DNA from: Anaerolineaceae bacterium
GTDB taxonomy: Bacteria > Chloroflexota > Anaerolineae > Anaerolineales > Anaerolineaceae
Assembly: GCA_002702705.1 (NCBI GenBank)
Contig: PABH01000029.1
Coordinates: 1 to 64,000 of the forward strand
Length of the DNA stretch: 64,000 bases
Direction of reading: 5' to 3'
In this document: piece after piece, positions 1 through 64,000 of the stretch
Layout: each line of letters begins with the position of its first letter
Position numbering within the stretch: the first letter of the stretch is position 1
The notes under the pieces: generated by a model
What the model was told of the DNA's origin: nothing
Seen by the model: only the letters and a program-made list of their open reading frames with translations
Databases searched by the model: none
Made by a program: the position numbers and the translations under genes

Positions 1-135
1 CGACACTTTGGCCGCCTTTGGGTAAACCTTTAGCTGGTTTAATCCAGGGAAATTGGTCAAACCGCGCTCAATGGCGGCGGCATCATGTTCGCAATCGAGA
101 TTGGCGACGCGAATATCAAGTTGTTTGGTACTCAT
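1..135 (-). CDS. Heavy-metal P-type ATPase, N-terminal fragment (runs off window)
   Basis: The first 45 codons of a leftward gene, starting at ATG 135 with a GGAG-type ribosome site (AAGGAGAAT) just upstream. The translation reads MSTKQLDIRVANLDCEHDAA and continues like an HMA metal-binding fold (beta-alpha-beta start). The usual GMxCxxC loop is reduced to LDCEHD, one Cys plus acidic and His residues. The intact ATPase at 3628 has a similarly degenerate N-terminal HMA-like region, so a second metal-transporting P1B ATPase is the likely identity. It is the last visible gene of the operon that begins with the ArsR at 2660. The catalytic part lies outside the window, so the assignment rests on this short domain. 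Confidence 0.6.
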   Translation of the reverse strand, partial: MSTKQLDIRVANLDCEHDAAAIERGLTNFPGLNQLKVYPKAAKVS

Positions 136-172
136 TTCATATTCTCCTTGAAATAATGTAAAATTTAATTGA

Positions 173-1294
173 TTAAGCGCCATCCTGGACATATTTGAAT
201 CCAAATTGGCTGGACATCTCTGCTTTAGTTAATTCTTTACCTAGATACGCGGCATGACTCAATTCAGTAACCCATCCGTTGGCTATGATGGTTTTGTAAA
301 GAGCTTGAGCGGAGCTGCCCTCCATGATGCGCAAAAGTGTATTGTCATAGGCGTAATGCTCCACGTTGATTAATTTTTTCTCGTCCAGAGTGACGATAAC
401 AAAGTAGCCGGCCTTATCCATTTTTACGACTTGTTTGGGTTCGTCGGTAACAGTCACTGTGGGAACGGCCGAAATTAAAACTGGCGGTGAGGATGGCTCG
501 GCACATTCTTTACAACCGGGTGAGGCATTAGCCTGGTTGGTTAACGTTTCAACTTCCAATCCTATCATTTTGGGATCGCTGCATCCGACCATATCAATCA
601 CCTGCACTTGTTCTCGGAAAATCGCTACCTCTTCCCAGGACACGTTGCGTAGAATAGGGCGCTTACCAGGAGACGCGATGACGCGCCCCTTATCATCAAT
701 TCCAAATTGCGCGAGCGCCAGGAGGGTCTTGCCGCTTTCGTGTCCGCGTGGTTCAGTGCCAGAAACGATGAGATATTTGATCGAGGGGTTGGTGATGATG
801 TTTTTGACAATCTTGTCAATACCGATGTTCTCAGTTTCGGTTTTGCCTACGATAGCCAGCCCCCTTGGATTGTGGCTGACCAGGCGTTTGGCCAGCTCAA
901 CGCTGGCAAGGGTCGAGACAGCCACTGGCGCAGTCTGGTCTGGCACAATATATTCCCCTACGACTAGCGGCCATCCCGTGGTGCTCAACCGGAAATCACA
1001 ACTTGGTGATGGTACCTGAACGGCGGACGGAAAAGCATTTTCGAAAGCATTAGCCGCAACCGCAGGGTAGCAATGTGCACATCCCAGGCAGGCGTATTGT
1101 GCCGGTTCCATTCTCCCGATCCAAACTTCAAGTTCTTGTGCTAGGCCTTGTACTTTATGCTCGCCACTGTTTGGCAGCAATGTAGCCAGATCATTGAGCG
1201 CATCTTTCATGCAACCGCACTTCTTACATTTGGCAAGCAGAGTTCCCGATTCAAGTTCTGATCGTATTTTCTGGATAGCGTCATTCTTTTCCAT
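173..1294 (-). CDS. MtrA-like / DUF4346 domain protein
   Basis: About 373 residues. The middle part (roughly residues 100-235) resembles methyltransferase subunit A (MtrA) of methanogens: GWPLVVGEYIVPD, PVAVSTLASVELA, GLAIVGKTETENIGIDK and SGTEPRGHESGKTLLAL. The last ~85 residues (GYFVIVTLDEKK, AHAAYLGKEL-type ending) match the DUF4346 segment often paired with it. The N-terminus has Cys pairs (CKKCGC, CLGCAHC) that could bind metal or an Fe-S cluster. ATG 1294 is preferred over the upstream TTG because GGAG sits nine bases before it. In methanogens MtrA binds a corrinoid and carries the methyl group. A corrinoid role here is only inferred. It lies between a frameshifted ArsR gene and a metal ATPase, so a link to cobalt, metalloid or methyl chemistry is possible. 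The membrane partners of the archaeal complex are absent. Confidence 0.65.
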   Translation of the reverse strand: MEKNDAIQKIRSELESGTLLAKCKKCGCMKDALNDLATLLPNSGEHKVQGLAQELEVWIGRMEPAQYACLGCAHCYPAVAANAFENAFPSAVQVPSPSCDFRLSTTGWPLVVGEYIVPDQTAPVAVSTLASVELAKRLVSHNPRGLAIVGKTETENIGIDKIVKNIITNPSIKYLIVSGTEPRGHESGKTLLALAQFGIDDKGRVIASPGKRPILRNVSWEEVAIFREQVQVIDMVGCSDPKMIGLEVETLTNQANASPGCKECAEPSSPPVLISAVPTVTVTDEPKQVVKMDKAGYFVIVTLDEKKLINVEHYAYDNTLLRIMEGSSAQALYKTIIANGWVTELSHAAYLGKELTKAEMSSQFGFKYVQDGA

Positions 1295-1318
1295 AATGAT
1301 TAACTCCAAAGGGTGTAC

Positions 1319-1644
1319 TTATCTTTCGCTGGTAATCATCTCAGACCGGCTCGTGAGGTACTCTACTGCGAATTGGTGCATTTCATCATAGGCAGCGCTG
1401 ATTCTGGGGCTGCCCAACCTGTAATTGACACTCTGCCCCTTATGGCGCGGGGCACGACAACTCCTTTGGACCGCATGAGACTGAGAAACCAGGAAATAGC
1501 AGTCTGGGGGGCTTGTAGCGCTTCTACCAGTTGTGTGACGCTTTTTTCGCCTTCGTGCAGGCTCTCTATGATTTCCAACCGGATTGGATGTGTCAGTGCC
1601 TGGCAGATATCGGCGTGGATCTGGAAAATTTGTTTGTCATTCAT
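1319..1644 (-). pseudogene. ArsR-family repressor, frameshifted
   Basis: The first ~64 codons encode a clear ArsR/SmtB winged helix (CQALTHPIRLEIIESLHEGE, then QAPQTAISWFLSLMRSKG). The frame then slips near position 1455 and reads an unrelated tail to 1363. One base offset restores the expected ending (RHKGQSVNYRLGSPRISAA, then MHQFAVEYL) to a TAA at 1319-1321. So a single-base deletion, or an assembly error in the CCCCGCGCC tract, has split the gene. A Trp replaces the usual Arg/Lys in the recognition helix region (TAISWFL). It lies in the same leftward operon as lspA and the MtrA-like gene. Confidence 0.75.
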
Positions 1645-1663
1645 AATTTTGTTACCTTTGAGC

Positions 1664-2146
1664 TTAGTCCTTCAATTGACGCTGTTCCAACAACATCATC
1701 AGCATAAGTACAATGACGCCCAGGACGATGAAACTGTCTGCCAGGTTAAAGGTCGGCCAGCGGGTGCTCCCTAATCCCACGTCAAGAAGGTCGGTGACGC
1801 GCCTATCGGGAAGCCTATCTACGAAGTTGGCGATGGCTCCGCCAAGAATTAGACCAATAGGCCAACTCGCAACAGGCGGAATTTCATCTGTGCGCAGAGC
1901 ATGCACGAGCCAAATTGCTAGGCTAACAATGATGAGGCCGGTAACAACCAGCGGCCAAACTCCGCCATTGGCGAACAAGCCAAAAGCTACGCCCGTGTTG
2001 TAATTCAATGTCAGCCGGAGGAGCTCCCCGAGGACAGGGACGGGCTGATTAATCTCAAGCGTCTGTTCTACCCAGAACTTGGACAACGTGTCAAGGCCCA
2101 GAACCGGCAAGAACACGGTCAATAAGCGAGGGAATATCCTCTTCAT
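1664..2146 (-). CDS. lspA: Signal peptidase II
   Basis: A 160-residue integral membrane aspartyl protease that cleaves lipoprotein signal peptides after lipidation. Four hydrophobic segments are visible. The catalytic-region motifs are present: GGAIANFVDRL with its Asp, and FNLADSFIVLG with the second Asp, plus the N-terminal GLDTLSKFWV segment. ATG 2146 is chosen over 2161 because GGGAG lies eight bases upstream. The start codon overlaps the stop of the Nramp remnant (ATGA), which suggests translational coupling. Placement inside a metal-resistance operon instead of next to ileS or rluD suggests an accessory copy that travels with metal efflux genes, a known association in mobile metal-resistance islands. 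Confidence 0.93.
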   Translation of the reverse strand: MKRIFPRLLTVFLPVLGLDTLSKFWVEQTLEINQPVPVLGELLRLTLNYNTGVAFGLFANGGVWPLVVTGLIIVSLAIWLVHALRTDEIPPVASWPIGLILGGAIANFVDRLPDRRVTDLLDVGLGSTRWPTFNLADSFIVLGVIVLMLMMLLEQRQLKD

Positions 2147-2322
2147 AACGGCTTCTCCCATTCCAACAAGGTATCCAAATCAAGACACCGCCCCACCTTG
2201 CGCGATTGCACCAATGAAGAGTGCAGGTACAGGTTGTGGGGCATCGTCAGCCGCCAATGCCCGTGTGCAGGCACGGTCACGGATTCATGTACCTCGGAAA
2301 GAGATGGACGCTGTTTTATCAT
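2143..2322 (-). pseudogene. Nramp (MntH-type) transporter, internally deleted remnant
   Basis: A 59-codon open frame. Its first ~22 residues (RPSLSEVHESVTVPAHGHWR) match the cytosolic N-terminus of Nramp metal-proton symporters. The sequence then jumps directly to the TM6 signature (MPHNLYLHSSLVQSR). The whole TM1-TM5 region, including the DPGN metal-binding motif, is missing, and the tail after VQSR does not continue as an Nramp protein. A functional transporter has about 11 helices and 400 residues, so this cannot transport. It overlaps the ArsR stop upstream and the lspA start downstream by four bases each, so translation coupling appears intact despite the deletion. Confidence 0.75.
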
Positions 2323-2660
2323 TCCTCCGAGGCGTAATATCGCGTGCACTGATACACGCCGCAGGCTGCGTCTGACAGCAGAGATTCACCCAAGGCTAGC
2401 AGGTCGCCTACCCGGTCATCACTTAGGCTGTAATAAACGTACTTCCCTTGTTGTTCGGCAGCAACTAAACCACACTCTCGGAGACAGCGCAGGTGGTTCG
2501 ATGTATTGGATTGACTCATACCTGTGGCAGAAACAATTTCGGTGACGGTCAGCGGTCCGCCCAGCAGCGAATATAAGATACTCAAACGATTGGGATCGCC
2601 AAAGCCGCGAAATAGCTTGGATCGCAATTGAACTCCCTCCACGTTGATGACAATTTGCAT
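2319..2660 (-). CDS. ArsR/SmtB-family metal sensor, CmtR-like
   Basis: A 113-residue winged-helix repressor. Residues GFGDPNRLSILYSLLGGPLTV, TGMSQSNTSNHLRCLRECGLV and GKYVYYSLSD form the DNA-binding fold and beta hairpin. A C-terminal Cys pair in CGVYQCTRYY plus the C in LRECGLV suggests a thiolate site for Cd/Pb-type ions like that of CmtR. This is an inference from Cys placement. ATG 2660 follows AAGGAG by about eight bases, which beats the longer start at 2693. It is the first gene of the leftward metal operon, and the palindrome just upstream (2689-2701) is a likely self-operator. Confidence 0.88.
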   Translation of the reverse strand: MQIVINVEGVQLRSKLFRGFGDPNRLSILYSLLGGPLTVTEIVSATGMSQSNTSNHLRCLRECGLVAAEQQGKYVYYSLSDDRVGDLLALGESLLSDAACGVYQCTRYYASEE

Positions 2661-2688
2661 AAATTGATTCTCCTTATTATATAAACAA

Positions 2689-2701
2689 ATCATAATATGA
2701 T
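2689..2701. promoter_or_regulatory. Putative ArsR operator
   Basis: ATCATA-A-TATGAT is a perfect 6+6 palindrome around one base. It lies 28 bases upstream of the CmtR-like ArsR start, in the divergent region between two arsR genes. AT-rich palindromes of this kind are typical ArsR/SmtB operators. Binding is inferred. Confidence 0.55.
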
Positions 2702-2880
2702 GATATGTTAATGACTAGAAACGATTTTGTCAAGAGTGCGATTCCTCTATGGCACCCTGACAGAAGACCTGTGACAAATTTCATGGCTGACTAGTGAGCT
2801 TTGTACATCGCCTGTTTATGAAGAAGTTTGCAGAGGTGTGGTTTGTTTAATCAAGTAATTCTCTTCATCAAGAAAATCTC

Positions 2881-2908
2881 TTGACAGATGGATAGAAAAA
2901 GTTATAAT
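2881..2908 (+). promoter_or_regulatory. Sigma70-type promoter of the second arsR
   Basis: A consensus TTGACA at 2881-2886 and a consensus TATAAT at 2903-2908 are separated by 16 bases. Transcription would begin near 2914-2916, just before the ATG at 2918, so the message would be leaderless or nearly so. This argues against the longer reading-frame start at 2888, which lies inside the promoter. Confidence 0.7.
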
Positions 2909-2917
2909 AATGAGTAT

Positions 2918-3259
2918 ATGAACATTCATTCACATAAATATGAAAAAATATTTGAATCTGATGAAGGATTCCCCCTAGGAGATGAGAATGCTTTGCAACT
3001 TGCAGAGTTATTTACTTCTTTGAGCGATCCTAGTCGCTTGCGGATTTTATCGGTTTTGCTTCGAGGAGAGAAAAATGTCCAGCAAATCAGCCAAATCGTA
3101 GTCATGAGCCATTCAGCTGTCTCTCACCAACTTCGCGGTTTGCGCCAAATGCGAATTGTGCGTACACGTAAACAAGGTCGAATGGTGTTTTATAGCCTGG
3201 ACGATGATCATGTAAAAGAGTTGTTCCTTTTGGGATTGGATCATGTCTGCCATGAATAA
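2918..3259 (+). CDS. ArsR/SmtB-family repressor with alpha5 metal site (CzrA/SmtB-like)
   Basis: A 113-residue winged-helix sensor. The core is LFTSLSDPSRLRILSVLL, then VVMSHSAVSHQLRGLRQM, then RKQGRMVFYSLDDDHVKEL. The C-terminal helix carries D-x-H-x10-H-x2-H (DDH ... HVCH), the alpha5 zinc/cobalt site of SmtB, CzrA and NmtR-type sensors, so Zn, Co or Ni sensing is likely. The N-terminus (MNIHSHKYE) adds His residues. The start at 2918 is set by the overlapping promoter. Its stop overlaps the following small membrane gene, and it probably controls the ATPase at 3628. Confidence 0.88.
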   Translation: MNIHSHKYEKIFESDEGFPLGDENALQLAELFTSLSDPSRLRILSVLLRGEKNVQQISQIVVMSHSAVSHQLRGLRQMRIVRTRKQGRMVFYSLDDDHVKELFLLGLDHVCHE

Positions 3260-3539
3260 AACTCGAATATTTAATGATCGTATCATTGTTGTTTTATTTT
3301 TGTTGGTCACATGTATCGTTTGCGCCCGTTTTCTGCATGATATGCTGCCTGGGCATTCAGATGTGATCACAAGCAGTTCTGGCTTATGTAGTGGAGTTGT
3401 TCATTTCGACATTATTCTGGGAGTAGTTTCAGGGTTGGTGCTAATTGGGTTGACGATAAAAAGTCACCATCCACATAAGTTGTTCATTCGTTTAATCAAC
3501 TTGCATGTTTTTGATCCTCCCCCTCGTTCATTAATTTAA
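3243..3539 (+). CDS. Small two-helix membrane protein, unknown
   Basis: 98 residues. It overlaps the end of the upstream arsR by 17 bases, which supports co-translation. Two hydrophobic segments are visible (about residues 13-30, IIVVLFLLVTCIVCARF, and 56-72, IILGVVSGLVLIGLTI), separated by a short loop with His, Cys and Ser (PGHSDVITSSSGLCSG). The tail is basic and His-rich (KSHHPHK). The family is not recognised. Its place between a metal sensor and a metal ATPase suggests a role in metal handling. A terminator follows at 3559. Confidence 0.6.
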   Translation: MSAMNKTRIFNDRIIVVLFLLVTCIVCARFLHDMLPGHSDVITSSSGLCSGVVHFDIILGVVSGLVLIGLTIKSHHPHKLFIRLINLHVFDPPPRSLI

Positions 3540-3558
3540 CGTATAACGATTCCTGAAC

Positions 3559-3580
3559 GGGGACTGATCCCCCTTTTTTT
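3559..3580 (+). terminator. Rho-independent terminator
   Basis: GGGGA-CTGA-TCCCC followed by C and seven T. It lies between the arsR/small-membrane pair and the P-type ATPase, so it could terminate or attenuate read-through into the ATPase. Confidence 0.7.
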
Positions 3581-3627
3581 AAGGCTGCTTAATTGTAATG
3601 AAAAGAAATACAGAAAGGTTAATATAA

Positions 3628-6027
3628 ATGACTGAAAAAACGGTTGAAATCTCTTTGCCAGTACTTTTACCTGAAATTCAAGATGCGCGTGATATTTGTG
3701 TGGATAAGCTCCAAGCAAGTATGCAAGATCATAAAGGCATCCTCCAAACACATGTACATATGGATCATGATCCAATTGATTTATGTATCCATTACGATCC
3801 AAATCTAATTTCATTGGCTGCGGTCAAACGAATTGCGGAGGATGCAGGATCAGAGTTGAGCAACGGTTACCGTCACGAACAAATTTCTTTTAGTGGTCTG
3901 GACAGTGCTGATTCGGCTTCAATGATCGCCTCAGAGCTTGAAAACCTGAAAGGAATGCTGCATGCAAATGCGAGCTACGCCTCAGGGCTCGCAATTGTGG
4001 CGTACGATACGAAAGTACTTTCTCTAGATCAAATCCAGCGCACCATGAAACGTTATGGCGCTCGTCCTTCCGTTCAATTGAAGGCAAAAGAAACCAAGGA
4101 AGAACACGATCATGACCACGGAAGTGCCCCTGCCTTTATGCCGCACTGGCTCCAAAACCGTTGGACGTTGGTTTTAATATCGGTTGGCGGTATATTTTTA
4201 CTCTTGGGTTGGGGTGGAGAGCAATTCCTGGGATTGCCAGCAAACATTGCTTTAATTTTTTTCCTGCTTTCTTATGTTGCAAGCGGATATGATATAACAC
4301 ATCACGCCATTCCGGCACTTTTGCGGGGTAAGTTTGATACAGATGTGCTAATGTTAGCAGCTGCGGTTGGCGCTGCTATTTTAGGGGCATGGGCTGAAGG
4401 CGCATTTCTCCTTTTCCTATTTGGGCTAGGACATGCTGGCGAGCATTATGCCCTGGGTAGAGCCCGTAACGCGATCAACTCATTGGGAGAATTGATGCCG
4501 AAGACCGCTCAGGTATTACGTGATGATAAGATCGTTGAAGAACCAGTCGAGCAGCTCTCTATTGGTGATGTGGTTGTTGTTCGCCCAGGAGACCGTATAC
4601 CGGTTGACGGGGTGATTTTGCAAGGTGAGAGTGCCATCGATCAGAGTCCTATTACCGGGGAGTCGGTCCCTGTTCAAAAGGGTATTGAGGATGAAGTATT
4701 TACTGGAACGATCAACCAGGAATCTTCACTTGAGATAAAAACTACCCGGCTGGCGAAGGACAACACCTTGAGCCGAGTCATGAAAATGGTAGCAGAAGCT
4801 CAAGGACAGCAAAGTCCTACCCAGCAATTCACCGAACGGTTTACCGCTCGGTTTGTTCCGATTGTGCTGATTTTGGTTGTGTTGGTTGCAGTGGTACCGC
4901 CCTTAATTGGCTTAATGCCATTTTCAGAGAGTTTTTATCGAGCTATGCTTCTTCTCGTCGCAGCTTCACCTTGTGCATTGGCTGTTGGTACCCCGGCAGC
5001 AGTTCTGGCTGGGGTTGCCCAGGCGGCGCGCAATGGCGTATTGATTAAAGGTGGCGTTCATCTTGAGAATCTCGGGCGTCTGAATGCGATGGCTTTTGAT
5101 AAGACCGGAACACTTACGCAGGGTAAATTTCAAGTGACAGACATTGTACCTTTCAATGGCGCAAACCCCGATGAAGTCTTACGATTAGCAGGTGCTGTGG
5201 AACAGCAGTCAAATCATCCATTAGCGTTAGCGGTTGTTCGTGCTGCTAAAGAAAAGAATCTCACCCTGCCTGTAGCAAATGGTTTGGAGAATATTCCAGG
5301 CCGTGGTGTACGCAGTCAAGTCGAAGGCCATCCAATTTGGATTGGATCTCTCAAACTTTTCGAGGAAAAGGACGAGAATGCTGTTGATGCCGATATTCGA
5401 CAAACTGTAGAAGCGTTGGAGAACGCTGGTCGCACGACAATGACGATTGGTCGCGGTGGTACTTTTCTTGGGGTCCTGGCTTTGGCAGATGTGGCAAAGC
5501 CAGGTGTAGCTGGCGTCCTTTCTCAGTTACGTAAACTGGGTGTGAAGCACTTGATCATGTTAACAGGTGACAACCAGAGGGTAGCACAGCAGATTGGAAA
5601 GGAGATTGGGATCACAGATGTTGAAGCGGAATTACTGCCTGAAGATAAATTAAACACGATACAACGTTTACAAAAAGAGTATGGGGCCGTTGCGATGATG
5701 GGAGATGGTGTAAACGATGCACCAGCGCTGGCGACCGCTACGGTTGGGATTGCTATGGGAGCCGCAGGGACAGCGGTAGCGCTTGAGACTGCCGATGTGG
5801 CTTTGATGGCGGATGATCTAGGCAAGCTTCCATTTGCAGTCGGTCTGAGTCGGGCCAGCCGGGCCATCATCAGCCAAAACCTTGCCATCTCCCTGGGTGT
5901 GATTGGGGTGTTGATAGTGACATCGGTGATAGGGTTGATGCCATTGAGCGGAGCGGTTATTTTCCATGAAGGCAGCACGATCCTGGTGGTGATGAATGCA
6001 CTTCGCTTGTTGAGATTCCAGATCTGA
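3628..6027 (+). CDS. P1B-4-type heavy-metal P-type ATPase
   Basis: A 799-residue ATP-driven metal exporter. The core is complete: TGES actuator loop (ITGESVPV), ion-binding SPC (S447-P448-C449, ASPCALAVGTPAAV), phosphorylated D491 in DKTGTLT, the HP motif (SNHPLALAVV), TGDN and MGDGVNDAPAL hinge motifs, and HEGST in the last helix. SPC with HEGST is the signature of the P1B-4 group, which exports Co, Fe, Zn or Cd depending on the member. Unusually for this group it has a long N-terminus of ~170 residues with two degenerate ferredoxin-like HMA domains lacking CxxC and a His/Asp-rich linker (EEHDHDHG, about residues 158-166). An arsR with an alpha5 Zn/Co site lies upstream, which suits inducible efflux. 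Confidence 0.95.
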   Translation: MTEKTVEISLPVLLPEIQDARDICVDKLQASMQDHKGILQTHVHMDHDPIDLCIHYDPNLISLAAVKRIAEDAGSELSNGYRHEQISFSGLDSADSASMIASELENLKGMLHANASYASGLAIVAYDTKVLSLDQIQRTMKRYGARPSVQLKAKETKEEHDHDHGSAPAFMPHWLQNRWTLVLISVGGIFLLLGWGGEQFLGLPANIALIFFLLSYVASGYDITHHAIPALLRGKFDTDVLMLAAAVGAAILGAWAEGAFLLFLFGLGHAGEHYALGRARNAINSLGELMPKTAQVLRDDKIVEEPVEQLSIGDVVVVRPGDRIPVDGVILQGESAIDQSPITGESVPVQKGIEDEVFTGTINQESSLEIKTTRLAKDNTLSRVMKMVAEAQGQQSPTQQFTERFTARFVPIVLILVVLVAVVPPLIGLMPFSESFYRAMLLLVAASPCALAVGTPAAVLAGVAQAARNGVLIKGGVHLENLGRLNAMAFDKTGTLTQGKFQVTDIVPFNGANPDEVLRLAGAVEQQSNHPLALAVVRAAKEKNLTLPVANGLENIPGRGVRSQVEGHPIWIGSLKLFEEKDENAVDADIRQTVEALENAGRTTMTIGRGGTFLGVLALADVAKPGVAGVLSQLRKLGVKHLIMLTGDNQRVAQQIGKEIGITDVEAELLPEDKLNTIQRLQKEYGAVAMMGDGVNDAPALATATVGIAMGAAGTAVALETADVALMADDLGKLPFAVGLSRASRAIISQNLAISLGVIGVLIVTSVIGLMPLSGAVIFHEGSTILVVMNALRLLRFQI

Positions 6028-6058
6028 AACGGAAAAGCAAAAACCTCACGGGAAAACC

Positions 6059-6379
6059 TTGCTGAAACATGAGACAAAAAATGACTATCGAAACAAACCA
6101 TCGCATTTACTTGTAGTTGTGTATGGGTTGATGCTGATTATCCGGCTAATGTATGGGTGGCAGGCTAACCGTAAAGGTGGTAAAGTTGTTATGCGGCGCG
6201 AACTAGGTTGGTCACTGATCTTAATGGGAATATTGATATTCTTAGCGAATGGTATTCTCTTGGTTGTCATCCTATGGCCCAGTACAATCAAAACTGCATC
6301 CATTGCACTTTCGGAAGGATGGCGTATGCAAAAAATGCCGACCAGTTTATCCCAAAGGGATTGGGTTTTTCATGAATAA
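6059..6379 (+). CDS. Small membrane protein, unknown
   Basis: Up to 106 residues from a TTG at 6059. The first in-frame ATG (6131) would leave 82. Two hydrophobic stretches (VVVYGLMLIIRLMYGW and LGWSLILMGILIFLANGILLVVIL) flank a basic loop (RKGGKVVMRRE). No family was recognised. It lies just after the ATPase and overlaps the start of the methyltransferase by eight bases, which is the best evidence that it is translated. The start codon is uncertain. Confidence 0.5.
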   Translation: MLKHETKNDYRNKPSHLLVVVYGLMLIIRLMYGWQANRKGGKVVMRRELGWSLILMGILIFLANGILLVVILWPSTIKTASIALSEGWRMQKMPTSLSQRDWVFHE

Positions 6380-6983
6380 TCGTTCTAATTTACGGATTTA
6401 TCGCCGATTCGCTCCACTCTATGATCGTTTTATGTACTCATGGACGGCTGGTTCACGCCGAAAGACAATCGAACTACTCGACCTCAAGCCAGGGGACCGG
6501 TTGTTTATTCCAGGGGTGGGTACTGGACTTGATCTGCCATTTGTTCCTTCTGAGACTCTTACCACGGCTGTCGACCCAAGCCCGATGATGCTGCGGCAGG
6601 CGCTGAGTAAATACGACTCCCCGGTTGGTTTTCTTATTATGGATGTTCAGATATTGGCGTTTCCCAGTGGCCTTTTTGATGCAGTATTGATTAATTTAAT
6701 CCTTTCTGTTGTACCCGATGGAGCCATTGCCATGGAGGAAATCTGGCGCGTGCTGAAACCTGGTGGGCGGGTGGTAATCTTCGACAAGTTTCTGCCAGAG
6801 AGCAGTAGTCTTTCCAGTGTTCGGCTGTTATTAGGCAAATTGATCCGCCAGATCGGAACTGACCCCAATCGCCGTCTGAGCACAATTATTCAAGAAGTTC
6901 CAGAAGCTCTTGTCCTGGCTGATCAGCCGGTGCTGTTGAATGGGCAATACAGGATTATCCTCCTGAGCAAGCCAATGGTGTGA
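6372..6983 (+). CDS. Class I SAM-dependent methyltransferase (UbiE/Methyltransf_11-like)
   Basis: About 203 residues. The SAM-binding motif I is FIPGVGTGLDLPFVP, followed by the acidic residue in AVDPSP, motif II DAVLINLILSVVP and motif III VLKPGGRVVIFDK. The Rossmann fold is complete and the C-terminus short, as in small-molecule or lipid methyltransferases. It resembles the methyltransferase at 24160-24777 (same GVGTG-DxPFxP pattern), so the two may be paralogues. The start at ATG 6372 follows a GGGA stretch and overlaps the upstream small membrane gene. Substrate unknown. Confidence 0.8.
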   Translation: MNNRSNLRIYRRFAPLYDRFMYSWTAGSRRKTIELLDLKPGDRLFIPGVGTGLDLPFVPSETLTTAVDPSPMMLRQALSKYDSPVGFLIMDVQILAFPSGLFDAVLINLILSVVPDGAIAMEEIWRVLKPGGRVVIFDKFLPESSSLSSVRLLLGKLIRQIGTDPNRRLSTIIQEVPEALVLADQPVLLNGQYRIILLSKPMV

Positions 6984-6995
6984 TCAGGAGGAAGT

Positions 6996-7454
6996 ATGCG
7001 GACTATCTTAACGACTTTTTTGGATTGCTCAAAAGAGCGCGTCTGGCAAGAAGTACAGACGGTACGGTTGCTGGCGTATATTGCTGCACCTATGGTGATC
7101 TTTGAACCGCTTCAACCTACCCGTTTTCCGGAAATCTGGGGGGAAGCATGTTATCAGGTACGTATGAAAATTTTTGGCCGGTTCTCTTTTGGTAGACATT
7201 GGATTGTGATTAGCAAACCTCTGGCAGCAACTGGCGCCTTTCAACTCCGAGATAACGGCTATGGTGACAGGATATCAAAATGGGATCACTGGATCACTAT
7301 TCAGGATGAGCCAATCGGAAAAACCCGTTTAACAAACGATGTGAATATTGAAGCCGGATTGTTGACACCGATCGTTTGGCTCTTTTCTCAGGCCTTCTAT
7401 CGTCATCGCCAACGCCGCTGGCGCATATTAGTAACGAAGAATTTTCCGTACTGA
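6996..7454 (+). CDS. SRPBCC-superfamily protein
   Basis: 152 residues, ATG preceded by CAGGAGG at good spacing, 12 bases after the methyltransferase stop. It has the helix-grip pattern: a beta start followed by DCSKERVWQEVQTVRLLAYIAAP, a middle SFGRHWIVIS and RDNGYGDRISKWDHWITIQD, and a long C-terminal helix (FSQAFYRHRQRRWRILVTKN). Proteins of this superfamily bind hydrophobic ligands in a deep pocket. The exact function is unknown. It is likely in one transcript with the methyltransferase. Confidence 0.6.
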   Translation: MRTILTTFLDCSKERVWQEVQTVRLLAYIAAPMVIFEPLQPTRFPEIWGEACYQVRMKIFGRFSFGRHWIVISKPLAATGAFQLRDNGYGDRISKWDHWITIQDEPIGKTRLTNDVNIEAGLLTPIVWLFSQAFYRHRQRRWRILVTKNFPY

Positions 7455-7531
7455 GAGGTATTGGTCTTTGATGAAGCTGTTCCACAAAACTATTGACAGA
7501 TCGATAATTGGATTATATGGAGACTTTCTTT

Positions 7532-8293
7532 ATGCAACCACAGGTTAATGTTCTTAAGCGATTGCATGTATTTTTTCACGCAATATTATTTGTTCTCGGA
7601 TTCTCGTTGGTATTTATCATTGGATGGGGTGGGGCAGCAACATTTATAGGCCAAATTTTTGGACAATTCAAAGACATAATTGGTCGAGTTGGGGGGTTTT
7701 TTGTAATCATCTTGGGGTTAACGACGATTGGGATCGTGAACATCCCCTTTCTAAATTATGATACACGTCCCGGTTGGGGAAAAAAGGCACAGCCTGCTTG
7801 GATGGCATCCTTTACGATGGGTGTTTTCTTTGCTGCGGGTTGGACACCTTGCATTGGCATCACGCTTGGTGCAATCCTTACGCTTGGGGTTAGTCAAGAA
7901 ACCAGTTCACAAGCTATGTTTCTGGCAAGTGGTTATGCATTGGGACTTGGCGTTCCGTTTTTATTATTGGGTTTTCTTATGGAACAAACCCAAAGTGTAG
8001 TTCAAAAATTCCGTTTACACATTCGTAAAATCCAAATAATCAGTGGCATAACCATAGTCATCATCGGAGTATTACTCATTACCAATCGTATGTTTTACCT
8101 GGCTATATGGGCACAGCAAAATGGTCTTTTCTTAGATATTCGGCCAGGGATGAGTGCGCAACCTGACTTGCTTCTAGCATTTTTGGCAGGGATCATATCG
8201 TTTTTAAGCCCGTGTGTCTTCCCTCTGGTTCCTGCTTACATCGGTTATTTGAGTGGACATGCGCTTCACGAAAAAGTAGCTGATCAGCATTAA
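7532..8293 (+). CDS. CcdA-like thiol-electron transporter with permuted domain order
   Basis: 253 residues, start at ATG 7532 with GGAG nine bases upstream. CcdA passes electrons across the membrane to periplasmic or extracytoplasmic thioredoxins. A normal CcdA begins with a helix carrying SPCxxPLxPxYxGYLSG and later has a second Cys helix with TPCxGP. Here the protein starts at the usual second helix (KRLHVFFHAILFVLGFSLVF), continues through AAGWTPCIGI (C107) and the normal end (GLFLDIRPGM). Only then comes the canonical N-terminal segment LAFLAGIISFLSPCVFPL (C228) with PAYIGYLSGHAL. Both Cys helices are present but in swapped order. It lies upstream of a DsbA-like gene it could reduce. Confidence 0.85.
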   Translation: MQPQVNVLKRLHVFFHAILFVLGFSLVFIIGWGGAATFIGQIFGQFKDIIGRVGGFFVIILGLTTIGIVNIPFLNYDTRPGWGKKAQPAWMASFTMGVFFAAGWTPCIGITLGAILTLGVSQETSSQAMFLASGYALGLGVPFLLLGFLMEQTQSVVQKFRLHIRKIQIISGITIVIIGVLLITNRMFYLAIWAQQNGLFLDIRPGMSAQPDLLLAFLAGIISFLSPCVFPLVPAYIGYLSGHALHEKVADQH

Positions 8294-8348
8294 AGGGAAA
8301 CGCTCAAATGATAGGAGACTTAAGAAAGGTGGTTTGTATATACGGCCT

Positions 8349-8672
8349 ATGATCAGATTGGCACGGCTGGGCTTGAGCCTGATATTCATGCCGTTGGTTT
8401 TTGCCCTAACGTTCACAACCGCAATGGATGTGGATTGTGAAATGCGAAATGCCCCGCTTTGTTATTTCAGCGTGGGGTGTTCCGATCAAAATTATGGGTT
8501 GGAGCCTGACAATTGTACGCATTGTACGAGTGTATTTCCTGAGACAGCCTATCAGGTCTTGCCGGCACATCCCTTAATGGTATTCGCATCTTCTGCTCCC
8601 TTCGTGAAAACTTCTAGGGCATCGCAATTATTACGCCCTCCCATTGGTGCATCCCTGAATCAAACTGCCTGA
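8349..8672 (+). CDS. Small Cys-rich exported protein, unknown
   Basis: 107 residues from ATG 8349. A TTG at 8334 is an alternative but lies too close to AAAGGTGG. A basic N-terminus and hydrophobic stretch (LGLSLIFMPLVFALTFTT) look like a signal peptide or anchor. Five Cys follow, at CEMRNAPLCYF, GCSDQ and NCTHCTSVF, so disulfides or metal binding are plausible. It sits between the CcdA-like and DsbA-like genes, which fits an extracytoplasmic thiol role. No family was recognised, and it recalls the small exported Cys protein at 31369. Confidence 0.5.
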   Translation: MIRLARLGLSLIFMPLVFALTFTTAMDVDCEMRNAPLCYFSVGCSDQNYGLEPDNCTHCTSVFPETAYQVLPAHPLMVFASSAPFVKTSRASQLLRPPIGASLNQTA

Positions 8673-8781
8673 CACCTCCATTGCGATGATGAGTCGTTCG
8701 GCTGAGGTTATTAATATTTGGCTTAAGTAAGAGCCAATTATTTAAGAGATAGAATTTTTTAATGTGAATAAGGAAAAAAAA

Positions 8782-9531
8782 ATGGAAACAACCACCACTT
8801 CGAATGAGACCAAAACTTTTAAGCGCACTAAATTTTATACAGTTTTTGTGGTACTGGCTTTTGCTGTTGGAATCTTGCTCGGCTATGTCGTTTGGGGGCG
8901 TTCGCCTGATCCCGCAGAAAATAAGGCGGGACTTCAGGAGCCTCAACAGAATCCTGTTGCCCAATCCCCCGTAGCGACTCAAGCACCCCAAGTTACTCGG
9001 TATGATGTCCCAACGGAAGGTTTTCCGAGCATTGGATCTAAAGATGCGCCTATCGTGATCGTTGAGTTCAGTGATTTTCAGTGTCCTTACTGCAAACGGT
9101 TCTTCGATGAAACGTATAAGCAATTGCTCGCAGCCTATCCGGGAAAAATCCGGTTTGTTTTTCGACACTTGCCATTAACTTCCATCCATCCTGAGGCTTA
9201 TCCCGCAGCAGAAGCCTCTATGTGTGCGAATGAACAGAATTCGTTTTGGGAGTACCATGACAAAGTTTTTGAGAATCAAGATAAACTGGGGCGAGAGTTG
9301 TACCTACAAATCGCAAATGACCTTAATTTGGATAAGTCTGCATTTGAGAACTGCATCAATACGGGCAAGTTCAAAGCAGTGGTTCAACAGGATTCCGATA
9401 ATGCGGTGAATTTGGGTATTCAATCTACACCGACCTTCTTTATAAACGGCTTAGCATTGGTAGGGGCGCAGCCAATTGAGGCATTCAAGCAGGTCATTGA
9501 CATGGAACTCGCAGGCGAAATTCCCAAGTAG
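8782..9531 (+). CDS. Membrane-anchored DsbA-family thiol oxidoreductase
   Basis: 249 residues. A basic N-terminal region and one helix (YTVFVVLAFAVGILLGYVVW) anchor it, followed by a Pro/Gln-rich linker and a DsbA/thioredoxin fold. The active site is CPYC in EFSDFQCPYCKRFFDE, and the cis-Pro loop is STPTFFINGL. The family makes or isomerises disulfides in exported proteins. ATG 8782 is preferred over GTG 8764 because AAGGA lies eight bases upstream. The permuted CcdA upstream is a likely electron partner, and a PCu(A)C gene follows. Confidence 0.88.
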   Translation: METTTTSNETKTFKRTKFYTVFVVLAFAVGILLGYVVWGRSPDPAENKAGLQEPQQNPVAQSPVATQAPQVTRYDVPTEGFPSIGSKDAPIVIVEFSDFQCPYCKRFFDETYKQLLAAYPGKIRFVFRHLPLTSIHPEAYPAAEASMCANEQNSFWEYHDKVFENQDKLGRELYLQIANDLNLDKSAFENCINTGKFKAVVQQDSDNAVNLGIQSTPTFFINGLALVGAQPIEAFKQVIDMELAGEIPK

Positions 9532-9634
9532 AACGAGCATCTTCTGATTAGCGGGATTTCCGACATGCATATTCCAAACAGGTTATGCAATGCAGCCTAT
9601 TACGAAAACAATCCCTCTTTGAAGAAGCATATGA

Positions 9635-9697
9635 GTGCTGTATCGAATATCCATATGATATTTCCTGAGCTAAGGCGCCGGATGTTCGATACAGCAC
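9635..9697. repeat. 13-bp perfect inverted repeat in intergenic region
   Basis: GTGCTGTATCGAA (9635-9647) and its exact complement TTCGATACAGCAC (9685-9697) enclose 37 bases. It lies between the DsbA-like gene and the PCu(A)C-like gene, ending 31 bases before the latter. No T-run follows, so an RNA processing structure or regulator site is more likely than a terminator. Confidence 0.6.
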
Positions 9698-9728
9698 AAA
9701 TCAGCGAAAAAGGTACCAGGAGATGGAA

Positions 9729-10160
9729 ATGCGACACTTCCGAGTTGGTTTATTGATAACTTTGCTTATGCTTGCCTTGTCCGCCTGTGCGAGCGCAGGA
9801 GAATTTAAGATTATGGATGCCTGGATCAAGCCGGGTAAAATCGGTTCTACGAGCGAAGCATTTCTGATCATCAGCAACGCGACAGGCACAAGTGATTCGC
9901 TTGAGAGCATCAGTTCTGATGCTGCTTCGTCTATAGAGATTCGTTCACAAGATCAAGATAAGAGTGGACGGATAACCATGAAGGTAATAGAATCCGTGCC
10001 CGTGCCTGCCCAGCAGGAAGTGATTTTTAAACCCGGCGAGTTAGCGATCGCCCTGACCGGGCTAAAGCAAGATTTAGAACCGGGAGATACCATTGATTTG
10101 ACTTTGAATTTTAAAAACGCTGGGATCATGACGATTCAAGCCAAGGTCAACGAGCATTAA
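9729..10160 (+). CDS. PCu(A)C-like lipoprotein lacking copper ligands
   Basis: About 143 residues, ATG 9729 with AGGAG six bases upstream. A lipobox (LALSAC) predicts a lipoprotein. The cupredoxin-like PCu(A)C fold is recognisable (DAWIKPG, VIFKPGELAIALTGLKQDLEPGD, LTLNFKNAG). Canonical members hold Cu(I) with H-x10-11-M-x21-H-x-M. Here the first His region reads SSIEIRSQDQD and the GGLHIML segment is replaced by GELAIALTGL, so both His and the last Met are gone. Compare the intact paralogue at 10890. The fold probably remains while copper binding is lost or altered. Confidence 0.72.
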   Translation: MRHFRVGLLITLLMLALSACASAGEFKIMDAWIKPGKIGSTSEAFLIISNATGTSDSLESISSDAASSIEIRSQDQDKSGRITMKVIESVPVPAQQEVIFKPGELAIALTGLKQDLEPGDTIDLTLNFKNAGIMTIQAKVNEH

Positions 10161-10264
10161 GAGTGGACCAGGCAACAATTTTATTTGACTTCTAAGAAAC
10201 CAGTTAGTGGCCTTAAAATAAATATTGACGTGAAGATTTTAAATTATAGACGGCGCGGCCTTGT

Positions 10265-10867
10265 TTAATTTTCGGCGTCGATTTCCTTCAGGATATATTG
10301 TATATCTTGTAAAATATCTTCGTATGGCGTCCCAAAAGCATAGGTAAGGCGCATGCGACCTTCGCTATCGATCAAATAAACCCGTGCGGTATGGTCCATC
10401 GTGTACCCTATGCCGGATTTCAGGGAAACCTTCACCGCATAAATCCCATAATCCTCTCGAACTGCTGCAAGTTCTTCTTCTGTACCGGTTAAGCCGATAA
10501 TATTTTCATGGAAGTTCGATACATAGGCTTTTAATTTTTCGGGGGTGTCCCGTTCTGGGTCAACCGTTATGAACAAATAAGAAAGGTTTACTGATTTATC
10601 TCCAAGGTTTTCGATAATCCGTTTTGAATCGCTAAGAGTAACCGGGCAAACATCAGGGCAAGTTGCGAACCCGAAGAAAAGCAACACAATTTTCCCTTTC
10701 AAGTCACTCAGACGCAACCGGCCACCATCAGCACGGGTTAGCTCAAAATCGGCAGCGTCAGGAGGATCTTCATAGGATGTGCCTTTGAATTGATAGGGTT
10801 GACAGGATGCCAATAAAAAAAGCATCAACAATCCACCCATGAAAATTGGTCGAATAGCGTGTTTCAT
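10265..10867 (-). CDS. SCO1/SenC-family copper chaperone
   Basis: A 200-residue lipoprotein (lipobox LLASC at residue 22). Thioredoxin fold with the copper site C70-P-D-V-C74 (FATCPDVCPVTLSD) and the distal H159 (MDHTARVYLID). Other family markers are FITVDPERDTPEKLKAYV and the GLTGTEEE loop. Sco proteins deliver copper to the CuA site of cytochrome oxidase or reduce its Cys ligands. It is transcribed just after the canonical PCu(A)C gene (22-base gap), the usual Cu-delivery partner. Confidence 0.92.
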   Translation of the reverse strand: MKHAIRPIFMGGLLMLFLLASCQPYQFKGTSYEDPPDAADFELTRADGGRLRLSDLKGKIVLLFFGFATCPDVCPVTLSDSKRIIENLGDKSVNLSYLFITVDPERDTPEKLKAYVSNFHENIIGLTGTEEELAAVREDYGIYAVKVSLKSGIGYTMDHTARVYLIDSEGRMRLTYAFGTPYEDILQDIQYILKEIDAEN

Positions 10868-10889
10868 GTTTTTTACTCACCGAATTGTT

Positions 10890-11330
10890 TTAGGGTTCTC
10901 TGACCTTTACGTTCAGCACAATTTCACCGGCCTTTTCAAAACGTAGGGTTAGGGAAACTTCATCGCCGACCGCCAGAGGTTGTTTCAGGTCCACTAACAT
11001 AATATGCAAGCCCCCTGGTTTGAACTCTACTTCCCCACCTGCTGAGACCTCTACATTTTCGCGTGGTGTCATGCTCATCACGCCGTTATCATCGGCCATG
11101 GACTCGTGAACCTCTGCAGCTTGCGCCGACGGAGTATATGCGCTGATCAGTTTATCCGCTTCTTTACCATCATTTACGATCTGGAAATAGATAGCGCCGT
11201 TCATATCGACGCCAGCTGAAGGACGTGCCCACGCATCTTCGATTTTGATTTGCAGTCCTGTTGATTGTTGAGCACAGCCGGTCAAAACCAGGATGGCGGA
11301 AAGAGAAAGGATTGCGAAAATTTTCAACAT
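10890..11330 (-). CDS. PCu(A)C copper chaperone, canonical
   Basis: 146 residues from ATG 11330, preceded by GGGAGGTG. It is a lipoprotein (lipobox VLTGC at residue 19). All ligands of the PCu(A)C motif are visible: H75 in AEVHESM, M87 in GVMSM, H109 and M111 in GGLHIML, with the exact 21-residue gap between M87 and H109. It binds Cu(I) outside the membrane and hands it to Sco or directly to cytochrome oxidase. It forms a two-gene leftward unit with the SCO gene. Confidence 0.9.
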   Translation of the reverse strand: MLKIFAILSLSAILVLTGCAQQSTGLQIKIEDAWARPSAGVDMNGAIYFQIVNDGKEADKLISAYTPSAQAAEVHESMADDNGVMSMTPRENVEVSAGGEVEFKPGGLHIMLVDLKQPLAVGDEVSLTLRFEKAGEIVLNVKVREP

Positions 11331-11530
11331 AAGAACACCTCCCGAAAACAATCCCGCAATATTATGAAAACGACAGTTAACGATCAAATCTGGAATATGG
11401 TGTCACAGCATTCGAACCAAGTGTATTATATCCATAAACAATCCACTTTTCGCCAGCACAGTTAACCTTTAACAAGGGGGAGAGGAGGTAAAAGGTGGAC
11501 ACCAGATACAATATAATCTCATGAAAAATA

Positions 11531-13735
11531 CTAATTCCCTGATGTTCCACCTGTCTGTAATGTTTCAGATCTCAGATTGTCAAAATAGTTTTGCAGCACA
11601 CTTTCGAATAACACAACGTTATTCTGTTGGAAGAGCTTTGTGGATAATTGGGTTAACAGTTCGTTATGTTTCTGCTGGGTAAGCAATTCTTGAATGTACG
11701 GTTTTGCCGTTTCAAAAAGTAGCTTTTCCGGTTCGGTTCTTTCGAGTACCTGGACAATGTATAAGCTGTCATCCACCTGAAATGGCCGGCTGATTTCATT
11801 TATTAGTAGAGTCAAGATCTTTTCATGAAACGGATGGAGCTGGATTTCCGTCATCAGGTCTTCGCTTTCGCCAACCCAACCTGGATATTCTCCTCCTTTT
11901 GCGGCTGATTCTGGATCCTCAGAGTATTGTTGAGCGATTTCCGCAAAATCTGCTCCCTTTTGTAATAACCTCGGTACCAATTTCTGATAGGCTTCATCTG
12001 CTTTTGTTTGAGCAGCCTTCATTTCGTCTTCACTTGCTCCAAGGCCGATTCGAATATATCGGATGCGAGCTTTGGGTGGCAAAGTTAATAGATTCGCGTT
12101 CTCGTTATAGAACTGAAGCATTTCCTCCTCAGATACTTGGATTTGATCATCAATCTCTTCCTGATGAAGCATCTGCTTAATGACCTGAAGCCTGGCCTCA
12201 TCGGTTAATGGCTTGTTTTGTGTATTAAGCAGCTGATCATAGCTATCCTCGACGAGCAGCAGTCGTTCGATCAATTGTTCAGCCAGGTCTTGCATTCCTT
12301 TGGAGCCGCTGTATTGTGTTTGAAGATCCATCGGAAGTTCCTTGTACTCTTTGTAGAAGGACCCAAGACCATACTGCTTGCCTTTGAGGGTGAACAATGT
12401 CTTCATGCCGTTAGACTGGAACCATTCTTCCATTTTTTGCTGCTGAACTATTGCGCGGATAGTTGAGCGGACTTCATCGAGGCTCTGCGTACGAGCGGGT
12501 TGTAACTCATTTAATCGAACGATATAGAATGCATCTGCGACGCGAAAAACTTCACTCAGCTCTCCCTCGGTAAGCTCCAAAACTGCGCGATCCCAGTCGG
12601 GATCACGAATCCCTTCGGACACCAACGCACCATCTGTAAGCGTACCATCTGTTGTATCTTGGGAGATCTCTTCAAAAGTTGCGCCAGAACGCAGCTTCAA
12701 GAGGGCATCATCCGCGTTTTTCCGGCTGGCAGCCTCCTCCGTACCCATCGTAAATCGAAGCTCATCGATATTAAACTGACGCGGAAGTTTGAATTGATCC
12801 AGGTTCGCATCATAATATCGGCGCAGGTCGTCTTCGGCTGGATCTGGCACGTCCAGCAACTCAAAATTTCGTGTGATAGATGCATTATCTTTGAGCCGCT
12901 GAATATAATCCTCAACGTACCCTTTTTCCTGTTCTGCGACGAGCTGCTGGCGGATTTGTTCGCGAACAGCATTGAGCGGCTGGTCACCGAATTGGGTTTT
13001 ATTCAATTGGTAGTAATTCTGAATATCACTTTCTGCAACAGGGATATCACTCTGGTGCAATTGAACATCCAGGGATTGGAGGTTGATTCCTTCTGATATA
13101 TGTTGCATGGTGTGGCTAAACTCTTCATCCCGATCTGGCTGGCGTTGTTCTGCCCAGCGCCGAGCCAACTCATCCATCAGCATGTCATCCACCACCTCAA
13201 TGAGAAGATCTGGGTATTGGACGATGGACTGATATTCTTCCGGCAGGAGAAGCTTCAGATGTTCTTCCAGGTCAGTCGTCGATATTTGGCCCCCATCAAA
13301 TGTAGCGATTACATCTGGTGCAGGAGGAGCGGGCGCTAACCATCGCCCTAAAAGCTGATTGCCACCCGAAAACCACAATCCGGCAATCAATAGACCTGCC
13401 AGGATGATGTAAGAAAAACCGTTGAAAATCCTTCTGCTTCCTTGAAGTGCCACTGCCGGTGGAAGGGTGCCTTCTACCGCTTGTGATTCGGTTTCACCCT
13501 CTATTCGCTGGATGGCTTCAGCGTCAACTTCTGGCTGTGCTTTTTCAAAAAGAGAAATTTTTTCCTCGGGCGACGCCGCGTCATGAAAGATCTGATCACC
13601 ACTACCAAGATCCTCCACTGGTGGAAGATTCGAGCTTTCAGACGAGGACTCTGACGATGATCCAGAAACCGATTCGGGTTCGCCACGCAGTGTGTTGAGA
13701 ATATCCTTCCAGGTTTGCTTCCAATTATCAGCCAT
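11531..13735 (-). CDS. Membrane-anchored double-parvulin (PpiC/SurA-type) peptidyl-prolyl isomerase
   Basis: About 734 residues. An acidic Ser/Glu-rich cytosolic N-terminus (~100 residues) precedes one membrane helix (FSYIILAGLLIAGLWF). Then come a SurA-like chaperone region and two parvulin domains. The first starts near FNIDELRFTMG and ends at DAFYIVRLNELQPA. The second runs from ARIRYIRIGLGASEDEM through QYSEDPESAAKGGEYPGWVG to DDSLYIVQVLERTEP. Such proteins fold exported polypeptides. It follows hflK by eight bases, so the operon couples SPFH scaffold proteins with an extracytoplasmic foldase. Confidence 0.85.
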   Translation of the reverse strand: MADNWKQTWKDILNTLRGEPESVSGSSSESSSESSNLPPVEDLGSGDQIFHDAASPEEKISLFEKAQPEVDAEAIQRIEGETESQAVEGTLPPAVALQGSRRIFNGFSYIILAGLLIAGLWFSGGNQLLGRWLAPAPPAPDVIATFDGGQISTTDLEEHLKLLLPEEYQSIVQYPDLLIEVVDDMLMDELARRWAEQRQPDRDEEFSHTMQHISEGINLQSLDVQLHQSDIPVAESDIQNYYQLNKTQFGDQPLNAVREQIRQQLVAEQEKGYVEDYIQRLKDNASITRNFELLDVPDPAEDDLRRYYDANLDQFKLPRQFNIDELRFTMGTEEAASRKNADDALLKLRSGATFEEISQDTTDGTLTDGALVSEGIRDPDWDRAVLELTEGELSEVFRVADAFYIVRLNELQPARTQSLDEVRSTIRAIVQQQKMEEWFQSNGMKTLFTLKGKQYGLGSFYKEYKELPMDLQTQYSGSKGMQDLAEQLIERLLLVEDSYDQLLNTQNKPLTDEARLQVIKQMLHQEEIDDQIQVSEEEMLQFYNENANLLTLPPKARIRYIRIGLGASEDEMKAAQTKADEAYQKLVPRLLQKGADFAEIAQQYSEDPESAAKGGEYPGWVGESEDLMTEIQLHPFHEKILTLLINEISRPFQVDDSLYIVQVLERTEPEKLLFETAKPYIQELLTQQKHNELLTQLSTKLFQQNNVVLFESVLQNYFDNLRSETLQTGGTSGN

Positions 13736-13742
13736 ATGCAAT

Positions 13743-14855
13743 TCACTCTCCTGGAACAGGCGTGGCAGTAGATGCAGGATTGCCGAACAAGCGCAGGTTT
13801 ATTTGACCGCCATCGGTGGTATCCACTGTATAAACCTGGACGCGTGGCAGGATCTTTTCAATCGTTTCCAGGTAAAGGCGATATCGTGTTATCCCTTCTC
13901 CGTATATTTTTGAATTGGTCTGATATTCAGCCAGAATGGCGTCAAAGGCCATCGCAGCGCCGTTCGCTTTGGATAGTGCGTCAGACCTGTAAGCTTCTGC
14001 CTTCGATAGAGTTTCCTCAGCCTGGCCACGCGCTTCGGGTATCAGACTGTTAGCATAGCCATTGGCTTCATTAATTCCCCTGGCCCGGTCTTCTCGGGCG
14101 CTGTTTACATCCGTAAATGCAGAAGCCACTTCATCCGGTGGATACGCCTTTTGTAAATTGATACCTACTACCAATAGTCCACTGCCGTATTCATCCAATC
14201 GTTTCTGCGTCTCAGCACGAATGTCGTTTTGCAAAGCCTGTCGTTCGGTGGTGAGGATCACGTCCACCGGCAACCGGCTAACCAGCGAAGTGACGGCCTG
14301 CCGGACGGCATCCCGCACCAGACGGTAGGGGGCATATTGAACGTTGACGAGATAAGCTGCGGGGTCACGCACCTGGTATTGAACAACAATTTCAACATCG
14401 ATTACGTTGGTGTCCCCAGAAAGGACCTGTAGTTTTGTCGGCGGCTCAGGGTGATCGTGTCCTTCCTCCGGTTGTGGCACGCCAACGATTTCACGCCTGA
14501 CATCACTGACATTGATAATATCCACCCGGTCAACCGGCCAGGGTAAACGATAGTGGGCTCCTGGAGCGGCTCGTGGTTCGATAACCATCCCAAAGCGTCG
14601 CACAACCGCTGCTTCTCCCGGATCAACTACATAAACTCCTGTGAGCAAGTAAACAACGATAGACAGCCCAATCAATTCCCAAAGGATCCGTTTTGGCCGG
14701 AGATGACCAAAAGTGGCTTTTAGATCTTCCCAAGGGGTTTCGCCATCACCAATTAGAATCTGAATTATTTTCCGGATAGCTTGTTCGATTTGCCTTAGCC
14801 CGGCACGCCAATCCAGCGGTTTTCTTTCTGGGGGTTGAGATGAGTTGGTTGTCAT
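13743..14855 (-). CDS. hflK: HflK-like SPFH/Band 7 protein
   Basis: 370 residues. One N-terminal helix (LIGLSIVVYLLTGVYVV) is followed by the SPFH domain (DPGEAAVVRRFGMV, GAHYRLPWPVDRVDI). The C-terminal coiled coil is Ala/Glu-rich (GINEANGYANSLIPEARGQAEETLSKAEAYR is the region; about residues 255-310). HflK with HflC forms a membrane cage around FtsH protease and limits its access to membrane substrates. It follows hflC by seven bases. A third SPFH gene, fused to a cation transporter, lies upstream in the same operon. No ftsH is in the window. Confidence 0.88.
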   Translation of the reverse strand: MTTNSSQPPERKPLDWRAGLRQIEQAIRKIIQILIGDGETPWEDLKATFGHLRPKRILWELIGLSIVVYLLTGVYVVDPGEAAVVRRFGMVIEPRAAPGAHYRLPWPVDRVDIINVSDVRREIVGVPQPEEGHDHPEPPTKLQVLSGDTNVIDVEIVVQYQVRDPAAYLVNVQYAPYRLVRDAVRQAVTSLVSRLPVDVILTTERQALQNDIRAETQKRLDEYGSGLLVVGINLQKAYPPDEVASAFTDVNSAREDRARGINEANGYANSLIPEARGQAEETLSKAEAYRSDALSKANGAAMAFDAILAEYQTNSKIYGEGITRYRLYLETIEKILPRVQVYTVDTTDGGQINLRLFGNPASTATPVPGE

Positions 14856-14862
14856 ATGGCAC

Positions 14863-15807
14863 CTAATTGGATCCCGAATCTGATGTCGGGGTCGTAGAAT
14901 CGGCCTGAGGACTGGTCGCCTCTTCCAGATTTGCGATCGATGGGTTAAGGTAACTCAGTAGTTCAGAGTTGGATGGCAAGATCAAAGTTGTATTGTTGTT
15001 GACAAAAACCTCATAGGACTGCAGAGTGCGCAGGAATTGGTAGAATTCAGGGTCTTTCCCAAAGGCAGCGGCATAGGTGGCTATTGCTTGGGCGTCTGCC
15101 TGGCCTCTAATTTCAGCCGCTTTTTGGTTCGCATCGGCCAGAATTTGTGCTCTCTCCGTATCCGCTGCAGCTCGAATTTTGGCTGCCTGTTCCGTGCCTT
15201 CCGACCGGAACTGGCGAGCAATCGCTTCGCGTTCGGCTTTCATGCGCTGAAAGACGCTGGTTAAATTTGCCTGGGGAAAGGTGAGCTGTTTGAGACGTAC
15301 ATCCGTGACGGTGAAACCATACTGCTCTGTCCGGCTGGCGGAAGCTTGCGCTACGGTATTCAAGGTGTTGGATAGTTTTAACTGCTCGGTATTCACGGTA
15401 ACTAGCTGGCTTAACTCCACCTGTCCGAGCGCTACACCCAACTCGGATGCGATCATGTCAGCAAGGCGTGTTTCCGCACCGATCGGGTCGCGCACCGATT
15501 TTAGGAACAGCAGTGGATCGGTTACTTTCCAGGTTGCATAAGCTTCGAGAACGATGTTCTTTTTATCAGCCGTTAAAAATTCGGTTTGCGGTAAATTATA
15601 AATACTCAGCTGGTTGTTTATATGGGTGACGCTCTGGATCGGGTCAGGTAATTTGACGTATAAACCAGGGTTGGTAATCACCCGGACCGGCTGCCCAAAT
15701 TGTGTAACGATTGCATTTTCCGTCGCATCCACCTGGAAAAAGACCAGATTGGCTGCAAGAAATACCAAAGCAATCAAGAAAAGTACGAGATTTCGGACGA
15801 GTTTCAT
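14863..15807 (-). CDS. hflC: HflC-like SPFH/Band 7 protein
   Basis: 314 residues from ATG 15807, with AGGAG upstream; the longer frame start at 15921 has no support. The N-terminal helix LVLFLIALVFLAANLVFF is followed by the HflC-type SPFH start (VDATENAIVTQFGQPVRV, NPGLYVKLPDPIQSV), an EREAIARQFRSEGTEQ helix and a coiled coil (ADANQKAAEIRGQADAQA). It ends with a Ser/Thr-rich tail. It is the standard HflK partner, lying between the CDF-HflK fusion and hflK. Confidence 0.88.
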   Translation of the reverse strand: MKLVRNLVLFLIALVFLAANLVFFQVDATENAIVTQFGQPVRVITNPGLYVKLPDPIQSVTHINNQLSIYNLPQTEFLTADKKNIVLEAYATWKVTDPLLFLKSVRDPIGAETRLADMIASELGVALGQVELSQLVTVNTEQLKLSNTLNTVAQASASRTEQYGFTVTDVRLKQLTFPQANLTSVFQRMKAEREAIARQFRSEGTEQAAKIRAAADTERAQILADANQKAAEIRGQADAQAIATYAAAFGKDPEFYQFLRTLQSYEVFVNNNTTLILPSNSELLSYLNPSIANLEEATSPQADSTTPTSDSGSN

Positions 15808-15872
15808 GAGGTTTGCTCCTGAAGGATAATATGAGATAAAACGAGAATTACGAGTTTCAACATGGAAAATAC

Positions 15873-17429
15873 TCACGGCTGCGGTGGAAAAGTGCTCGCG
15901 CCGTTTGCGCCAGGGAACCATAAATCGGTGGACTGCATGCGCACAGCAGAGTCCAGCACGAACTTGCGTGCGTCGGGTAGAACTCGTTCGACAGATTCCA
16001 GGTACAGACGCAGGCGCGTAATGACCGGAGCCTTGGCATATGCCCCCTGCTGCCTGGCAAACTGAACAGCTTCTCCATTTGCCTGGGCAATTTTTTCTGC
16101 ATGGTAGGCATTGGCTGCCTGAATGGCCTTTTCAGCATCACCACGTGCGACTGGAAGAATTTCGTTTTGATAAGCGAGCGCTTCATTGATAAAGGTATTT
16201 CGGTCTTCCCGAGCACTGGACACATCACGAAATGCTTCTGCTACTTCTGGGGGCGGACTGCTTTCAAGCAGTTGAATGCCGGTGATCTGTAAACCGGATT
16301 GATAACCATCTAGTGCGGATTGGGTCAGGCCAGCGGCTCGTTGTTGAATAGTAGATTTATCCATGGTGAGCAGCGCATCTACGGATTCACCGGCGACAAC
16401 TTGACGCATGGCAGCTTCTGACGCCCGTTCGATCAAAATTTTCGGATCAACAGTATTGAGAAGGAAATTGACCGGGTCGTTGACTTTGTAATGGACACTC
16501 AGCCGGATGTTGAGCTGGTTTTCATCCCCTGTCAGCATCAGGCTGACCGGTGTTTCTAACCGGCGAATTTCGTCCAACTGAACGATATCTACGCGGTCAA
16601 CCGGCCAGGGCAGCCGATAGTGCAATCCAGAACCCAGATTCGCTGAAGCTACTGCTCCAAACCGCCGGACAACAGCCACCTCGCCGGGCCTGACGATGTA
16701 AAACCCAGAAAATAGATACACTCCAAGGAACATTGCCAGTCCAACAGGTAGAAATACCCGCCAAACTGTATGAGAATAATTGTTGTGTGCGTGGCCAGCA
16801 TGGCCTTCCACATCAATCTCGGTACGGTGACGAAGCGCATGGATGGCTGAGGAGGCGATTTCATAACCTGAAAACAGAATAAACACCACCACAATGGCGG
16901 CAGCAGCCCGATCCAGGTTCGGCAGCCCTAGGGCAGCCCCTGCTAATCCAGCAACCACAACAACAGAGGCATAAATGTCCATCTGTGAGTGGTACCCTCC
17001 GGCGATGAGCGCTGGTGAATTGGTTTGGCGCCCCACATAGAGTTTATAGCGGGCAATGAAATAGGCTGCTGCGACGGTGAACAGGGAGGCTAGGGCTATG
17101 GGGACCAAGTTTTTTAGTTCTGGGGATTCGCTGCCCAGCACTTCTCGGATGATGTCATACCCCACATAGAAAATTGCCCCTGCCACTACCAGCGCTACCC
17201 AATTTTCTGCCATATTGACACGGTTACGAGCTTCGCTTCGGTTTGTTTCCCACCGGCTGATAAGCAAGCCGACAAATACGAACCCCCCAATGACAGCGTC
17301 AGCAATTGAGTGAAGTGCACTGGCTCGTAAAGCCAAGCTGCCGGAAGCGCCAGCCAACCAAAGCTTAAAGGCAATGAGTAACAAATTGATGATAATCGTT
17401 ATCAGGACAGTTCGTTCTTTTCGGTTCAT
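15873..17429 (-). CDS. Cation diffusion facilitator fused to HflK-like SPFH domain
   Basis: 518 residues. Residues 1-205 form a six-helix CDF-type transporter membrane domain. Its two metal pairs are H40-D44 in TM2 (ALHSIADAVIGG) and H147-D151 in TM5 (GYHSQMDIYAS), the HD-HD arrangement of Zn/Cd-type carriers. A His-rich linker follows (EGHAGHAHNNYSH). Residues ~220-500 are a complete HflK-like SPFH protein with its own helix, the YIVRPGEVAVVRRFGAV start, HYRLPWPVDRVDI and a C-terminal coiled coil. The usual CDF cytosolic domain is missing and replaced by the SPFH part. ATG 17429 is chosen over 17465 (AGGAG about 12 bases upstream). It is the first gene of the hflC-hflK-ppiC operon. Confidence 0.9.
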   Translation of the reverse strand: MNRKERTVLITIIINLLLIAFKLWLAGASGSLALRASALHSIADAVIGGFVFVGLLISRWETNRSEARNRVNMAENWVALVVAGAIFYVGYDIIREVLGSESPELKNLVPIALASLFTVAAAYFIARYKLYVGRQTNSPALIAGGYHSQMDIYASVVVVAGLAGAALGLPNLDRAAAAIVVVFILFSGYEIASSAIHALRHRTEIDVEGHAGHAHNNYSHTVWRVFLPVGLAMFLGVYLFSGFYIVRPGEVAVVRRFGAVASANLGSGLHYRLPWPVDRVDIVQLDEIRRLETPVSLMLTGDENQLNIRLSVHYKVNDPVNFLLNTVDPKILIERASEAAMRQVVAGESVDALLTMDKSTIQQRAAGLTQSALDGYQSGLQITGIQLLESSPPPEVAEAFRDVSSAREDRNTFINEALAYQNEILPVARGDAEKAIQAANAYHAEKIAQANGEAVQFARQQGAYAKAPVITRLRLYLESVERVLPDARKFVLDSAVRMQSTDLWFPGANGASTFPPQP

Positions 17430-17514
17430 ATCATTCCATTTCTCCTGTTTATAAGAATTTAGCAATTGCTTTGTATAAATACTCGTGTCACAACCGGAAA
17501 TGTTTGGTTTAAGG

Positions 17515-18597
17515 TTATTGACTTATATAGTCCCAAGGATTGGCTTTTCCGTAAATCTCACTCCGCAGTTCGAAATGCAGATGCGCACCTGTAGAATTAC
17601 CGGTATTTCCGACTGCACCGATTAATTTTCCTTGCGTCACGCTTTGTCCACAAGTTACATTCGCTATGCTCATGTGAGCATATGCAGACTGCCAGCCATT
17701 CCCATGATCGATGACTACTAAATTCCCGTAACCGTATTCGCTCCATCCTGCAAAAACAACAACGCCGCTGTCGGTTGAATAGATCGCATTTCCTTCTGCG
17801 CCTGCAATATCCAAGGCGGGGTGGAGACTAGAAAAATCATAGCCTGATAGTGAGCGGGCAACGGTGGGCCAAACAAAAGCACCAGTGCCAATAGCTCCCT
17901 GGTAAACTTTTCCGCAAGACCCCGACCCGTAATAAGCCGCTACTGCCGGGTTGCTTCTTGAAATTGGTGGAGGCCCCCAATCCTGAAGCGCTCTGCGGCC
18001 ACCCGGGATGATTAACCAGGTTCCTTCCTGAATTGAAGCCAGAGCTGGTTCGGAAATAAACGAAAACAGGTTGTTTTCAGGCCAGAAAAGTATATCTTGA
18101 GGTTTAACTTTGAAGAAATCAGCAACGAATTCTAAGCTATCGGACTGTTTCCACTGGTAATATACACCATCGACAGGAAGGATGTTTAGCTCTTGGCCAG
18201 GCCTTAAATATTGGGGGTTATCGTATAATGTTTCATAATTTCCCCATAACACAGTTTCTGGTTGCAAGCCAAATTTCTCAGCGATGAGGAACAGGTTGTC
18301 ACCGGGTTGTACTTTGTAAAGGGTAACAGCCAGAGACTCTTTAGACTTTGTGGTTGTCAATAGAGCTAGACGACGGATACCATTTAAGATTTCGGTTTGT
18401 GGATATGAATAATCGGGTAATTGAACTTCTCTCTGTTGCTGGGCCGCAGTTATCGCGGAGTACGAATCCTTATCTACTAAGTCGCGAACCCTTAGGTCTT
18501 CATAAGGGAATGAATTCCTGGAGGCGGAATATCCCGGAACAATTCTGAGCGGAATTAAGAATATGATGCCAACCAGTAGACTGTTTCGAATCAACAT
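17515..18597 (-). CDS. LysM-M23 peptidoglycan endopeptidase
   Basis: About 360 residues, with ATG 18597 or a TTG 12-15 bases earlier as start. A signal or anchor helix (LLVGIIFLIPLRIVPGY) comes first. Two LysM-type repeats follow (VQPGDNLFLIAEKFGLQPETV and SDSLEFVADFFKVKPQDIL, about residues 95-195). The C-terminus is an M23 zinc metallopeptidase with HPALDIAG (His-x3-Asp), AYAHMS and HLHFEL. Such enzymes cut peptide cross-links or support cell division. It is a close relative of the gene at 24903 and they bracket the cell-wall block. Confidence 0.9.
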   Translation of the reverse strand: MLIRNSLLVGIIFLIPLRIVPGYSASRNSFPYEDLRVRDLVDKDSYSAITAAQQQREVQLPDYSYPQTEILNGIRRLALLTTTKSKESLAVTLYKVQPGDNLFLIAEKFGLQPETVLWGNYETLYDNPQYLRPGQELNILPVDGVYYQWKQSDSLEFVADFFKVKPQDILFWPENNLFSFISEPALASIQEGTWLIIPGGRRALQDWGPPPISRSNPAVAAYYGSGSCGKVYQGAIGTGAFVWPTVARSLSGYDFSSLHPALDIAGAEGNAIYSTDSGVVVFAGWSEYGYGNLVVIDHGNGWQSAYAHMSIANVTCGQSVTQGKLIGAVGNTGNSTGAHLHFELRSEIYGKANPWDYISQ

Positions 18598-18700
18598 TCG
18601 CCTTTTCAACAAGAAACCTGCCAGTTTACCTATTTTTCTAAATATGATAATGCCTGCCTTTCGTCGTTTTTTCTATTGCTTTAGTTTTTTTCGAAAGCTC

Positions 18701-19090
18701 TTAGTATCTCCCAACACTTTGTCCGCATTGAGGACAAAACTTTGCATTTAAGGACAACGATGATTGACAGTTCTGGCGGATGATTGGCGTGTTCGTTAAG
18801 TCTGATCCACAAGCCTGGCAGAATTTGCTCCCAACTTGATTCCTTGCTCCACACCCGTCACAATAAATTCCTTGCTCATTTTGCGTTTTCATCGTTAATT
18901 CGCTTCCACAACTATGGCAAAACTTATTCTCAATAGGATTGTCTACGCCACATTTGTTGCACTCTGTAGATCTCGCAGATGAAATTCTCTGGCGATTATG
19001 GTGGTCATAACCAGTCTTGTGACTTCCCCTTGAGTTATGACGATTGCGACGATCAAAAAAATTTTCGAACAGGTCTTCTAGAAAACCCAT
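18701..19090 (-). CDS. Zinc-ribbon protein
   Basis: 129 residues. After a basic Arg/His/Asn-rich N-terminus (FFDRRNRHNSRG) come zinc ribbons: CNKCGVDNPIENKFCHSCG and CDGCGARNQVGSKFCQACG, both CxxC-x13-CxxC. The third repeat (RQNCQSSLSLNAKFCPQCG) has lost its first Cys. Double zinc ribbons of this kind are found in many unrelated small proteins, so no function is assigned. It is a leftward gene between the LysM-M23 gene and the YHS gene. Confidence 0.7.
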   Translation of the reverse strand: MGFLEDLFENFFDRRNRHNSRGSHKTGYDHHNRQRISSARSTECNKCGVDNPIENKFCHSCGSELTMKTQNEQGIYCDGCGARNQVGSKFCQACGSDLTNTPIIRQNCQSSLSLNAKFCPQCGQSVGRY

Positions 19091-19146
19091 TTCTAATCTC
19101 CTCTTAGTACTTTGATAATTTAGTTAATTCAGTTAAACAAAGGCAT

Positions 19147-19323
19147 TTAATTTGAGACACGATTTGCGCTCCACCTGCAATACTTTTCGGGATCCTGATC
19201 AAAAGTAATTAGGCATCTACGTGAGCAAAAGTAATATATGTGCCCGAGATACCGGTAAGAACAATGTGCTGAGTGAAGAAAAAATTCTCTTCCACAGACT
19301 GGGTCTTTAACCTTATTTTCCAT
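19147..19323 (-). CDS. YHS-domain protein
   Basis: 58 residues from ATG 19323 (MENKVKDPVCGREF). The Cys-rich YHS motif is clear: DPVCG, then a Tyr/Phe-rich stretch (YRYLGHIYYFCSRRC) and FDQDPEKY. YHS domains bind metals and are common in metal ATPases and copper-related proteins. The longer upstream frame to 19416 lacks a good ribosome site. It stands alone as a small soluble protein. Confidence 0.75.
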   Translation of the reverse strand: MENKVKDPVCGREFFLHSAHCSYRYLGHIYYFCSRRCLITFDQDPEKYCRWSANRVSN

Positions 19324-19696
19324 GACAGGTGGTTTACTCCGAATTGGAACAAAAAAAGATATAGTAAAGAGATTATAATGGAGTAAAATTAGAAACTTTT
19401 GAACAACTTCTGACAAATAGATTAATGGGGGGAAATATTATCGCTAGAATAAACCCAATCCTTGCCATAAGCTTATGACAAGGATTGGGAGAGGAGAAAG
19501 AGGAGCCAGATCTAGTATAGTACTGTTGTTTAAATATTTTCTATAAAACTTCTGACAAAAGGATGAGTGTTGCTCAAATAGTATCTATGAATATCATAAT
19601 CTTCCATTTGTAAACAAGAGTCGAATTTGGGTAGCAAAATTCTTTAAACAAACAGGAGAACAGATCAAGAATTTCTGGCAAGTAAACATGGTACTG
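19324..19696. other. Intergenic region between YHS gene and histidine kinase
   Basis: 373 bases with no supported gene. It holds the terminator of the kinase operon (19454-19489). The rest is AT-rich, with no recognised repeat or RNA; it presumably includes the promoter of the YHS gene. Confidence 0.5.
19454..19489 (-). terminator. Terminator of the two-component operon
   Basis: CCCAATCCTTG and CAAGGATTGGG (11 paired bases) enclose a 14-base loop. Read leftward, the direction of the kinase gene, the stem is followed by GTTTATTCT. Confidence 0.65.
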
Positions 19697-21112
19697 CTAC
19701 ATGCCTCCTCTCAAAGAATCAGATCCTATTGGTGAAATTTGTGAGGGCAAATCGATAGTAGCTATTGTTCCTATCCCAATCTGGCTCTCGATGGTCAAAT
19801 CGCCTTTATGTTCGTGGATGATCCAGCGCGCGATCACCAATCCCAAACCGGTACCAAGGAAGTTAGGGGGTGCTGTTCCACGGAAAAAGGGCTGAAAAAG
19901 ACGCTCTAAACTTTCTACAGACATTCCGGAACCTTGATCAGAAATTTGGACTACCACGCGGTTGTTCTGGCATCGTAGTGCTAATGTTATGGGCGTATGT
20001 GGTAGAGAAAATTTTATTGCATTGTCGATTAAGTTCAAAAAAACTTGCCTAAGTCGGTCCGGGTCACCCAATATATAAGATGGTTCACATGCTATGAGTT
20101 CAACCTGGTTGTTGCTCCAAGATGATCGACTCGTCTCATATACTTCCAGAAGTAGGTCATCCAACCACATAGGTTCTAATTGAAGTCGCCATCCTGCATC
20201 TGCCTGAGCAAGTAAGAGCAAATCATCTATGAGTCTTGAAATGTGTTTCCCTATCCGTTGAAGGGCTGCAATTGCTTCAGCTCGCCTTACTTGGTCACCT
20301 TGATATCGTGCCAACAAGTCGATGTTCCCGATCATCACTGCTAACGGTGTTCGCAGTTCATGCGCAGCCTCGGCTAAAAACCGTCGTTGCCCTTCAAATA
20401 ATGACTGTAACCGGTCGAGCATATCATTAAACGTTTTTGCTAACTGTCCAATTTCGTCTTGTGGACCTGAATACTTTACCCGGGCCAGAAGGTCTTCCGC
20501 ACGCACAATATCACCGGCTGATTGTGTGATGTTTGCAACAGGACGGAGACCTATGGATGCGAGCACCCAACCCCCGCCAAATCCAAGAATGATCACAACA
20601 AGAATTCCCCCCATATAGATCATGCGCAGACGATTTAGTGTTGATTCTAGGTTGGCTAAAGACTGTCCGACTTGTACAGTGCCGATAACCTCACCATCCC
20701 GGATAAGTGGCTGATGAAGCAAGCGCACGGATTGATTAGAAATGGATATAGTTCTATATGGAATATTGTTGTTTGACAACTGTCCATCATTTATAAAGTC
20801 CACCGGAAGTTTCTGTGTCCCCAGGTTATAAGAATGTGAGACCACCTCTCCACTCGCGTTTGTTATCTGGAGATACACACCTGGGGATCGAAATTCATCC
20901 GTGCGATCCGTCGTAATTCCCTCAATTGGTCGATTGGGTAGGACTGCAATCGCGTCTGCGACGTGATTAGCACGCTCTAAAAGCGTGCGGTCAATTTCAT
21001 CTCTTAATGAAATGGATAAAATTTCATAAGAGACAATCGAAAAGATAATGAGGCTAACGATCGTCAAGCCTATATGCCATAAGGTGAGCCTCCATCGCAA
21101 GGACAGCATCAC
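19697..21112 (-). CDS. Sensor histidine kinase
   Basis: 471 residues. Two helices (TIVSLIIFSIVSYEILS and MIYMGGILVVIILGFGGGW) flank a ~130-residue extracytoplasmic sensor region. HAMP follows, then HisKA with the phosphorylated His in FLAEAAHELRTPLAVM, and an HATPase domain with the N box (NLIDNAIKF), G1 (DQGSGM) and G2 (GTGLGLVIA). It autophosphorylates and passes phosphate to the response regulator whose stop overlaps its start (ATGA, 19 112 end shared by four bases at 21109-21112). Neighbouring cell-wall genes suggest envelope sensing. Confidence 0.93.
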   Translation of the reverse strand: MMLSLRWRLTLWHIGLTIVSLIIFSIVSYEILSISLRDEIDRTLLERANHVADAIAVLPNRPIEGITTDRTDEFRSPGVYLQITNASGEVVSHSYNLGTQKLPVDFINDGQLSNNNIPYRTISISNQSVRLLHQPLIRDGEVIGTVQVGQSLANLESTLNRLRMIYMGGILVVIILGFGGGWVLASIGLRPVANITQSAGDIVRAEDLLARVKYSGPQDEIGQLAKTFNDMLDRLQSLFEGQRRFLAEAAHELRTPLAVMIGNIDLLARYQGDQVRRAEAIAALQRIGKHISRLIDDLLLLAQADAGWRLQLEPMWLDDLLLEVYETSRSSWSNNQVELIACEPSYILGDPDRLRQVFLNLIDNAIKFSLPHTPITLALRCQNNRVVVQISDQGSGMSVESLERLFQPFFRGTAPPNFLGTGLGLVIARWIIHEHKGDLTIESQIGIGTIATIDLPSQISPIGSDSLRGGM

Positions 21113-21780
21113 TTGTCCAATTCTTTTAAGATATACCCCACACTAAAAACTGTGTGGATCAGTGCAGGCTCGCCCAATTTGCGTCGTATTCGGCCCACAT
21201 ATACATCGAGAACATTGCCAGAGTTGGATAAATCAAATCCCCAAATGCGATTAAGAAGGACTTCGCGTAAAATTACTTCTTGGGGATGAGATAGAAAAAA
21301 AACAAGCATTTCATACTCTGTGTTTGTCAGTAGAATACTTTTTCCATTCCGATAAGTTCCTCGGGTTGACAGGTCTATGGTTAAGTTTGAAAAGGTTAAT
21401 ACATTTTTACCTGGCCCCGTGCGCCGCAACAAAGCTCGTATTCGTGCTAATAATTCTTCAAAATCAAAAGGTTTTCCTAGATAATCGTCAGCTCCAGCAT
21501 CCAAACCAGTCACCCTGTCACCTATAGAATTTCGAGCAGTGAGCATAAGGATTGGTAAGTCATAATTGTTTTCCCTAAATTGCTTACAAGCTTCAATCCC
21601 ATCCATTCCAGGCAGCATTAAATCTAGAATAAGTACATCAGGATGGAACTCGTTCTGGATAGAAAAACCGGTTTCTGCGTCGGGTGCAACTCGAACCAGA
21701 TACCCCTCGTATGTTAAACCTCTTCGCAAGTAATCTCTGAATTCGGGGTTATCTTCAATTATGAATATTTTTGTAGACAT
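21109..21780 (-). CDS. OmpR-family response regulator
   Basis: 223 residues. Receiver domain with the acidic pair at the start (IFIIEDNPEFRDYL), the phosphorylated Asp in VLILDLMLPGMDG, the Thr in MLTARN and the Lys in YLGKPFD. The C-terminal winged helix is of OmpR type (LTNTEYEMLVFFLSHPQEV, VDVYVGRIRRKLGE-like ending). It shares a four-base overlap with the kinase gene. A target operon is not evident, but the adjacent L,D-transpeptidases and peptidases are candidates. Confidence 0.93.
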   Translation of the reverse strand: MSTKIFIIEDNPEFRDYLRRGLTYEGYLVRVAPDAETGFSIQNEFHPDVLILDLMLPGMDGIEACKQFRENNYDLPILMLTARNSIGDRVTGLDAGADDYLGKPFDFEELLARIRALLRRTGPGKNVLTFSNLTIDLSTRGTYRNGKSILLTNTEYEMLVFFLSHPQEVILREVLLNRIWGFDLSNSGNVLDVYVGRIRRKLGEPALIHTVFSVGYILKELDK

Positions 21781-21854
21781 TGGCCTTCCTAAAACTCTTT
21801 ATGTAAACTGTATTTTTCTGCTGAATGACGCCTGCTAAATTGCAGCCGAATCAT

Positions 21855-22940
21855 TTAATTTTCTTTTACCTCAACAGAGGTTCCGCCGGGCCAAGGGATT
21901 GTCTCATCCCCTGGATCTAATGGAATGGTCGGCAAAGACCATCTAAAAATCCATTTTGCGTCATCCGGACGGGCATTCACACATCCGTGCGACATGGGTT
22001 CACCGAAATTATTATGCCAAAACGTTGAATGAATTGCAACACCATTCCCTGCGAAAAGCGTTGTCCAGGCAATTGCAGGTAAATCCCATCCACCACCGGA
22101 TGAACCTCCGCTCATATGCAAAGAGATCATTTTCCGCCAAATTGGGAAGTTTCCAATTGGTGTTGCCCAAGCATCGACTGCATTACCCCAGGCATCCCAT
22201 AATGCGCCGGATGAGATCTGGCAAAAGTAGACTTCCATACTCCCTTCATAGCAAGACAAGGTCTGATAAGCGATGTTTACTTCAATCCGTTTGTCCATTG
22301 AGGTTGAATTAATAGGTGAGACCTCCTCAGTTGTGAGAGGCCGAAACGCTTCAGCTGAAGCCCAATATATATCCCCATAACTACCATACGGTTCGTTGAC
22401 TCTATAGAGGATTTGTCCATCCTGAATTAACTTCGTTTGGTCAACCCAAGTGATTTGGCTGTAATATAGCCTGGGTGGCAAGTTCATCTCCATTCGATTT
22501 TGCAGTCCCGGCGAACGTGCGGGGGGATTGGCTAACAGAAGATCAACGTAAGGCACGCTTACTTCTACCCACATTCCTGGCCCGCGGCTGCTATCCGGAA
22601 GTGATTGGTCCGGTTTATTGGGAAGGTTGAGGACAGGCTGCAAATAAGGAGCCCAAATATAACCTTCTGGTGTTTCCACATACCTTTGGTTATTTCGGTA
22701 TGTATTGGTTCCAATGACTGTACGAAACCATTCAACAATCGCGTCTTTGTACAGGACACCCACCGTCTGACTATCTGCGTTTGGACGCTGCTTAATCTCG
22801 ACCTTGCCAACGTTGACTCGCCCAAGTCTATCTGCAGCAGGAAAATCAAACATATCGAGATATCGAATTACCGGTTGTAAAGAAAAGCCAGCAGCCATCA
22901 AAAGTGAATCTTTGATAAATTTTCGACGTGAATTGAACAT
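21855..22940 (-). CDS. L,D-transpeptidase (YkuD) with Tat-like signal
   Basis: 361 residues from ATG 22940. The N-terminus, NSRRKFIKDSLLMAAG, has twin Arg and looks like a Tat signal. A central SH3-like region precedes the YkuD catalytic domain, with HSTFWHNNFGEPMSHGCVN carrying the catalytic His and Cys. L,D-transpeptidases make 3-3 peptidoglycan cross-links or attach proteins. The next gene upstream, starting at 24163, is a second one. Confidence 0.9.
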   Translation of the reverse strand: MFNSRRKFIKDSLLMAAGFSLQPVIRYLDMFDFPAADRLGRVNVGKVEIKQRPNADSQTVGVLYKDAIVEWFRTVIGTNTYRNNQRYVETPEGYIWAPYLQPVLNLPNKPDQSLPDSSRGPGMWVEVSVPYVDLLLANPPARSPGLQNRMEMNLPPRLYYSQITWVDQTKLIQDGQILYRVNEPYGSYGDIYWASAEAFRPLTTEEVSPINSTSMDKRIEVNIAYQTLSCYEGSMEVYFCQISSGALWDAWGNAVDAWATPIGNFPIWRKMISLHMSGGSSGGGWDLPAIAWTTLFAGNGVAIHSTFWHNNFGEPMSHGCVNARPDDAKWIFRWSLPTIPLDPGDETIPWPGGTSVEVKEN

Positions 22941-22993
22941 GAGTCTTTCCTCTTTATTTCCTGGGCGATATATTGCCCAACCACACCAAACCT

Positions 22994-24163
22994 CTATGCG
23001 CCCCCCGCACCATAATAACTGGGATCTGTTGGGGTTTGGCCTGAAGCATCCCAAACATAAACCCAATCGCCCTCTTTCGCCCATTGGTATAACCAGTTGG
23101 CATCGCCCAATGAAAAGTTTACACAGCCGTGAGAGCCAGCAACACCAAACCAGGGTCGCCAGTATGCACCATGTAGAGCCCGTGCCTGGTCAAAATACAT
23201 CGTCCACGGCACATCTTCTAGATAGTAATAATCGGACTTATCCGTTTCAAAGGAGCCACTCATCGTTTCAAATGGCTTTTTTTGATAAATCTGAAACAAA
23301 CCTGGGCGCGTATAGAACGGTTCCCCACCTGTGGCAACCAGTGTTGCGAACACAAGCTGCCGGTTTTCGTACACCATTACAATTTGGTCATATAAGTCAA
23401 CCGTGATCCAACGATCCCCGGTAACCCCTGCTGGCGGGGTGGTATCTATGCGCGCTCGACGAGCTTTCAGGTAAGGGACCCATTGATCTATGCCAATGAG
23501 ATACCATTCCATCCCTTCCGCCTCAACGACTTGATAGATTGAAATAAAAGTTTGTTTGTAAATCACATCACCAATTTCAGGCGACGAAAAGCTGGGCTGT
23601 GACCTTGCCCGTATTGTGTCGATTACCCAACCAAAACCGGTTGAGGGTGTTTTTTTAAACAGGACGCCCTGAAATGCTGAAGATCCGGCTGGCGATGCGC
23701 GCACCCACTCGCCACTTTTCATCATAAGATATGCATTGCCATCGATACGCGCTTCCTGGACATAAGATATGTACCGCAATCCGTTACCGGGTGCGATTGA
23801 CCGCACTGGGTTAACACCGCTGATCGCATTATCCAGGTTTGCATATAAAAGGACAGGTTCGATAGAATCGATGTTTACTTTAGCAACAAATGCTGGATTG
23901 CGGGTTAATTCTTTGGGGGGAGATACCACTGGCAAAGGTCGGATGGGGTAACTTATTCCCATTTGGGCTAATTCGGTTAATTTCTCTGAAGGGCCTAATG
24001 GCAGACAATCAGCCGGCGGAATTAGATAGGCATCGGGAAGGCAGAGGGGAATGCCTGAATAGGGTTCGCCTGGCTCCTCAAAACTGGCTTGACCAGTTTT
24101 CGCGTTGAGTGAAAGAGCAAGAAGGATGCTGATCGAGACCAGTACCCCTCGTAATAGTTTCAT
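22994..24163 (-). CDS. L,D-transpeptidase (YkuD)
   Basis: 389 residues from ATG 24163 (a signal peptide, LLRGVLVSISILLALSLNA). A ~200-residue N-terminal region includes SH3-like elements (IRARSQPSFSSPEIGDVIY). The YkuD domain has GAYWRPWFGVAGSHGCVNF with the catalytic His-Gly-Cys. The start codon overlaps the stop of the methyltransferase (ATGA), so the two are coupled. It is paralogous to the gene at 21855, suggesting duplicated cell-wall functions. Confidence 0.9.
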   Translation of the reverse strand: MKLLRGVLVSISILLALSLNAKTGQASFEEPGEPYSGIPLCLPDAYLIPPADCLPLGPSEKLTELAQMGISYPIRPLPVVSPPKELTRNPAFVAKVNIDSIEPVLLYANLDNAISGVNPVRSIAPGNGLRYISYVQEARIDGNAYLMMKSGEWVRASPAGSSAFQGVLFKKTPSTGFGWVIDTIRARSQPSFSSPEIGDVIYKQTFISIYQVVEAEGMEWYLIGIDQWVPYLKARRARIDTTPPAGVTGDRWITVDLYDQIVMVYENRQLVFATLVATGGEPFYTRPGLFQIYQKKPFETMSGSFETDKSDYYYLEDVPWTMYFDQARALHGAYWRPWFGVAGSHGCVNFSLGDANWLYQWAKEGDWVYVWDASGQTPTDPSYYGAGGA

Positions 24164-24777
24164 TTGTGATTTTCCTTTCGAATGAGAATAATTCGGCAAT
24201 TGCCGTTACACACAGCAGGTTTGCTTTCTTCGGATATCATGTCATGGAGACCTTCGGTGACATTGATAATTTCTTGGGAGGGAAGTACCTGGTTACCAAT
24301 CCTGAAACCTCGGTGCCATCTGTAAAGACGAGATAACCAATCCTTGCCATTCAAGGAACACTCCCAAGAAACTAGCCGTCCGTCTGGACAAACGACGCGC
24401 CATGCTTCCCGCATTGCCTTGGTATGATCCGTTTCGTTGCCTAAAATTGGGTTAAATATTACCGCGTTAAAACTACGATCTCCATAAAGAAGGGTTAACG
24501 GATCCATTTTTTTCAGTGTGACATAATGACCCTTCGTTTGCACGCGCGCTTTTTGGAGTTTTTGAATGCTGGAATCGATACCTGTAATCCATAAACCAGA
24601 TGGAAGGAATGGGAAATCCTTACCTGTACCCACTCCAACGATCAGCAATCGTTCCATCGGTTGTAGTCGAAGCATGTGAATGGCTTGTTCGCGGGAGGAC
24701 TGCAATAACAGATGGGAAATCCAATCATCTGCTAGAGCGAAAATCTTCGCCAGGATTAGATTAAAATTCTTTTTCAT
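24160..24777 (-). CDS. Class I SAM-dependent methyltransferase
   Basis: 205 residues. Motif I is LLIVGVGTGKDFPFLP, followed by the Asp in ITGIDSS, motif II FNAVIFNPIL and motif III WRVVCPDGRLVSW. The pattern resembles the enzyme at 6372, so a shared subfamily is likely. It is translationally coupled to the downstream L,D-transpeptidase and may act on a lipid or cell-wall precursor. That is inferred from context only. Confidence 0.78.
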   Translation of the reverse strand: MKKNFNLILAKIFALADDWISHLLLQSSREQAIHMLRLQPMERLLIVGVGTGKDFPFLPSGLWITGIDSSIQKLQKARVQTKGHYVTLKKMDPLTLLYGDRSFNAVIFNPILGNETDHTKAMREAWRVVCPDGRLVSWECSLNGKDWLSRLYRWHRGFRIGNQVLPSQEIINVTEGLHDMISEESKPAVCNGNCRIILIRKENHK

Positions 24778-24902
24778 CGTTCATCGCCAGCCAAAGATCC
24801 ATACACAGCTACCTTTCGAGGTGTCCACTTTATCTCTGTGCCCAAAGGGTCACATCTCTTCGGGAAAATAGCGCAAATAACATGATCGATACCAAACTTC
24901 AT

Positions 24903-25994
24903 TCATGGCATCAGGCTCCAAGGATTTACTAACCCGCCAAGATAGCGAGTTTCAAAATGCAAATGTGGCCCGGTAGAATTGCCAGAGCTTCCGGATGAGC
25001 CGATCGCAGAGCCTTGATAGACGCTGCTTCCGCAGGAGACCGAGACCTGACTCAAATGTGCATATAAAGATTGATAACCATTCCCATGATCGATCATGAC
25101 CATATTCCCATAACCGGTGTTATTCCATCCGGCATAAACCACCAATCCACTGTCTGACGCAAATACGGGAGAGCCCATGTTTGAGGCGATATCCAGGGCT
25201 AGATGTCCTGACCAATAATCATTTCCGGACAGATAATTATTCACTGCAGGCCAGATAAAAGAACCTGTTCCATAAGCGCCATCATCAGTTTCACATGCTC
25301 CTGGTCCAGCCATCGCTTTTGTGACTCCTGAGTTCTTCCGCGGGATGGTTGGCATAACCCACGATACCATTTCTCGTTTCCCGCCAGGAATCATGATATA
25401 AGAACCCTCGCCAATTGATTGGTTTTCCTGATCCACCCTGTTTTCCGGCCATAACAATATTATGGACGGATCTACCTTGAATCTTGCTGCGACGGTATCA
25501 ATGGTATCTCCCATTCCCCATTTATAATAAATTCCATTCGTAGGAGGAATATTCAGGGTCATTCCGATAGACAATAGTTCAGGGTTGTCATTTAATGATT
25601 CGAAATTTGCCCAGAGAATCGTTTCCGGGGATAGGTTAAATTTATTTGAAACAGCAAAAATGGAGTCACCCTTTTCAATCACATAACTAATCACTTCATG
25701 GCGCTGATTGGGATCTTTTTCAGTTTTTAAATATGTGTTTCTTTTTATACCTTCAAATGATTCTCCTATTGAGAAGACAGGTAAAGCACCCTGTGATATA
25801 AGTTGTTCATTTGAACGGCCATTATCAGTAATCTCCAAACTTTGAGAATTTTCCGTACTTTGTTTTGGTTTACTTTGCAAATTTGCAACCGAGATTAAAA
25901 CCAAATAACCAAGAATGACAAATGTACTGAGCCAGCTGATTACCAATAGTCTATTTTTTGAACGTTTTTCTTGTTGAAATAGTTTCGAATTCAT
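24903..25994 (-). CDS. LysM-M23 peptidoglycan endopeptidase
   Basis: 363 residues. An anchor helix (LLVISWLSTFVILGYLVLI) is followed by two LysM-type segments (VIEKGDSIFAVSNKFNLSPETI and GDTIDTVAARFKVDPSIIL). The M23 domain has GHLALDIAS (His-x3-Asp), YAHLSQ and HLHFETRY. It shares layout and sequence with the gene at 17515, including the GSGSC/GPGAC segment before the catalytic domain, so the two are paralogues. Confidence 0.9.
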   Translation of the reverse strand: MNSKLFQQEKRSKNRLLVISWLSTFVILGYLVLISVANLQSKPKQSTENSQSLEITDNGRSNEQLISQGALPVFSIGESFEGIKRNTYLKTEKDPNQRHEVISYVIEKGDSIFAVSNKFNLSPETILWANFESLNDNPELLSIGMTLNIPPTNGIYYKWGMGDTIDTVAARFKVDPSIILLWPENRVDQENQSIGEGSYIMIPGGKREMVSWVMPTIPRKNSGVTKAMAGPGACETDDGAYGTGSFIWPAVNNYLSGNDYWSGHLALDIASNMGSPVFASDSGLVVYAGWNNTGYGNMVMIDHGNGYQSLYAHLSQVSVSCGSSVYQGSAIGSSGSSGNSTGPHLHFETRYLGGLVNPWSLMP

Positions 25995-26139
25995 AAATTA
26001 ATTAATCAATATAGTTTTCTAATTATGTCTAAATTGTCCAATAAAAATGTTAAGTTAGTTGCCAGATGAATAGGTAATAGGTGCGAATCGACACCTTCAA
26101 ATATTATTGGGGAACTGAAAAAGTATACACTCCCGAGAT

Positions 26140-26823
26140 TTATTGTGATTTTGCGAGTAGATCTTGGATCTTTCGGCTCAAAATCTCATATTGGCCGCCG
26201 CCTTCAATATATTGTCCATTTACCAACAGTGAAGGAGTACCCCGTAACCCTATTTTTGTAGCTTCTAAAGTTTCAGCCTTTACTTTGTCAGAGTATTTAC
26301 CAGAAGCAAGACACTGGTTGAACTCATCCGTTTGTAAGCCCAATTCAACGGCAAAGGTATTTAGGTTTTCTTTTGTAAAAGCACCCATGTTTTCACCACT
26401 TTGTGAGGCATACAACTTGTCATAGTAATCCCAGAATTTTCCTTGTTCATTGGCACATTCAGCAGCTTCAGCTGCCCAAAACGATTCTTCACCAATGAAT
26501 TGAAAACTCCGGAAGACAAACCGAACCTGGCCAGTGTTTACGAAATTTTCTACCAGCTTCGGTTTTACAGTCGAAGCGAACCGGGCACAGGCAGGACATT
26601 GAAAATCGCCGTACTCAACGACAATGACCGGTGCATCTGCAATCCCCATACTTTTATCCTGACTAACAACGACCGGTTCGACTTTATCCGGGTTTTGTCG
26701 CAGCGCGATTGCAATCACCCCAATCACCACCATGGCTATTAACCCAATTACCCACCAGTTGGTTTGTTTCCGTTTATTTTTAGACTGTTTACTTGTTTTT
26801 GACTTTGCGTATTTCTTAGCCAT
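26140..26823 (-). CDS. Membrane-anchored DsbA-family protein
   Basis: 227 residues from ATG 26823, with AAGGTG upstream. A Lys/Ser-rich cytosolic start (KKYAKSKTSKQSKNKRKQ) and one helix (WWVIGLIAMVVIGVIAIAL) anchor the DsbA domain. The active site is CPAC in YGDFQCPACARF, and the cis-Pro loop is GTPSLLVNGQ. It is the last gene of the redox operon, 26 bases after the CcdA-thioredoxin gene, which could recycle it. Confidence 0.88.
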   Translation of the reverse strand: MAKKYAKSKTSKQSKNKRKQTNWWVIGLIAMVVIGVIAIALRQNPDKVEPVVVSQDKSMGIADAPVIVVEYGDFQCPACARFASTVKPKLVENFVNTGQVRFVFRSFQFIGEESFWAAEAAECANEQGKFWDYYDKLYASQSGENMGAFTKENLNTFAVELGLQTDEFNQCLASGKYSDKVKAETLEATKIGLRGTPSLLVNGQYIEGGGQYEILSRKIQDLLAKSQ

Positions 26824-26849
26824 ATCATCACCTTTTTTGTGTCTTGTTC

Positions 26850-28055
26850 TTATAGAACCCATATTAAAAGGGCTAATCCAATAAGCGCCATGATCCCACC
26901 TGTAATCCCACGTACCTTGTGGGACGAGGCCCGTTCCCATGCCTGGATCTTTGCTCCCATAATTGGATTGAGCGCTAAAGCCAGGATTATAATCAATGGC
27001 AAGATAAACATCAGGTTATATAATGCCAGATATCCAAACCCTTCCCAGAAACCTGCCTGGCTGCTCAACAAGCCTAAAATGGCAACATAAGGACCGCCTG
27101 AGCATGGAAAACTTTCAAGCCCCATCAAAGTTCCCAGCACAATCGTAGCGGGTATAGTCGCCCGATACATCCATTTCTTGAGCCCGTCTTTCCCAATTTC
27201 GGGAATTTCCAAACGAATGGGAAACTTGGGAAATAAAGCTCCAAAGAGATTGGTCAGTCCAAACAGGAGTAGCAGAGCTGCCCCCAATTGACCAAGCCAG
27301 TGGCCTTGTACAAGGGTGGTCGCGCGAAGTAATCCCAGACCTACCAGAAAATAAACGATGTAGACGCAGGCAATATAGATCATCCCCATCCGGGCAATAG
27401 CTGCCCGTCGCTTGCGTATCGTGAAAAGGAATGTAACAAAGAAGAGCAAAATTGCCATTGCGCATGGATTGATCCCATCTACTAGGCCGGTGAAGAGGAC
27501 GGCCGGAAGGATCGTGCTCTTAGGGGTGGAACTATTTGTAATTTTAAAGGAAGACAGGTTGGCCTGATACCATGCCAGGTAGGTAGAAATAGGTTCGCTG
27601 GCTGTGTACGACTGGATTGGCCCAGCGAAAGCCCAGGCTTTATATCCGTCTCCTTCACCTTCTTCACTGTAAATCAAAATCTTGTCGGGTAATTCCGATG
27701 CTGATGCTGACAATAAGGCTTCTACAACCTGTCGGGGTGGTTCTCCCTGCAAAATGATCCGGTTGTCATCAATGAAGGTCACTAAGTGACTTTGAAGATC
27801 CAATGGAACACCCAAGTTGTCATTTTGTTGATTCAATTCCTTACGGGTCTCACGCTGGTTGATATAATCCTTGCGGACCAATTCCACTTGGTATGCCTTG
27901 AAGATTTCCTGCAATTCTCCATTGATGTATGTTTCGCACTCATCACATGCTTCGTTGTAATATACAACCGCTTGTCGGGAGTTAGATGTTGCTTGGACAG
28001 TAAGTGTGGATAGGGCAAGCGTTAAAAGAAAAAGGATTGAAAGTGTTTTTTTCAT
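26850..28055 (-). CDS. CcdA/DsbD-like transmembrane protein with N-terminal thioredoxin-like domain
   Basis: 401 residues. A signal peptide is followed by a thioredoxin-like domain with C37-x2-C40 (YYNEACDECETY). A second half has about six to eight helices, with Cys helices DGINPCAMA (C198) and ESFPCSGGPY (C318) as in CcdA/DsbD electron carriers. The layout suggests transfer of electrons from the cytosol to the extracytoplasmic domain or to the DsbA next door. It lies between the ferredoxin and the DsbA gene. Confidence 0.82.
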   Translation of the reverse strand: MKKTLSILFLLTLALSTLTVQATSNSRQAVVYYNEACDECETYINGELQEIFKAYQVELVRKDYINQRETRKELNQQNDNLGVPLDLQSHLVTFIDDNRIILQGEPPRQVVEALLSASASELPDKILIYSEEGEGDGYKAWAFAGPIQSYTASEPISTYLAWYQANLSSFKITNSSTPKSTILPAVLFTGLVDGINPCAMAILLFFVTFLFTIRKRRAAIARMGMIYIACVYIVYFLVGLGLLRATTLVQGHWLGQLGAALLLLFGLTNLFGALFPKFPIRLEIPEIGKDGLKKWMYRATIPATIVLGTLMGLESFPCSGGPYVAILGLLSSQAGFWEGFGYLALYNLMFILPLIIILALALNPIMGAKIQAWERASSHKVRGITGGIMALIGLALLIWVL

Positions 28056-28079
28056 GGTTAGTTTATCCTAAGATCAATG

Positions 28080-28433
28080 TTAGCAACAGGTTAATGTTTT
28101 TGGCACTTCGCCTTCTGCAAGTGGACCAAAAGGGTTGCCGTATTCGCGAATATTGGCAATCATCGCCTGGTTGGCTGGTGTTTCTATACTGGCTTCAATT
28201 AACCCTGCTCGAAGTGTTTCTCCGGCTGGGTCATGTCCGATAGGACAAACAACCCGGCAACTTCGGCATAATGTGCATTGATAGAAAACCAGGGTTCGGA
28301 TGCCAGCGGATCCCAGGATTGCTCGGCCACGGGGACTGAATTCTTCTTGTTGTTGGATCTGAAACACCGGACATGCTTCACGACAGAGCCCGCACTCGGT
28401 GCAGACGGGATTTTCAAGAAGTTCTATTAGCAT
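28080..28433 (-). CDS. Small 2[4Fe-4S] ferredoxin-like subunit (GlcF/HdrC-like)
   Basis: 117 residues. Two Cys motifs, CTECGLCREACP and CTLCRSCRVVCP, bind two [4Fe-4S] clusters as in HdrC, GlcF and LutB. Alone it lacks the CCG domains of GlcF, which are encoded separately at 29600. It overlaps the FAD oxidase gene by seven bases. It likely transfers electrons between the flavoprotein and the CCG subunit. Confidence 0.85.
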   Translation of the reverse strand: MLIELLENPVCTECGLCREACPVFQIQQQEEFSPRGRAILGSAGIRTLVFYQCTLCRSCRVVCPIGHDPAGETLRAGLIEASIETPANQAMIANIREYGNPFGPLAEGEVPKTLTCC

Positions 28434-29596
28434 AGCTTCCCCCGATTAAAGACACCTTGCGGGTCAAACTGGGTTTTCAGTGCCTGCGCCTTCACCTTCA
28501 TGGCCAGACTGGCCCACTGCCGCTTTTTAAGGCCCATCCCATGTTCGCCGCTGATTTGCCCACCTGATGCTGAAACCCGGTGGTAAAGTTCGAGGATACG
28601 GGGATCACCTTGTAAAAACCTAGGATGGATAATGCCAACACCTAGGTGCCCAAAAACTGGGATACCCTGAATGGCAAGCCAGTCCAGTGTGCTTTCTTGG
28701 GCCTCTGGCAAGATTTGTGGATCCTCTGAAATTGGGAAGCCAGCCAGCGTTAATCGGGCTGAAAGGCTTTCGCGGGCTCTCCAGATTGCAGCCATATCAA
28801 TTGTGGCTTCGACTTTACCGTCCATACTGTGAAATTCGGCCAGCAATGTATGTTTGGCTGCCCATCCCACCAAAGCGGCAGCCTGTGGATTGATGTATTC
28901 CAACGCAGAAAGTGATGGATTTGCTTTCAAGTGTGCGACTTCCTCCAACATACCTTTTAAGTCATCAAAACAAAGCAGTGTGAGCGAGCGTTGCTGAGGA
29001 ATCTCTGTAAGATGAAGGGCGGCTTGAACGATCATGCCCGTGATTCCTTCCCAACCCGCGATTCCTCCCCGGTCACCGGCAGATAAATGATGGATAATGC
29101 CTTTTCCATCGATCAGGGTTGCTTCTGCAACCCACTCGTCTATCCGACCATACCGGACAGCGTGCAGACCGGCTGCATTGGTGGCGATCATCCCACCGAT
29201 GGTTGCGGAGCGATGACTGCCCGGGATCACCGGAAAAAACAACTCAAAGGGTTTCAAGTGGCGGTTAAGCAGGTCAAGTGGAACACCAGCTTCTACGACG
29301 ATCTTATTCGCTGGAATGTCTATGGAACCAATTTGCCTTAAACGTGCTGAGTCGATGACGACTGAGTTTTGAGGTGTGGCACCGCCACAAAGGCCGGTAC
29401 CGGCTCCTCTAGGAACCAGGTCATTTCCGGTTTCGGCAGCCCATCCTATCAGACGGATCATATCCTCTATTGTTTCCGGCCAGACAACCGCCAGGCACTC
29501 TCCGTGGATTCGAGATGCATCTCGGCTGTAAGCAATCCGGGTTTCGTGGCGAATGGAGATCTGGTCGGGATGAAATAATGAGAGTAATTGCTGCAT
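28427..29596 (-). CDS. FAD-linked oxidase (GlcD/D-lactate dehydrogenase-like)
   Basis: 389 residues. The FAD-binding-4 domain shows VPRGAGTGLCGGA, VVDSARLRQI and PGSHRSATIGGMIATNAAG. The C-terminal domain ends in SGEHGMGLKKRQW and FDPQGVFNRGKL. It is shorter than usual GlcD (~480), mainly in the cap region. The family oxidises 2-hydroxy acids such as glycolate or D-lactate, but the substrate cannot be read from sequence. The gene is four bases from the CCG gene and overlaps the ferredoxin gene. Confidence 0.85.
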   Translation of the reverse strand: MQQLLSLFHPDQISIRHETRIAYSRDASRIHGECLAVVWPETIEDMIRLIGWAAETGNDLVPRGAGTGLCGGATPQNSVVIDSARLRQIGSIDIPANKIVVEAGVPLDLLNRHLKPFELFFPVIPGSHRSATIGGMIATNAAGLHAVRYGRIDEWVAEATLIDGKGIIHHLSAGDRGGIAGWEGITGMIVQAALHLTEIPQQRSLTLLCFDDLKGMLEEVAHLKANPSLSALEYINPQAAALVGWAAKHTLLAEFHSMDGKVEATIDMAAIWRARESLSARLTLAGFPISEDPQILPEAQESTLDWLAIQGIPVFGHLGVGIIHPRFLQGDPRILELYHRVSASGGQISGEHGMGLKKRQWASLAMKVKAQALKTQFDPQGVFNRGKLC

Positions 29597-29599
29597 CGG

Positions 29600-30316
29600 T
29601 TAAATCCTCCCTTCCAAAGTGGATATGATGGCTTCGCTAAACTCCAAAACCTGTATATGGACGGCATTTTCTTTGAAGTGAGCATAACACAACGGGCATG
29701 ATGTACATAACATTCCATTACCCACCTGTGCAAGACGCGCTTGCGCTATGGAGTTTGCCAAGTCAGGATAATTTGACTTAACCCCGCCACCCGCACCGCA
29801 ACATAGGCTCATAACACGGTTGTCCGGGAGTTCGGTGACTTGCCAGCCTGCTTGATGAAGGAGGTGTCGCGGCTCATCATAGATCCCTGACCACCGGCCC
29901 AAATGGCAAGGGTCATGATAGGTTAATGGCCGGTTTTGATTAACCTCATATTTTGATGGGTCTCCAGTACTTTTTTCCGATAATACCTGGGTAGTATGAA
30001 CTACATCCATCTGGTACTCGTTCTTCAAGGTGTGATAACATCCAGGACAATTTGTAATGATTTTCGTGACACTAAAACGCGCAAAAGTCTCAAGATTTTT
30101 AGCCTTCAATTGTTCAAAATCCTGTTGATATCCGGCTCGCCTGACAGGACTGCCGCAACATTGAAGCTCGCCGGGTAAAACGATGAAATCGATCTTTACT
30201 TGCCTTAATAGTCGTTCATATCGTTCCTGCACCTCAGGCAATGCATAGCGAGTAACACAGCCTGGGTAATAGAGGGTGTTCCCACCGCTAAACTTACTGA
30301 AAAAATTTTTAAACAT
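29600..30316 (-). CDS. CCG-domain iron-sulfur protein (HdrB/LutA/GlcF C-terminal type)
   Basis: 238 residues with two CCG domains: LQCCGSPVRRAGY with a preceding YYPGCVTRYA, and SLCCGAGGGVKSNYP with YHDPCHLGRW. Such pairs bind a non-cubane or [4Fe-4S] cluster in HdrB and appear in LutA and GlcF. Together with the ferredoxin and FAD subunits it forms a split GlcDF/HdrBC-like complex. It is four bases from the DUF1573 gene. Confidence 0.85.
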   Translation of the reverse strand: MFKNFFSKFSGGNTLYYPGCVTRYALPEVQERYERLLRQVKIDFIVLPGELQCCGSPVRRAGYQQDFEQLKAKNLETFARFSVTKIITNCPGCYHTLKNEYQMDVVHTTQVLSEKSTGDPSKYEVNQNRPLTYHDPCHLGRWSGIYDEPRHLLHQAGWQVTELPDNRVMSLCCGAGGGVKSNYPDLANSIAQARLAQVGNGMLCTSCPLCYAHFKENAVHIQVLEFSEAIISTLEGRI

Positions 30317-30319
30317 CGG

Positions 30320-30742
30320 TTATCCTTCTGGATTCTCGATAATGACTCGGAACTCAGCTTCCGCTTCTGGCGTTACCGGATCATTGCTGCGCAAATAGAT
30401 AATGCGCTGGATATCGCCAAACAAGTTATCTTCTACTGGGTCAAACTTGGCGGTTAATTTGGCCGTTTCTCCTGGAGGAATGCTGTCCTTCTCTAATTCC
30501 GCTGAAGTGCATTCGCACGAAATGCTAACTTTTTCAATCACCAGGTCCGCATTGCCAATGTTTTTTACCTCGAATACGAGATTAATCATCTGTTGAGGTT
30601 GTGTTCCTAAATCCTGTAGAGGTGGCTCAACGCTTATTTGTGGAACTTTACTGCTGCATGCAGCTAAAAAACTTGTCATGAGGAGCAAAAAGAACAGCAA
30701 GGTTGGACTTAAGTAAGATGGTGTTATTTTACGAATAGCCAT
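30320..30742 (-). CDS. DUF1573 lipoprotein
   Basis: 140 residues. Signal with lipobox (FLAACSS), then a single Ig-like DUF1573 domain (IGNADLVIEKVSISCECTSAELE, PPGETAKLTAKFDP, IIYLRSNDP). The Cys pair in SCECTS is the conserved family feature. Function is unknown. In this operon, a possible substrate or scaffold for the neighbouring Dsb and rhodanese proteins. Confidence 0.8.
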   Translation of the reverse strand: MAIRKITPSYLSPTLLFFLLLMTSFLAACSSKVPQISVEPPLQDLGTQPQQMINLVFEVKNIGNADLVIEKVSISCECTSAELEKDSIPPGETAKLTAKFDPVEDNLFGDIQRIIYLRSNDPVTPEAEAEFRVIIENPEG

Positions 30743-30762
30743 ATTGTATCCTTCAAAATTGA

Positions 30763-31227
30763 CTAAGGATTGGTTTCTACCGGAAAGTCAGCTTCTTGCC
30801 AGGCTCGAAAACCACCTAAAATGGGGGTAACTTTCTTGAAACCGTTATCTAACAAAATGCGCGCCGCACGGGCGCTTGATTCTTCTGACGGTCAGGTACA
30901 GTAGGTTATGATCCAGGCATTCGGATCAAGTTCTTTATATTGGTTGCCCAATTGAGCGAGTGGATAGGAGAGGGCATTAGGAACATGTGCTTGGGCATAT
31001 GAACTACTGTCTCTGACATCAATAAATACCGCTTCGCTCGATTTGTAAGCAGCGAGTGCATCATCTAGGGAAACTCTCGGAATCTCGGGAAATGTCTCTT
31101 CCTCAGCCGCTAGGGGTTGTGAACTTGGGGAGGTGTTTTTTGGTTGCGCACCTAAAACGATAGCAGAGGCTAGCATAACTATGCCTAGAAATATCAGAAC
31201 AATCGGTAAATAAGCTTTTTTCTTCAT
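30763..31227 (-). CDS. Exported rhodanese-like protein, candidate selenoprotein (in-frame TGA)
   Basis: Residues 1-111 include an anchor helix (PIVLIFLGIVMLASAIVLGA) and a rhodanese domain (EAVFIDVRDSSSYAQAHVPNA). The frame meets TGA at 30892-30894 in YCT-TGA-PSEESSARAA. It then continues without a frameshift through a normal rhodanese end (ILLDNGFKKVTPILGGFRAW) to TAG at 30763-30765, 154 residues in all. As I recall, homologues often have YCxCPxE here, so the TGA stands for the second Cys. A GC-rich hairpin lies 16 bases after the TGA (separate entry). Selenocysteine at residue 112 explains this without a broken gene. A recent nonsense mutation is the alternative. It heads the redox operon. 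Confidence 0.6.
30861..30875 (-). promoter_or_regulatory. bSECIS-like hairpin after TGA
   Basis: On the coding (minus) strand GCGCC-CGTGC-GGCGC makes five G-C pairs with a five-base loop, the loop having G at its second position. It begins 16 bases after the TGA, with the loop about 21 bases away. Bacterial SECIS elements have a short stem and a loop with an early G at this distance. The stem also encodes Ala/Arg-rich residues, so a chance hairpin is possible. Confidence 0.45.
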
Positions 31228-31368
31228 TTTTCAATACCTTTTTCAAAAATAGAATCAGTCAATTAAATCTGTATCAGAATCTAGGAATCATCCTAAAATC
31301 GATACATAATTCGGTGTTGCGGGGCAGAAATAACCAATCCCGCTACCAAATACGTCTAAATTTTTTGA

Positions 31369-31650
31369 TTAAGCTATTGGGGGTTGAAGAATGGAAAAAA
31401 TGAGTCCTAAATGTGCTATTTGACTATCAATTGCCTTAAATAATGCAAAATGGAGCGGGTTTGTTGTAGTAGAATTTGGAACCCAAATTCCTAATTGCAA
31501 AGTGCAAACCAAGCAATCGGTATCACCGGTTGAACCAGGATTTTCTTGAACCGTGCAGCAGGACGAAGGCGCAGTGATATGGCCAGCTAAATTGATGGCA
31601 GTAAGTAGTAAAAGTATGATTAAAAGGGATCGTTGCACAGTTGTAACCAT
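31369..31650 (-). CDS. Small exported Cys protein, unknown
   Basis: 93 residues. A hydrophobic N-terminus (SLLIILLLLTAINLAGHI) is followed by Cys residues in SSCCTVQE and TDCLVCTLQ, then a second hydrophobic-rich tail. It recalls the small exported Cys protein at 8349, though the sequences are not clearly homologous. It lies upstream of the rhodanese gene, with a 141-base gap. A real gene is plausible but not proved. Confidence 0.45.
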   Translation of the reverse strand: MVTTVQRSLLIILLLLTAINLAGHITAPSSCCTVQENPGSTGDTDCLVCTLQLGIWVPNSTTTNPLHFALFKAIDSQIAHLGLIFSILQPPIA

Positions 31651-31689
31651 AGATTGAGGAAAGTGTACCTTGGTTTTATTGCTATGTCA

Positions 31690-31718
31690 AACCTTTAGGC
31701 TGACAACCTTTAGGCTGA
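31690..31718. repeat. Short tandem direct repeat
   Basis: AACCTTTAGGCTGA occurs twice with a 15-base period (31690-31703 and 31705-31718) at the end of the broken lmbE. It duplicates five codons. Confidence 0.6.
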
Positions 31719-31724
31719 ACAACC
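31715..31724. repeat. Target-site duplication of ISAs1 element, left copy
   Basis: CTGAACAACC at the left edge of the element, repeated exactly at 33030-33039. Ten bases fits the range for ISAs1-family elements. Confidence 0.8.
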
Positions 31725-31812
31725 CAGGGCTATTCGCAAAGTAGCAATTATGCATGGACAATAAGTTCCAAGGCTTTGTCAGGTTTAGCGTAAAACAAAC
31801 GTCTGGCTTTAG

Positions 31813-32937
31813 CTAAATTTTTAAACCATTCATCAAAGACAATGAAACTACCAAATTGTTGATAATTGCCAGATTATGCCCTGTGTTACCAACCACCGTG
31901 CGCGTAGCATCCTCACCCAGGGTAATATCACGGCGATAATGCAATTCATTTTCAATCCCCCAATATTTTCGTAGAAGTTTGATTAACTGCTCCGGGCTGG
32001 CTTTGTCGGGAGATAAACTGGTTAGCCCATAAACGACTTGGGTTGTTTTTCGTTGCCCCTGGTCATGCCACACCTCACGTTCCAATCGGAATACTTGAGC
32101 TACATGCGGCCAATCGAGATAAGTATTGAGAGATTGGCTAACCATAATGGATCGTTTTTCAATGCGACCATGTCGTTTATTCGTTTTATCAAACCCCTGT
32201 TGGAATTGTTTGGAGAGCGGTCTTTCTTGTTTTAGGTTCGCTATTTCATTGGCAAACAATTTCTTAATAGCCCATTCAGTACGCGCTTGGTTGCCTTTGA
32301 CTGTCCAAATAAAATCTCCTCCAGCTTCGACAATTTCAACGCTGATGTTTCGTTGGGTATGCATCGCATCTCCAATAATGATTGCGCCATTCAAATCGAT
32401 ACTTTCTAGAAGTGTTGGCGCTGCTGTGATTTCATTTTCTTTTCGATCGACAGCCACCTGCATCAAAACAAGCCCTGATCCTGGCAATTAGGCGGCTAAT
32501 AGGTGTTCCCCGCGTGTTTCTTGCCGCACAATGGTGCCTCGCAAGCTCTTTCCATCAATACTGATGATGATCTCTTCTCCATCAGGTATGTGGCTTCGTT
32601 GATACTCCCCCATGATCTTTTCAAACATGTCGGATTCTAGTGCTTCTAGTATCCGACGGATTGTACAATGATGCGGCACTTTCTTCCGTGGCAGTTTTAG
32701 CATCCAGACTAATCCTTCTTCCCGATGTTTGATCCATTCCGCTATCCCCGTTGGATGATTTTCTCCTCCCATTTTTCCCAATAGGATTAATAATAATATC
32801 GTCGCCAGATGATAGCGCACTCCTTTTGGTTTTCTTGGATCACTTATGCGTTCTAAATAGGCATATAAACTGTTTAGATCAAATACAAAACCCCAATGTG
32901 TACAATTTTCTTTTGCGCCTATCGTGATAAAATCCAT
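31813..32937 (-). pseudogene. ISAs1-family transposase with in-frame stop
   Basis: The N-terminal half (DPRKPKGVRYHLATILLLIL, then HIPDGEEIIISIDGKSLRGT) and C-terminal half (NGAIIIGDAMHTQRN, FIWTVKGNQ, YWGIENELHYRRDITLGEDA) are in the same frame. They are separated by TAA at 32488-32490, where homologues have Tyr (HLLAAY). The DDE residues are in the two halves. A single base change would restore a full protein of about 375 residues. Recent inactivation is likely since ends and target duplication are intact. Confidence 0.85.
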
Positions 32938-33009
32938 CTAGTCCTCCGCGTTGTTGGTTTGTTAGCGCAACTATTCTAACGCGAAGGGCTTTTTTTGTCT
33001 TTTGTCAAC

Positions 33010-33029
33010 CTACTTTGCGAATTGCCGTG
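33010..33029. repeat. Right inverted repeat of ISAs1 element
   Basis: 20 bases, complementary to 31725-31744 at 18 of 20 positions. Marks the right end of the element. Confidence 0.8.
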
Positions 33030-33039
33030 CTGAACAACC
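33030..33039. repeat. Target-site duplication of ISAs1 element, right copy
   Basis: CTGAACAACC, identical to 31715-31724. Joining the two copies restores the lmbE reading frame. Confidence 0.8.
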
Positions 33040-33691
33040 TCTGGACAGAACCTTTGGCATTCGAAGATGATACACCACACCCCAGGACCGTTACTTCTGA
33101 GGGGGCAAGATAAAACAACCAGACACCTGGAAAGAGCTGATTAACTACTTGCATCACGACGTGTGACACAGTTACGAGATCGGGGTGGCCGGATACACCG
33201 TCCAGCCCGAAAGTCAGGATAACTTGCGGATTTACCGTATCGATCCAGCAGGCTATATACTCAAACAGTTTGGTTTGAACAGCGTTTGAGAGTTGTCCAT
33301 CCAGGGAGTCCAGAAAGTAGACTTCAACCCCAAGTTGTTTTGCTGCCTGGCGAAGTTCTTGTTCACGGATCTTCCCGGCTTCACCAGATTTTATCCCAGG
33401 GAATCCCGGCTTCTCCGCGTGTTGCATATAAAAGGACGATCTGCACTCCCTGGTGGTTATATTTTGCCAGTGTTCCACCCATCCCAAAACTTTCATCATC
33501 AGGATGGGCTAAAATCGCCATCATTCGTTTTGGTTGGATTCCTTCCAAAGAAAACCTCCTTTTAGGCAATATCCAACTTATTCTGTTAAAGAGAAGGCTG
33601 GCTCTGTAAAGTTCCAGCCTACTTTACCTATTCTTTCTAATTACCCCGTTATGGTTTGAGTCGATGGCGTGGCTGGGATAAAGTATTTCTT

Positions 33692-33987
33692 CTAGAACCT
33701 CAAACCCAGGTTGACCAGACTGATCATGACAGGCACTTCGACCAGCGGGCCGATCACGCCGGCGAATGCCTCACAGGAATTGATGCCAAAAACTGCCACA
33801 GAAACTGCTATGGCCAACTCGATGTTATTACTCGCAGCTGTGAATGCCAGGGTGACTGTTTTCGGATAATCTGCACAATGCGATCTCCCATCCAAAAACT
33901 GACAAGGAACATGATGATGAAATAGAAAACCAATGGGATGGTAATTCGAATTACATCAAATGGGATTTGGACTATTAAATCACCTAT
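33692..33987 (-). pseudogene. acr3: Arsenite efflux ACR3 remnant
   Basis: The C-terminal third of an ACR3 permease. One frame reads [32 protein letters not shown], and a shifted frame continues [53 protein letters not shown] to a stop at 33692. A frameshift near 33870 separates them. The 5' part is replaced by the IS1634-like element ending at 33988. Together with the broken lmbE it is a decayed arsenic-type operon. Confidence 0.8.
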
Positions 33988-35521
33988 ATTCCGCACCTGG
34001 AAATAGCGGATTTTGGGAATAAATGATCCGCTTGTGGGATGAAACCAGAGACAAGATATGAAACAGAGCGGATTGATCACCTGGGGATCGTAGCTGGGAT
34101 TTGCCAGGTGATCGGGCTGATCGAGGAAATCGACCGGCAAGTTGGTTTCAAGCGAACAAAAAGTAAGCTGTGAGCAGGGAGCACAGGTGATGGTACTGAA
34201 TGCTTTAGGCTTCAGCAGCCGGGCGTTATACCTGATGCCGGATTATATGCGCAACAAGCCAGTGAATGTGTTGATTGGGCCAGGTTTAGTGGCAGAGGAT
34301 TTTAATGATGACAGTATGGGGCGCTATCTGGATGCGATCTATGCCCGAGGAGTGACTGAGGTATTTGCTCAAGTGGCAGCGCGAGCTTTGCGCGTATATG
34401 GGATCGAACACCGTTTTGTGCATGTGGACAGTAGTTCATTTCATTTGCATGGACAATATGAGGTCGAAGAGCCAGACAAGGAAGCCGTTACGATCACGGA
34501 AGGCTACTCACGGGATCATCGCCCGGATCTGAAGCAGGTGGTGGTGCAGTTAATCACCAGTCAAAGGTCATCGCTGCCGGTCTGACTGGAAGTATTGAGC
34601 GGCAACCGCAGTGACAAAAAGAGCTTTCCGCTCAATGTAGAAGCTTACCACAAACAGATTGGCGAGTATGAAGCACCTTATTACGTAATGGACAGCGCAG
34701 GATATGCGGCCGACAACCTGAAAACGCTGAAAGGGATGCGCTGGTTGATGCGAGTTCCGGAGATACTGGCTGAAGCCAAACGGTTGGTTAGAGAGACTGG
34801 CAGCCGAGAAGCAGTGGTACAAACTCAGTCTGCAGACGTTCAACTGCCAGGAATATGCGTAAACCGCCGCCAAACAGTTCAATCAGGGTTGGAGGTTCCA
34901 TCAAGCAGCCGCGCAGACAATTCCGATCACCACTATGCCAAACGAGATCGTCCTTCGGCTGAGGATGAGCCGGAAATTGTTGGCTATGGGTTGAGAGGCA
35001 ATATCTCTGCCCAAGCAGATCGGGGGGAGGCGGCGAAACGCAACCTGGGCAAGTTCATCATCGCCACCCATGAGCTGGATTCGCTGACATTATCTGCTGT
35101 TCATATGTTGTCAAACTACACAGATCAGGGTATCTCGTCGAGCGTGGATTTCGCTTCCTCAAAGAGCCACTTTTCTTCGCCGACAGCTTGTTTCTCAAGA
35201 AACCCGAGCACATCTTGGCTTTGATCATGATCATGGGGCTGGCACTGCTGATCTACGCCCTGGCAGAGCGCCAATTGCGTCTCGCTTTGCAGAAAAGCAG
35301 CGAGAAGATTCCCGATCAGAAGGGCAAACCAACCGCGACGCCAACCATTCGCTGGATATTTCAGGTCATTGTGGGATTTGATATCTTGTTGTCGATCTGG
35401 GTCAACGGACAGCGAACGAATCGCCAGATGCTTAATCCCCGCCCTGTTCATGAGAAAATTATCAAGTTATTCGGTATCCAAGTCCGTAATTGCTATTTTC
35501 TCGATTCTTGAGGTGCGGAAT
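33988..35521 (+). mobile_element. Decayed IS1634-like element
   Basis: About 1534 bases. Both ends carry ATTCCGCACCT and its complement AGGTGCGGAAT (33988-33998 and 35511-35521), likely the tips of terminal inverted repeats. The transposase between them is broken several times. No target duplication was identified. It truncates acr3 on the left. Confidence 0.65.
34040..35511 (+). pseudogene. IS1634-family transposase, degenerate
   Basis: Fragments in several frames. An N-terminal piece near 34065-34140 (IDHLGIVAGICQVIGLIEEI), then VLNALGFSSRALYLMPDYM and FVHVDSSSFHLHG with a catalytic Asp. A TGA at 34583-34585 in SSLPV-stop-LEVLSGNRSDKKSF replaces a Trp codon. Then YYVMDSAGYAADNL, and after more shifts FLKKPEHILALIMIMGLALL and IPDQKGKPTATPTIRWIFQV. 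Two or more frameshifts and one nonsense codon mean it is inactive. Confidence 0.75.
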
Positions 35522-35535
35522 GTGGGAAAGAGGGA

Positions 35536-36537
35536 ATGTCCTCAAGATTAAGGTGCGAACCAAATCAAAAAGGAGCATTCCCTACACCAAGGGTGCACAG
35601 GCGTGAGACAAGTATACCCATAACCGACATTTTTACGATCATTTTCGTATTAGTAGATGATTGGTATCAGGCAGAAGGCTGCAAATTTTTGAAAGGGAAA
35701 GCTGGGAAAAAGCCCGAATTCAGGGATAGTGAGGTAATGACTTTGATGTTGACCCAAGATTTCATTCCGTTCCCAAGCGAAACGCAATATAGTGGGTTCA
35801 TACGCGCCAACTATCTGGATTTATTTCCCAGGCTGGTAGACCAGAGCCAATTCAATTGCCGAGCGAGAGGGCTACGTTTACTGGTGGAACAATTTCGACG
35901 GTATTGGATTGTGTGCAAAGGTTGGCATCTTGGCACTCATTATCTCCTGGATACCAAACCAGTTCCGGTTATTGGGTATAAGCGTAACAAAAGTCATAGT
36001 GACTTTGCAGGAAGTGCCGGTTATGGACTGTGTATTAGCCGGAACCTCAAGTATTTCGGCTACAAATTGGTGACCGTGACCATATTAAATGGTATCCCCA
36101 TTGTCTACGATCTGGTTCCAGCCAATTCAGATGAGCGCAAAGCTGCCGAAGTCGTGATTGATTACTTCTCGTTCTGCGATTTCTTTGCTGACAAAGGATT
36201 TTTGGGGTTCAAATGGCAAACACAAATCTTTGACCAGACCCATAATCTGATCTGGACCCCGCAACGCTCCAATCAGAAGTATCAGAATACAAAGAACTTG
36301 GATCGTAGGCTAAACAGTATTCGAGAAAGAATCGAAGGAGTATTTCACGAGGTGCAAAACACAGGTCGCAATATTGAGCGCTTGTTAACCAAAACCGTTT
36401 TAGGATTATGCACTCGCGTGATCATTAAAATGACCAGTCACCTCTTGCGGCATTTGCTGCGGATTGATTTTAATGTTAATATTCAAACCTTCGAGGCGAT
36501 CCCTGCCTTTTCGATGCATTTCACATCAGACGTATAA
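35536..36537 (+). CDS. IS982-family transposase
   Basis: Up to 333 residues; the first ~28 are not typical and the true start may be a GTG nearer 35590. The DDE core is complete: YLLDTKPVPVIGYKR (first Asp), FCDFFADKGFLGFKWQ (second Asp) and RLNSIRERIEGVFHEVQN (Glu), with DSEVMTLMLTQDFI as the N-terminal family marker. No inverted repeats were pinned down. It could be intact. It borders the pilus region directly. Confidence 0.8.
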   Translation: MSSRLRCEPNQKGAFPTPRVHRRETSIPITDIFTIIFVLVDDWYQAEGCKFLKGKAGKKPEFRDSEVMTLMLTQDFIPFPSETQYSGFIRANYLDLFPRLVDQSQFNCRARGLRLLVEQFRRYWIVCKGWHLGTHYLLDTKPVPVIGYKRNKSHSDFAGSAGYGLCISRNLKYFGYKLVTVTILNGIPIVYDLVPANSDERKAAEVVIDYFSFCDFFADKGFLGFKWQTQIFDQTHNLIWTPQRSNQKYQNTKNLDRRLNSIRERIEGVFHEVQNTGRNIERLLTKTVLGLCTRVIIKMTSHLLRHLLRIDFNVNIQTFEAIPAFSMHFTSDV

Positions 36538-36634
36538 TATTTCATTAATGAAAAATATAAGTACAAATAAAGGTAATGGGGAGATAGCCACACCTATTTC
36601 GGCTTATTGAATTAAATGATGTGTATCAATCACA

Positions 36635-36668
36635 CCCCCTGGGATGACTATGCCCTTTTTGTTATACT
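36635..36668 (+). promoter_or_regulatory. Element promoter A (CCCCCTGGGAT box)
   Basis: CCCCCTGGGAT at 36635-36645, 17 bases, then TATACT at 36663-36668. This box-spacing-minus10 arrangement recurs upstream of three other operons of the element (40661, 50849, 54423). The box replaces a normal -35. A dedicated activator or sigma factor is inferred. Confidence 0.65.
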
Positions 36669-36706
36669 CGTTTTAGCTGAATAATAATTAGTAAGCAAAA
36701 TCGTTG

Positions 36707-36768
36707 GTCGGATATACCTACTGGACTTGCACGCCAAATGCAAGTAGCGCAAAGAATCCGACTTTTTT
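36707..36768 (+). terminator. Leader terminator/attenuator A
   Basis: Following the shared TCGTTGG, the stem GTCGGAT (36707-36713)/ATCCGAC (36756-36762) encloses an inner ACTTGCA/TGCAAGT hairpin and ends in six T. It lies between promoter A and the first gene, so it must be read through for the operon to be expressed. Confidence 0.7.
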
Positions 36769-36806
36769 ATTTTAATTCACCCAAACGAGGTGAGACAGGA
36801 GGATCA

Positions 36807-37688
36807 ATGACCATATTAATCCCCGTGGTGGGATTGTTATGCACCACCCTGGCACTTTTATTGTGGTATCCAAAACCAACCCGGACCGGTAAACTGGCAG
36901 ATCTTTACACTGTCGATTCTGCTCGCACATTGTCGTCGCTCGACCAGAAATCGTTGGACTATAAGCTACTCGCAGCTGGATTACCAATGAAACCCGTCAC
37001 GTTTCGCCTGCTTTGTGTTGCAGCCGGATTAGGAAGTGCTGTGATCATCTGGCTATTTTTACCTGGATTACCAGCCCTTGTGGTGGGTGGAATTGTTTTT
37101 TATGTTCCAGGAGTGTGGTTGGATGATCGGGTAAAGAGCCGCGGGCGCAAAATTGACCAATTACTGCCGATCGGCATTGGCCGAATCGCTGCCGGCCTCC
37201 TGGCAGGTGGCTCAGTTCCCGATGTACTTCAACAAGTTGGGGACTCGTTGGAAATCGAAAGGACCAATCCCCTTACTCCTGAGTTCGTTCTGACGGCTTC
37301 AGAAATGCGCATCAAGGATCGTGTGGAAGCTTTACGTGGTCTGGCTTCTCGCAGTCCATCCGTCTCACTATCCAATCTTGCACAACTGCTGGAAGGGTAC
37401 ACAGAATCCGGTGGACGCGCCTATACAGGTGTCTTGATGGACATCTCAATGCGGGTTCAACAGATCCTGATTGCTCGAAATCGTGCCCAGGCGAAAGCCG
37501 GGGATTCGCTGGTTTCCGCAAAAGTCCTTCCAGCCGTCCTGGTTCTGATCCTGGTTTATCTCAGTCAGGATCCGATGGTTCGAGCATCGCTCAATGCCAT
37601 TCCTGTGCAAATTGTCATTGGGGTGACGATGGCTGCAATGGTGGCCGGGTATGTCATCATTCGATCCATGATTATGGAGGCGGTGTAA
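36807..37688 (+). CDS. tadB: TadB-like pilus inner-membrane protein
   Basis: About 293 residues from ATG 36807, with CAGGAGG upstream. It has a T2SSF-type layout: N-terminal helix (ILIPVVGLLCTTLALLLWY), a helix pair near residues 75-105 (LLCVAAGLGSAVIIWLFLPGL), a cytosolic domain with GRIAAGLLAGGSVPDVLQQV, and C-terminal helices (VLPAVLVLILVYLSQDPMV). TadB/TadC form the platform on which Flp pilins are extruded. It is the first gene of operon A, with TadC one codon away. Confidence 0.75.
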   Translation: MTILIPVVGLLCTTLALLLWYPKPTRTGKLADLYTVDSARTLSSLDQKSLDYKLLAAGLPMKPVTFRLLCVAAGLGSAVIIWLFLPGLPALVVGGIVFYVPGVWLDDRVKSRGRKIDQLLPIGIGRIAAGLLAGGSVPDVLQQVGDSLEIERTNPLTPEFVLTASEMRIKDRVEALRGLASRSPSVSLSNLAQLLEGYTESGGRAYTGVLMDISMRVQQILIARNRAQAKAGDSLVSAKVLPAVLVLILVYLSQDPMVRASLNAIPVQIVIGVTMAAMVAGYVIIRSMIMEAV

Positions 37689-38549
37689 ATGACAGCACTA
37701 ATTTACCTGACCGGAATCGCTGTGTTTGCCCTGGTGATCTACCTGACTCTCGAGCTAGCACCAGCGACACCTACCGGGCGTCTGGCTGAAACACTGACAC
37801 CTGCCGATGGGGTTGTTCTGAACGGTTGGCGCAGATCTCTCTCACCCTTAGATAAGCCAGTTTCCAAATGGACGCCGGCTGGGCTGCTGCGTCAGACTCG
37901 CGCCGATCTGTATTGGGCGCAGATTGGGGATCGGTGGAATGACTGGAATGAAGTGCAGTTCACCTCTTTGCGGGTGGCTTTGGCTGTCGCGGGGTTTGGA
38001 CTGGGAATGGTCGCAACCGGTGAACCGGTGTTTGCGTTGATTGGTAGCCTCGTTGGTTTTCAATACCCGGCTATGGCAATGGGCGGCATCGCTCGACGCT
38101 ACCGCCGACTATTCATTTCTCAACTACCGGAATATGTCCAACTGGTTTCTGCCCAGATGTCTGCCAATGTATCTATGGAAGAAGCCCTGCGGCGTACTTC
38201 TCAGGCGCAGAGCCTGGCAGGGAAGTGGATGCGACGGGTGCTACAGATGGCACAAGGCCGTGATCTGATCGAACAGATGCAGCGGGAAGCCCAAGAGGCG
38301 CATTTACCTGAACTGATCGGTATGTCGGTCCAACTAGAATTCATCCGGCGCGGCACAGCCCAACAGGAACTGATGGGGCAATTGGCCACCAGTATTGCCG
38401 CGGATTATATTGGCAGCGCCGAGCAACGCGCAGAAAAAGTAGGTTCGGAACTGGTAATTCCCATGGTAGTTTTCTATTTTCTACCCTTCCTGGTCACCCT
38501 TCTGGCTGTCATTGGCTGGCCAATTGTTCAGAATATGGGTGGAATGTGA
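37689..38549 (+). CDS. tadC: TadC-like pilus inner-membrane protein
   Basis: 286 residues. Start helix (LIYLTGIAVFALVIYLTLEL), a middle helix pair (LRVALAVAGFGLGMVATGEP), the T2SSF domain (LPEYVQLVSAQMSANVSMEEAL) and C-terminal helices (VIPMVVFYFLPFLVTLLAVI). It pairs with the TadB-like gene just upstream, starting right after its stop. Its stop shares bases with the next start (TGATG). Confidence 0.75.
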   Translation: MTALIYLTGIAVFALVIYLTLELAPATPTGRLAETLTPADGVVLNGWRRSLSPLDKPVSKWTPAGLLRQTRADLYWAQIGDRWNDWNEVQFTSLRVALAVAGFGLGMVATGEPVFALIGSLVGFQYPAMAMGGIARRYRRLFISQLPEYVQLVSAQMSANVSMEEALRRTSQAQSLAGKWMRRVLQMAQGRDLIEQMQREAQEAHLPELIGMSVQLEFIRRGTAQQELMGQLATSIAADYIGSAEQRAEKVGSELVIPMVVFYFLPFLVTLLAVIGWPIVQNMGGM

Positions 38550-39151
38550 TGCTCGCCAACTCCCTTAAATTCCTCCGGGAGCGTTCCGGTCGTTTGCGCG
38601 ATTTGGCAGGCTTTGCTTTTTTTGCTTTCGCGGCATTGGTCTCTACCGCTGCAGCATGGGATCACCCATCCGTATTTGCCTGGTTATATGCCTCCCACAA
38701 CTTTATGCTGGCGTTCTTTTATGCCCGGCGGCAGCCGGCAAAAAGGTATGATCGCACTGGTTTATGGCTGGGGATGATCGCCGCGTTTTTACCAACCTTT
38801 TCAACATCAGGAAGTGCACCCTGGTATTTGTTGGTTCCAGCTTTGGCTGGTTATGGATTGATCCTTTGGTCTTTAGTCACATTGGGAGCTCGTTTTGGAA
38901 TTGCCCCTGCAGACCGTGGATTAACATGTCAGGGTCCGTATCGCATTCTGCGCCACCCGATGTATCTGGGAGAACTGGTTTTTCGTGTGGCGATGGTATT
39001 TTGCTCTCCCAACCTGCTATTCGCGGGATTAATGGCCTTAACCCTGGTAGTTATCCAGTGCTGGCGCATTCTTCGAGAAGAAAAGATGATCGATGGATAC
39101 ACCTGTTATACCCGCGTCGTTCCCTGGCGGTTAGTACCCGGACTCTGGTGA
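38549..39151 (+). CDS. Isoprenylcysteine/phospholipid methyltransferase-like membrane protein
   Basis: 200 residues, four to five helices. The signature CQGPYRILRHPMYLGELVF and the C-terminal REEKMIDGYTCYTRVVPWRL are characteristic of the ICMT/PEMT-like membrane methyltransferase fold (RHPxY). ATG 38549 overlaps the tadC stop by one base. The substrate is unknown. A role in modifying a pilin, quinone or lipid is possible because it sits inside a pilus operon. Confidence 0.75.
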   Translation: MLANSLKFLRERSGRLRDLAGFAFFAFAALVSTAAAWDHPSVFAWLYASHNFMLAFFYARRQPAKRYDRTGLWLGMIAAFLPTFSTSGSAPWYLLVPALAGYGLILWSLVTLGARFGIAPADRGLTCQGPYRILRHPMYLGELVFRVAMVFCSPNLLFAGLMALTLVVIQCWRILREEKMIDGYTCYTRVVPWRLVPGLW

Positions 39152-39156
39152 GGCAA

Positions 39157-39486
39157 ATGCGCCAATTCTCTAACACACTTTTCGGGTTGGCTTTAGGCAG
39201 CGCCTTGATGATGAAATCCTTCGCAGTCCAGGACGAACTGGTTGGATTGGCAGTTTTCAGTGTCCTGTTATCTGCCATTCTGACCATTTTCATGCGGATT
39301 CGGTCCGTAGGAATTGCCGGGATCAGTGGTTTATCCCTCGTGTATATGAAGTTGGGTGGAAGCTCTTTACCGGCAACGATCTTGACAGTCATAACTGCTG
39401 TTTTACTATCGTCCGCAGTCCTTTTTGCAATTTATGCGGATATATCCATTTCAAAACAAGGAGAAGAAAATAAACATGAAGTTTAG
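39157..39486 (+). CDS. Small multi-helix membrane protein, unknown
   Basis: 109 residues. Three to four hydrophobic stretches: LFGLALGSALMMKSFAV, LVGLAVFSVLLSAILTIFMR, GIAGISGLSLVYMKLGG and ILTVITAVLLSSAVLFAIYA. Located six bases after the methyltransferase stop. Its end overlaps the TadZ-like start by 11 bases. It is not recognised, though operon position suggests a pilus function. Confidence 0.6.
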   Translation: MRQFSNTLFGLALGSALMMKSFAVQDELVGLAVFSVLLSAILTIFMRIRSVGIAGISGLSLVYMKLGGSSLPATILTVITAVLLSSAVLFAIYADISISKQGEENKHEV

Positions 39487-40456
39487 CCTTTCAAATTTAC
39501 TCAAAACGAATACTGAACTATCACTGGTGGTCTTACTCGGTGCTCAGAAGCCCAATCAAGATGTACTGGATGCACTCTCAAGAAACAGTGATCTAACCGT
39601 GCGAGAAGCCTTTACTACTCGTGGTGTACTTCAAGATTTGCCAGGAGTTCACCTGGTGATCCTCGATGAGCTCATTTCCCTACCGGATACATCCAATGAA
39701 GTACTTCACCGTGCGCTCGAAATGAGCAGCATCCCGATGGTATCGCAAGAAGGGTTTTTGGCTGATCCAAATGAATGGTTGAGCCGTGCTCGTTTGACAA
39801 ATGCGAAAAGAATTTCTTTTTTACCCGCGCGCCAGATCAACTTGGTGAACTGGTCAGGAGGGATTGGCAAAACCACCCTGGCGATGGCAATTTGCAAACG
39901 GTTTGTGCAGCGTACTGGACTGCCAGCAGCGCTGCTCGAACTCAGTATGGGAGGCAGTGCTTTACATGCCCGCATTACGCATGATTTACCTGAATTTTTC
40001 AGTATTGCAACTCATAAAGAAGAACCCGCGCTCTGGTATGGCGTTAGCCTTTACCCAATGGACGGGCGTACCATTGATGTGCTGTGGGGTGAAGATTCGG
40101 AAGGTGTTCGTAAGGGTTTAGCAGAGATTCGCCGTAAGCATACATTGTTTGTGGTGGATTGTTTTCCTGGTCACCCACTCTTTCCAGAGGTATCGAAACC
40201 CATGCCTGGGTTGGTCAATCTGGTCGTAACTTCCCCGCGCGACGATTCTATTTTGCAAGCCCGGCGTTTAATGAGTGAAGTATCAGAGCCTTCCCACTTG
40301 GTACTGAACATGACCAAATCTTTGGCTGATCGCACAGAGCCGGGCGTATCTGTTGTGCTTCCCTATAACGAAAACTGGGCGCAATCCTCTGACCCGCGTT
40401 TGGCAGATCCAATACTGGAACTGGTTTATAAGGGCTGGAAAGCGAAGGGAAAATGA
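39476..40456 (+). CDS. tadZ: TadZ/CpaE-like ParA ATPase
   Basis: 326 residues from ATG 39476. An N-terminal receiver-like domain (VVLLGAQKPNQDVLDALSRN) is followed by a ParA-type P-loop ATPase with Walker A NWSGGIGKTTLAMAICKRF, and a later RKHTLFVVDCFPGHP (Walker B-like). TadZ places the Tad pilus machine at its cell site. The gene closes operon A. Confidence 0.78.
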   Translation: MKFSLSNLLKTNTELSLVVLLGAQKPNQDVLDALSRNSDLTVREAFTTRGVLQDLPGVHLVILDELISLPDTSNEVLHRALEMSSIPMVSQEGFLADPNEWLSRARLTNAKRISFLPARQINLVNWSGGIGKTTLAMAICKRFVQRTGLPAALLELSMGGSALHARITHDLPEFFSIATHKEEPALWYGVSLYPMDGRTIDVLWGEDSEGVRKGLAEIRRKHTLFVVDCFPGHPLFPEVSKPMPGLVNLVVTSPRDDSILQARRLMSEVSEPSHLVLNMTKSLADRTEPGVSVVLPYNENWAQSSDPRLADPILELVYKGWKAKGK

Positions 40457-40543
40457 TAAAAACCTGAAATCGTGAGAAGTAATTTAAGCATGGGATTTTC
40501 AAGTCGAAGGCAAGCTTTATTTTGTGAAATAACGGTTGTGTTT

Positions 40544-40585
40544 GATTTTAGGTTAATTAACCTATAGGTTAGGTGCCCTAAAATC
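40544..40585. repeat. Nested inverted repeat upstream of operon B
   Basis: GATTTTAGG (40544-40552) pairs with CCTAAAATC (40577-40585). Inside are the palindromes AGGTTAATTAACCT and AACCTATAGGTT. A cruciform or multi-protein operator is plausible, about 76 bases before the promoter box. Confidence 0.6.
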
Positions 40586-40660
40586 GATTTTCCGATAGAA
40601 TCTTATCATTTCACAATAGAAGTAACCTACGATTGGCTAGATTATGAAAGCAAACAAAAT

Positions 40661-40694
40661 CCCCCTGGGATAAGACTTCCCAGATTGATAAACT
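40661..40694 (+). promoter_or_regulatory. Element promoter B (CCCCCTGGGAT box)
   Basis: CCCCCTGGGAT at 40661-40671, exactly 17 bases, then TAAACT at 40689-40694. It matches promoters A and D base for base in the box and in spacing. Confidence 0.65.
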
Positions 40695-40741
40695 GATAAT
40701 AGAAAACAGCCGAATATTCTTATTATTCCATTCAATCGTTG

Positions 40742-40783
40742 GCCGGACAAAACCATCAGGGTAACTTGTTCGGCTTTTTTTTT
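40742..40783 (+). terminator. Leader terminator/attenuator B
   Basis: After TCGTTG, GCCGGACAA (40742-40750) pairs with TTGTTCGGC (40766-40774) with one G-T wobble, and nine T follow. It is a strong terminator placed 21 bases before the cpaB start. Confidence 0.8.
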
Positions 40784-40804
40784 AAAACCAATTAAGGAGT
40801 AAGC

Positions 40805-41515
40805 ATGAACCGCGTCACCCAATTCATTATTGGTTTGATCGCCATCGCATTAGCCTTGGGAGCAGGATACTACGGTCGCAATTTGTATCTCAAAGAGGTC
40901 TCCACTTACCAGGTGCCTGTGCCGGTCAATGCAATCCCTTCCTACACCATTCTCAGAGCGGATTTATTCCAGATGCGTGAAATGCCGCGCACAATGGAAT
41001 CTTTGCCTTATTACCAGTCGATCCAAGACCTGGATGGAATGATCAGCGCTGTTCCGCTTCCGGCTGGCCTGCCCATCGCACAAGTAAACGCTGTACCTGT
41101 TGCGCAGTTTCGTCTGGCAGAGGCTGAGTATGAAGTGCTTTCTATCCCAGTTGAGCCTGTATCCGCTGTGGGTGGCCAGATCCGGATAGGGGAGCACGTC
41201 AATCTTTACCAGGTATCACCAGAAAAGACTGACGCAGTTAATTCGGATAATCCAGTGAATAAGCATCCCGAGTTTACGATAGACCTCATTGCAGGCAGCG
41301 TTCTGGTTGTGGATGTGCGTAATGCACAAGGTGTGGCTGCTGAATCAGGTCAAAAAAGTGATGGTAATTCAACCTTCAACAGCAGCCCACAGACTGAGCA
41401 GGTTCAGATTCTGACATTGGCAGTAAAGCCAGAAGCAGTCAATAACATACTGAATGCTGTCGCAAACGCCAAAAAACAAGGAGGGTTGTTATGGACAACG
41501 CTAGCAACTCCGTAG
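40805..41515 (+). CDS. cpaB: CpaB/RcpC-like pilus assembly protein
   Basis: 236 residues with an N-terminal helix (FIIGLIAIALALGAGYYG) and a SAF-like domain (VPVPVNAIPSYTILRADLFQ, GMISAVPLPAGLPIAQVN) and the CpaB pattern EYEVLSIPVEPVSAVGGQIRIGEHVNLY region. CpaB stabilises the Tad machine at the membrane. It is the first gene of operon B, with AAGGAGTAAGC before ATG. Confidence 0.82.
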   Translation: MNRVTQFIIGLIAIALALGAGYYGRNLYLKEVSTYQVPVPVNAIPSYTILRADLFQMREMPRTMESLPYYQSIQDLDGMISAVPLPAGLPIAQVNAVPVAQFRLAEAEYEVLSIPVEPVSAVGGQIRIGEHVNLYQVSPEKTDAVNSDNPVNKHPEFTIDLIAGSVLVVDVRNAQGVAAESGQKSDGNSTFNSSPQTEQVQILTLAVKPEAVNNILNAVANAKKQGGLLWTTLATP

Positions 41516-42825
41516 GCAAAACATTACAACCTCCGCTGGTGCATCCACTGGATCAGAATGATTTGAAACTGATCGAACGCGTTCGTGAAGAACTGGTTAA
41601 GCGAGGTATAAACCCACCTTCCTGGCGCGAAACCGATCCAGAAAAACGTCGTCGCTTCTTTGATGAAGTCCGTTCAATCCTCATCGACCAGGGTGAAAAC
41701 CGTACAGCGGTTAACCGAAATGCTCAAATTGTTACGGACGCCTTATCAGGTGTTGGCTTGCTGGATCAACTTCTCCGCGATCCGTATGTGGAGGAGATCT
41801 TCGTTCGTAACGGGCATGTGGCGGTCGAATATGATGGGACTTTCCACCATCTGGGAAAACTGGCAGATGATAGCTATTTCGAAAACCTTGCCGTTCATGT
41901 TGCCGATCAAGGTGGGGCTACCCTGCGTGGCGACCGTCCGGCTGTTCTGATTGACCTACCAGGTGGGGAACGCTTTACAGCGATCGTTCCGCGTCTGTCC
42001 ACAGAGGGAACCGCTATTAATATCCGTACATTTGGCCGGCGGGTACGAACCCTGGAAGAGATGGAAAAGACCGGGACCTTTACCAGGCGTAATCTTTCTT
42101 TGTCCGGAACTCTGACTGATATTTTTAACCCCGAACAACAAGTCCGTATCCAGAATCTGCAAAATGCCCCTGATCGATTTCTAGCCTGGCTGGTAGCTAC
42201 TCTATCTGGGAGTCTAATGATTGCCGGGGAAATGGGATCTGGAAAGACCACCTTGTTAAATGCTTTATCAGGGTTTTTACCTACGACTTCACCCTTAGCT
42301 GCCCTGGAAACTTTTCGCGAGTTGGAAATCCAACATCCTTTTTTACTGCGAGCTGTTGCTCCTGCCGAACTTCCACCAGGAACTCCGGGAGTATCGCTGG
42401 ACTGGGTGCTGAATGTCATTTATACCCGCATGAATCCGGCTGCCATTCTGGTGGGAGAGGTTGTGGGACCTGAAGCATTACAGTTCTTGAAAGCAACCTG
42501 CCTGGGGCGAAAAGCACTTACTACTATCCACGGTGGAACTGTGGAAGAAGCTTTAATGCGCCTGGAGCAACTGGCATTGGCCTCCGCTCCGGAATTAGGG
42601 TTGGACGCTGTCCGTTCTATGGTGGCCATGGGGTTGGATGTAGTTGCTTTAATGGGGCGGGTCAATCAATCCGGTCGTGTTCAACGCACCCTGCAAGCCA
42701 TTGCCGTGATTCAAGGATTGGATGAGCATGGAAATTATTGCTTGAATTATCTGTATCGAGCAGAGGGCGAGCAGAGTGTGCCAGTTTTTGAAAAAGCATT
42801 CCAAATCATGGAGGAATTGGAATGA
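41491..42825 (+). CDS. tadA: TadA/CpaF-like pilus ATPase
   Basis: 444 residues. Secretion ATPase of the CpaF type: N-terminal domain with LLDQLLRDPYVEEIFV, Walker A GEMGSGKTTLLNALSG, Walker B-like ILVGEVVGPEAL and TTIHGGTVEEALMRLEQ. It powers extension of Flp pili. The start at 41491 overlaps the cpaB stop by 25 bases and follows AAGGAGGG. Confidence 0.92.
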   Translation: MDNASNSVGKTLQPPLVHPLDQNDLKLIERVREELVKRGINPPSWRETDPEKRRRFFDEVRSILIDQGENRTAVNRNAQIVTDALSGVGLLDQLLRDPYVEEIFVRNGHVAVEYDGTFHHLGKLADDSYFENLAVHVADQGGATLRGDRPAVLIDLPGGERFTAIVPRLSTEGTAINIRTFGRRVRTLEEMEKTGTFTRRNLSLSGTLTDIFNPEQQVRIQNLQNAPDRFLAWLVATLSGSLMIAGEMGSGKTTLLNALSGFLPTTSPLAALETFRELEIQHPFLLRAVAPAELPPGTPGVSLDWVLNVIYTRMNPAAILVGEVVGPEALQFLKATCLGRKALTTIHGGTVEEALMRLEQLALASAPELGLDAVRSMVAMGLDVVALMGRVNQSGRVQRTLQAIAVIQGLDEHGNYCLNYLYRAEGEQSVPVFEKAFQIMEELE

Positions 42826-43478
42826 ATCGGAAGATTATAAAACAAGTATTGATCATCTTGGCGTTTTATATTCTGATTGGGATTGTCTTTGGATTAACCA
42901 GGTTGAAAAGATCGGCACCCATAGATCCTGTTCCTACTCCGATAGAGGTGGCAGAGGATCTTCTGCAAGAAAATCAAGAAATAGAGTTCAAGCTGCGTAA
43001 CGCACCCTGGCAAGGGCTGCGCTATATCAGCGGACAAAAAGAATGGCGCTTTTATGGTGTTGCCGGAGAAACCAAGCAGATTGACTTAATCGATCCGATG
43101 AAACTGGTGAAAGTATATTATCTCGAATCAGATGGTGATATCAGTTTCACCTGGGTGACAACAGAAATTCAATTTCCAGGCAAACCGGTCCTTTCACTCG
43201 CAGCTCAACCTATTCAAGAGGACCAGTTAATCGCTGTGCAACTCAAAGGTGATTATGTCAACCAGAACGGCGTGTTCTGGGAGGACTGCGATTCGGATTA
43301 CTGCCACCTGGCGCAGATGATTGACACCATCCTTGTGCTGGATGACCAGGGTACCGGCATCTCCAATGGCTTCATCCGTTATGGTTGGGAGCCACCAACT
43401 TACCCGATGTACGGTTTCCTGTGCTGGCAGATTGAACTTGCATATCCTCTGCAGGGGTTCGTTTCAATTTTGAATTAG
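42822..43478 (+). CDS. Membrane-anchored protein, unknown
   Basis: 218 residues. One N-terminal helix (IIKQVLIILAFYILIGIVFGL) followed by a ~190-residue extracytoplasmic domain rich in Trp, Asp and beta-type patterns (WRFYGVAGETKQIDLIDPM, DISFTWVTTEIQF, QNGVFWEDCDSDYCHLAQ). Its start overlaps the tadA stop by four bases. The family is not recognised; the setting suggests a Tad accessory such as a TadD/TadG-like pseudopilus or scaffold protein. Confidence 0.65.
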   Translation: MNRKIIKQVLIILAFYILIGIVFGLTRLKRSAPIDPVPTPIEVAEDLLQENQEIEFKLRNAPWQGLRYISGQKEWRFYGVAGETKQIDLIDPMKLVKVYYLESDGDISFTWVTTEIQFPGKPVLSLAAQPIQEDQLIAVQLKGDYVNQNGVFWEDCDSDYCHLAQMIDTILVLDDQGTGISNGFIRYGWEPPTYPMYGFLCWQIELAYPLQGFVSILN

Positions 43479-43486
43479 GAGGGTGT

Positions 43487-43870
43487 ATGCAACCTTGCGA
43501 AACCATACAAATCATCCCACTACGGGAGTATGTCGAACATCCTATCCCTCATATGATTCTCTATTGCCCAGTCTGTGGGGTTTCGTATAAATTGTCCTCA
43601 TCTCACGTGCTGCGAATTTTGGATAAATACAGGCAAGTTCTTCACAATAGCACATGCCAAATGTTGGCTTCACAGAAATTTGAAATTGATCCAGAGGAAT
43701 TACATCAGTTAGTTTGGGAAATCCCTGTTGCCGAAATCGCTAACCTGTATGGTGTTTCCAAAAAGGTCGTTGAAAAGCGTTGTCGAGCATTCGGGATTCC
43801 AAAACCCTCGCGAGATTATTGGTCAAAATCAGAAAGTATCAGAGAACTTACACTGGAGGACCAGGGATGA
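43487..43870 (+). CDS. HTH and Cys-containing small protein
   Basis: 127 residues. The N-terminal part has LYCPVCGVSYKLSSSHVLRI with a CxxC pair. The C-terminal half has an HTH (LVWEIPVAEIANLYGVSKKVVEKRCRAFG, about residues 80-110). It is preceded by GGAGGGTGT and ends by overlapping the next start. A small regulator of pilus genes is plausible. Family unknown. Confidence 0.6.
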   Translation: MQPCETIQIIPLREYVEHPIPHMILYCPVCGVSYKLSSSHVLRILDKYRQVLHNSTCQMLASQKFEIDPEELHQLVWEIPVAEIANLYGVSKKVVEKRCRAFGIPKPSRDYWSKSESIRELTLEDQG

Positions 43871-44754
43871 CTGCTTTTCGTTTCATGATCGATGCCGGTG
43901 CAGTTTTTCTGGCTGCCGGCATCTTTCTCACACTTTATAACCTGTTGTTAACCAGTGTCGAAGTCATTATTCGGATCTGGCGGAAAACATTTGTCAGTTG
44001 GGCAGGCCGCCGGTTGCGTGATATGGGCGTTATACAGGAAAAACCTTTCCGGGCGCAGGTCGAATTAGATTGGAAACGATTGGTTTTGTTGATTGCAATC
44101 CCAGTAATAGCTCTGGCAGTCCATGATTTCATGTTATCCCCTTTTGTGCTCCTGATTGGCCTGGTAATTCTGATCTGGGTGGATTTTCAAAAACGTCAGA
44201 TCGAGCGTGCCCAAATCAATGAAGATGCGGAAGTTGTTGCGTTGCAAATCCGATCTTTGATGAGTGTTGATCGTTCGATCTTAAACGGATTGACCAGGGT
44301 AGAGCTACCAATAGGGATTATGAAACACGCTATTGAGCAGGTTGCCAGTCGTTTGCGGATGCATCAACCACCAGAACAGGCTGCTCAAACATTCAAAGGT
44401 CTTCCAGGAAATGTCACGGCCAGATTGTCTGCTTTGATTGCCCATAGTGCTCAACTGACAGATCAAACCCAGGATGGGCTTCTCGTTTCTTTAGAACAGG
44501 AAGCTCATCGGCAAAAACTTCTTCGTTCAAAGACGCACCAGACACTTTCCTTGGTGCGTGGCACGATCCGTCTTTTACAAGGTGTTGTGGCTGGAGCTAT
44601 CTCATTTGTTGTACTTTCTCCAGCCTGGCGAGATTTTTTTCTACAAGACATTTCTCATCGTGTGTTGTTGGCGGTCTTAATCTGTGCATCAGCGCTGGCC
44701 AGCCTATATTTTGAGTATGAAGTCTATCAGTTGAGTTACGGGGAGGGAGCCTGA
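43867..44754 (+). CDS. Second TadB-like membrane protein
   Basis: 295 residues from ATG 43867. Helices at MIDAGAVFLAAGIFLTLYNLLL, LVLLIAIPVIALAVHDFML and LLIGLVILIWVDF come before a cytosolic domain. C-terminal helices (VVAGAISFVVLSPAW, VLLAVLICASALASLYFE) follow. The topology matches TadB/T2SSF more loosely than the 36807 gene. It ends by a shared base with the next gene. It forms a second B/C pair. Confidence 0.6.
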   Translation: MTAFRFMIDAGAVFLAAGIFLTLYNLLLTSVEVIIRIWRKTFVSWAGRRLRDMGVIQEKPFRAQVELDWKRLVLLIAIPVIALAVHDFMLSPFVLLIGLVILIWVDFQKRQIERAQINEDAEVVALQIRSLMSVDRSILNGLTRVELPIGIMKHAIEQVASRLRMHQPPEQAAQTFKGLPGNVTARLSALIAHSAQLTDQTQDGLLVSLEQEAHRQKLLRSKTHQTLSLVRGTIRLLQGVVAGAISFVVLSPAWRDFFLQDISHRVLLAVLICASALASLYFEYEVYQLSYGEGA

Positions 44755-45590
44755 TGGATACCTATTCCCTGGTAGTGGGCTTTAGCCTGGCAATCGGAGT
44801 GGGCATGATTGCCAATACCGTTCTATCCATTTTTATTGAAACAGGAAGGAGGTTTAGCCGAACCGCAAGCCGCGGACGGTTGCATGCGCTCGGGCTCGGC
44901 GTTCGGGAACAAAAAGAAGATAAAAAATCGGAAGATGCCATTCTGGGATTGGACCATATTCCATGGAACAGTTTGTATGCTGGTGCGGCGTTGATCGGAC
45001 TACTTTTATTGGCTGTTCTTGGGCCATCTCTAACCAGTCTGAAATGGGGCTTCCTGGCTTTACCGGCCTTGGTATGGTTAGCCAAACGATACCTGATCCA
45101 GCAGCGCAAACGGTTCATGGTCGGTCAAATTCGGCAGTTCTTGATTGATGTGCGTCTGCATATGAGCCTACAAGGGTCGCTCTTGCTGGGACTGGAGAGT
45201 ATTGGCAGAACCACCCTGGAAACATCAGCGGTATATCAACGCCTGCAAAAGCGATTGAAGGGCAGTTCTGCCCGCAGTGGTTTGGATTTACTCAGCCAAC
45301 TGGCGGATGACTTGAAATCCCCGCAGTTGCTGCACGTTGTTCAACGTGTCCAAGCTGCCCAGCAGTCCGGAGGTGTCTCCGATGTTGATCAAGCGATTGC
45401 CAGTGTCATCGAAGAATTGAACGAAGAGATCGGTTACCAATCCGAGGAACAGATGCAGCGTTTGCCCCTGCGCATCACCTTACTGGCTATGCCGTTTCTC
45501 CTTGGTCCAATTGTTATCTTGTTGTTTTACCCGCTCGTTGATCGCATCCTGAAAACCCTCTCCGGGGTGTCGATTGGCGGTGGTTTCTAA
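44754..45590 (+). CDS. Second TadC-like membrane protein
   Basis: 278 residues. Start helix (LVVGFSLAIGVGMIANTVLS), helix pair (LYAGAALIGLLLLAVLGPSL, WGFLALPALVWLAKRYL), a T2SSF-like domain (RQFLIDVRLHMSLQGSLLLGLESI, HVVQRVQAAQQSGGVSD) and C-terminal helices (LLAMPFLLGPIVILLFYPLV). Overlaps the upstream stop by one base. A conserved hairpin follows at 45591. Confidence 0.65.
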   Translation: MDTYSLVVGFSLAIGVGMIANTVLSIFIETGRRFSRTASRGRLHALGLGVREQKEDKKSEDAILGLDHIPWNSLYAGAALIGLLLLAVLGPSLTSLKWGFLALPALVWLAKRYLIQQRKRFMVGQIRQFLIDVRLHMSLQGSLLLGLESIGRTTLETSAVYQRLQKRLKGSSARSGLDLLSQLADDLKSPQLLHVVQRVQAAQQSGGVSDVDQAIASVIEELNEEIGYQSEEQMQRLPLRITLLAMPFLLGPIVILLFYPLVDRILKTLSGVSIGGGF

Positions 45591-45614
45591 CCCCCTATCG
45601 CTCCGCGATGGGGG
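45591..45614 (+). terminator. Intercistronic hairpin before pilin genes
   Basis: CCCCCTATCGC-TCC-GCGATGGGGG, 10 pairs with one bulged T. No clear T-run directly after; CATTTTT follows 19 bases later. Could separate pilin from machine gene expression. Confidence 0.55.
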
Positions 45615-45671
45615 CCTACCAGCCCATTTTTCAAAACCCCCGCCCAAAGTGCGAGGGAAAGGAGCCTGTTT

Positions 45672-45842
45672 ATGTTGTTCGATAAGAAAGCATCCGAAAT
45701 TCCACAGTTTGTTGTTGTTCTGGCGATCGCCGTTGTCTTGGGAGCAGTGGCTATCTGGGCTATCCTGAGCAATATCGGTACACAAGGCGGCAGTATTGCG
45801 GACTGGATTAACAGCATCGCTGTGCCGGCTGCACACCCATAA
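45672..45842 (+). CDS. Small Flp-pilin-like protein
   Basis: 56 residues: MLFDKKASEIPQFVVVLAI followed by a hydrophobic helix (VVLGAVAIWAILSNIG) and a short tail. The leader lacks the Gly and Glu of a classical Flp pilin. Short length, hydrophobic core and location between TadC-like and Flp genes still suggest a pilin-like subunit. Confidence 0.65.
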   Translation: MLFDKKASEIPQFVVVLAIAVVLGAVAIWAILSNIGTQGGSIADWINSIAVPAAHP

Positions 45843-45862
45843 TTTTTTTAGCAAACCTGGTG

Positions 45863-45888
45863 GCTGGTCTTCTATCCTGAAGACCAGC
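45863..45888 (+). repeat. Intercistronic hairpin 1
   Basis: GCTGGTCTTC-TATCCT-GAAGACCAGC, a perfect 10-base stem between the two pilin genes. A probable RNA processing or stability element, with no T-run. Confidence 0.65.
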
Positions 45889-45906
45889 TATCAACCATTA
45901 ACACTC

Positions 45907-45935
45907 CGCTTCCTCTGTAAAAGTGCAGAGGAGCG
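45907..45935 (+). repeat. Intercistronic hairpin 2
   Basis: CGCTTCCTCTG and CAGAGGAGCG pair almost completely (one bulge) around seven bases, just before the Flp pilin ribosome site. Confidence 0.6.
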
Positions 45936-45955
45936 TTCCAAGGAGAGGAGGAATT

Positions 45956-46102
45956 ATGTTGCATGATCGAAATGGACAGAGCGTTGTTGAGTATATCGTT
46001 GTCCTGGCGATCTTCATCGCTCTTGTTGGCGGCGCACTCTGGGAAGTCTTTTCCACTTTAAAGGTCAAGTTCAATGATGTCAACGCCGAAATTGGGTCTT
46101 AA
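45956..46102 (+). CDS. flp: Flp-type pilin
   Basis: 48 residues: MLHDRNGQSVVEYIVVLAIF, then a hydrophobic helix and a short tail (STLKVKFNDVNAEIGS). The G-QSVVEY junction with Glu five after the cleavage Gly is the classic Flp prepilin signature, cut by a TadV-type peptidase. ATG 45956 is preceded by AGGAGAGGAGG. Its end overlaps the TadE-like gene by 29 bases. Confidence 0.85.
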   Translation: MLHDRNGQSVVEYIVVLAIFIALVGGALWEVFSTLKVKFNDVNAEIGS

Positions 46103-46520
46103 ATCAGATTCAAAAGGGCAGGCAGCGGTTGAAGCCTTGTTAGTTCTGATGGTGCTTGCACTGGTAATTTTTGGTGGTATTGAACTCAGCCGTGGTGTGG
46201 CCATGAGGCAGGCATTGGACAGCAGTGCCAGCGCAGCTGTTCGCGCTTTATCCCTAGATCCTACCCAATGGAGTTATGCAAAGAACTTGATTCAAGAAGG
46301 GACGAACCAAAATGTGATGGGTACGGTTGAGGCTACGACCATTCAAGTTTTTGATGCTGCCGGCACTCCACGGAGTTCAGCTTGGCTTTCAGGCAGCCCA
46401 TTTGGAACTACTTTTATCTTGGAGGCTTCTGCACCATTTCAGGCAGATATTCCCTTCCTTTCTGAACCCATCATGACAATACGAGTTCAGCACTGGGGAA
46501 TCGTGGAGCGGTATCCATGA
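46074..46520 (+). CDS. TadE-like pseudopilin
   Basis: 148 residues. KGQAAVEALLVLMVLALVIFGG is the TadE N-terminal motif with a helix, and GVAMRQALDSSASAAVRA the typical continuation. TadE/F-like proteins act as pseudopilins in the Tad machine. It overlaps the Flp pilin stop by 29 bases and the next gene by four. Confidence 0.75.
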   Translation: MMSTPKLGLKSDSKGQAAVEALLVLMVLALVIFGGIELSRGVAMRQALDSSASAAVRALSLDPTQWSYAKNLIQEGTNQNVMGTVEATTIQVFDAAGTPRSSAWLSGSPFGTTFILEASAPFQADIPFLSEPIMTIRVQHWGIVERYP

Positions 46521-47056
46521 TCCCATTACCTTTAAAAGCTTTTACTGGAAATGGGATGATTATTGAAAGAAAAGCACAATCCGCAGTGTGGGGATTATTA
46601 TCCATCCTCGTGCTTGTAGTGATTGCAGGTGGGCTCGTGGATATTTACCGGCTGTATGCGGCACGTAATTGGGCTTATTCTGTCGCGCAAGAGGCTGCAC
46701 TTGCAGGAGCATCCCGAGGAAGGGACTGGGATGCTGTTCTCACTACTGGCTTTATCCAACTAGATCAAGCCGTGGCCAGTAATGAAACCCAAAACGTAGT
46801 TACTTCTGCTATGCAAGCGCGCGGAATTATTGGGTACACCTCGTCAATTCGGGTTCTGCCTGATCCTTTTGGAGGAACGATTTCCGGATTTCCGCCTCGT
46901 CCAGTTCGCTTGGGAAATGGATTAAGTGATTGGTCTAGTAATGAACCTGCTGTTGGAGTCTATTTGGAGGTTCCAATCCAATGGACGATTCTAAACATTT
47001 TCGGAATCGAATTGAAAACCGTTCGGGTATTTGCATCCGCTGGGGTTGTCCAATGA
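46517..47056 (+). CDS. TadE/G-like pseudopilin
   Basis: 179 residues. IERKAQSAVWGLLSILVLVVI and AGGLVDIYRLYAARNWAYSVA (TM plus start of the pseudopilin domain) resemble TadG/TadE. Starts inside the end of the previous gene and ends overlapping the next start. Location and length support a minor pseudopilin. Confidence 0.65.
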   Translation: MIPLPLKAFTGNGMIIERKAQSAVWGLLSILVLVVIAGGLVDIYRLYAARNWAYSVAQEAALAGASRGRDWDAVLTTGFIQLDQAVASNETQNVVTSAMQARGIIGYTSSIRVLPDPFGGTISGFPPRPVRLGNGLSDWSSNEPAVGVYLEVPIQWTILNIFGIELKTVRVFASAGVVQ

Positions 47057-48867
47057 AAAAATTTATCTTAAATCTGATGAAGCGTAAGAAAACACTTCTG
47101 GGAATTATCCTCGCCATCGTGATTGGTTTGGTGATCACGATCTCTGCGCTGGCTGATTATGGCCATCCTGTCGTTTCCTATAATCCAAATCCCGTTTCGA
47201 TCACGTTCCCCAGAGCTGGAAGAATTGTATTATGGAATGTCATCACCTCAAGCTCACCGGGGTATTTTTCACGCTATTACTTCATCCGTAATGGCTGCAG
47301 AGTAGGTCAGAACTGCACCTATATGGATGTGATTAACAATCAAACTGTGCTGACCCCGATCACAGTTGCAGCTGGTGAGACGATCCAAATCAGAGGTTGT
47401 GATTGTTATGGAGGCAACTGCGGTTCGGGGGGATGTGCTAACCCCCATGTGGGTTGGAAAACGCCACACCATGATAATTTTTGTGCAAGTTATTTTTATT
47501 CACAATATTATGACCCGAATGCAGGTGGTAGAGACTTTACTAGTTTAATGACAGCATTTCTTGCATCCGGAGACACAATTATTGGTACCCCGCAGTGTTG
47601 GGGGGATTGGGATGAGGATAATGCAAATGGCCGATATGACCATGATTTTGAAGATTTCGTCTTAATCTGGGCTTATCGTGACACTTTTACTGGCTACCAT
47701 GACGGAGCCTCTGGAACAGTGCCTCAATCCCAATGTCGGGCTTACGGCTGGGTGATGCAAGATGCCGCTCCAGGGTTGGATATTAATTACCGCATCCTGG
47801 TAGATGGCAATTCGGTAGCGAGTGGAGTCGCTAACCAATATCGAGCGGATCTGACCGGAACATGCACGAGCGGCACTTGTGGGTTCACTCAAGATTTATG
47901 GGGATTGATCTCGCCCAATGTTCAACACACCATACGCGTTCAGGGTCAAAATCCCTATAATTCCTCCTGGTTTGATCTCTCAGGAACAAATAAAACGATT
48001 CGGTGCTCACTCCCGCCCAGCGTGGATTTAAAAGTGAATAACCAGGATGGAACAATCCGCCTGACTTCTCCCGCTCAATATTTGTTGAGTTGGACATCCA
48101 GTAATGCAGATACCTGTACTGCCTCAGGAAGCTGGACTGGAACGAAGGGTCAGTCCGGCTCGTTAAATTACTCCGGCATAACCACTGGAAGTTACACTTA
48201 TACGTTGACATGTGCCAATCCCATTGGTTCCGCATCAGATAGTGTCACTGTCATTGTCTACAATCCACCCGCAGTGGATTTGAAGGTTAACAACACCGAT
48301 GGTCCTCTGACATTAATTTCTCCCGCAAACTTTACCCTGAGTTGGATCAGTCGCGATGCGACCAATTGTTCAGCAGTCAGCTCAAATGGCAGCTGGGTTG
48401 GGAATGTGGTCTTTGCTGGAAATCAGCCTATGAGTGGAGTCCCGACTGGAACGCACACCTATACAATCACCTGTTCTAATCAGTATGAAACTGCTAGCGA
48501 TTCAGTCACGGTTATTGTGATTGCACCACTTCGCGGGACAATAGCGGTCACATATGCGCGTTTATTGTTATTTGCTCCTAGCCTGGATCAACCCGCACAG
48601 ACCCTAACTGGAGAGGTAACAGGTGGTGTTCCACCTTATTCTATTTTGGTGCAAGTTCGGGCACCATCGGGAGCTCAATTTTCTTTGAACCGCAATGGCT
48701 CAACCTGGTCTGTGACTCCTGAGAATTCAGGAGATCTCAATTTTGGCACCACAGAAGAGGGTATCTGGACCGCATGGGCTGATTTGTCGGATGATTTTGG
48801 CCAGACATATCGAACACCCAGCGTAGTTTGGGAGGTGGCATGGCATCCCGTGCATGGTCGCCCGTAA
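47053..48867 (+). CDS. Large secreted protein with Ig-like repeats
   Basis: 604 residues from ATG 47053, overlapping the upstream stop. An N-terminal helix (TLLGIILAIVIGLVITISALA) may be a signal or anchor. The middle is Cys-rich and hydrophilic (NGCRVGQNCTYMDVI, CDCYGGNCGSGGCANP). Two tandem Ig-like repeats follow (VDLKVNNQDGTIRLTSPAQY and VDLKVNNTDGPLTLISPANF, each ending SDSVTVIV), then a third beta domain. This could be a pilus tip adhesin or a surface-exposed partner. The family is unknown. Confidence 0.7.
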   Translation: MKKFILNLMKRKKTLLGIILAIVIGLVITISALADYGHPVVSYNPNPVSITFPRAGRIVLWNVITSSSPGYFSRYYFIRNGCRVGQNCTYMDVINNQTVLTPITVAAGETIQIRGCDCYGGNCGSGGCANPHVGWKTPHHDNFCASYFYSQYYDPNAGGRDFTSLMTAFLASGDTIIGTPQCWGDWDEDNANGRYDHDFEDFVLIWAYRDTFTGYHDGASGTVPQSQCRAYGWVMQDAAPGLDINYRILVDGNSVASGVANQYRADLTGTCTSGTCGFTQDLWGLISPNVQHTIRVQGQNPYNSSWFDLSGTNKTIRCSLPPSVDLKVNNQDGTIRLTSPAQYLLSWTSSNADTCTASGSWTGTKGQSGSLNYSGITTGSYTYTLTCANPIGSASDSVTVIVYNPPAVDLKVNNTDGPLTLISPANFTLSWISRDATNCSAVSSNGSWVGNVVFAGNQPMSGVPTGTHTYTITCSNQYETASDSVTVIVIAPLRGTIAVTYARLLLFAPSLDQPAQTLTGEVTGGVPPYSILVQVRAPSGAQFSLNRNGSTWSVTPENSGDLNFGTTEEGIWTAWADLSDDFGQTYRTPSVVWEVAWHPVHGRP

Positions 48868-49808
48868 TCCGAATTCTACTAGTCGCCCTTACCGTGATGA
48901 CCACTGCCAGTTGGGAAACAACATCTGTGAAGGCTGACAGTGGTGGAACCTGCCAGATGGCTTATGGCTTAACCCCAATAGCAATTCCTGATTGGTTAAT
49001 GCCCGTGAGCGGGAACACGAACCTAGCCACTGCCAACCGTTATGATGTTTTGGCTGCTGAGTTATTGACCTCCGGATTAGTCGATGGTGCTATCTGCCCA
49101 GCACAAGGGTTGAATCCTGATGGCTCTGCAAATGGTTGTGGAATCGAACTTGCTAAAGACCAGGTGCTCACATGGCAGAATCAATTTGACTCGGTGATTC
49201 TCTCTTCTTCTCAGGCTGCAGAGTTACCCCCAAAGGTAGTTAAAGCTGTCATTGCCGTTGAATCGCAATTCTGGCCAGCGGCAAATTGGACTCTGGGTGA
49301 GATTGGATTGGGTCAGATGACCATATATGGTGCAGACCTTGTTTTGATGTGGCGGCCGGCTTATTTCCAAACCATTTGCCGGCAAACATACGGTGAAGTA
49401 GGGTGTACTACCCAATATCAATTCCTAGATTCTTCAACGCAATACTTATTACGCGGAATGGTTTTACGGGATATCGAGGCCACCTGCCCGAATTGTCCAG
49501 GGGGTGTTGATCTTGAAAAAGGAAACCAAGCGATACGAGTTCTGACTGAAACCCTCAATGCAAGTTGTTTGCAATCGACCAGGATTTTCAATCTGGCAAC
49601 CGGCAAACAACCAGCTGCGATTTTAAGTTATGACGATTACTGGCGTCTGGTTCTAGCAAACTACCATGCCGGCGCTGGGTGTGTTTATCAAGCTCTTCGA
49701 AAAACCGGAAATCCGAACAGTTGGAATAGCATTGCAGCCAATTTTTCAAGCGGTTGTGCAAGTGGCGCTGAATATATTCGACGGATCGAAGGGCAGATCA
49801 AGCCGTAG
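48840..49808 (+). CDS. Lytic transglycosylase-like protein (SLT)
   Basis: 322 residues. Signal peptide (IRILLVALTVMTTASW). The SLT core is KVVKAVIAVESQFWPAANW with the catalytic Glu, LGEIGLGQMTIYGADL and LANYHAGAGCVYQAL. Extra Cys are consistent with secretion. Such enzymes open peptidoglycan for passage of pili or secretion machines. Start overlaps the Ig-repeat gene. Confidence 0.82.
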   Translation: MASRAWSPVIRILLVALTVMTTASWETTSVKADSGGTCQMAYGLTPIAIPDWLMPVSGNTNLATANRYDVLAAELLTSGLVDGAICPAQGLNPDGSANGCGIELAKDQVLTWQNQFDSVILSSSQAAELPPKVVKAVIAVESQFWPAANWTLGEIGLGQMTIYGADLVLMWRPAYFQTICRQTYGEVGCTTQYQFLDSSTQYLLRGMVLRDIEATCPNCPGGVDLEKGNQAIRVLTETLNASCLQSTRIFNLATGKQPAAILSYDDYWRLVLANYHAGAGCVYQALRKTGNPNSWNSIAANFSSGCASGAEYIRRIEGQIKP

Positions 49809-49821
49809 AAAAAGAGGTGTT

Positions 49822-50388
49822 ATGGATTGGATTATTTTTGGCCTTGTTGTAACCTGGTTGGGAATCGTATCTTGGTTCGATATTCGAAAAAGTGAAATAC
49901 CTCACAGCGCATGGGTGGTTATTCCTCTTATTGGCGCAGGTCTTTATCGAATCTTGCAGGGAGACTGGACATTAGTCCTACTTGCTGCTGTAGTTGCTGC
50001 TGTTAGTGAACGGTATAGGATATCTAAAGCATTTGGCTGGGAAGAATTAAGCCGAATAATCACCTGGCTCCCATTGCTATTTTTGGGGGCATTCCTCTCG
50101 ATTCAATCTTCACCACTTTCAGCTTTGGCAATCATTGGCTTCTGGGCAGCCTGGGAATTGAAGTGGTGGGGTGGCGCGGATGCCGTCAGTGCAATTACGA
50201 TCTGTCTTATCTGGCCAGGGATTTTCTTTATCATATCTTTTCTGGTTATTCACCTAATCGTTGTGATTGTTTCGGGATTAATTTCAGTGATTCGGGAACA
50301 GAAAATTAAGCTTCACCGTGTACCGGGTTTGCCGATATTGTTAGCCTCGGTATTAATCTTGAAAGTAGGGATAATTATTTTAGGCTAA
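49822..50388 (+). CDS. Type IV prepilin peptidase (TadV/CpaA-like, A24)
   Basis: 188 residues from ATG 49822. Six to seven helices. The two catalytic Asp are in WFDIRKSEIPHS and WGGADAVSAITI. TadV-like peptidases cleave Flp prepilin and pseudopilins after Gly. It is the last gene of operon B. Confidence 0.85.
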   Translation: MDWIIFGLVVTWLGIVSWFDIRKSEIPHSAWVVIPLIGAGLYRILQGDWTLVLLAAVVAAVSERYRISKAFGWEELSRIITWLPLLFLGAFLSIQSSPLSALAIIGFWAAWELKWWGGADAVSAITICLIWPGIFFIISFLVIHLIVVIVSGLISVIREQKIKLHRVPGLPILLASVLILKVGIIILG

Positions 50389-50403
50389 TCCGCAATGTCT
50401 GGA

Positions 50404-50796
50404 TTATGCCTTTGTGTTCAATACAAAACTTTCGATGTCTTCCTCTCTTACGCGGACTACTTTACCAAATCTCACAACTGGTATTTCACCAGTTCGCATC
50501 AACCGATAGGCACCGGATTTGCTTATTCTTAGATATTTCGCTACTTCCTCGGCTTTCAGTAGCCGTTTTTGAGGATATGTGGGAGGTGTAGCTTTTTCTA
50601 CGGGAGTTTTTTCAGCGGCTTGGTTTGGAATAACCCGAAGTAGATTCTTAACCCCTCGCCGTTCACGTAATTCGCCCACCTTTTCACCAAGAGCCCACAG
50701 CAAGAACTCATTGAGAGTGATTCCCTCGACCTTTGCGTAAACTTCAATTTCCTTTATAAGTTCGTTCGGAATGATTACTTCCACTTTATGTATCAT
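50404..50796 (-). CDS. Excisionase-like DNA-binding protein with ribbon-helix-helix-like N-terminus
   Basis: 130 residues from ATG 50796, with GGAGG four bases upstream. Residues 1-50 (VEVIIPNELIKEIEVYAKVEGITLNEFL) resemble a ribbon-helix-helix domain. The C-terminus is an excisionase-type HTH (LLKAEEVAKYLRISKSGAYRL, GEIPVVRFGKVVRVREEDIE). It is the only leftward gene inside the pilus region and is divergent from operon C, so it is a good candidate to regulate the shared promoters or excision. That role is inferred. Confidence 0.78.
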   Translation of the reverse strand: MIHKVEVIIPNELIKEIEVYAKVEGITLNEFLLWALGEKVGELRERRGVKNLLRVIPNQAAEKTPVEKATPPTYPQKRLLKAEEVAKYLRISKSGAYRLMRTGEIPVVRFGKVVRVREEDIESFVLNTKA

Positions 50797-50848
50797 CAAA
50801 CCTCCATGACAACGGGAACAGTGGCTGTTACTCCCATCAAGAAATTGG

Positions 50849-50881
50849 CCACCTTGGATAACTTCATTCCGTCATTATAAT
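50849..50881 (+). promoter_or_regulatory. Element promoter C (degenerate box)
   Basis: CCACCTTGGAT (50849-50859), 16 bases, then TATAAT (50876-50881). It differs from the CCCCCTGGGAT box at two positions but has the same layout and is followed by the same TCGTTGG hairpin. Confidence 0.55.
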
Positions 50882-50911
50882 TATTAATAGACAATCTTTG
50901 ATTAATCGTTG

Positions 50912-50949
50912 GCTGGACAGAACCTTCTGGGCGCAGAAGTGAGTCCAGC
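50912..50949 (+). terminator. Leader terminator/attenuator C
   Basis: After TCGTTG, GCTGGAC (50912-50918) pairs with GTCCAGC (50943-50949) with an inner CTTCTG/CAGAAG hairpin, then CTTTAATTTTT. Same arrangement as the other three leaders. Confidence 0.65.
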
Positions 50950-50997
50950 TTTAATTTTTAAGCACTTGCACTGATGCAGAATGGATAGGAGCGCCTT

Positions 50998-51498
50998 CTG
51001 ATCGCTACTTTCGCCGTTTTAACCCTGTTTTTTGCCTGTATGGTCTACGATCTCCGCAACCACCAGGTCCCCACACCATTAACCGTTGGCGGGATGGTTG
51101 GTGCAGGTTTGTATGCCCTTTTCAACGGCTTATGGGCTCCAGTATTGTTGATGATTGCATTGACACACGTATCAGATTTCAACCCCCGAGAAAAACGTCT
51201 GGCATTCGCCCTCACGTTGTCCGTATTTTCTGCAATTTTTCAACCTTCAGCGGCGTTGATTTGCCTTCTTATCCTTGTCGTGTGGGTACTTTGGGAATTT
51301 GGTGTTTTAGGAGGTGCGGATGTCAAGCTGATCATTACTGCTGCCCTGGTTCTTGGAAATCCAATTTTTCTGATCCCGATAACAGTTGTCGGTGGAGTGC
51401 AGGGCGTAATCGCGAGCCTTCAGAAAAAGAGGGAAATTCCTTTTGTCGTATCAATTTTTTGTGGGACATTGTTGTTCGTTCTCTATCCATATTTCTAA
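50998..51498 (+). CDS. Second type IV prepilin peptidase (A24)
   Basis: About 166 residues if it starts at CTG 50998, where AGGAG lies six bases upstream; the first ATG at 51040 would omit the first helix (LLIATFAVLTLFFACMVYDL). The active site Asp residues are in YDLRNHQVP and GGADVKLIITAAL. It is the first gene of operon C and presumably serves the pilin at 51521. An ATG upstream at 50982 is out of frame. Confidence 0.75.
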   Translation: MIATFAVLTLFFACMVYDLRNHQVPTPLTVGGMVGAGLYALFNGLWAPVLLMIALTHVSDFNPREKRLAFALTLSVFSAIFQPSAALICLLILVVWVLWEFGVLGGADVKLIITAALVLGNPIFLIPITVVGGVQGVIASLQKKREIPFVVSIFCGTLLFVLYPYF

Positions 51499-51520
51499 AG
51501 AAGGAAGGAGGTGATTGGCA

Positions 51521-51667
51521 TTGCGTTTCCTAAATGATAACCGGGGAATTGAGTCGACTGAGGTCGCATTGATCATTGCGGTGGTTGTTCTGGTGGCTTA
51601 TGGTGCATATCGGTTGCTGGGTCAAAATATCGCTGCCATCGTGACTGATATTGCTGGAAAAATATAG
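51521..51667 (+). CDS. Small Flp-type pilin 2
   Basis: 48 residues beginning at TTG 51521, with a near-perfect AGGAGGTGAT ribosome site. RGIESTEVALIIAVVVLVAY has the G-x4-E pattern of Flp prepilins, followed by a short helix and tail (GAYRLLGQNIAAIVTDIAG). It lies directly after a prepilin peptidase. Too short for usual gene callers. Confidence 0.78.
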   Translation: MRFLNDNRGIESTEVALIIAVVVLVAYGAYRLLGQNIAAIVTDIAGKI

Positions 51668-51747
51668 TCAAATCAATGGTCTGCCAGCAATGCTCCCTTC
51701 GGGGATGTTCCATAAACTGGCAGATCAATTATTCCTCAAGGAGGATT

Positions 51748-52158
51748 ATGAGGTTTATTAAAGACACTCGTGGGATGGAATTGCTTGAGGCTGCAATTAC
51801 AACTCCAATTGCGATCATGGTCATGTTGGCGATAGTTAACCTGGGGATGTTAGTCTATGCCCAACAGGCAGTGCAAGCCGCTGCCAGGCATGGTGCGCGC
51901 ATGGGAAGTGTGGCGCAGCAATGTCCAGCCTGTTATGCCATGAGTGGAGCAAGAGACGCAATCGCCCAGGCTGGGATTCTGGAAAATACTTCGGTCAGTG
52001 TCTTGGCTCCTGGAGGAAGTGCCGGCAGCATTTTAAAGATCCAAGTCAGCGGCAGTGTACCCAACTTCATGGCTCCTCTGACCAGCCTGTTCCCTGGATT
52101 GCCAGGGCAGACGTTTACTGTCCGTGCCGATTCTACATTTCGGCAAGAAGGCTGGTAA
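51748..52158 (+). CDS. TadE-like pseudopilin 2
   Basis: 136 residues from ATG 51748 after AAGGAGGAT. The TadE signature is MELLEAAITTPIAIMVMLAI followed by YAQQAVQAAARHGARMG. A Cys pair (QQCPACYAM) is seen. It belongs to operon C with the second pilin. Confidence 0.75.
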   Translation: MRFIKDTRGMELLEAAITTPIAIMVMLAIVNLGMLVYAQQAVQAAARHGARMGSVAQQCPACYAMSGARDAIAQAGILENTSVSVLAPGGSAGSILKIQVSGSVPNFMAPLTSLFPGLPGQTFTVRADSTFRQEGW

Positions 52159-52159
52159 T

Positions 52160-52594
52160 ATGCTGTGGCGAGATCGGCGTGGCTATTCAATGACTTTCTG
52201 GGCGGTATTCATTGGGTTGGTGATGATTCCTGCCCTGGCATTGGCTATTGAACTCGGACGGTATTTTTATGCCATTTCAGAAGTGGCAAAGGCAGCGGAT
52301 GCTGCGGCAGTTGCCGCTTCCGCTGAGATCAATCAGCAAGTTTTTCAAGATACCGGAAGTCTTGTTCCCACTTCAAGAACCTGGGGGAACGCTCAGGCTT
52401 ATGTGACTTCAAATACAGCCAGCTTATCCGCAAAAGGGGTGCATGCCTTTGTTACAGGAATTCAGGTCAGCGGGGGAGACAACACGGTACGGGTCTCTGT
52501 GTCAGCAGATTTATCTATCCTGTTTCCGTCTGTGGTGCCGGACATACTGGTAACACAGACTGGGGTGGCAAGATTGAGGGTGATGACACATTGA
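52160..52594 (+). CDS. TadG-like pseudopilin 2
   Basis: 144 residues from ATG 52160. RRGYSMTFWAVFIGLVMIPAL then ELGRYFYAISEVAKAADAAAV is typical of TadG/TadE-type proteins with a helix and Ala-rich continuation. It is the last gene of operon C. Confidence 0.7.
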   Translation: MLWRDRRGYSMTFWAVFIGLVMIPALALAIELGRYFYAISEVAKAADAAAVAASAEINQQVFQDTGSLVPTSRTWGNAQAYVTSNTASLSAKGVHAFVTGIQVSGGDNTVRVSVSADLSILFPSVVPDILVTQTGVARLRVMTH

Positions 52595-52825
52595 ATTGTT
52601 GACCAACTGGTTAACATAAAACCTGACACTCATGCCATCATTGAAGACAATTGATCAACTCTCATCACATATGGTTAGCCTTTGCACCCCTGTTCTGAAC
52701 CACACCCTCCCACAAAAATAAGGGGAAATATGTCACTTGTCTAACTTGCTCAGAATCTTAGTCTGGACCTTTGAGAAGGTCAAGGAACGCTGGTATTACC
52801 TAATTGTTGTGGACAGATCAGGTTG
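52595..52825. other. Intergenic region downstream of operon C
   Basis: About 230 bases with no supported gene and no obvious hairpin terminator. Together with the TetR remnant this spacer separates the pilus region from the cargo genes. Confidence 0.4.
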
Positions 52826-52975
52826 TCATTGAATAATTTGGATCATCGCAAACACACCATGCATAAATATCGACCGCAAAAATCCCACCAAATCTTGAGA
52901 TAGCAGTTTTCTTCCATTCTTGTACCAGTAGGTAATTGCTGAAAGTATTCCAGAAAATGCAATGGCACACAGGCG
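52826..52975 (-). pseudogene. TetR-family C-terminal remnant
   Basis: The minus strand reads IRLCAIAFSGILSAITYWYK, NGRKLLSQDLVGFLRSIF, then stops at TGA 52826-52828. This resembles the last helices of TetR regulators (a hydrophobic helix followed by Trp-Tyr and a basic residue). A stop codon lies just upstream in the same frame. No DNA-binding domain remains. It lies next to a complete TetR gene at 53718, which may be its replacement or paralogue. Confidence 0.5.
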
Positions 52976-52990
52976 GATTTTGAAAATGGT

Positions 52991-53590
52991 TTATATTTTG
53001 TCTTCCATAGAAATTTCTTTTTGTGCTTTTCTGATTTGAAAAACCATTGGCCCGGCCATCGCGCCAATAGCTAGAACAAGACCGATCATATGCGCACTTA
53101 CCGGAACCAGATTATGAGATGCGAAATAGTAAATTGTATAAATGCTCACCGGTAAATTCAAAAATACGCTCACAATCATTCCTGGATTATATAATTTCTT
53201 ACTTTTCACCGCGGATATGAGATGTGGAAGAGCAGCAATTAAAGTGAAGTAAACCACATACATGCCCCATGATAAGCCCATTAGGGTAGCAAGTGCTGCC
53301 ACAAATGGAAAGCCGATAAAAATAAAAGGAACATTAACCCAGAATCCTGCTTTTTTTAGTGCATAACTGACTTCATGCCCTTTTCCTACTAACATTTCAG
53401 TCATCATTTCGGGAAATCCACCTGGAAAAATAAATTCTTCGAATTCATGTAACAAATACACCGGAACATGCAGCCATATCAGGAATAGCGCCAAGCCCTC
53501 TTTGTAAACAAATAAGAAAATAAACAACAGCGAGTATATTGCGACAAATATCGTTGCTTTGTACCAATTATTAACTAACCATTTCATCAT
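52991..53590 (-). CDS. HXXEE-domain membrane protein
   Basis: 199 residues, about six helices. The HXXEE motif is in VYLLHEFEEFIFPGGFPEMM, and a second conserved set follows (NVPFIFIGFPFVAA, LPHLISAVKSKKLYNPGMI). The family is of unknown function and often adjacent to TetR regulators. It is divergent from the TetR gene at 53718, probably regulated by it. Its AT-richness, relative to neighbours, suggests a cargo acquired from another source. Confidence 0.8.
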   Translation of the reverse strand: MMKWLVNNWYKATIFVAIYSLLFIFLFVYKEGLALFLIWLHVPVYLLHEFEEFIFPGGFPEMMTEMLVGKGHEVSYALKKAGFWVNVPFIFIGFPFVAALATLMGLSWGMYVVYFTLIAALPHLISAVKSKKLYNPGMIVSVFLNLPVSIYTIYYFASHNLVPVSAHMIGLVLAIGAMAGPMVFQIRKAQKEISMEDKI

Positions 53591-53717
53591 GATAGATCAT
53601 CCTTTCTTCTGGTGGCTGGCATTGTTTTTATCCGACACATGTATTATTATAATGTGGCGAAAGCAGAGACACAACCGACAATAATCAAATTTATGTTGAA
53701 TAATTTGGAGGATTAGA

Positions 53718-54332
53718 ATGAATCCGCATGACTTACGGTACAAAAAAGCAGAAGTCGTGATAGTAGACACATTTATTGAATACATAAAAAGTACTGAATT
53801 CGAAAAGGTTACAGTCAAAGAAATAATTGAACGTGCTCAAATCAACCGCAGCACCTTTTATGCCCACTATTCTGATAAGTATGAGCTGCTTGATCGTATA
53901 GAAAATGACCTGCTTAAAAATTTGGTTGAGGTAATTAATCAGGTTCCGATTGACCAGGCAATTAAAGACGAATCATCCATGGAAGGAGCAATGCTAAGTT
54001 ATGCAAAAAGCATAACGGACTTTCTGCATAGCAACGGGAAACAGTTTACACTTCTACTTGGAGATAATGGCAGATCTGAGTTTACTGTAAAATTCAATAG
54101 ATTAATACAAGAAACTTGGGTAAAAAAGAATCTGACTGAAAGACTTACTATCCCATCAAATTATGCTTACGCTGTTTTCTCAGGTCTGATAACAAACCTC
54201 ATAACAGAATGGGTAAAAAGCGGATTTAAGGAATCTGATGAAGAATTCATACAAATAGCAATGCAAGTCACAAGGGATATGCCGAGTAAGCTTTTCAAAA
54301 AACAGGAAATGGATATTACAGGCAAAATGTGA
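53718..54332 (+). CDS. TetR-family regulator
   Basis: 204 residues. The N-terminal HTH is IEYIKSTEFEKVTVKEIIERA and QINRSTFYAHYSDKYELLDRI, the standard TetR domain. The rest is a ligand-binding helical domain. It is divergent from the HXXEE gene with 127 bases between, the usual arrangement of repressor and target. AT-rich codon use is unlike the pilus genes. Confidence 0.85.
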   Translation: MNPHDLRYKKAEVVIVDTFIEYIKSTEFEKVTVKEIIERAQINRSTFYAHYSDKYELLDRIENDLLKNLVEVINQVPIDQAIKDESSMEGAMLSYAKSITDFLHSNGKQFTLLLGDNGRSEFTVKFNRLIQETWVKKNLTERLTIPSNYAYAVFSGLITNLITEWVKSGFKESDEEFIQIAMQVTRDMPSKLFKKQEMDITGKM

Positions 54333-54422
54333 AATTATATTGATTTATCTGTATCGCAATATCTGGTGTCAGCTTTCGAAGCTGCTCCTATTTCATGCCA
54401 TCTTTCAGGAGCAAAATATTGT

Positions 54423-54456
54423 CCCCCTGGGATAAGGGCGAGACTGTTGCTATACT
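54423..54456 (+). promoter_or_regulatory. Element promoter D (CCCCCTGGGAT box)
   Basis: CCCCCTGGGAT at 54423-54433, exactly 17 bases, then TATACT at 54451-54456. Identical to promoter A in box and -10. It drives the DNA-processing module. Confidence 0.65.
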
Positions 54457-54491
54457 GTAAATAATAAACAACCATCTTTTTTCTATCGTCA

Positions 54492-54523
54492 GCCGGACAA
54501 TTCCAACTGGAAATCTGTCCGGC
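54492..54523 (+). terminator. Leader terminator/attenuator D
   Basis: Following TCGTCA, GCCGGACA (54492-54499) and TGTCCGGC (54516-54523) pair perfectly, with an inner TTCCA/TGGAA hairpin, then ATTTTAAATT. It precedes the SSB-like gene by 25 bases. Confidence 0.65.
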
Positions 54524-54548
54524 ATTTTAAATTAATTAGGAGGTTCAA

Positions 54549-55073
54549 TTGATCAATGATTTTGTTATTGAAGGAATTGTGGTGCGCGATCCGTGGAAAT
54601 TCATGGATGACCTGTTCTTCCGGTTGGTGATCTATCGAGACAGTGATTTGCCTGCCAAGAAATTGGATCTGGAACGTGATGCAGGTGATTACATCAACGT
54701 CCGAGTCAATGGCGGAGCCAATGGGCTGATCCATATCCGACGCGGAATGCGATTGCGAGTTCACGGCTTTCTTCAGTCTCGAGATTTCCGCGAAAGCTTG
54801 GAAGAATTTATCAGCAAAGCACGGAAATCCAAAAATTGTACTGACCTGGCGGTTGATATCAAAGCATGCGATTTGAAACAAAACCAGGTATTCATTGACC
54901 GAAACGTGGTAGAGGCAGTCGCCAGGCGCATTATTGTGTTGGATGCTGCCGCACCTAACGAGAAAAAAGCCAGATCAATTGAGAGAGTTACGACTGGCAA
55001 GCACGCTGAAGCGGAAAACGATTCACGTGAGATGGAATCTACTTCTGGAGAAATTGACGCAACTGCTGAATAA
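54549..55073 (+). CDS. SSB/OB-fold-like protein, element-specific
   Basis: 174 residues from TTG 54549, with AGGAGG six bases upstream. Residues 1-110 suggest an OB-type fold (FVIEGIVVRDPWKFMDDLFF, YINVRVNGGANGLIHI, RGMRLRVHGFLQSRDFRESL). The tail is acidic (SREMESTSGEIDATAE), as in single-strand-binding proteins that recruit partners. The true SSB is at 56787, so this is a divergent second one. It opens the DNA-processing operon after leader D. Confidence 0.6.
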   Translation: MINDFVIEGIVVRDPWKFMDDLFFRLVIYRDSDLPAKKLDLERDAGDYINVRVNGGANGLIHIRRGMRLRVHGFLQSRDFRESLEEFISKARKSKNCTDLAVDIKACDLKQNQVFIDRNVVEAVARRIIVLDAAAPNEKKARSIERVTTGKHAEAENDSREMESTSGEIDATAE

Positions 55074-55175
55074 CTCATCCTATCAATAAACCGAAGGTGA
55101 GCATGGTTAATTATCTTTTTGGATTACCTGCAAAAGACCTAATCGTGTAAAAAAATTGAGAGATGGATGGGTTCA

Positions 55176-55205
55176 GACCTGAAGTGAATTCTTGATACTT
55201 CAGGG
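55176..55205 (+). repeat. Hairpin upstream of ncRNA candidate
   Basis: ACCTGAAGT and ACTTCAGGGT pair over eight or nine bases around a 11-base loop. It comes five bases before the outer stem of the RNA candidate. Confidence 0.55.
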
Positions 55206-55209
55206 TACG

Positions 55210-55316
55210 TGGAGGATCACAAGATGACGTCCGAATCCCTTGCATAAAGCAAGCTGGATTTCGAGAACTGTCATCGTAAGCTCCCATTGGTATTGGGAGC
55301 GAGTGATCCTCCTTTT
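55210..55316 (+). ncRNA. Candidate structured ncRNA with terminator
   Basis: The outer stem GGAGGATCAC (55210-55219)/GTGATCCTCC (55302-55311) is a perfect 10-base pair, followed by five T (55312-55316). Inside lie two arms. The first is ATGAC (55222-55226) with GTCAT, enclosing a CGAATCC/GGATTTCG-like stem and CTTGC/GCAAG. The second is GCTCCCA/TTGGGAGC. Together they form a three-way junction of about 102 bases. No family known to me matches. It may be an independent RNA or a leader of the Rad52 operon. Confidence 0.55.
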
Positions 55317-55655
55317 TGTTTCCGGGAGTCCCCGGATAGTGGGCTTGCACTTTAACAAACAACCTTTTCCTCCCAGGAGGCGTCATGGCGTGCTGAGAAG
55401 CAGAAAGGTTCATATTACAAGGAGAAAACAATACTGTTTGGGTGGGATGAGTCATTCATCCCACCCATATATTCTCACATCCATAGGGCTGCAAATGTCA
55501 GCGATGAAGAAAAAGTCTTCACCATTGTCGTTTTCTGCTCTGTGTTTGTTCACGGGTAGTAAATAACGTCGGAACACTCCTGGTGCTTAGCCATGAGTTG
55601 ATCTTTCGAATCGACCTTTTGTTAATCAACGTCGGATATTTCCACAAGGAGGATT

Positions 55656-56753
55656 ATGCAAAAAACACAAGACCTTACCCAAGCACAAGTTGAACGTACT
55701 GAACGTGCACAATCTGCGATTCTCGCTGGCAAGTTCCAGGTCACCCGAACCAATCCCCACCAATGGACGGTCAAAAATGGCGACAAGCTACCGTATGTAG
55801 TCTCATTGAGACCATCTCAAGGTGATTCTGAAGAGGTCAAATGGGCGTGTACCTGTATGGACTATCAGCAGCGGGGACCTCAGATTCTCTGCAAACACAT
55901 TGAAGGTGTCCGCCTTTTAGAAGCGGCGCAACCACAAATTCACATAATTCAAGAAAAGGAGAGTCAAATGAATGAAACCATCCCTTCAAATGATGGGAAC
56001 CTGAGCGACCGGCTGAGCCGCATCCTCTGGGAACTTCGCCAGCCATTGGACATGTCTCGCGTCAAACGCCGCCAAGCGCCAGGTATGGGATCCGTCCCAT
56101 ATCTGGAAGGATACGACGTTATTGATCGAGCCAACAGTATCTTCGGATTTACCTGGTCATTTGACTTGATTGGTGATCCGGTCATCGTGCGTTGGCAAAA
56201 AAAGGTGCTGATCTGGAATCAACAGGAAAAACGCAAGGTTCCTGCCCTGGATGCCAATGGGAATGTTCAGACCGAGGAAGTCGGTTTAGTGTATATCACT
56301 GGCAAAGTATCTGTCGATCTGGACGGAAAAACATACAGTCACGCCGATCTTGGTCGTTGTGTCTTCACTGGTGATACACCCGAAGCTCTTGATATGGCCT
56401 TGGCAGGTTCAGCCACAGACTGTCTGAAGCGCTGCTTCCGCCAGTTGGGTGAACAGTTCGGCAATCTGCTGTATGACAAGGAAATTGCTCAGAACGCAGG
56501 TCTTGATCAAAACCGATCCAATGGCACCTCATCTACGGCAATTCCAACTTCGAAAGCAAATTCAATGCCTCCCACCACCTCTATCGTACGCAAGTATGGG
56601 GATGGTGTCTCCGTGAATGGAAATGTCTCTGAACAGGAGGCATTTGACCAATTCAAAGAGAAAACCGGGAGAGTTCCTGCTTCAAAGGATGAATTGCGTA
56701 ATTGGCTAGCCAGTCAACGCGCCACACCGACGCCTGCATCCGTTGCAGCGTAA
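55656..56753 (+). CDS. SWIM zinc finger fused to Rad52-family recombinase
   Basis: 365 residues. An N-terminal SWIM zinc finger has C65-x-C67 and C79-x-H81 (WACTCMDYQQRGPQILCKH). From residue ~115 the Rad52/Rad22 fold follows (GYDVIDRANSIFGFTWSFDL, then GDTPEALDMALAGSATDCL, KRCFRQLGEQFGNLLYD). Rad52-like proteins anneal single strands; phage and element versions serve replication and recombination. ATG 55656 follows AAGGAGGAT. The C-terminus has a DUF-like EDQFKEKTGRVPAS tail. Confidence 0.82.
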   Translation: MQKTQDLTQAQVERTERAQSAILAGKFQVTRTNPHQWTVKNGDKLPYVVSLRPSQGDSEEVKWACTCMDYQQRGPQILCKHIEGVRLLEAAQPQIHIIQEKESQMNETIPSNDGNLSDRLSRILWELRQPLDMSRVKRRQAPGMGSVPYLEGYDVIDRANSIFGFTWSFDLIGDPVIVRWQKKVLIWNQQEKRKVPALDANGNVQTEEVGLVYITGKVSVDLDGKTYSHADLGRCVFTGDTPEALDMALAGSATDCLKRCFRQLGEQFGNLLYDKEIAQNAGLDQNRSNGTSSTAIPTSKANSMPPTTSIVRKYGDGVSVNGNVSEQEAFDQFKEKTGRVPASKDELRNWLASQRATPTPASVAA

Positions 56754-56786
56754 AAAACCGCATACCAGGGAGAAAGGAAAAACACA

Positions 56787-57206
56787 ATGTACCAGACGAT
56801 TATCCTCATCGGAAATTTGGGAAAAGATCCCGAAATGCGCTTTACCCCTGGCGGACAACCTGTGACTACCTTATCAGTAGCCACGAATCGCCGTTACAAC
56901 GGTCAGAATGGACAGCCAGTCAAAGAAACAACCTGGTTCCGTGTGACTGTGTGGGGAAAACAAGCAGAGTCCTGCAATGAATTCCTACACAAGGGAAGCA
57001 AGGTGTTAGTGGAAGGACGCCTAAACCCCGATCCTGAAACTGGTGGGCCACATATCTGGGAAAACAACGGAAAGGTTGGCGCTTCATTCGAAGTAACCGC
57101 CTCGACCGTACGTTTTCTTTCTGGACGTGAAGACCAGGAGGAAGCAGAACCCGCAGTAAATACTCAGGTTCCGCCAAACGTAGACCCAAGCGAAATTCCA
57201 TTCTAG
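56787..57206 (+). CDS. ssb: Single-strand DNA-binding protein
   Basis: 139 residues. The OB fold is clear: IILIGNLGKDPEMRFTPGGQ, VTTLSVATNRRY, ETTWFRVTVWGKQAESC and GSKVLVEGRLNPDPETGGPH. The acidic C-terminus ends in DPSEIPF, the partner-binding tip. It follows the Rad52 gene by 33 bases. Confidence 0.95.
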   Translation: MYQTIILIGNLGKDPEMRFTPGGQPVTTLSVATNRRYNGQNGQPVKETTWFRVTVWGKQAESCNEFLHKGSKVLVEGRLNPDPETGGPHIWENNGKVGASFEVTASTVRFLSGREDQEEAEPAVNTQVPPNVDPSEIPF

Positions 57207-57238
57207 CCAGAGTCAAAACGCACCGGTGAATCACAACG

Positions 57239-57266
57239 AAGGACATGCCCTGAATGGCATGTCCTT
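57239..57266 (+). terminator. Hairpin after ssb
   Basis: AAGGACATGCC and GGCATGTCCTT pair perfectly (11 bases) around six bases, followed by TCTC. Probably partial termination. Confidence 0.6.
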
Positions 57267-57300
57267 TCTCATTCCTATTGAAAGAACACAGGAGGAACAC

Positions 57301-57645
57301 ATGGTAAAAGCTGAAATCACAATCGGTACATGTTATGGAGATGCGGTCATTCCCGTTGAGGTAGTGGGAAAAGGACCAAGACCTGGAACAGTATGGGTAC
57401 GCGCGCTCAATGGACTGGAGCCATTTACCAAGAACAGCCACGGTGGCCCTTATCAGGACAGCACTACGGTGGTTCATATCCCTCACTTGAGGGATGTCCG
57501 TGTTGAGAATGATCCTGAAGAAGCACCAATCTGTGAAACGATTGAATCAGGAGAACTAGAAATCCAAATTTCTCCGCAGGATCACTTGCTTCCAGCGGAT
57601 TGGTTTCTGGAGAGTGCTTATGAAGACCGAACTTGCTCCGAGTAG
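57301..57645 (+). CDS. Conserved-looking small protein, unknown
   Basis: 114 residues from ATG 57301 after ACAGGAGGAACAC. Beta-rich N-terminus (VKAEITIGTCYGDAVIPVEVV), with SHGGPYQDSTTVVHIPHLRD, and an acidic C-terminus. Its end overlaps the next gene by 26 bases. Family not recognised. It is part of the DNA-processing operon. Confidence 0.6.
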   Translation: MVKAEITIGTCYGDAVIPVEVVGKGPRPGTVWVRALNGLEPFTKNSHGGPYQDSTTVVHIPHLRDVRVENDPEEAPICETIESGELEIQISPQDHLLPADWFLESAYEDRTCSE

Positions 57646-58192
57646 AACCGCAAGTACGGTTAGAAGCAGTCAGGGGATCCCAAAAGCGGATGGCAGTGCA
57701 ATGATCCGGGAAGACTTTACGGTGTTCATGCCATCCGTTTCCGTCCAGGGATATCAATACCTGGTTGATTTTGGTTCGGGCAGTGAACATCGTTTTCACA
57801 GGGTCAATAAAAACAAGGAGTGCTCTTGTGGTGCAGCTTATTGCGAAGCGATTGATGCTGTTCGTTTTTATCTTCAAGCTGGTGGTGCACGAGCGCCTGA
57901 TCCAGAAGGGATGCCACCTTGTCCTATCTGTGGCAGCAAGACTTACCGCGATCGAAATTGGGATGGTAAGTACACCAAGGAATTGGGGTGGCGCTGCACA
58001 AAAGGTGGCCTGCGTCATTTTCTGGATGCAAAAGCTGAAAGGATAAAAAAGAACCTTGCAGAGAACCCCTGGCTCATACCTCCCGCACCTGGATACCCAG
58101 GTGTGCGGCGAGATGAATTGATGACATGGGAAGAATGCGAAGCAATCAGCCGCAAGGTATTTCTTGAAACCGGATACGATCCGACCGCCTAA
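57620..58192 (+). CDS. Zinc-binding protein, unknown
   Basis: 190 residues from ATG 57620 (GTG 57614 possible). SWIM-like ECSCGAAYCEAIDAV and a CPICGSKTYRDRN Cys pair suggest zinc binding. A C-terminal region is helical and basic (DAKAERIKKNLAENPWLIPP). Overlaps the upstream gene by 26 bases. Function unknown; the CxC...C-H-like motif echoes the SWIM domain of the Rad52 gene nearby. Confidence 0.6.
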   Translation: MKTELAPSRTASTVRSSQGIPKADGSAMIREDFTVFMPSVSVQGYQYLVDFGSGSEHRFHRVNKNKECSCGAAYCEAIDAVRFYLQAGGARAPDPEGMPPCPICGSKTYRDRNWDGKYTKELGWRCTKGGLRHFLDAKAERIKKNLAENPWLIPPAPGYPGVRRDELMTWEECEAISRKVFLETGYDPTA

Positions 58193-58217
58193 GGACATAA
58201 CCCTATCGGAGGGCACA

Positions 58218-58235
58218 CCACCCCTCCAGGGGTGG
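58218..58235 (+). repeat. Intercistronic hairpin
   Basis: CCACCCCT-CC-AGGGGTGG, eight perfect pairs, before the RadC start. One of several hairpins separating genes of this operon. Confidence 0.6.
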
Positions 58236-58263
58236 TCTGTCCCCTAAATAACAGGAGACAGAC

Positions 58264-58983
58264 ATGAACAACCTACAACCGTACCTTATAGAAAGTGCAC
58301 ACCCTCAAACTTACAACTTTCCCCGGCTCAAGCACCTGCCAGTTCGAGAGCAGCCGGCTTTCCGGGTAAGTAAGGACTCAGATGCATGCAGTCTGGCTGA
58401 ATTGCTGGCAGTCATCATTGGTGGTTCAAATCAAATTGAGTCTGCTGAACAACTGCTGGCACAATTTGGCACGATCCAGAAAATTGCCCAAGCACATGTG
58501 AATGAGATTGCTAAAGTGCCGGGCATAAGCAATTTGACTGCACTGCGGCTCAAAGCGGCTTTAGCACTTGGACGTAAGCTTCTTCAACCAGAAGATGAAC
58601 GCCCAACAATTCATTCACCTGGAGATGCTGCTCAAATCTTGATGCCGATGCTGGCGCATCGTGAACAAGAATTCATGGTTGTGATGCCGCTTGACACACG
58701 CAACCGCATGTTGGATGTGATTGAGATATATCACGGATCGCTAAATTCCTCGATGGTGCGGGTTGGTGAGTTATTCAAACCAGCACTGCAACGGAACGCA
58801 GCGGCTATCTTGATCGCACATAACCATCCCAGCACAGATCCTACACCCAGTCCCGAAGATGTGAGCGTTACTCGCGCCATTGTCCAAGCCGGCAAGCTCT
58901 TGGATGTGTCAGTCCTGGACCATTTGGTCATTGGATTATCACGATGGGTGTCCCTGAAGGAAAAAGGGTTGGGATTTTCATAA
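58264..58983 (+). CDS. radC: RadC-family (JAB/MPN) protein
   Basis: 239 residues. N-terminal HhH region (VPGISNLTALRLKAALALG) and the C-terminal JAB domain with metal motif: Glu in VIEIYHGSLNSSMVRVGELF and HNHPSTDPTPSPEDVSVT. RadC proteins are typical accessory genes of mobile elements; a recombination/repair function is debated. RBS AACAGGAGACAG. Confidence 0.9.
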   Translation: MNNLQPYLIESAHPQTYNFPRLKHLPVREQPAFRVSKDSDACSLAELLAVIIGGSNQIESAEQLLAQFGTIQKIAQAHVNEIAKVPGISNLTALRLKAALALGRKLLQPEDERPTIHSPGDAAQILMPMLAHREQEFMVVMPLDTRNRMLDVIEIYHGSLNSSMVRVGELFKPALQRNAAAILIAHNHPSTDPTPSPEDVSVTRAIVQAGKLLDVSVLDHLVIGLSRWVSLKEKGLGFS

Positions 58984-58999
58984 TCCACAGGAGATAAAA

Positions 59000-59434
59000 A
59001 TGGATCAACTACCTACACTACAACAACTTGAATACCTTGAATCTGGTTTCGAGGTGTCCAAAATTCTGGAGCATGCTGGGTTTTCAATGGAAAAGCCGGC
59101 GTTTTCAATCACATGGGGACAAGTCGCTGAAGAAATTGCTCACACACTAGCCGATCATGGTTTACCTCCAGATCGATTTGAAGAAGACTTTTTAATCGAC
59201 TTGGTGCAAGGAATCCAGAAAGTTCTTCAGAACGATGATGTACTTTTCTGGCGCAATTGCATTCGTGCCTATACCTCGGATCAACCCATTCTCAGAGCTT
59301 TGATGAACTCGCAGAACGAGGATGATGACGAAGGCTCCCTCACTGAGCAATACGAAAATGCAATTCGCTTAGGGGATGAAGAGGCATATTGGCCAGATGG
59401 TGGTGCATCCGCCGATTTATTCGACGAATTCTAG
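59000..59434 (+). CDS. Small acidic protein, unknown
   Basis: 144 residues. Acidic, helical (LQQLEYLESGFEVSKILEHA, FSITWGQVAEEIAHTLADHG, EDDDEGSLTEQYENAI). It lies 16 bases after radC with its own RBS (ACAGGAGATAAAA). No known family. Followed by a 12-pair hairpin. Confidence 0.6.
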   Translation: MDQLPTLQQLEYLESGFEVSKILEHAGFSMEKPAFSITWGQVAEEIAHTLADHGLPPDRFEEDFLIDLVQGIQKVLQNDDVLFWRNCIRAYTSDQPILRALMNSQNEDDDEGSLTEQYENAIRLGDEEAYWPDGGASADLFDEF

Positions 59435-59440
59435 ACAGAC

Positions 59441-59475
59441 TCAGACACGCAGCTTTTAAAAACCTGCGTGTCTGA
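59441..59475 (+). repeat. Intercistronic hairpin before dnaN
   Basis: TCAGACACGCAG and CTGCGTGTCTGA pair perfectly (12 bases) around 11 bases. A processing or attenuation structure. Confidence 0.65.
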
Positions 59476-59497
59476 TACTACAACAAGGAGATACAGA

Positions 59498-60634
59498 ATG
59501 ACCTGCAAAGTGACTGTTCAAAAGAATACTTTTTCTGAAAGTCTGGCAATTGTTGGACGATCGGTAGGTTCTCACTCCAACCTACCGATCTTATCGAACA
59601 TTTTGCTCAGTAAAGATGAGGACCAGCTTCGTCTTTCGGCTACCGACTTGACCGTGGGTGTCACGGTTTGGATGGATGCCAATTTGGATGGTGACCTGGG
59701 TTTGACCTTACCTGCCAAAACACTGACCGATGTGATCAACAGTCTAACAGATCCCGAAGTTGTTTTTTCGGTTAATGGGAAACCGGAAGCTTCACTGAAG
59801 TGCGGAACTTATAAAGGGGTCGTCAAGGGAATTGATGCATCCGAGTTTCCAACCATCCCGGAGTACCCTATCACCAATGGGGTTTCAATGGACGCAAGTA
59901 TGTTCAAAGAAATGATCCAAAAGGTTGCGTTCGCTGCTTCCATGGATGATACCCGACCTGTACTGACTGGAGTTTTGATGAGTATGGATGGAAAGAGCGT
60001 ATCCATGGTCGGAACGGATGGATTCCGTCTTGCTATCTGTAAAGCTATCCTTCCAGACCTGTTTGCCAAGAAGCAGTTAATCATACCGGCTTCCGCATTG
60101 AAAGAGGTGATGCGTATCCTGAACGCGACTAAAACAGCCAGGATCACTCTTGTTTTACCCACGAATGGCAGCCAGGTGGTGTTCCGTTGTGAAAACGTGC
60201 AGATTGTTTCACAATTGATCGATGGGAAATTCCCGGATTATCAGGCGATTTTACCCAAAGATCACAAGACCAGAGCAGTCCTTGACGCGGGTGACCTGCT
60301 CAAAGCCTGCAAACAGGCCAGCATCATTGCTCGCGAAGGTAGCAATGTAGTGCGGTTTCACTTTCAACCCGGAGCTGATCAAACAAGGAAGGTCAAACTG
60401 TTGGCCGAATCCGATGAGACCGGCGCAAGTGAGATAGAGCTTGATGCCACGGTTGAAGGACAGGAATTGGAGATCGCATTCAATGTGAAATTCTTGCAAG
60501 ATGGGTTGGAAGCCATCACTACCAAAAAAGTGATCATTGAAGCGAATGCCCACAACACACCGGCGGTAATCCGTTCAACAGGAGATGAGGAGAATTTATA
60601 CGTATTAATGCCCATGCATATTGATGGAAGGTAG
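59498..60634 (+). CDS. dnaN: DNA polymerase III beta clamp, element copy
   Basis: 378 residues from ATG 59498. Three clamp domains can be followed: N-terminal TCKVTVQKNTFSESLAIVGR, GSHSNLPILSNILLS, middle PTIPEYPITNGVSMDASMFK with DDTRPVLTGVLMSMDG, and C-terminal INVKFLQDGLEAI-like FNVKFLQDGLEAITTKKVII with PAVIRSTGDEENLYVLMPMH. The clamp fastens polymerases to DNA. A copy on an element suggests it controls its own replication. Confidence 0.9.
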   Translation: MTCKVTVQKNTFSESLAIVGRSVGSHSNLPILSNILLSKDEDQLRLSATDLTVGVTVWMDANLDGDLGLTLPAKTLTDVINSLTDPEVVFSVNGKPEASLKCGTYKGVVKGIDASEFPTIPEYPITNGVSMDASMFKEMIQKVAFAASMDDTRPVLTGVLMSMDGKSVSMVGTDGFRLAICKAILPDLFAKKQLIIPASALKEVMRILNATKTARITLVLPTNGSQVVFRCENVQIVSQLIDGKFPDYQAILPKDHKTRAVLDAGDLLKACKQASIIAREGSNVVRFHFQPGADQTRKVKLLAESDETGASEIELDATVEGQELEIAFNVKFLQDGLEAITTKKVIIEANAHNTPAVIRSTGDEENLYVLMPMHIDGR

Positions 60635-60639
60635 ATAAT

Positions 60640-60666
60640 CACGGGGAAGCATTGGGCTTCCCCGTG
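60640..60666. terminator. Hairpin between convergent dnaN and nuclease genes
   Basis: CACGGGGAAGC and GCTTCCCCGTG pair perfectly over 11 bases around five bases. It may serve both genes, as they converge here. Confidence 0.65.
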
Positions 60667-60696
60667 AACCTTTCCGATGAAACTCCGGATTCTTGG

Positions 60697-61719
60697 TTAG
60701 AAATAATAGAGTTCTTGATACCAGCGTACCCATTCAGATAAAGCTGGCTCATTTATCTCTTTAGCGCGGTTTATCAATTTTTCCGATGAAAACGCAAAGA
60801 ACCGGTCGTTGTAACCAATCAATTTTTGAAATTCATCAATGGATGGCCGTAAGGAATCATTTCGAGGATGATATACCACCGAAAAATACACTTTCTTGTA
60901 AGGCCATTTGGGAGAGGGCGATGTTTCAAGGCTTGTGGCAAGCAGTAAATTTCGCCACAACTGATTCATGCCCCCTTTGAATGGGCATTCGTCATAATCT
61001 CTAATACGGTCGGTATTAAACGGTGAAGTATCTTGCACTGTAATATCCCAATAACGAAATTTACATTTGCTGTGGTAATAACAAAGATTTTTATTATCCA
61101 GAATCGCGAATGTTGGTGCGCAGGCATGTGAGGGAGTGCGCCCCGGGCTCTTGAAACCTCCGCAAGTTGTAAACTCCACTTCTGTCAGTTTATGTTCGAT
61201 CATCCATAGGTTGAGATTGCCCTGATCGTCATAGTATGCGATGGCGATATCCGCGTCGGTTCCACTCACATTTGTATGATCATTTAACACATTGTCAGGT
61301 TCATCCCAAAACTCGATCCGAAATCCTCTGTCCAGATGATCTATAGCAATTGACTTGAGGTCTGTTTTGACAGCACCCAAAACACTGGCAGCGATCAGCG
61401 GATCCTCGAGGAGAGGTAAGAACAAATTTGCGCATGCAGCCTGAGAACTCGCCATATGTCCAAGAAACTTATGGGATTTGAAGGGGAATCGTTGTTGATG
61501 ATCCAGGAAACGCTCTTTTATTGGGCGATACAGCGGATAGCCCTGTGATTTTAATTCGTCTGGTAGCAAAGCATCATAAGGAGAGTGATTGAAATATCCT
61601 GACTCTTGAGTCAGATGAGTCCATTTCCAATTTATCAAGTGAATGTACATTTGCAGCTGAAAATCAGTGAGCTCATTAGGCAACCGATATTTTTTTCCAT
61701 CGATTTCATAAATTTTCAT
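60697..61719 (-). CDS. PD-(D/E)XK-like nuclease, PGN_0703-type
   Basis: 340 residues. A candidate active site is D155/D157 in SGTDADIAIAYYDD and E175-x-K177 in WMIEHKLTE, a PD-(D/E)XK arrangement like PGN_0703-type restriction endonucleases. A Cys/His cluster follows (CGGFKSPGRTPSHAC, CYYHSKCKF). It is the only leftward gene of the module, with its own start, and no methylase pair beside it. A defence or element-maintenance nuclease is likely. Confidence 0.6.
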   Translation of the reverse strand: MKIYEIDGKKYRLPNELTDFQLQMYIHLINWKWTHLTQESGYFNHSPYDALLPDELKSQGYPLYRPIKERFLDHQQRFPFKSHKFLGHMASSQAACANLFLPLLEDPLIAASVLGAVKTDLKSIAIDHLDRGFRIEFWDEPDNVLNDHTNVSGTDADIAIAYYDDQGNLNLWMIEHKLTEVEFTTCGGFKSPGRTPSHACAPTFAILDNKNLCYYHSKCKFRYWDITVQDTSPFNTDRIRDYDECPFKGGMNQLWRNLLLATSLETSPSPKWPYKKVYFSVVYHPRNDSLRPSIDEFQKLIGYNDRFFAFSSEKLINRAKEINEPALSEWVRWYQELYYF

Positions 61720-61939
61720 AATAAAGTCCAGCTTTCGGTTTTGTGGCGGATATAAAAAGACTACTTCATTTTACATGTGAAAGGACAGGGCATGAAACCT
61801 GGTTGCTGAAACAATTTTCATGTTTCAGGCACCTGGTTTGATGTTCTGTTGTGCAGTGCATACAGAACACATAAACGTTGGCTATTTCTTCAAAAAAACG
61901 TTGGTTATTCAATCCATATCTAATCCAAAGGAGGATCAC

Positions 61940-63007
61940 ATGAATGTATACGAAGACAAATACCTGCGCGAAAAGGTGAACCGTATTATCGCCAGGCAGA
62001 AGGAGGGCAAGATCATCATCGCTGCTTATAAGGATGGCAGTGGCTTACCTGCGAGAGAAGATCTTGGGCAGGAACTGACACGGGCAGCTTACCCATACGA
62101 TTATGCAGTTGGAAAAGCTGGTTTCCTTAACTACGATTCGGAACTCGGAGCTTACCTGTTTACTGCAAAATCGGGTGAGAAACTACCCCAAGTGTTAGCT
62201 AACTACCGAATTCTTACTCTAGGTGAAGCAATCCTCGATGTAAAGGACCGGAGTATCCATATTCAATGCGGCGAAACCAGCGTCACCTTCACCGGAGCAC
62301 AACCCTGGAAAGGTCTGTACGAAGTTCTGAAAGAGGTCAACGAAGAACTGGCTCGAGTCAATTCTGGGATTGTTGTTTGGAAGATTGTTCCGAAGGAAAG
62401 CGGGGATTCCAAATCGGGTGATCGTCTATTTCTTGAAGCGGTACCAAAGCTTCGGAACGGGCAAGCAATGGCATATGCCACCGGCTATGCCTATTACACC
62501 GATCACAACCTGGCGTATATTGGCCTTGTAGGTTACAAGACCAGCCTGGAGTCACTACGAGTGACTCTTATGTGCGGGAAATCCCTACAAATGACTCAGG
62601 ACGGCCTAAGCGATGTGTCCCTGATTCCCACTGATAAGTATGAACAAGCCTGGCAAGCCATGCCTGAATACACCAGTCATCATGTCGGGTTTGTATCTCG
62701 GCTTGCGCTTCCAGGAAAGTGGGAACCAGAAGACCTGTGTGCATATCTGCTTATTTTTCGAGGAACATCCGACCCGGGAAAGGAATTGATTCAGCTTTTC
62801 GTTGAACGAATCAAAGAAGCTCTGGAGGTGCCGATCCTGGATGAATGGTCAGTAGCCCTTTGGAAACAAGCTCGTAGCCGCACGTTGGTTCAAGATCTGG
62901 CCACAGGTGGTGATTGTATCCTTGGTGCCAGAATTGACCTGCAAGCTGACTGGAAAGAACTGTTATCCGAGTTATTAGCTCAGGAGGAAATCTCACTGAC
63001 CATCTGA
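61940..63007 (+). CDS. Large protein of unknown function
   Basis: 355 residues from ATG 61940 after GGAGGATCAC. No known family. N-terminus is charged (DKYLREKVNRIIARQKEGKI), the middle beta-rich, with no membrane helix or clear motif. The setting before the DUF6094 methylase suggests an element-specific DNA-processing or regulatory role. Confidence 0.55.
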   Translation: MNVYEDKYLREKVNRIIARQKEGKIIIAAYKDGSGLPAREDLGQELTRAAYPYDYAVGKAGFLNYDSELGAYLFTAKSGEKLPQVLANYRILTLGEAILDVKDRSIHIQCGETSVTFTGAQPWKGLYEVLKEVNEELARVNSGIVVWKIVPKESGDSKSGDRLFLEAVPKLRNGQAMAYATGYAYYTDHNLAYIGLVGYKTSLESLRVTLMCGKSLQMTQDGLSDVSLIPTDKYEQAWQAMPEYTSHHVGFVSRLALPGKWEPEDLCAYLLIFRGTSDPGKELIQLFVERIKEALEVPILDEWSVALWKQARSRTLVQDLATGGDCILGARIDLQADWKELLSELLAQEEISLTI

Positions 63008-63041
63008 TTGAACAAGTAAAACAACTCGCAACATCACCCCG

Positions 63042-63064
63042 GAGGGGGCGCTTTTCATCCCCTC
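63042..63064 (+). repeat. Intercistronic hairpin before methylase
   Basis: GAGGGG and CCCCTC pair over six bases around eleven. One of the hairpins that punctuate the operon. Confidence 0.5.
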
Positions 63065-63117
63065 AAAGGGTTGGACGCGTCTCCTGCGGGGATTTTATCT
63101 TCGTAAAGGAGTGAACA

Positions 63118-64000
63118 ATGCGTCCACCAGCAATCGAAAGAATGGGGTACTATCCCACGGATGAACCGGTTGTCGAGATCATCCGCACTTACTTGAAACC
63201 GCCTAGCGAAAGAGGGCGGTTATTTGATCCCTGCGCAGGGGAAGGAAAAGCTGCTTCTTTCTTGGGCAACGCACTCAACTGCGAAACCTGGGGCGTAGAA
63301 CTATCACCAGAACGAGCAGGAAAAGCTCAAACCGTGATGGATAAGGTTTACCAGGCTCCCTGGCAGGCTTGTGTTCTGAGTGATGAAAGCATTTCCTGGC
63401 TCTATTTGAATCCACCATATGAATTTGACCGATTTGAAGGTCAAAAACGACTGGAATGGGATTTTCTCAAGACGACCTCCTCCAAGCTGATGCGTGGCGG
63501 GCTTCTGACCTATATCATCCCACAGAAAATTCTGGGAATGATTGAAGTTGCTCGGCTTTTGGCCGGGCATTATGAAGCTATCACGGTCTATCGGTTTCCG
63601 GATGGATTGTACGAGAAATTCAAACAGGTGGTGGTGTTGGCCTCCAAGCGCAAGCTCTACCAGCTACCCACAGACAAGGAGGTTCTTTCGCTTCAAAGTC
63701 TGGCGTCGATGGACCTGGAACCTATCCAATCTGCTATTGAACCGATCTATCAACTGCTGTCTGCACCATCACGAGGTGCAAATGGCAAACCAGTTGTGTT
63801 CAAGCGAACGGATTGGGAACCGGAAGAGGTGGTTGAAGCCACAAAGGAAGCAGGTGTCCACACGACCAGTGATTGGCTTGACCTGATACATCCAACGCGT
63901 GGTTTGGCTCAACTCTCCCAACCAGTCATGCCCTTGAAGAAAGGGCATATCGCTATGCTCATGGCCTCTGGCATGATGGGCACGGTAAAGTTGACTGATG
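63118..64000 (+). CDS. DUF6094 / N6-adenine methylase-like protein (runs off window)
   Basis: 294 residues visible from ATG 63118, with AAAGGAGTGAACA before it. Methylase motif I is RGRLFDPCAGEGKAASF and motif IV WLYLNPPYEFDRF. Between them LNCETWGVELSPERAGKAQ fits the SAM pocket. NPPY is typical of adenine methylases. Such proteins are common in conjugative elements. The C-terminus lies beyond the window. Confidence 0.85.
   Translation, partial: MRPPAIERMGYYPTDEPVVEIIRTYLKPPSERGRLFDPCAGEGKAASFLGNALNCETWGVELSPERAGKAQTVMDKVYQAPWQACVLSDESISWLYLNPPYEFDRFEGQKRLEWDFLKTTSSKLMRGGLLTYIIPQKILGMIEVARLLAGHYEAITVYRFPDGLYEKFKQVVVLASKRKLYQLPTDKEVLSLQSLASMDLEPIQSAIEPIYQLLSAPSRGANGKPVVFKRTDWEPEEVVEATKEAGVHTTSDWLDLIHPTRGLAQLSQPVMPLKKGHIAMLMASGMMGTVKLTD

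Follow-up and report, generated by a model that had tools for sequence, protein, structure and literature searches.

An eight-gene Chloroflexota operon combining a flavin/Fe-S/CCG module with a CcdA-type carrier and exported thiol and selenol proteins

The locus and the question it raises

The known membrane carriers of the CcdA/DsbD type draw their electrons from thioredoxin, and hence from NADPH. A locus in an Anaerolineaceae bacterium (GCA_002702705.1, contig PABH01000029.1, positions 1 to 64,000, the whole 64,000-nucleotide stretch being referred to here as the window) raises the question of which electrons such a carrier might use when it is encoded among a flavoprotein, a ferredoxin and an HdrB-like protein. 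An earlier note on this DNA described seven genes in one tight leftward run, and open reading frames together with Pfam and NCBIfam matches place all seven where that note had put them, separated, from rhodanese to DsbA, by gaps of 20, 3, 3, -7, 24 and about 26 nt. Counting a conserved 93-aa first gene upstream of the rhodanese, the operon is real, conserved and composed of eight genes. This eighth gene, the promoter, the cysteine tail of the ferredoxin, the selenocysteine (Sec) forms of DsbA in relatives and the P1B ATPase/ArsR neighbourhood, all described below, did not figure in that first reading.

Promoter, first gene and spread of the operon

Among the minus-strand promoter matches here the best is TTGACA-N17-TACACT (31662..31690, minus strand); judged by its sequence, it is a conserved promoter of the sigma-70 type, the pattern TTGACA-N17-TAnACT standing at the same place in all ten copies that hold the region, window included. 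Since the ATG of the first gene (31369..31650, minus strand) lies only 11 nt past the -10 box, this gene is probably leaderless. Its product, a small membrane or exported protein, is 46-68% identical across 10 loci of the Anaerolineaceae set, carries an SCC...DCxxC motif and a C-terminal PPIA, and has no Pfam match at E<=1, leaving it family-less.

The same gene order recurs in 17 other loci, each fetched separately, and once more within this genome as a second copy, so that an arrangement unique to this strain is ruled out; the hosts are Anaerolineaceae, other Chloroflexota and one doubtful Bipolaricaulota MAG. The ferredoxin and CcdA genes are found together in 13 of 13 copies, in 11 of 147 Anaerolineaceae genomes, and neither was found at a comparable score elsewhere in these 147 genomes. 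Because the order recurs and these two genes co-occur without exception, the arrangement goes beyond chance, and this strict genetic linkage bears out the suggested tie between the cytoplasmic redox proteins, the CcdA-type carrier and the exported thiol proteins. Within a sample of 301 Chloroflexota genomes the short free-standing CCG protein (238 aa) was seen in this operon only, nearly all other matches among those listed sitting in longer frames. The gene set was not found described in a literature search with subscription journals mostly outside its coverage.

A rhodanese with predicted selenocysteine

The rhodanese (30763..31227, minus strand), membrane-anchored and with the active loop Y-C-T-U-P, is read from 31227 to 30763 and interrupted in frame by a TGA at residue 112 (30892..30894, minus strand); it matches the profile NF041203 rhodanese_LYCAU at 72 bits, below the cut-off of 115. 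The earlier suspicion of Sec at this codon has gained strong evidence. A UGA occupies the conserved redox position in 15 of 15 operon rhodaneses, as well as in every family-wide match among those listed, and the host genome encodes both SelB (377 bits) and tRNA-Sec (72 bits). A SECIS-like hairpin, GCGCC-CGUGC-GGCGC (30861..30875, minus strand), lies 19-33 nt downstream of the UGA, where a run of five degenerate codons (+6 to +10) is the same in all 11 diverged genes compared. The consensus hairpin folds at -9.3 kcal/mol; since single-sequence folding is unconvincing (z about -1) and covariation is uninformative in a stem that never varies, the argument for the SECIS is that of the frozen codons. 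An Rfam search of this region gave no match. Frameshift, sequencing error or pseudogene as the origin of the TGA is ruled out by its conservation in all 15 copies and by the frozen codons downstream. The one lineage without SelB and tRNA-Sec has an additional nonsense mutation in the rhodanese gene, and in the Sec-less loci L053 and L055 the rhodanese is lost with the other operon genes still open. On these sequence grounds the rhodanese is very probably a selenoprotein.

The exported partners and the membrane carrier

Every exported partner bears a redox-type Cys or Sec motif. The DUF1573 lipoprotein (30320..30742, minus strand), of the HYDIN/VesB-type Ig fold, has a lipobox Cys and a C-x-C-T motif, with Cys and never Sec among all operon copies seen; against the NF041425 OS_HP2 (seleno)protein it scores 40 bits, under the cut-off of that profile. 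The membrane-anchored DsbA/Thioredoxin_4 protein (26140..26823, minus strand, by profile matches), for which a start at 26823 is more likely than one at 26940, has the active site CPAC in the window and the Sec forms UPWC/UPYC in two distant relatives (L059 and L060). Between the exported and cytoplasmic proteins would stand an exported thioredoxin-fold domain fused to a CcdA-type membrane domain (26850..28055, minus strand). Its N-terminal domain has C37-x-x-C40 (CDEC), and the two membrane cysteines, C198 (NPC198) and C318 (FPC318), are invariant and about 120 residues apart. Pfam and NCBIfam gave only the sub-threshold matches SfLAP and ArsG, no solved structure matched by sequence, and the model of the membrane part (pLDDT < 50) has a fold too poor to use.

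The flavin/ferredoxin/CCG trio

The remaining three proteins form, as the earlier note had it, a split GlcD/GlcF-HdrBC-like trio. The HdrB-like protein (29600..30316, minus strand) holds two CCG domains, each with a complete set of five Cys ligands, its invariant cysteines being C20, C53-C54, C90, C93 and C137, C172-C173, C204, C207, C210; its best NCBIfam profile (160 bits) is TfrB, a thiol/disulfide enzyme. The ferredoxin (28080..28433, minus strand, by profile match) corresponds to the N-terminal half of a split GlcF/HdrC-CCG protein, with two [4Fe-4S] motifs and a C-terminal Leu-Thr-Cys-Cys tail that is invariant in 19 of 19 copies. The short FAD protein of the GlcD/LDHD type (28427..29596, minus strand), identified by profile match, alignment and structure model, has the LDHD fold (pLDDT 77.6; best PDB match mouse LDHD, TM 0.84), and the metal-binding His and the catalytic Glu-His are kept and invariant (H317, H324, E351, H352; His-His-Glu plus catalytic His). 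A plasmid search with it returned generic relatives only, at 31% identity or less.

These observations uphold the Sec, the split trio and the CcdA linkage of the earlier interpretation, and weaken the organic acid that it had as electron donor. The FAD protein is about 70 residues shorter than D-lactate dehydrogenases and its EDP segment, which aligns to VPxxR, contains no conserved Arg; a donor of this kind is doubtful because the subunit is devoid of the Arg that binds the substrate carboxylate. Nothing in the analysis shows sulfur or polysulfide to be the acceptor.

A possible outward relay

We give about an even chance to a relay in which electrons pass outward to keep exported thiol and selenol proteins reduced, the direction being taken by analogy from the CcdA/DsbD family. 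A donor would reduce the FAD protein, from which electrons would pass to the ferredoxin with its two [4Fe-4S] clusters and to the two CCG sites (HdrB/TfrB-like), which appear suited to thiol-disulfide chemistry. They would exit as a dithiol on the Cys-Cys tail of the ferredoxin, which, replacing thioredoxin, would reduce the membrane domain at C198/C318; this domain would in turn reduce its own exported thioredoxin domain (C37xxC40), and the latter DsbA (CxxC or UxxC), the Sec rhodanese (CxU) and the DUF1573 lipoprotein (CxC). The purpose would probably be, by analogy with Scs for copper, to restore or shield extracytoplasmic thiols under soft-metal stress (Zn/Cd/Pb/Hg-type). Quite possibly, if not yet probably, such a system would constitute a new input class for CcdA/DsbD carriers, independent of thioredoxin and composed of a flavin/Fe-S/CCG complex, a mobile Cys-Cys tail and an exported thiol-selenol relay; an Fe-S electron source for carriers of this type was not found described in the literature searched. 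The operon suggests that some anaerobic Chloroflexota wire a CcdA-type carrier to an HdrB-like Fe-S module, with selenocysteine proteins outside the membrane as the takers of electrons. If true, this would join three separately studied fields, those of heterodisulfide-type enzymes, Dsb thiol relays and selenoproteins, and DUF1573 proteins and CxU rhodaneses, for which we know of no assigned role, would gain one that can be tested.

The two halves could instead be co-regulated on a shared transcript and not electrically coupled, an envelope system resembling Scs (CcdA, DsbA, DUF1573, rhodanese) being fed by thioredoxin, the established reductant of CcdA/DsbD proteins, next to a separate cytoplasmic hydroxyacid dehydrogenase. 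The LDHD-like FAD fold agrees with this reading, as does locus L099, where the exported half occurs without the trio as DsbA, DUF1573, Trx-CcdA, DUF1573. We nonetheless think it unlikely, if far from negligible: the co-occurrence is 13 of 13 with the order interleaved in every copy, CcdA is the only candidate for a membrane or quinone partner of the trio, a plain dehydrogenase would have no evident need of the LTCC tail, and the substrate Arg is missing. On the reading of a coupled relay, the absence of the trio from L099 makes it look like an added electron source. For the short CcdA-only relatives L100-L104 no matching gene context was found.

Metal genes and the remaining alternatives

What ties the operon to metals is gene neighbourhood. 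A metal cassette at 1664..6983 (both strands), about 19 kb from the operon in the window, comprises, by assignment of homologues, LspA(-), ArsR(-), ArsR(+), a small ORF, a P1B ATPase(+) and a SAM methyltransferase(+), and the same order is found beside other operon copies. Of the 17 fetched loci, 10 have a P1B ATPase in the flank that was retrieved, and another lies beside the second operon copy in this genome, against about 4% expected by chance (11 such genes in 5.9 Mb); the fetched flanks of L047-L049, L054 and L061 contain no ATPase. A search upstream of the operon for an ArsR operator, in the form of the inverted repeat present at the ATPase/ArsR promoters, found none.

The same P1B ATPases, the rhodanese domain and the general involvement of HdrB-like proteins in sulfur oxidation would also suit sulfur handling, with the Sec rhodanese loading or unloading sulfane sulfur outside the membrane and CcdA electrons releasing sulfide, for example in soft-metal precipitation or polysulfide use. 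This seems to us distinctly unlikely, because C-T-U-P is a redox CxU motif and not a single-Cys sulfur-transfer loop, the operon is without SoxYZ, LbpA or a sulfur-carrier gene, and the rhodanese is the very part dispensed with in L053/L055. Quite improbable, too, is a transformation of metal(loids) or organometals along the lines of mercuric reductase or the SAO systems, the metal being bound by the selenols and by the Cys-Cys tail: MerA- and SaoC-type proteins do employ CC-COOH tails and Sec (PMC13188914) and metal genes are near, but the operon has no Mer or Sao family match and its exported DsbA/DUF1573/CcdA set better suits protein thiol exchange. That CcdA feeds a ResA-like apocytochrome reductase in cytochrome c maturation is very improbable, for although L081 has ResA/CcmF-like genes close to Trx-CcdA relatives that are distant (about 35%), no cytochrome c maturation genes were seen beside operon copies.

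Comparison with known systems

The proposed relay resembles Scs (suppressor of copper sensitivity) and the DsbD/CcdA relays in having a membrane thiol carrier and a DsbA-like exported partner near metal genes, but an Fe-S/flavin module seems to supply its electrons, its partners include Sec proteins, and its ATPase neighbours are of the Zn/Cd type rather than the Cu type. With the GlcDEF, GlpC, LdhH and TfrB/HdrBC-type dehydrogenases it shares a FAD protein, a two-cluster ferredoxin and a double CCG domain, whereas here ferredoxin and CCG are split genes, the ferredoxin ends in LTCC and the FAD protein is short and without the carboxylate Arg.

Membership in the SAO, HgcAB or Mer systems was rejected for want of a Sao or Mer match in the operon and with a sub-threshold HgcB score for the ferredoxin (23 bits, below 99). 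The Tso (three-selenoprotein operon) system listed in PMC13188914 (NCBIfam NF045694, NF045707), in which TsoB is a rhodanese/DsbD-fusion selenoprotein and TsoR an ArsR-type regulator, likewise combines a rhodanese with a DsbD/CcdA-type membrane function, Sec and nearby ArsR/SmtB regulators; the operon here differs in its separate genes, its trio and its single Sec, which sits in a CxU motif rather than in UxxxxU, and membership was rejected at 30 bits for the rhodanese against a TsoB cut-off of 805 and with no TsoA or TsoC match. Rhodanese form 3 (CxU; NF041203), DsbG-like (UxxC; NF041057) and DUF1573 (UGC) proteins are listed separately as selenoproteins (PMC13188914), whereas here the same three domains are all in one operon, with Sec in the rhodanese and, in two loci, in DsbA, and with Cys in DUF1573.

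Organisation of the operon

The seven genes which the earlier note had described as a thiol and electron-transfer operon, in the order rhodanese-DUF1573-CCG-FAD-ferredoxin-CcdA-DsbA, are all present on the minus strand at 26140-31227, with junctions ranging from a few to 26 bases and one overlap. Pfam and NCBIfam assign them to the rhodanese, DUF1573/HYDIN-Ig, double CCG, FAD_binding_4 plus FAD-oxidase_C, dicluster Fer4 and Thioredoxin_4/DSBA families, the CcdA-like membrane protein giving weak matches only. The best promoter match on the coding strand, TTGACA-N17-TACACT (31690-31662, minus strand), is kept, 17-nt spacer included, in all ten copies holding that region (the window counted), and 11 nt downstream an ATG opens a 93-aa ORF (31650-31369, minus strand), which is conserved among operon copies, matches no Pfam family and is presumably leaderless. 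With this promoter and conserved gene ahead of the seven, the sequence makes the operon unit in this group one of eight genes. An ISAs1-like transposase gene (31813-32937), carrying one in-frame stop, ends about 120 bp upstream of the promoter.

Conservation and distribution

When 84,980 species genomes were scanned once, taking CcdA as the query, 17 loci came out, which share the order of the seven genes as far as the contigs extend, with three exceptions: no DsbA is seen in L061, a cupin is inserted between ferredoxin and CcdA in L062, and no rhodanese is seen in L063, a 4.5-kb contig binned, possibly wrongly, as Bipolaricaulota. The window's own genome holds a second copy (L043), whose CcdA is 80% identical to the first. 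Of 147 family genomes, 11 encode CcdA at about 80% identity, with 13 copies altogether, and the short ferredoxin is found at exactly those 13 places (212-229 bits), the next-best match reaching only 57 bits within fused proteins about 437 aa long. Across the phylum at large the set is rare (one of 400 sampled genomes, the window's own), and a tree of the concatenated proteins places the window copy as the first branch inside the Anaerolineaceae set.

No published description of this gene set was found among the open-access papers searched. The passages of a selenoproteome review (PMC13188914) drawn on here treat each of the three exported domains as a selenoprotein family of its own and mention the Tso operon, taken here as the nearest known system; these passages do not describe the present set.

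Selenocysteine in the rhodanese and, at two loci, in DsbA

The rhodanese ORF continues through one TGA, giving YCT-U-P, and this TGA is kept in 15 of 15 operon rhodaneses. Across 11 compared genes, 31 degenerate codons have an invariant amino acid and six of these use a single codon; five of the six run consecutively from +6 to +10 after the TGA (chance about 4e-5, by our own arithmetic) and spell the hairpin GCGCC-CGUGC-GGCGC, 19-33 nt after the UGA. SelB and tRNA-Sec are both present in the window's genome and in most operon genomes. The pair is absent from the genomes of loci L053 and L055 (G420 and G433), whose rhodaneses (L053:5508-5969 and L055:6832-7293) carry an extra TAG, the remaining operon genes being open, so that these rhodaneses apparently decayed after loss of the selenocysteine machinery; since the operon proteins of the two loci are identical on the tree, the two loci count as a single event. 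At L059 and L060 an in-frame TGA is present in the DsbA gene as well, the motifs there being UPWC and UPYC.

The same rhodanese family occurs in 61 of the 147 family genomes, mostly as stand-alone genes, with TGA at every place listed (about 70) and no Cys version among the matches listed. These stand-alone genes (for example L105:8943-9371, G000:C11) are about 35-50% identical, widespread in the family and set in unrelated gene contexts.

The trio, its possible donor and the carrier

Within the trio of CCG, ferredoxin and FAD proteins, the CCG member carries both of its Cys sets in full and matches best, among NCBIfam profiles, TfrB (160 bits; GlcF 53, HdrB 46), a subunit of thiol-dependent fumarate reductase. 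The ferredoxin retains the NPFG segment, which in fused proteins runs into CCG, and terminates in LTCC-COOH in all 19 copies compared. Mobile C-termini bearing Cys-Cys or Cys-Sec hand on electrons or metal in mercuric reductase and thioredoxin reductase, and by this analogy the simplest reading of LTCC would be a dithiol exit tail.

The modelled FAD protein (pLDDT 77.6) has the D-lactate dehydrogenase fold (TM 0.84 against mouse LDHD) and retains H317, H324, E351 and H352, which we take to be the metal-binding His-His-Glu and catalytic His positions. It lacks a conserved Arg at the place of VPxxR, the Arg which in D-lactate dehydrogenases binds the substrate carboxylate, and for this reason the organic-acid donor proposed earlier, while possible, is not supported.

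In the carrier, a thioredoxin-fold domain that is exported and contains CDEC (its best Foldseek matches, none below E 0.001, are CopG and thioredoxins) is combined with membrane cysteines at NPC198 and FPC318, which are 120 residues apart, as in CcdA/DsbD. Locus L099 (DsbA-DUF1573-Trx/CcdA-DUF1573) has the exported part with neither trio nor rhodanese, which suggests that the trio is an addition onto an older exported-thiol module. Distant Trx-CcdA fusion paralogues (about 35%; L081, L082, L084) adjoin a conserved small membrane/lipoprotein gene pair, with ResA/CcmF-like genes near that of L081.

The central idea of the earlier note, in which a split dehydrogenase works together with CcdA and with exported thiol proteins, stands as regards the genes, motifs and linkage, which like the selenocysteine are shown, the coupling itself being deduced; we regard it as the best explanation, at about even chances. 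On this scheme the trio proteins would form a complex and electrons would travel outward, with transfer via the ferredoxin CC-tail, and the system may serve in metal stress.

Metal genes in the neighbourhood

A P1B ATPase lies in the fetched flank of eleven copies (L043, L050, L052, L053, L055-L060 and L062), where chance would place one in about 4% of 20-kb neighbourhoods (eleven such genes per 5.9 Mb); the four scanned, from L043, L059 and L060, are of profile type Zn/Cd/Pb/Hg. Because its position differs, upstream in L059, L060 and L062 and downstream in others, this association seems to have come about at least twice. The operon promoter showed no ArsR-type operator. The LspA-ArsR-ArsR-ATPase-methyltransferase cassette found beside other operon copies is also present in the window (1664-6983), where it opens a metal/thiol island (1664-11387) continuing with DsbD_TM (7508-8293), a DsbA-like gene (8764-9531), two PCu(A)C proteins and SCO1. 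Beside the ATPase is a second small membrane protein (window 3243-3539; L052:15277-15609), with no significant family match, whose layout resembles that of the 93-aa first gene, the C-termini being PPPIR in L052 versus PPIA in the operon protein.

Follow-up and report, generated by a model that had tools for sequence, protein, structure and literature searches.

Evidence for a selenocysteine codon in the gene for a predicted extracytoplasmic rhodanese of an Anaerolineaceae bacterium

A 64,000-nucleotide stretch of an Anaerolineaceae genome (assembly GCA_002702705.1, contig PABH01000029.1; referred to here as the window) contains a rhodanese gene interrupted by an in-frame TGA at 30892-30894 on the minus strand. 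The comparative analysis reported here indicates that this TGA is almost certainly a selenocysteine (Sec) codon and that the gene encodes a functional, extracytoplasmic, membrane-anchored rhodanese. A first-pass annotation, made from the sequence alone, had proposed the gene as a candidate selenoprotein, and that reading is now supported by the sel genes of the same genome, by the same TGA in relatives, and by compensatory changes in a hairpin past the codon.

Results

The reading frame and its product

The coding sequence (30763..31227, minus strand) runs from an ATG at 31227 to a TAG at 30763-30765. Translation with the TGA as U yields an uninterrupted 154-residue product with Sec at residue 112; without read-through the product has 111 residues and ends inside the active-site loop. 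Pfam Rhodanese (PF00581) covers residues 55-146 of the read-through protein (E 6.9e-15, 55.8 bits vs a gathering cut-off of 22.2), which agrees with the earlier observation that the domain is continuous on both sides of the TGA with no frameshift. An N-terminal hydrophobic helix at residues 7-26 (31150..31209, minus strand), predicted in the AlphaFold model and probably a membrane anchor or signal, is followed by a linker and then by the rhodanese domain, which is expected to face outside the cytoplasm while tethered to the membrane.

The AlphaFold model was built from 42 sequences, has a mean pLDDT of 90.3 and adopts the rhodanese fold. Foldseek matched it to solved rhodanese structures, among them BH2092 (3nhv) and GlpE (1gmx). 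The codon for Cys110 lies at 30898..30900 (minus strand), and alignment pairs this residue with the GlpE active-site Cys, which we take to be the catalytic Cys, and with the Cys of an IITYC stretch in 3nhv. Sec112 is two residues past Cys110 in the stretch ITYC-T-U-PSEESSARAA and sits, in the model, in the loop preceding helix 116-127. GlpE and BH2092 are Cys-only single-domain rhodaneses that share the fold and the Cys110 position with the window protein, but they have neither Sec nor Cys at the +2 position (loops CYHGNSS and CWGPACN) and their aligned chains have no counterpart of its N-terminal anchor.

Sec decoding machinery in the same genome

The first-pass annotation had stated that a genome with no sel genes would speak against its proposal. 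The window is contig 31 of a 5.9 Mb genome, and selA (536.6 bits), selB (377.2 bits), selD (361.8 bits) and tRNA-Sec (72.4 bits, above the Rfam cut-off) were all found in it, so this objection failed. ARAGORN also reported a tRNA-SeC with anticodon tca. The selD gene (L018, contig 22) has its own in-frame TGA at an SSCAGU motif, and selenophosphate synthetase is itself a predicted selenoprotein in this genome. Across the class, 261/298 genomes gave a tRNA-Sec match at the threshold used, and co-occurrence with tRNA-Sec is not discriminating at this level. The 52 best TGA matches described below are held by 44 genomes; two of these 44 show no tRNA-Sec match, G169 and G292 (the latter not among the listed matches), and both are incomplete.

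An open frame across the TGA would also be seen if the codon were read as another amino acid, either by stop-codon reassignment or by general read-through. However, neighbouring genes have long standard frames under table 11, the genome holds dedicated Sec machinery, distant homologues have Cys at the same column (CxC), and the SECIS-type hairpin described next is explained by Sec decoding only. Stop-codon reassignment was rejected on the normal reading of the adjoining genes and the presence of Sec genes, and decoding as some other amino acid is considered very improbable overall.

A conserved SECIS-like hairpin downstream of the TGA

A bacterial SECIS-like hairpin, GCGCC-CGUGC-GGCGC, is predicted at 30861..30875 (minus strand) from pairing conservation and the bSECIS constraints. 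The stem pairs 30875-30871 with 30865-30861 and the loop CGUGC occupies 30870-30866 with its G at 30869; it begins 16 bases past the TGA and is exactly the 5-pair GC hairpin with a loop G that was described at first. The accessible text of PMC13188914 gives bSECIS elements an apical loop of 3-9 nt, a stem of 4-16 bp, a UGA-to-loop distance of 16-37 nt and a G at the first or second loop position. The window hairpin falls within all of these, with a 5-nt loop, a 5-bp stem, a UGA-loop distance of 21 nt and GU at loop positions 2 and 3.

All five pairs are complete in 55/56 distinct class sequences and the remaining one forms four, whereas synonymous recoding with local codon usage (500 rounds) gave a mean of 2.82 and a maximum of 8 sequences. 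Changes on both sides were seen in three of the five pairs, none of the 500 shuffles equalled the observed alignment on any of five measures, and versions with a slid partner paired worse (59% at most vs 99.6%). One sequence (L070) has a whole-codon switch in the stem that is compensated on the opposite side. The sequences are related and the changes are not independent events; these compensatory changes are nonetheless direct evidence for a constraint on the RNA. Three sequences in which the TGA is off the column by one or two residues (L099, L109 and L111) were excluded from the hairpin counts. A secondary set from the pattern scan, partly fixed by the search pattern itself, had five pairs in 104/117 sequences (5.2 expected), and sequences without TGA at the column had five pairs in 0/15; as their peptides differ, the null was also 0, and this control does not discriminate. 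Rfam at gathering thresholds found no match in the window, and the support for the hairpin is therefore comparative.

Conservation of the TGA in relatives

The same genome contains two further TGA rhodanese paralogues, 59% and 47% identical to the window protein; the more similar one is encoded in a second copy of the gene row found in the window. Among 298 genomes of the same class, 238 had some rhodanese match; the 52 top-scoring matches all carry an in-frame TGA, and a stop-free match first appears at rank 53. Since the same TGA is present in two paralogues and in dozens of other genomes, a read error at this codon, one of the doubts raised at first, is ruled out.

Sixty regions were fetched because they bear a TGA, and in the alignment of these with the window the TGA is at the same column in 58/61 sequences. 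The sequences L099, L109 and L111 have Cys at the aligned column and a TGA within the next two residues. Among 216 tblastn hits, a set enriched for TGA by design, the codon for residue 112 is TGA in 175 and another codon in 18, with 23 hits that do not cover this residue set aside. Cys was found in 3 of the 18 (YCACP type, CxC, distant homologues). The first-pass statement that homologues often carry Cys at this position was thus not borne out: close relatives carry TGA, and just three distant CxC-type homologues were seen.

At least 39 residues continue past Sec in 170/170 extracted read-through genes, and the GG..W motif is largely retained in 40 aligned read-through proteins. Decay after the TGA in close relatives had been named as an outcome that would count against a selenoprotein; the relatives instead have the same TGA and an intact domain after it. 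These data also bear on whether the TGA is a nonsense mutation and the gene a pseudogene beside decayed transposases. The first-pass annotation was correct that decay is found nearby, with a split ISAs1 transposase close by on the upstream side, but the rhodanese gene itself is without decay. Both paralogues in this genome share the TGA, as do the 52 best class matches, the C-terminal half is intact, and compensatory changes keep the hairpin. Decay of this gene was rejected on the conservation of the TGA, the domain and the hairpin, and a pseudogene is the least probable of the readings weighed here, its likelihood being close to nil.

A pattern scan of public genomes returned at least 118 stretches, 80 of which, by their record titles, belong to Chloroflexi (several classes), Acidobacteria, Deltaproteobacteria, Rokuibacteriota, Nitrospirae, Nevskia and others. 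The nearest named relative among the matches listed is Anaerolineaceae bacterium UBA9135 (L172), 73% identical. No relatives were confirmed in the viral contigs searched.

Search for a Cys form

Nearly all selenoproteins have Cys homologues, according to the accessible text of PMC13188914. Two patterns that differ in the key codon alone, TGA vs TGY (Cys), were searched for in 301 phylum genomes; both require SARAA-type context, and more distant CxC rhodaneses fall outside these counts. The TGA pattern was found at 22 places in 16/301 genomes and the TGY pattern in 0/301, and a reversed control gave 0 in every genome for both patterns. No Cys homologue with the same signature was therefore found in the 301 phylum genomes sampled.

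Relation to known Sec rhodaneses

Table 1 of PMC13188914, in its accessible part, distinguishes selenoprotein rhodanese forms 1-5, and rhodanese-related selenoproteins are also reported from ocean metagenomes in the accessible parts of PMC1088965 and PMC2398784. Form 3 (CxU, model NF041203, rhodanese_LYCAU, 'rhodanese-related (seleno)protein') is like the window protein in having a single rhodanese domain and Sec two residues past the catalytic-position Cys (YC-x-U). The first-pass annotation had called the placement of Sec unusual, but Sec rhodaneses, including CxU at the same relative position, are already catalogued in the accessible part of PMC13188914. From the same text, forms 1 (UxxS), 2 and 4 (UxxG) and 5 (TsoB, UxxxxU) have Sec in the rhodanese domain, as here, but in motifs that differ from the window CxU, and TsoB, unlike the window protein, is fused to DsbD and has two Sec.

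The highest-ranking NCBIfam match of the window protein is NF041203 (E 4e-20), although the protein has the motif ITYCTUP rather than LYCAU. Membership was rejected, since the window protein scored 71.8 bits where the curated cut-off is 115. Using E <= 4e-33 as a rough equivalent of the 115-bit cut-off, 2/40 relatives scanned match NF041203, and the window protein is not among them. Because its score lies below the cut-off, the window protein is best placed in a separate though related lineage that the curated model does not cover; its CxU arrangement is of a known kind. In the titles and abstract openings of the open-access papers searched, and in the accessible part of PMC1794560, no report of this Chloroflexi/Anaerolineae Sec-rhodanese or of the double-Sec rhodanese described next was found.

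Members with two TGA codons

In 7/298 class genomes, from seven genera, two TGA codons are separated by one codon (UxU; L097, L104, L108, L272, L273, L274 and L275, in G013, G145, G007, G251, G022, G255 and G235). In these the Cys110 position is also TGA, giving YUTU and once YUAU. The form was found by inspection, and a pattern search returned the same seven; completeness and contamination limits were met by only 2/7 of these genomes. The downstream GG motif is present in 7/7. The same hairpin follows the second UGA with unchanged spacing and lies 27 nt from the first, within the quoted range, and apparently a single hairpin would serve both codons. It is this putative UxU form, in which the catalytic-position Cys is replaced as well, that stands out as most novel.

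In L099, L109 and L111 the TGA comes immediately after the Cys (C-U-PP), which makes a third version of this active-site loop.

Gene neighbourhood

The rhodanese gene is followed on the minus strand by genes for an exported DUF1573 protein with an SCECT motif (30320..30742), a Cys-rich CCG-domain protein of HdrB/GlcF-like type (29600..30316), a GlcD-like FAD oxidoreductase (28427..29596), a 4Fe-4S dicluster protein (28080..28433), a multi-membrane-span protein (26850..28055; SfLAP matched weakly, short of the Pfam cut-off, and the CcdA/DsbD-like label comes from inspection only) and a DsbA-like thiol oxidoreductase with a CPAC motif (26140..26940). The DUF1573 protein is a distant relative of OS_HP2/DUF1573 (seleno)proteins (40.4 bits, cut-off 100) and the DsbA-like protein is a relative of the Rcas_1661 thioredoxin-like (seleno)lipoproteins (136.3 bits, cut-off 190), but both are below these cut-offs and have Cys, not Sec. 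Upstream is a gene for a 93-residue exported Cys-containing protein (31369..31650, minus strand), which adjoins the rhodanese in 4/175 loci.

The gene row at 26850-31650, with genes for the small Cys protein, rhodanese, DUF1573, CCG, FAD, Fe-S and membrane proteins, is present as duplicated and diverged copies on contigs 31 and 46 (L052). An ISAs1-family transposase gene, split in two frames and apparently inactive, lies at 31813-32937 (minus strand) just upstream of the row.

In other genomes, neighbours vary: of the 175 loci examined, a heavy-metal P-type ATPase was found near 22, ArsR-type regulators near 13, SCO1 near 8 and PCuAC near 7; these counts are lower bounds, as flank lengths differ, and family names come from one representative per cluster. 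A second, Cys-only rhodanese lipoprotein was found near 11/175 loci (L054, L056, L057, L058, L061, L112, L129, L166, L178, L203 and L211), as the next gene downstream in 10/11, and its loop in L166 is IIVYCLTSG. It is a possible partner of the Sec-rhodanese.

Discussion

The model proposed here for the Sec-rhodanese is that SelB, carrying Sec-tRNA, would decode the TGA through the hairpin directly downstream. In the mature protein, Cys110 in the active-site loop would take up sulfane sulfur as a persulfide, and Sec112 would act as a fast selenolate partner, either resolving this persulfide or serving as the sulfur carrier, via a transient Cys-Sec bond. Electrons would be supplied by outward-facing thiol partners, for example the DsbA-like protein and the membrane protein encoded alongside the rhodanese. 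The enzyme would then be a persulfide/polysulfide sulfurtransferase or reductase and not a plain thiosulfate:cyanide rhodanese, a role that, as judged from sequence features, has roughly an even chance of being correct.

The first-pass annotation had placed the gene at the head of a thiol-redox operon. The DUF1573, CCG, FAD, Fe-S and DsbA-like genes downstream of the window gene fit this, but the argument is lineage-specific because neighbours differ between genomes. The varied neighbours elsewhere leave room for a metal-related role, in which the protein would be a selenoprotein for copper/mercury-type metal binding or metal-stress defence with Cys and Sec as a soft-metal ligand pair. The P-type heavy-metal ATPase, ArsR-type, PCuAC and SCO1 genes near loci of other genomes are in line with such a role. 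However, no such genes are found around the window, where the redox genes listed above are present instead, the active-site loop is of the rhodanese type, and the cluster links were drawn from unequal flank lengths and related genomes. This makes a metal-related function unlikely, though well ahead of a pseudogene or of decoding as another amino acid.

Taken as a selenoprotein, the window protein probably, with somewhat better than even confidence, represents an outward-facing, Sec-dependent rhodanese lineage with no close Cys form, in which some members would have a diselenol active site, Y-U-T-U, specified by a pair of UGA codons that share one SECIS. Since the Cys-codon pattern gave 0 and the TGA pattern 22 places, searches based on Cys/Sec pairs may miss this lineage. 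Standard gene calling with table 11 would stop the gene at residue 111, which makes this lineage of outward-facing selenoenzymes prone to misannotation in Chloroflexota that are poorly cultured and, going by the pattern scan, also in Acidobacteria, deltaproteobacteria, Rokubacteria and others. The UxU members would allow one to ask, within a single fold, what Sec does at the nucleophile vs at +2, and also whether two UGAs can be decoded by a single SECIS.

Follow-up and report, generated by a model that had tools for sequence, protein, structure and literature searches.

Four operons of a putative mobile element in the DNA analysed here (64,000 nucleotides of an Anaerolineaceae genome, below called the window) are each preceded by a common promoter signal and by a leader with a terminator-like hairpin. 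We think it probable that these operons belong to an element-wide regulon, in which a putative activator would act at the −35 position and termination would be conditional in each leader.

Promoter boxes and −10 elements

Read directly, the four modules (A to D, all on the plus strand) have the same order: box, −10 element, AUCGUYRG, a G+C-rich hairpin with a T-run, ribosome-binding site and gene. Box A (CCCCCTGGGAT; 36635–36645) occupies the −35 position, 17 bases from the −10 sequence TATACT (36663–36668). The same box is found at B (40661–40671) and D (54423–54433), again 17 bases from the −10 sequences TAAACT (40689–40694) and TATACT (54451–54456), respectively; these three positions and the exact spacing are as given in a first-pass annotation of this DNA. 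Box C (CCACCTTGGAT; 50849–50859) lies 16 bases from TATAAT (50876–50881). It had been described as degenerate, which it is not: CCACCTTGGATAA, the copy C box with its 16-base spacer, is a consistent variant, and the same or a close variant is found before the same gene in relatives. As the variant box stands before orthologues, copy C is a regular member of the family.

The exact 11-base CCCCCTGGGAT has three copies in the 5,885,093-base genome, which are promoters A, B and D (reversed control, 0). As a result, no exact copy lies outside the element's promoters, and all three are in the window. When two mismatches were allowed, the box was not enriched in the window (22 found versus 17.7 expected). 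At two mismatches the box is therefore at chance frequency, and the signal is the whole module rather than the box by itself.

The 37 distinct copies differ very little in CT-GGAT of the box, which is followed by AA; their −10 element is TATACT or TATAAT, often with TGN in front. The box, −10 element and leader are conserved, in contrast to the flanks 5′ of the box and to most of the spacer. The conservation table has 39 rows and includes two chance matches (L189 and L192) that slightly dilute the counts. Recent duplication of a single functionless module was rejected, since copies within one element differ outside the box, −10 element and leader.

Distribution of the module

Of 147 genomes from the same family, 17 contain the box, −10 element and ATCGTYRG in this order, at 34 places in total; the reversed-pattern control gave none. 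The hairpin pattern, searched without the box, was found in 13 genomes (control, 0). Most of the genomes compared are metagenome assemblies. We built a covariance model (R1) from 29 leaders (alignment A1) of the type present in the window, termed family 1. The model matched exactly eight copies in the window's own genome, with E-values of 1e-10 to 1e-5, and none elsewhere in that genome. Four are the window's leaders, and four lie in a second related element (contig C71), in the same order and before the same four genes.

With strict filters, the window's own genome was the sole match in a class sample of 396 genomes (this one and 395 others), the known carriers of the family lying mostly outside that sample. 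Leptolinea tardivitalis YMTK-2 and HGW-Chloroflexi-3 are among the named hosts of the module. Two modules nearly identical to those of HGW-Chloroflexi-3 are also present on a contig assigned to Micrarchaeota (L027, JAHKLX010000091.1), which is probably mis-binned. Most contig matches to a loose box pattern lay outside the Anaerolineaceae and were treated as chance. A viral origin was rejected: among 27 pattern matches in IMG/VR, the two with a box (L015 and L016) had no leader hairpin by eye, and 25 hairpin-pattern matches gave no convincing match to the model (best E 0.38).

Leaders of family 1

Leader A (AUCGUUGG, then a terminator-like hairpin with a long loop and a T-run) lies at 36700–36768 (covariance model E 9e-6). 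The hairpins and T-runs of leaders B, C and D lie at 40735–40783 (E 8e-10), 50904–50957 (E 1e-8) and 54485–54528 (E 3e-9; folding z −4.8), respectively, all on the plus strand. From 5′ to 3′, a family-1 leader is made up of an invariant AUCGU, YRG, the 5′ arm GCCGGAC, a loop with ACC-NN-CWGG, a stretch of variable length (some 5–40 bases) and the 3′ arm with its U-run.

Pairing is kept in 97.6% of cells when the outer stem and the inner pairs are taken together. Five of the eight outer stem pairs have changed on both sides, a number that was matched in none of 500 shuffles and is above all slides too. The earlier observation that the hairpins differ in sequence yet keep their pairing by compensated changes is thus borne out. 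While the stem covaries, AUCGUYRG, the 5′ arm and the loop are kept as sequence. Conservation does not extend past CUGG, which would fit recognition of the nascent RNA, or of the non-template strand, at a time when the terminator is still incomplete. A U-run is found 3′ of the stem in every aligned copy of this family and of the second family described below; in leaders C and D, this run is either short or broken (UUUAAUUUUU, AUUUU). The combination of a conserved G+C-rich stem and a U-run in the 5′ leader, by which intrinsic-terminator attenuators are recognized, is present.

A hidden antiterminator was rejected for family 1, since comparison of pairing with shuffled leaders gave a competing segment in none of 37 leaders. 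Ribosome-mediated attenuation was rejected too: with ATG starts considered, 36 of 37 leaders have no ATG between the predicted start and the hairpin, and none is conserved that could begin a leader peptide. At the gathering score, Rfam gave no family or riboswitch match to the leaders, the sole match being a tRNA in L206, and at E ≤ 1 there was one sub-threshold match, located elsewhere. For the window's four leaders, which have no competing segment, attenuation is plausible as judged from sequence.

A second family of leaders with this promoter

In Leptolinea and in genome G020, leaders of another type follow boxes located near the element. The pattern of this second family, searched without the box, gave 21 locations spread over 17 of 147 genomes, against 1 in the control, and all 19 distinct leaders had an upstream box (with up to two mismatches) and a −10 element. 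Because the search pattern omitted the box, these leaders are an independent route to the same promoter. They precede DnaB, or an HTH_17 protein and a tyrosine integrase (excisionase-integrase); in G020 the integrase-type copy adjoins a tRNA gene. A third subtype (model R2), with two copies in the window's own genome (on C61 and C46), precedes an operon encoding a VirB4-like ATPase (weak AAA_10) and CpaB-like, TadZ-like and TadA-like proteins. The regulon is therefore wider than the first-pass annotation proposed, taking in the integrase-excisionase, DnaB, primase and VirB4-like operons.

Genome G075 is nearly closed, and a region of 44 kb in it contains the leaders of DnaB and of the VirB4 operon as well as leaders C and D. 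Genes for ParA, an actin-like protein and a DnaA-N-domain protein are interspersed with these leaders or adjacent to them. This clustering supports a mobile element of conjugative type, among whose genes a relaxase was not identified. Directly 5′ of the boxes before the DnaB, primase-like and VirB4-like operons there is also a family of predicted membrane or secreted proteins of ∼155 residues (60–67% identity; L275 14762–15229 and 2091–2546, L132 4688–5137, L206 15246–15701, L277 and L278), possibly an exclusion or immunity protein.

Family-2 leaders contain segment 1 (GGUCGCU), segment 2 (AGCGACC) and segment 3 (GGUCGCU or GGUCGUU), followed by a U-run. Segments 1 and 2 paired better than in shuffled leaders in 24 of 29 cases, a count to which ascertainment contributes, GTCGCT being part of the search pattern for most of these leaders. 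In all of the aligned copies, segment 2 also pairs with segment 3. The antiterminator pairing is almost invariant, and covariation is silent on it. An attenuator design with segments 1 and 3 competing for segment 2 is well supported by the arrangement of the segments, termination itself being predicted. Attenuators of the trp type share this plan of three segments, the outer two of which compete for the middle one ahead of a U-run. The second family differs from these in that reading by eye gave no conserved leader peptide, there is no Rfam match, and control would span a mobile element rather than one biosynthetic operon. Common to both families is AUCGUNRG beside the terminator, for which the third subtype has AUCCUUGG or a similar sequence; this motif is likely to be a recognition site.

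Gene content of the operons

Gene labels rest on profile matches, and all four operons are on the plus strand. Operon A (36807–40456) contains the 36807 ORF, a T2SSF-like gene (37689; weak), a PEMT/ICMT-type methyltransferase (38546), an ORF (38764) and a ParA/TadZ-like gene (39425). The 36807 ORF has no Pfam match, and its earlier label of tadB was not confirmed. Operon B (40805–50388) encodes CpaB/RcpC, a TadA-type ATPase, a Zn-HTH protein (43487), two small pilin-like ORFs, TadE, a TadG-like protein, an SLT lytic transglycosylase and a prepilin peptidase-like protein. Operon C (50998–52594) encodes a second prepilin peptidase, with a possible CTG start judged from sequence, and two TadE/TadG-like proteins. 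Operon D (54549–60634) encodes a conserved 174-aa protein (54549), Rad52, SSB, two small proteins, RadC, a 144-aa protein and DnaN. The 54549 protein had been called SSB-like; this is a resemblance only, as it has no Pfam or PDB match, and its structure model is of low confidence (pLDDT 40). It also had no match among plasmid relatives.

Between the 54549 gene and Rad52 there is a non-coding stretch of ∼580–620 bases (55074–55655) that is conserved in most of the elements compared. Its structured part (55150–55560, plus strand; folding z −5.9) has a branched stem closed by GGAGGATCAC/GTGATCCTCC with a T-run, and two further hairpins lie beside it. No Rfam family matches the stretch, which may act as an internal terminator or a transfer origin or encode a non-coding RNA.

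At the element's end (63118–66415, running into L123) is a methylase-helicase of DUF6094 type, for which distant plasmid homologues were found. It is split by a frameshift here and intact in relatives, so this copy of the element may be decaying. Directly 5′ of promoter A is a DDE transposase (35536–36537) with no common element genes beyond it, which suggests a truncated element end. Cargo varies between the conserved core operons (52991–54332, 50404–50799 and 60697–61719 in the window; also L126, L130, L132, L133 and L136–L138), examples being a Fic protein (L126), a pPIWI_RE defence island (L132) and a restriction-type nuclease (60697 in the window). The cargo positions appear to be fixed slots.

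Candidate regulators

The first-pass annotation proposed that one regulator, together with attenuation or processive antitermination, controls the pilus and DNA-processing genes, and it pointed to the 50404 protein. The common promoter signal, which is confined to the element and precedes both pilus and DNA-processing operons, and the leader with its covarying terminator-like hairpin favour this proposal in part, but the distribution of the named protein does not. The 50404 gene (50404–50799, minus strand) encodes an accessory HTH_17 protein divergent from box C. It adjoins box C in this way in several genomes and is absent there in L126, L130, L137, L138 and L139. Since several elements with the module thus lack the gene beside box C, we rejected its product as a necessary regulator.

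A chromosomal NusG paralogue is present in 70 of 147 genomes. At E ≤ 1e-12 it is absent from 4 of the 17 module-bearing genomes (G020, G049, G075 and G162), and it was rejected as an antiterminator of the LoaP/RfaH type on this ground. The Zn-ribbon and HTH protein of the pilus operon (43487–43870; 37–59% identity) evolves faster than its neighbours, and elements with an operon B encode it there. The candidate factors left are this protein, the Zn-finger protein 57614, and the HTH_17 paralogues of the integrase operon and near dnaB.

Discussion

In the regulon that we consider probable, a putative activator would bind the CCNYCTDGGATAA box at the −35 site, 16–17 bases 5′ of a good −10 element. 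The box ends where a −35 element would, which suggests that the activator substitutes for the −35 contact. From the position and conservation of the box, this activator would fire all of the element's promoters together upon induction of the element. The first ∼60–130 nt of each transcript would carry AUCGUNRG directly 5′ of the terminator-like hairpin and U-run, and many transcripts should halt at the leader unless a second signal lets polymerase pass. In family 2, an upstream copy of the terminator's 3′ arm would pair with its 5′ arm in the manner of an attenuator. In family 1, the conserved flank and loop (AUCGUYRG and ACCNNCWGG), both single-stranded, point to a trans-acting factor that would recognize them directly. 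With two keys needed for expression, the costly transfer genes would stay silent while the element is integrated.

The hairpin might instead be a passive insulator or partial terminator against read-through from upstream cargo, with the box alone being regulated. The cargo just 5′ of boxes C and D does differ between elements, and Tn916 carries an insulating terminator, T1 (PMC11658703). However, the promoter sits 5′ of the hairpin, so that a passive terminator would cut short the transcript of its own operon as well; AUCGUYRG and the loop sequence are conserved beyond what a terminator requires; and family 2 has a competing segment. We consider this explanation unlikely. Processive antitermination, with the leader loading a factor or itself being a polymerase-modifying RNA that passes terminators along the operon, has precedents in the conjugation operons controlled by conAn (PMC8955417) and canT (PMC11658703), and the branched structure between 54549 and Rad52 in operon D is terminator-like. 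It seems to us improbable, as there is no excess of terminators within the operons (25 found versus 20.1 expected, both strands scanned), the leader element is the terminator itself, and no component like those of conAn, LoaP or canT was recognized. We would give little credence to a post-transcriptional hairpin, acting as a 5′ stabilizer or as the site for a translational regulator or small RNA. The hairpin is in the 5′ untranslated region near the ribosome-binding site, but that site is outside the conserved structure, and the U-run 3′ of the stem, kept in all aligned copies of both families, also argues against such a role.

Conditional termination under a common promoter box has partial parallels in known systems. 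In pLS20-type conjugative plasmids, conAn is a protein and RNA pair by which more than 20 terminators are passed in one long operon; the likeness is antitermination at the start of the conjugation operons of a mobile element (PMC8955417). Here, in contrast, a terminator-bearing leader is repeated at many operons with a common promoter box, and no ConAn1-like protein was recognized; conAn is set apart on its description. Tn916 also has ICE genes under termination and antitermination control at the RNA level (canT and T1), but canT is a single RNA acting in cis on one operon, with no common promoter box described (PMC11658703). The structured stretch of ∼400 nt in operon D is similar in size to the 452-nt canT fragment (PMC11658703). 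LoaP, a NusG paralogue, recognizes a UNCG hairpin 5′ of the terminator, and in the dfn system, as here, a recognition element adjoins an intrinsic terminator and one factor would serve several operons (PMC12691694). The difference is that 4 of 17 module-bearing genomes lack the NusG paralogue.

A bolder reading, which we hold only tentatively, is a new class of attenuation regulon with a putative RNA-binding antiterminator. A factor reading AUCGUNRG beside the terminator would then control nearly every operon, with functions in excision, replication, the pilus and recombination, through two hairpin designs behind one box.

In the literature searched, we did not find the control of conjugative elements in Chloroflexota described. 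If the proposed regulon is correct, one box and two leader designs would define it, and the module would be a sequence tag by which these elements, along with the genes they carry, could be located in genomes of uncultured organisms. A direct search for the putative activator and antiterminator would be possible in a cultured host, Leptolinea tardivitalis YMTK-2, and the element would be one whose every major operon bears its own conditional terminator.

Follow-up and report, generated by a model that had tools for sequence, protein, structure and literature searches.

A conserved structured region, probably a leader RNA, before the rad52-ssb-radC-dnaN operon of integrative elements from Anaerolineaceae

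The DNA analyzed here, hereafter the window, is a 64,000-nt stretch of an Anaerolineaceae genome of 5.9 Mb, where it forms part of a 119,934-base contig. On its forward strand a rad52-family gene (55656–56753), whose identity as read from the letters is confirmed by a match to PF04098, opens an operon encoding Rad52, SSB, RadC, and DnaN. It is preceded on the same strand by a conserved gene of unverified family (54549–55073), found in 26 of the 30 Rad52 loci of the named genome collection: the sequence-only reading had called it SSB-like, a label that finds no backing in Pfam or NCBIfam, in any useful PDB match, or in similarity to the element’s true SSB, and the structure model of its product is of low confidence (mean pLDDT 39) and too poor for use. 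Between the stop codon of this gene and the rad52 ATG we count 582 bases (55074–55655), in line with the noncoding gap of about 580 bases described earlier. A hairpin with an AT-rich tail (GCCGGACA..TGTCCGGC, 54492–54523), terminator-like as well, stands just before the upstream gene.

The carrier of these genes is an integrative element. The same contig encodes a tyrosine recombinase (L106:15726-16847) and, as element cargo, a complete Qat defence system (QatA-D; L106:6537-11523, corresponding to G000:C31 about 66.5–71.5 kb), and in Leptolinea sp. HRD-7 (L109, L111) the corresponding region carries BREX genes (BrxC, PglZ, BrxL). Flp/Tad-type pilus genes lie to the left, and a scan of proteins covering part of the element’s genes revealed no relaxase.

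Within the gap, a three-way junction (domain B, 55211–55317, + strand) is closed by an outer stem in which ggaggatcac at 55211–55220 faces gtgatcctcc at 55303–55312 in 10 of 10 Watson-Crick pairs, with GGAGGATCAC and GTGATCCTCC as its near-invariant strands; the stem encloses some 80 nt, including two inner arms (55223–55275 and 55280–55300), and is followed directly on its 3′ side by the T-run TTTTT at 55313–55317. RNAfold returns the junction, perfect 10-base stem, two arms, and T-run where they had been noticed by eye, and assigns to 55205–55320 an energy of −51.9 kcal/mol matched by none of 200 dinucleotide shuffles (z −6.96), with both strands folding to about the same degree. When the whole window is cut into 319 tiles of 200 nt, 55201–55400 ranks second by z and 55401–55600 ninth. 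A stable stem with an adjoining U-rich tract (55303–55317), as found here and in most clades, makes the domain intrinsic-terminator-like; it is not a canonical short terminator, and a terminator scan built around short simple hairpins (loop 3–8) does not report it. Just 5′ of the junction lies domain A, the hairpin CCTGAAG..CTTCAGG (55178–55204, + strand), which had also been seen before: it is present and kept in relatives with some covariation, three of the nine pairs of its helix (helix 1) having changed on both sides in 18 distinct sequences, but its fold taken alone reaches a z of only −0.41.

Relatives of the locus were collected in several ways. Searching 101 related genomes at the DNA level turned up 15 places in 12 genomes at E ≤ 1e-10: the window, 12 others at 90–99% identity (one of them partial), and two at 72%. 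The place in G005, which starts at a contig end, was dropped for alignment A1. In the named genome collection, 30 loci matched a profile for the downstream Rad52; most come from Anaerolineaceae, and they include Levilinea, Leptolinea, Ornatilinea, Flexilinea, Bellilinea, and Longilinea as well as many MAGs, and the element’s Rad52 is carried by 23 of the 147 genomes of the family. By profile no Rad52 relative was detected among viral_contigs; none was found in the plasmid collection, and the phage collection gave one weak match. Near relatives of the element in two MAGs labelled Micrarchaeota and Bacteroidota (L082, L087) probably reflect binning errors, or possibly transfer.

Covariation among related elements had been proposed as a check on the structure, and compensatory changes beyond chance are indeed found in domain B. 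In a MAFFT alignment of 14 loci, 8 of 46 pairs have changed on both sides, and a wider search of 28 sources (L071, L086, and L093 not given) placed 19 loci above the cutoff, 18 of them distinct, with 13 pairs changed on both sides (3.8 ± 1.3 in shuffles, 0/500) and 24 such cells (5.7 ± 1.8, 0/500). In that 19-locus alignment 96.5% of cells pair, compared with at most 43.4% when the partner is slid, and none of 500 shuffles reaches its covariation score or its changed-cell count; being fitted to the structure model, the alignment leans toward structure, and the MAFFT alignment points in the same direction. The interior varies freely: in L156 the junction is built from quite different arms (z −6.98), L095 keeps it (z −6.93), and in L083, L085, and L160 a single inner hairpin takes its place. 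The outer stem, by contrast, has eight of ten pairs that never vary and two that vary on one side in the 18 distinct sequences, with one compensatory change evident by reading in L084/L085, where GGAGGAA stands opposite TTCCTCC. The form with stem and T-run occurs in the clades of the window, L078, L080/L081, L083, L084/L085, L095, L156, and L160; in L088, L090, L091, and L092 another stem without a T-run replaces B, and in L089 the T-run is broken.

Conservation continues past the T-run: with domain B in its 5′ part, a conserved leader of about 480 nt (about 55178–55655) extends between the upstream gene and the rad52-ssb-radC-dnaN operon in elements of Anaerolineaceae and one other family. 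The structure picked out from the letters is real and covers just the 5′ quarter of the conserved whole. Domain C (55347–55432, + strand), recognized by motif conservation in the alignment, comprises the single-stranded motif GCACTTTAACAAACA, a stem, and then TCATATyACAnGGAGA; across loci the 15-nt motif reads G(C/T)AC(T/C/A)TTAA(C/T)AAA(C/T)A and the segment after the stem CATAT.ACA..GGAGA. The window has a single match to the motif, against 0.01 expected, and 28 of the 29 sources examined have a looser version no more than 700 nt ahead of rad52 (L093 and L094 being omitted from the 30 Rad52 loci for this count). The one exception, L086 from Flexilinea, has a leader split by about 1.3 kb; this insertion, in Flexilinea flocculi, interrupts domain E. 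L077 has lost 77 nt across C and D, and since both the insertion and the deletion occur beside a full-length rad52, parts of the leader may be dispensable. The only exact match to the motif among viral_contigs (L105) falls within coding sequence, has no leader surrounding it, and was put down to chance. Seen as a potential riboswitch, the leader offers a highly conserved motif C, and its downstream genes, which process the DNA of a mobile element, suggest no ligand. Domain D (55439–55467, + strand) is a perfect 12-bp hairpin whose sequence differs wholly between clades while its pairing is kept, with 8–18 positions per strand across clade representatives.

Domain E (55484–55542, + strand) is a 26-position stem with internal mismatches and strong covariation, and is captured in covariance model R2. 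In 20 of the 28 listed E sequences, 16 pairs have changed on both sides (11.4 ± 1.7 in shuffles, 2/500), as have 69 cells (22.3 ± 4.1, 0/500), no shuffle out of 500 attains its covariation score, and 86% of cells pair against at most 46.7% with the partner slid. The 3′ strand of E overlaps the 5′ strand of a further hairpin, domain F (55538–55556, + strand), such that the two helices exclude each other where they overlap. Duplex energies between the E 3′ strand and the 60 nt downstream were compared with those of shuffles and favor helix F with a Fisher p of 4e-5 over 10 hand-chosen clade representatives and 3.5e-6 over all 18 sequences, which are not fully independent; in single loci the helix is weak (p 0.23 in the window, 0.39 in L157, 0.91 in L163). 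A pairing between the F loop and motif C, seen by eye in the window (GUUUGUU/AACAAAC), is not kept in other loci. Domain G (55565–55635, + strand) consists of two AACGTCGG copies, at 55565 and 55628, around a small hairpin (55577–55597): in most clades the AACG(T/C)(T/C)GG copies are spaced 62–65, 23–25, or 37 and 21 nt, the pattern is missing from L083, and a single copy is found in L085, L089, and L156. The leader ends at the ribosome-binding site AAGGAGG and the rad52 ATG (55646–55658, + strand). Sequestration of this site was considered and set aside: in predicted folds the mean unpaired probability at the first gene’s site ranges from 0.22 to 0.64, so it is partly covered only, and not consistently.

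Whether the leader acts as RNA or as DNA, and from which strand, can be approached through its wobble pairs. A cruciform in double-stranded DNA would show G.T and A.C equally often on the + strand, and folding of the complementary strand would give an A.C excess. A symmetric inverted-repeat search of the leader stems, with one or two hand-chosen sequences per clade, yields 45 G.T against 14 A.C on the + strand (nominal p 6.5e-5), and a larger, more redundant set 64 against 23, where base composition predicts a ratio of 0.96; the excess of G.U over A.C indicates that the rad52-sense strand is the one selected to fold, as RNA. Of the 12 internal gaps between the window and L081 only 1 has a length divisible by three, and all six frames show similarity in translation, two observations that together argue that the leader is not protein-coding and rule out a conserved open reading frame. 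A putative leader peptide in B (GGAGG, 8 nt, and ATG opening a seven-codon frame in the window) is likewise no general feature by reading: some loci begin it with TTG or GTG, L085 and L089 lack a start altogether, and its ends differ. Compensatory changes in the leader exceed chance, as is generally expected of a structured RNA, and its description as unassigned holds: at gathering score Rfam 15 gives no match in the whole window or in 11 homologous loci (99409 bases), and relaxed scans return chance-level matches only.

The leader is also found away from rad52. Across 396 genomes of the class, covariance model R1 returned the window’s genome only, a weak negative given that the first pass scored 8 candidates per genome. 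Model R2, built from E alone, finds matches in 28 of 147 family genomes at E ≤ 0.01 and in 14 of 301 genomes of the order at E ≤ 1e-4. Nine further family loci from the R2 search were inspected by reading. In L156, on another contig of the window’s genome (G000:C71:162000-169000), the upstream gene is present together with all of the leader starting at B, and ssb follows without rad52; in L160 the same arrangement leads into a later operon gene in place of rad52; the link to rad52 as such is accordingly not upheld. L156 represents a second, related element in this genome. In L161 and L163 a homologue of the window gene at 61940–63007 is preceded by E-F-G only, and in L157 and L158 a different gene is preceded by D-E. 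L159, where a small gene follows an E-like stem, was not used, and the matches in L162 and L164, which lie between unrelated genes and resemble ordinary hairpins, were treated as chance. Of three regions taken from the order, L165 proves to be the contig of L091, and the other two belong to one other family: L166 is a complete leader, and L167 has an E-F pair after radC.

The window itself contains a second leader of the same kind, reduced to E-F-G (61783–61906, + strand; 28.5 bits, E 1.6e-6; fold z −6.71), before a gene that starts at 61940; the mirror strand of its palindrome scores 33.8. This reduced form is shared by the window and three other loci. Two AACGTTGG copies, at 61874 and 61897, are kept in four distinct loci, and a possible helix between two AACGTTGG copies is not kept in the window’s clade. 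The gene that follows probably starts at 61940 and not at 61820, the first ATG given by the ORF finder.

Taken together, these observations lead us to favor, at a probability of roughly 0.55, domain B as the 5′ domain of a long cis-acting attenuator or switch leader RNA that controls the element’s DNA-processing operon; an attenuated, switchable leader is the simplest reading that uses all the parts. RNA polymerase arriving from upstream would synthesize hairpin A and junction B, and B with its U-run would act as an intrinsic terminator at which most transcripts stop. Those that pass would go on to form domains C to G, where the E 3′ strand could pair either with its upstream partner, giving E, or with its downstream partner, giving F: a two-state switch immediately ahead of the first ribosome-binding site. 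Since E-F-G also precedes a second operon, the choice between the two states is probably made at several operons by one shared factor (a cell signal, or a protein of the element or the host), which would keep the genes that handle single-stranded DNA quiet in the integrated state. Termination at B would not be universal, since in L088, L090, L091, and L092 the replacing stem lacks a T-run and in L089 the T-run is broken; by eye, no antiterminator helix competing with B is seen in the upstream sequences. Among the functions offered by the sequence-only reading, that of an operon leader is the best supported, as the structure heads the DNA-processing operon even without rad52 and a second operon is preceded by part of it; nothing was found in favor of a control of replication or copy number.

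As one alternative, A and B could simply be the terminator of the upstream gene, while C to G would be either a 5′ UTR with nothing unusual about its structure or an element apart, and the rad52 operon would not be attenuated: a strong stem and T-run at a gene end, a T-run kept in most clades, and the few bases that separate it from motif C in L085 all agree with this. A plain terminator, however, need have neither covarying arms nor a fixed GGAGGATCAC, eight of whose ten pairs are invariant in 18 distinct sequences that include L080, L081, and L095, loci where the upstream protein is only 61–65% identical; nor does it explain why A to G stay together and in order, and we consider this reading unlikely. 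It is considerably less probable that A-B is a stand-alone small RNA of about 110–140 nt, ending at the T-run and acting in trans through its anti-Shine-Dalgarno-like 3′ strand. The defined 3′ end and strong fold would suit such an RNA, as would an invariant strand that by reading is complementary to ribosome-binding sites, and the match between AUCCUCCUU, on the B 3′ strand, and the rad52 site AAGGAGGAT is exact for 9 nt. Yet a 10-bp stem holds that strand fast, and anything that pairs with GGAGG can be expected to complement AAGGAGG as well; just upstream no promoter is seen, and the structure always sits at an operon head. More broadly, a scan of the + strand over 54400–55800, which covers the sigma-70 type only, found no sigma-70-like promoter.

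Two further readings concern the region as a whole. It might work as folded single-stranded DNA, whether a Frpo-like leading-region promoter, a STAXI-like element, or a single-strand or transfer origin, a notion encouraged by its neighbors (Rad52, SSB, RadC, DnaN, a tyrosine recombinase, and defence cargo) and by the comparable folding of both strands. Frpo/ssi promoters likewise are folded noncoding regions before ssb-type leading genes, and according to the reports on them (PMC11541004, PMC9849209) the Frpo strand that is transferred and folds is the template strand, antisense to the genes. Here the wobble pairs, an indirect test, point the opposite way, to the sense strand; promoter boxes were not found, with no −35/−10 pair on the + strand, and no relaxase appears among the proteins scanned, and we regard a single-stranded DNA function as improbable. 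The STAXI motif is RF01728, and cmscan gave no match to it in the window or in the 11 homologous loci. In its description (PMC2864571), STAXI is a pseudoknot with UUCG loops that is repeated in tandem and lies close to ssb, antirestriction, and XerDC-integrase genes of mobile DNA, its nature as RNA or single-stranded DNA being left open; the present leader differs in being a set of different stems and not a tandem repeat, and the sole direct repeat found in it is a 14-nt pair. Least probable of all, the whole leader would be a large free-standing RNA with a function of its own, like GOLLD, ROOL, or OLE. With those RNAs, as described in PMC12286853, it shares a long multidomain architecture with covariation and, for several of them, residence in mobile elements, and its roughly 480 nt are without coding capacity. 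They stand alone, however, and the present leader, which matches none of their Rfam models, is modular, always heads an operon on the same strand, has no 3′ end before the ribosome-binding site, and recurs as E-F-G alone before another operon.

The switchable operon leader that we favor has its closest counterparts in attenuation leaders such as trp/TRAP and those under ANTAR control, which likewise combine a structured 5′ leader, a terminator-like stem with a U-run, and competing helices. It departs from them in that the terminator-like element comes first and the competing pair E/F, which has no U-run, follows it, and in that the terminator is itself a three-way junction. A bolder and distinctly more tentative proposal is that these leaders make up a novel RNA family, modular and bistable, that serves as a common control circuit in a group of integrative elements from Chloroflexota: E-F-G would stand before several operons, joined to B and C at the DNA-processing operon, so that a single factor might release the whole transfer or replication program at once, possibly by processive antitermination. 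The open literature searched, on Anaerolineae elements, on Rad52 with structured RNA, on Chloroflexi RNA candidates, and on element leaders, yielded nothing describing this leader and appears to contain no account of regulatory RNA in mobile elements of Chloroflexota. Should the reading hold, an entire family of elements would have its recombination, single-stranded-DNA-binding, and replication genes under RNA control through a reused module, and the competing E and F helices would offer a direct, mutable test of an RNA switch. Covariance models R1 and R2 could moreover serve to recognize such elements when they carry defence cargo, for example Qat or BREX.

Two other features of the window may be recorded. 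A 17-nt inverted repeat at 59441–59475 overlaps the dnaN start (59468) and could cover its start codon, and a strong fold (z −4.2) at 63001–63200, not E-like, lies before and extends into a methyltransferase gene that starts at 63118.
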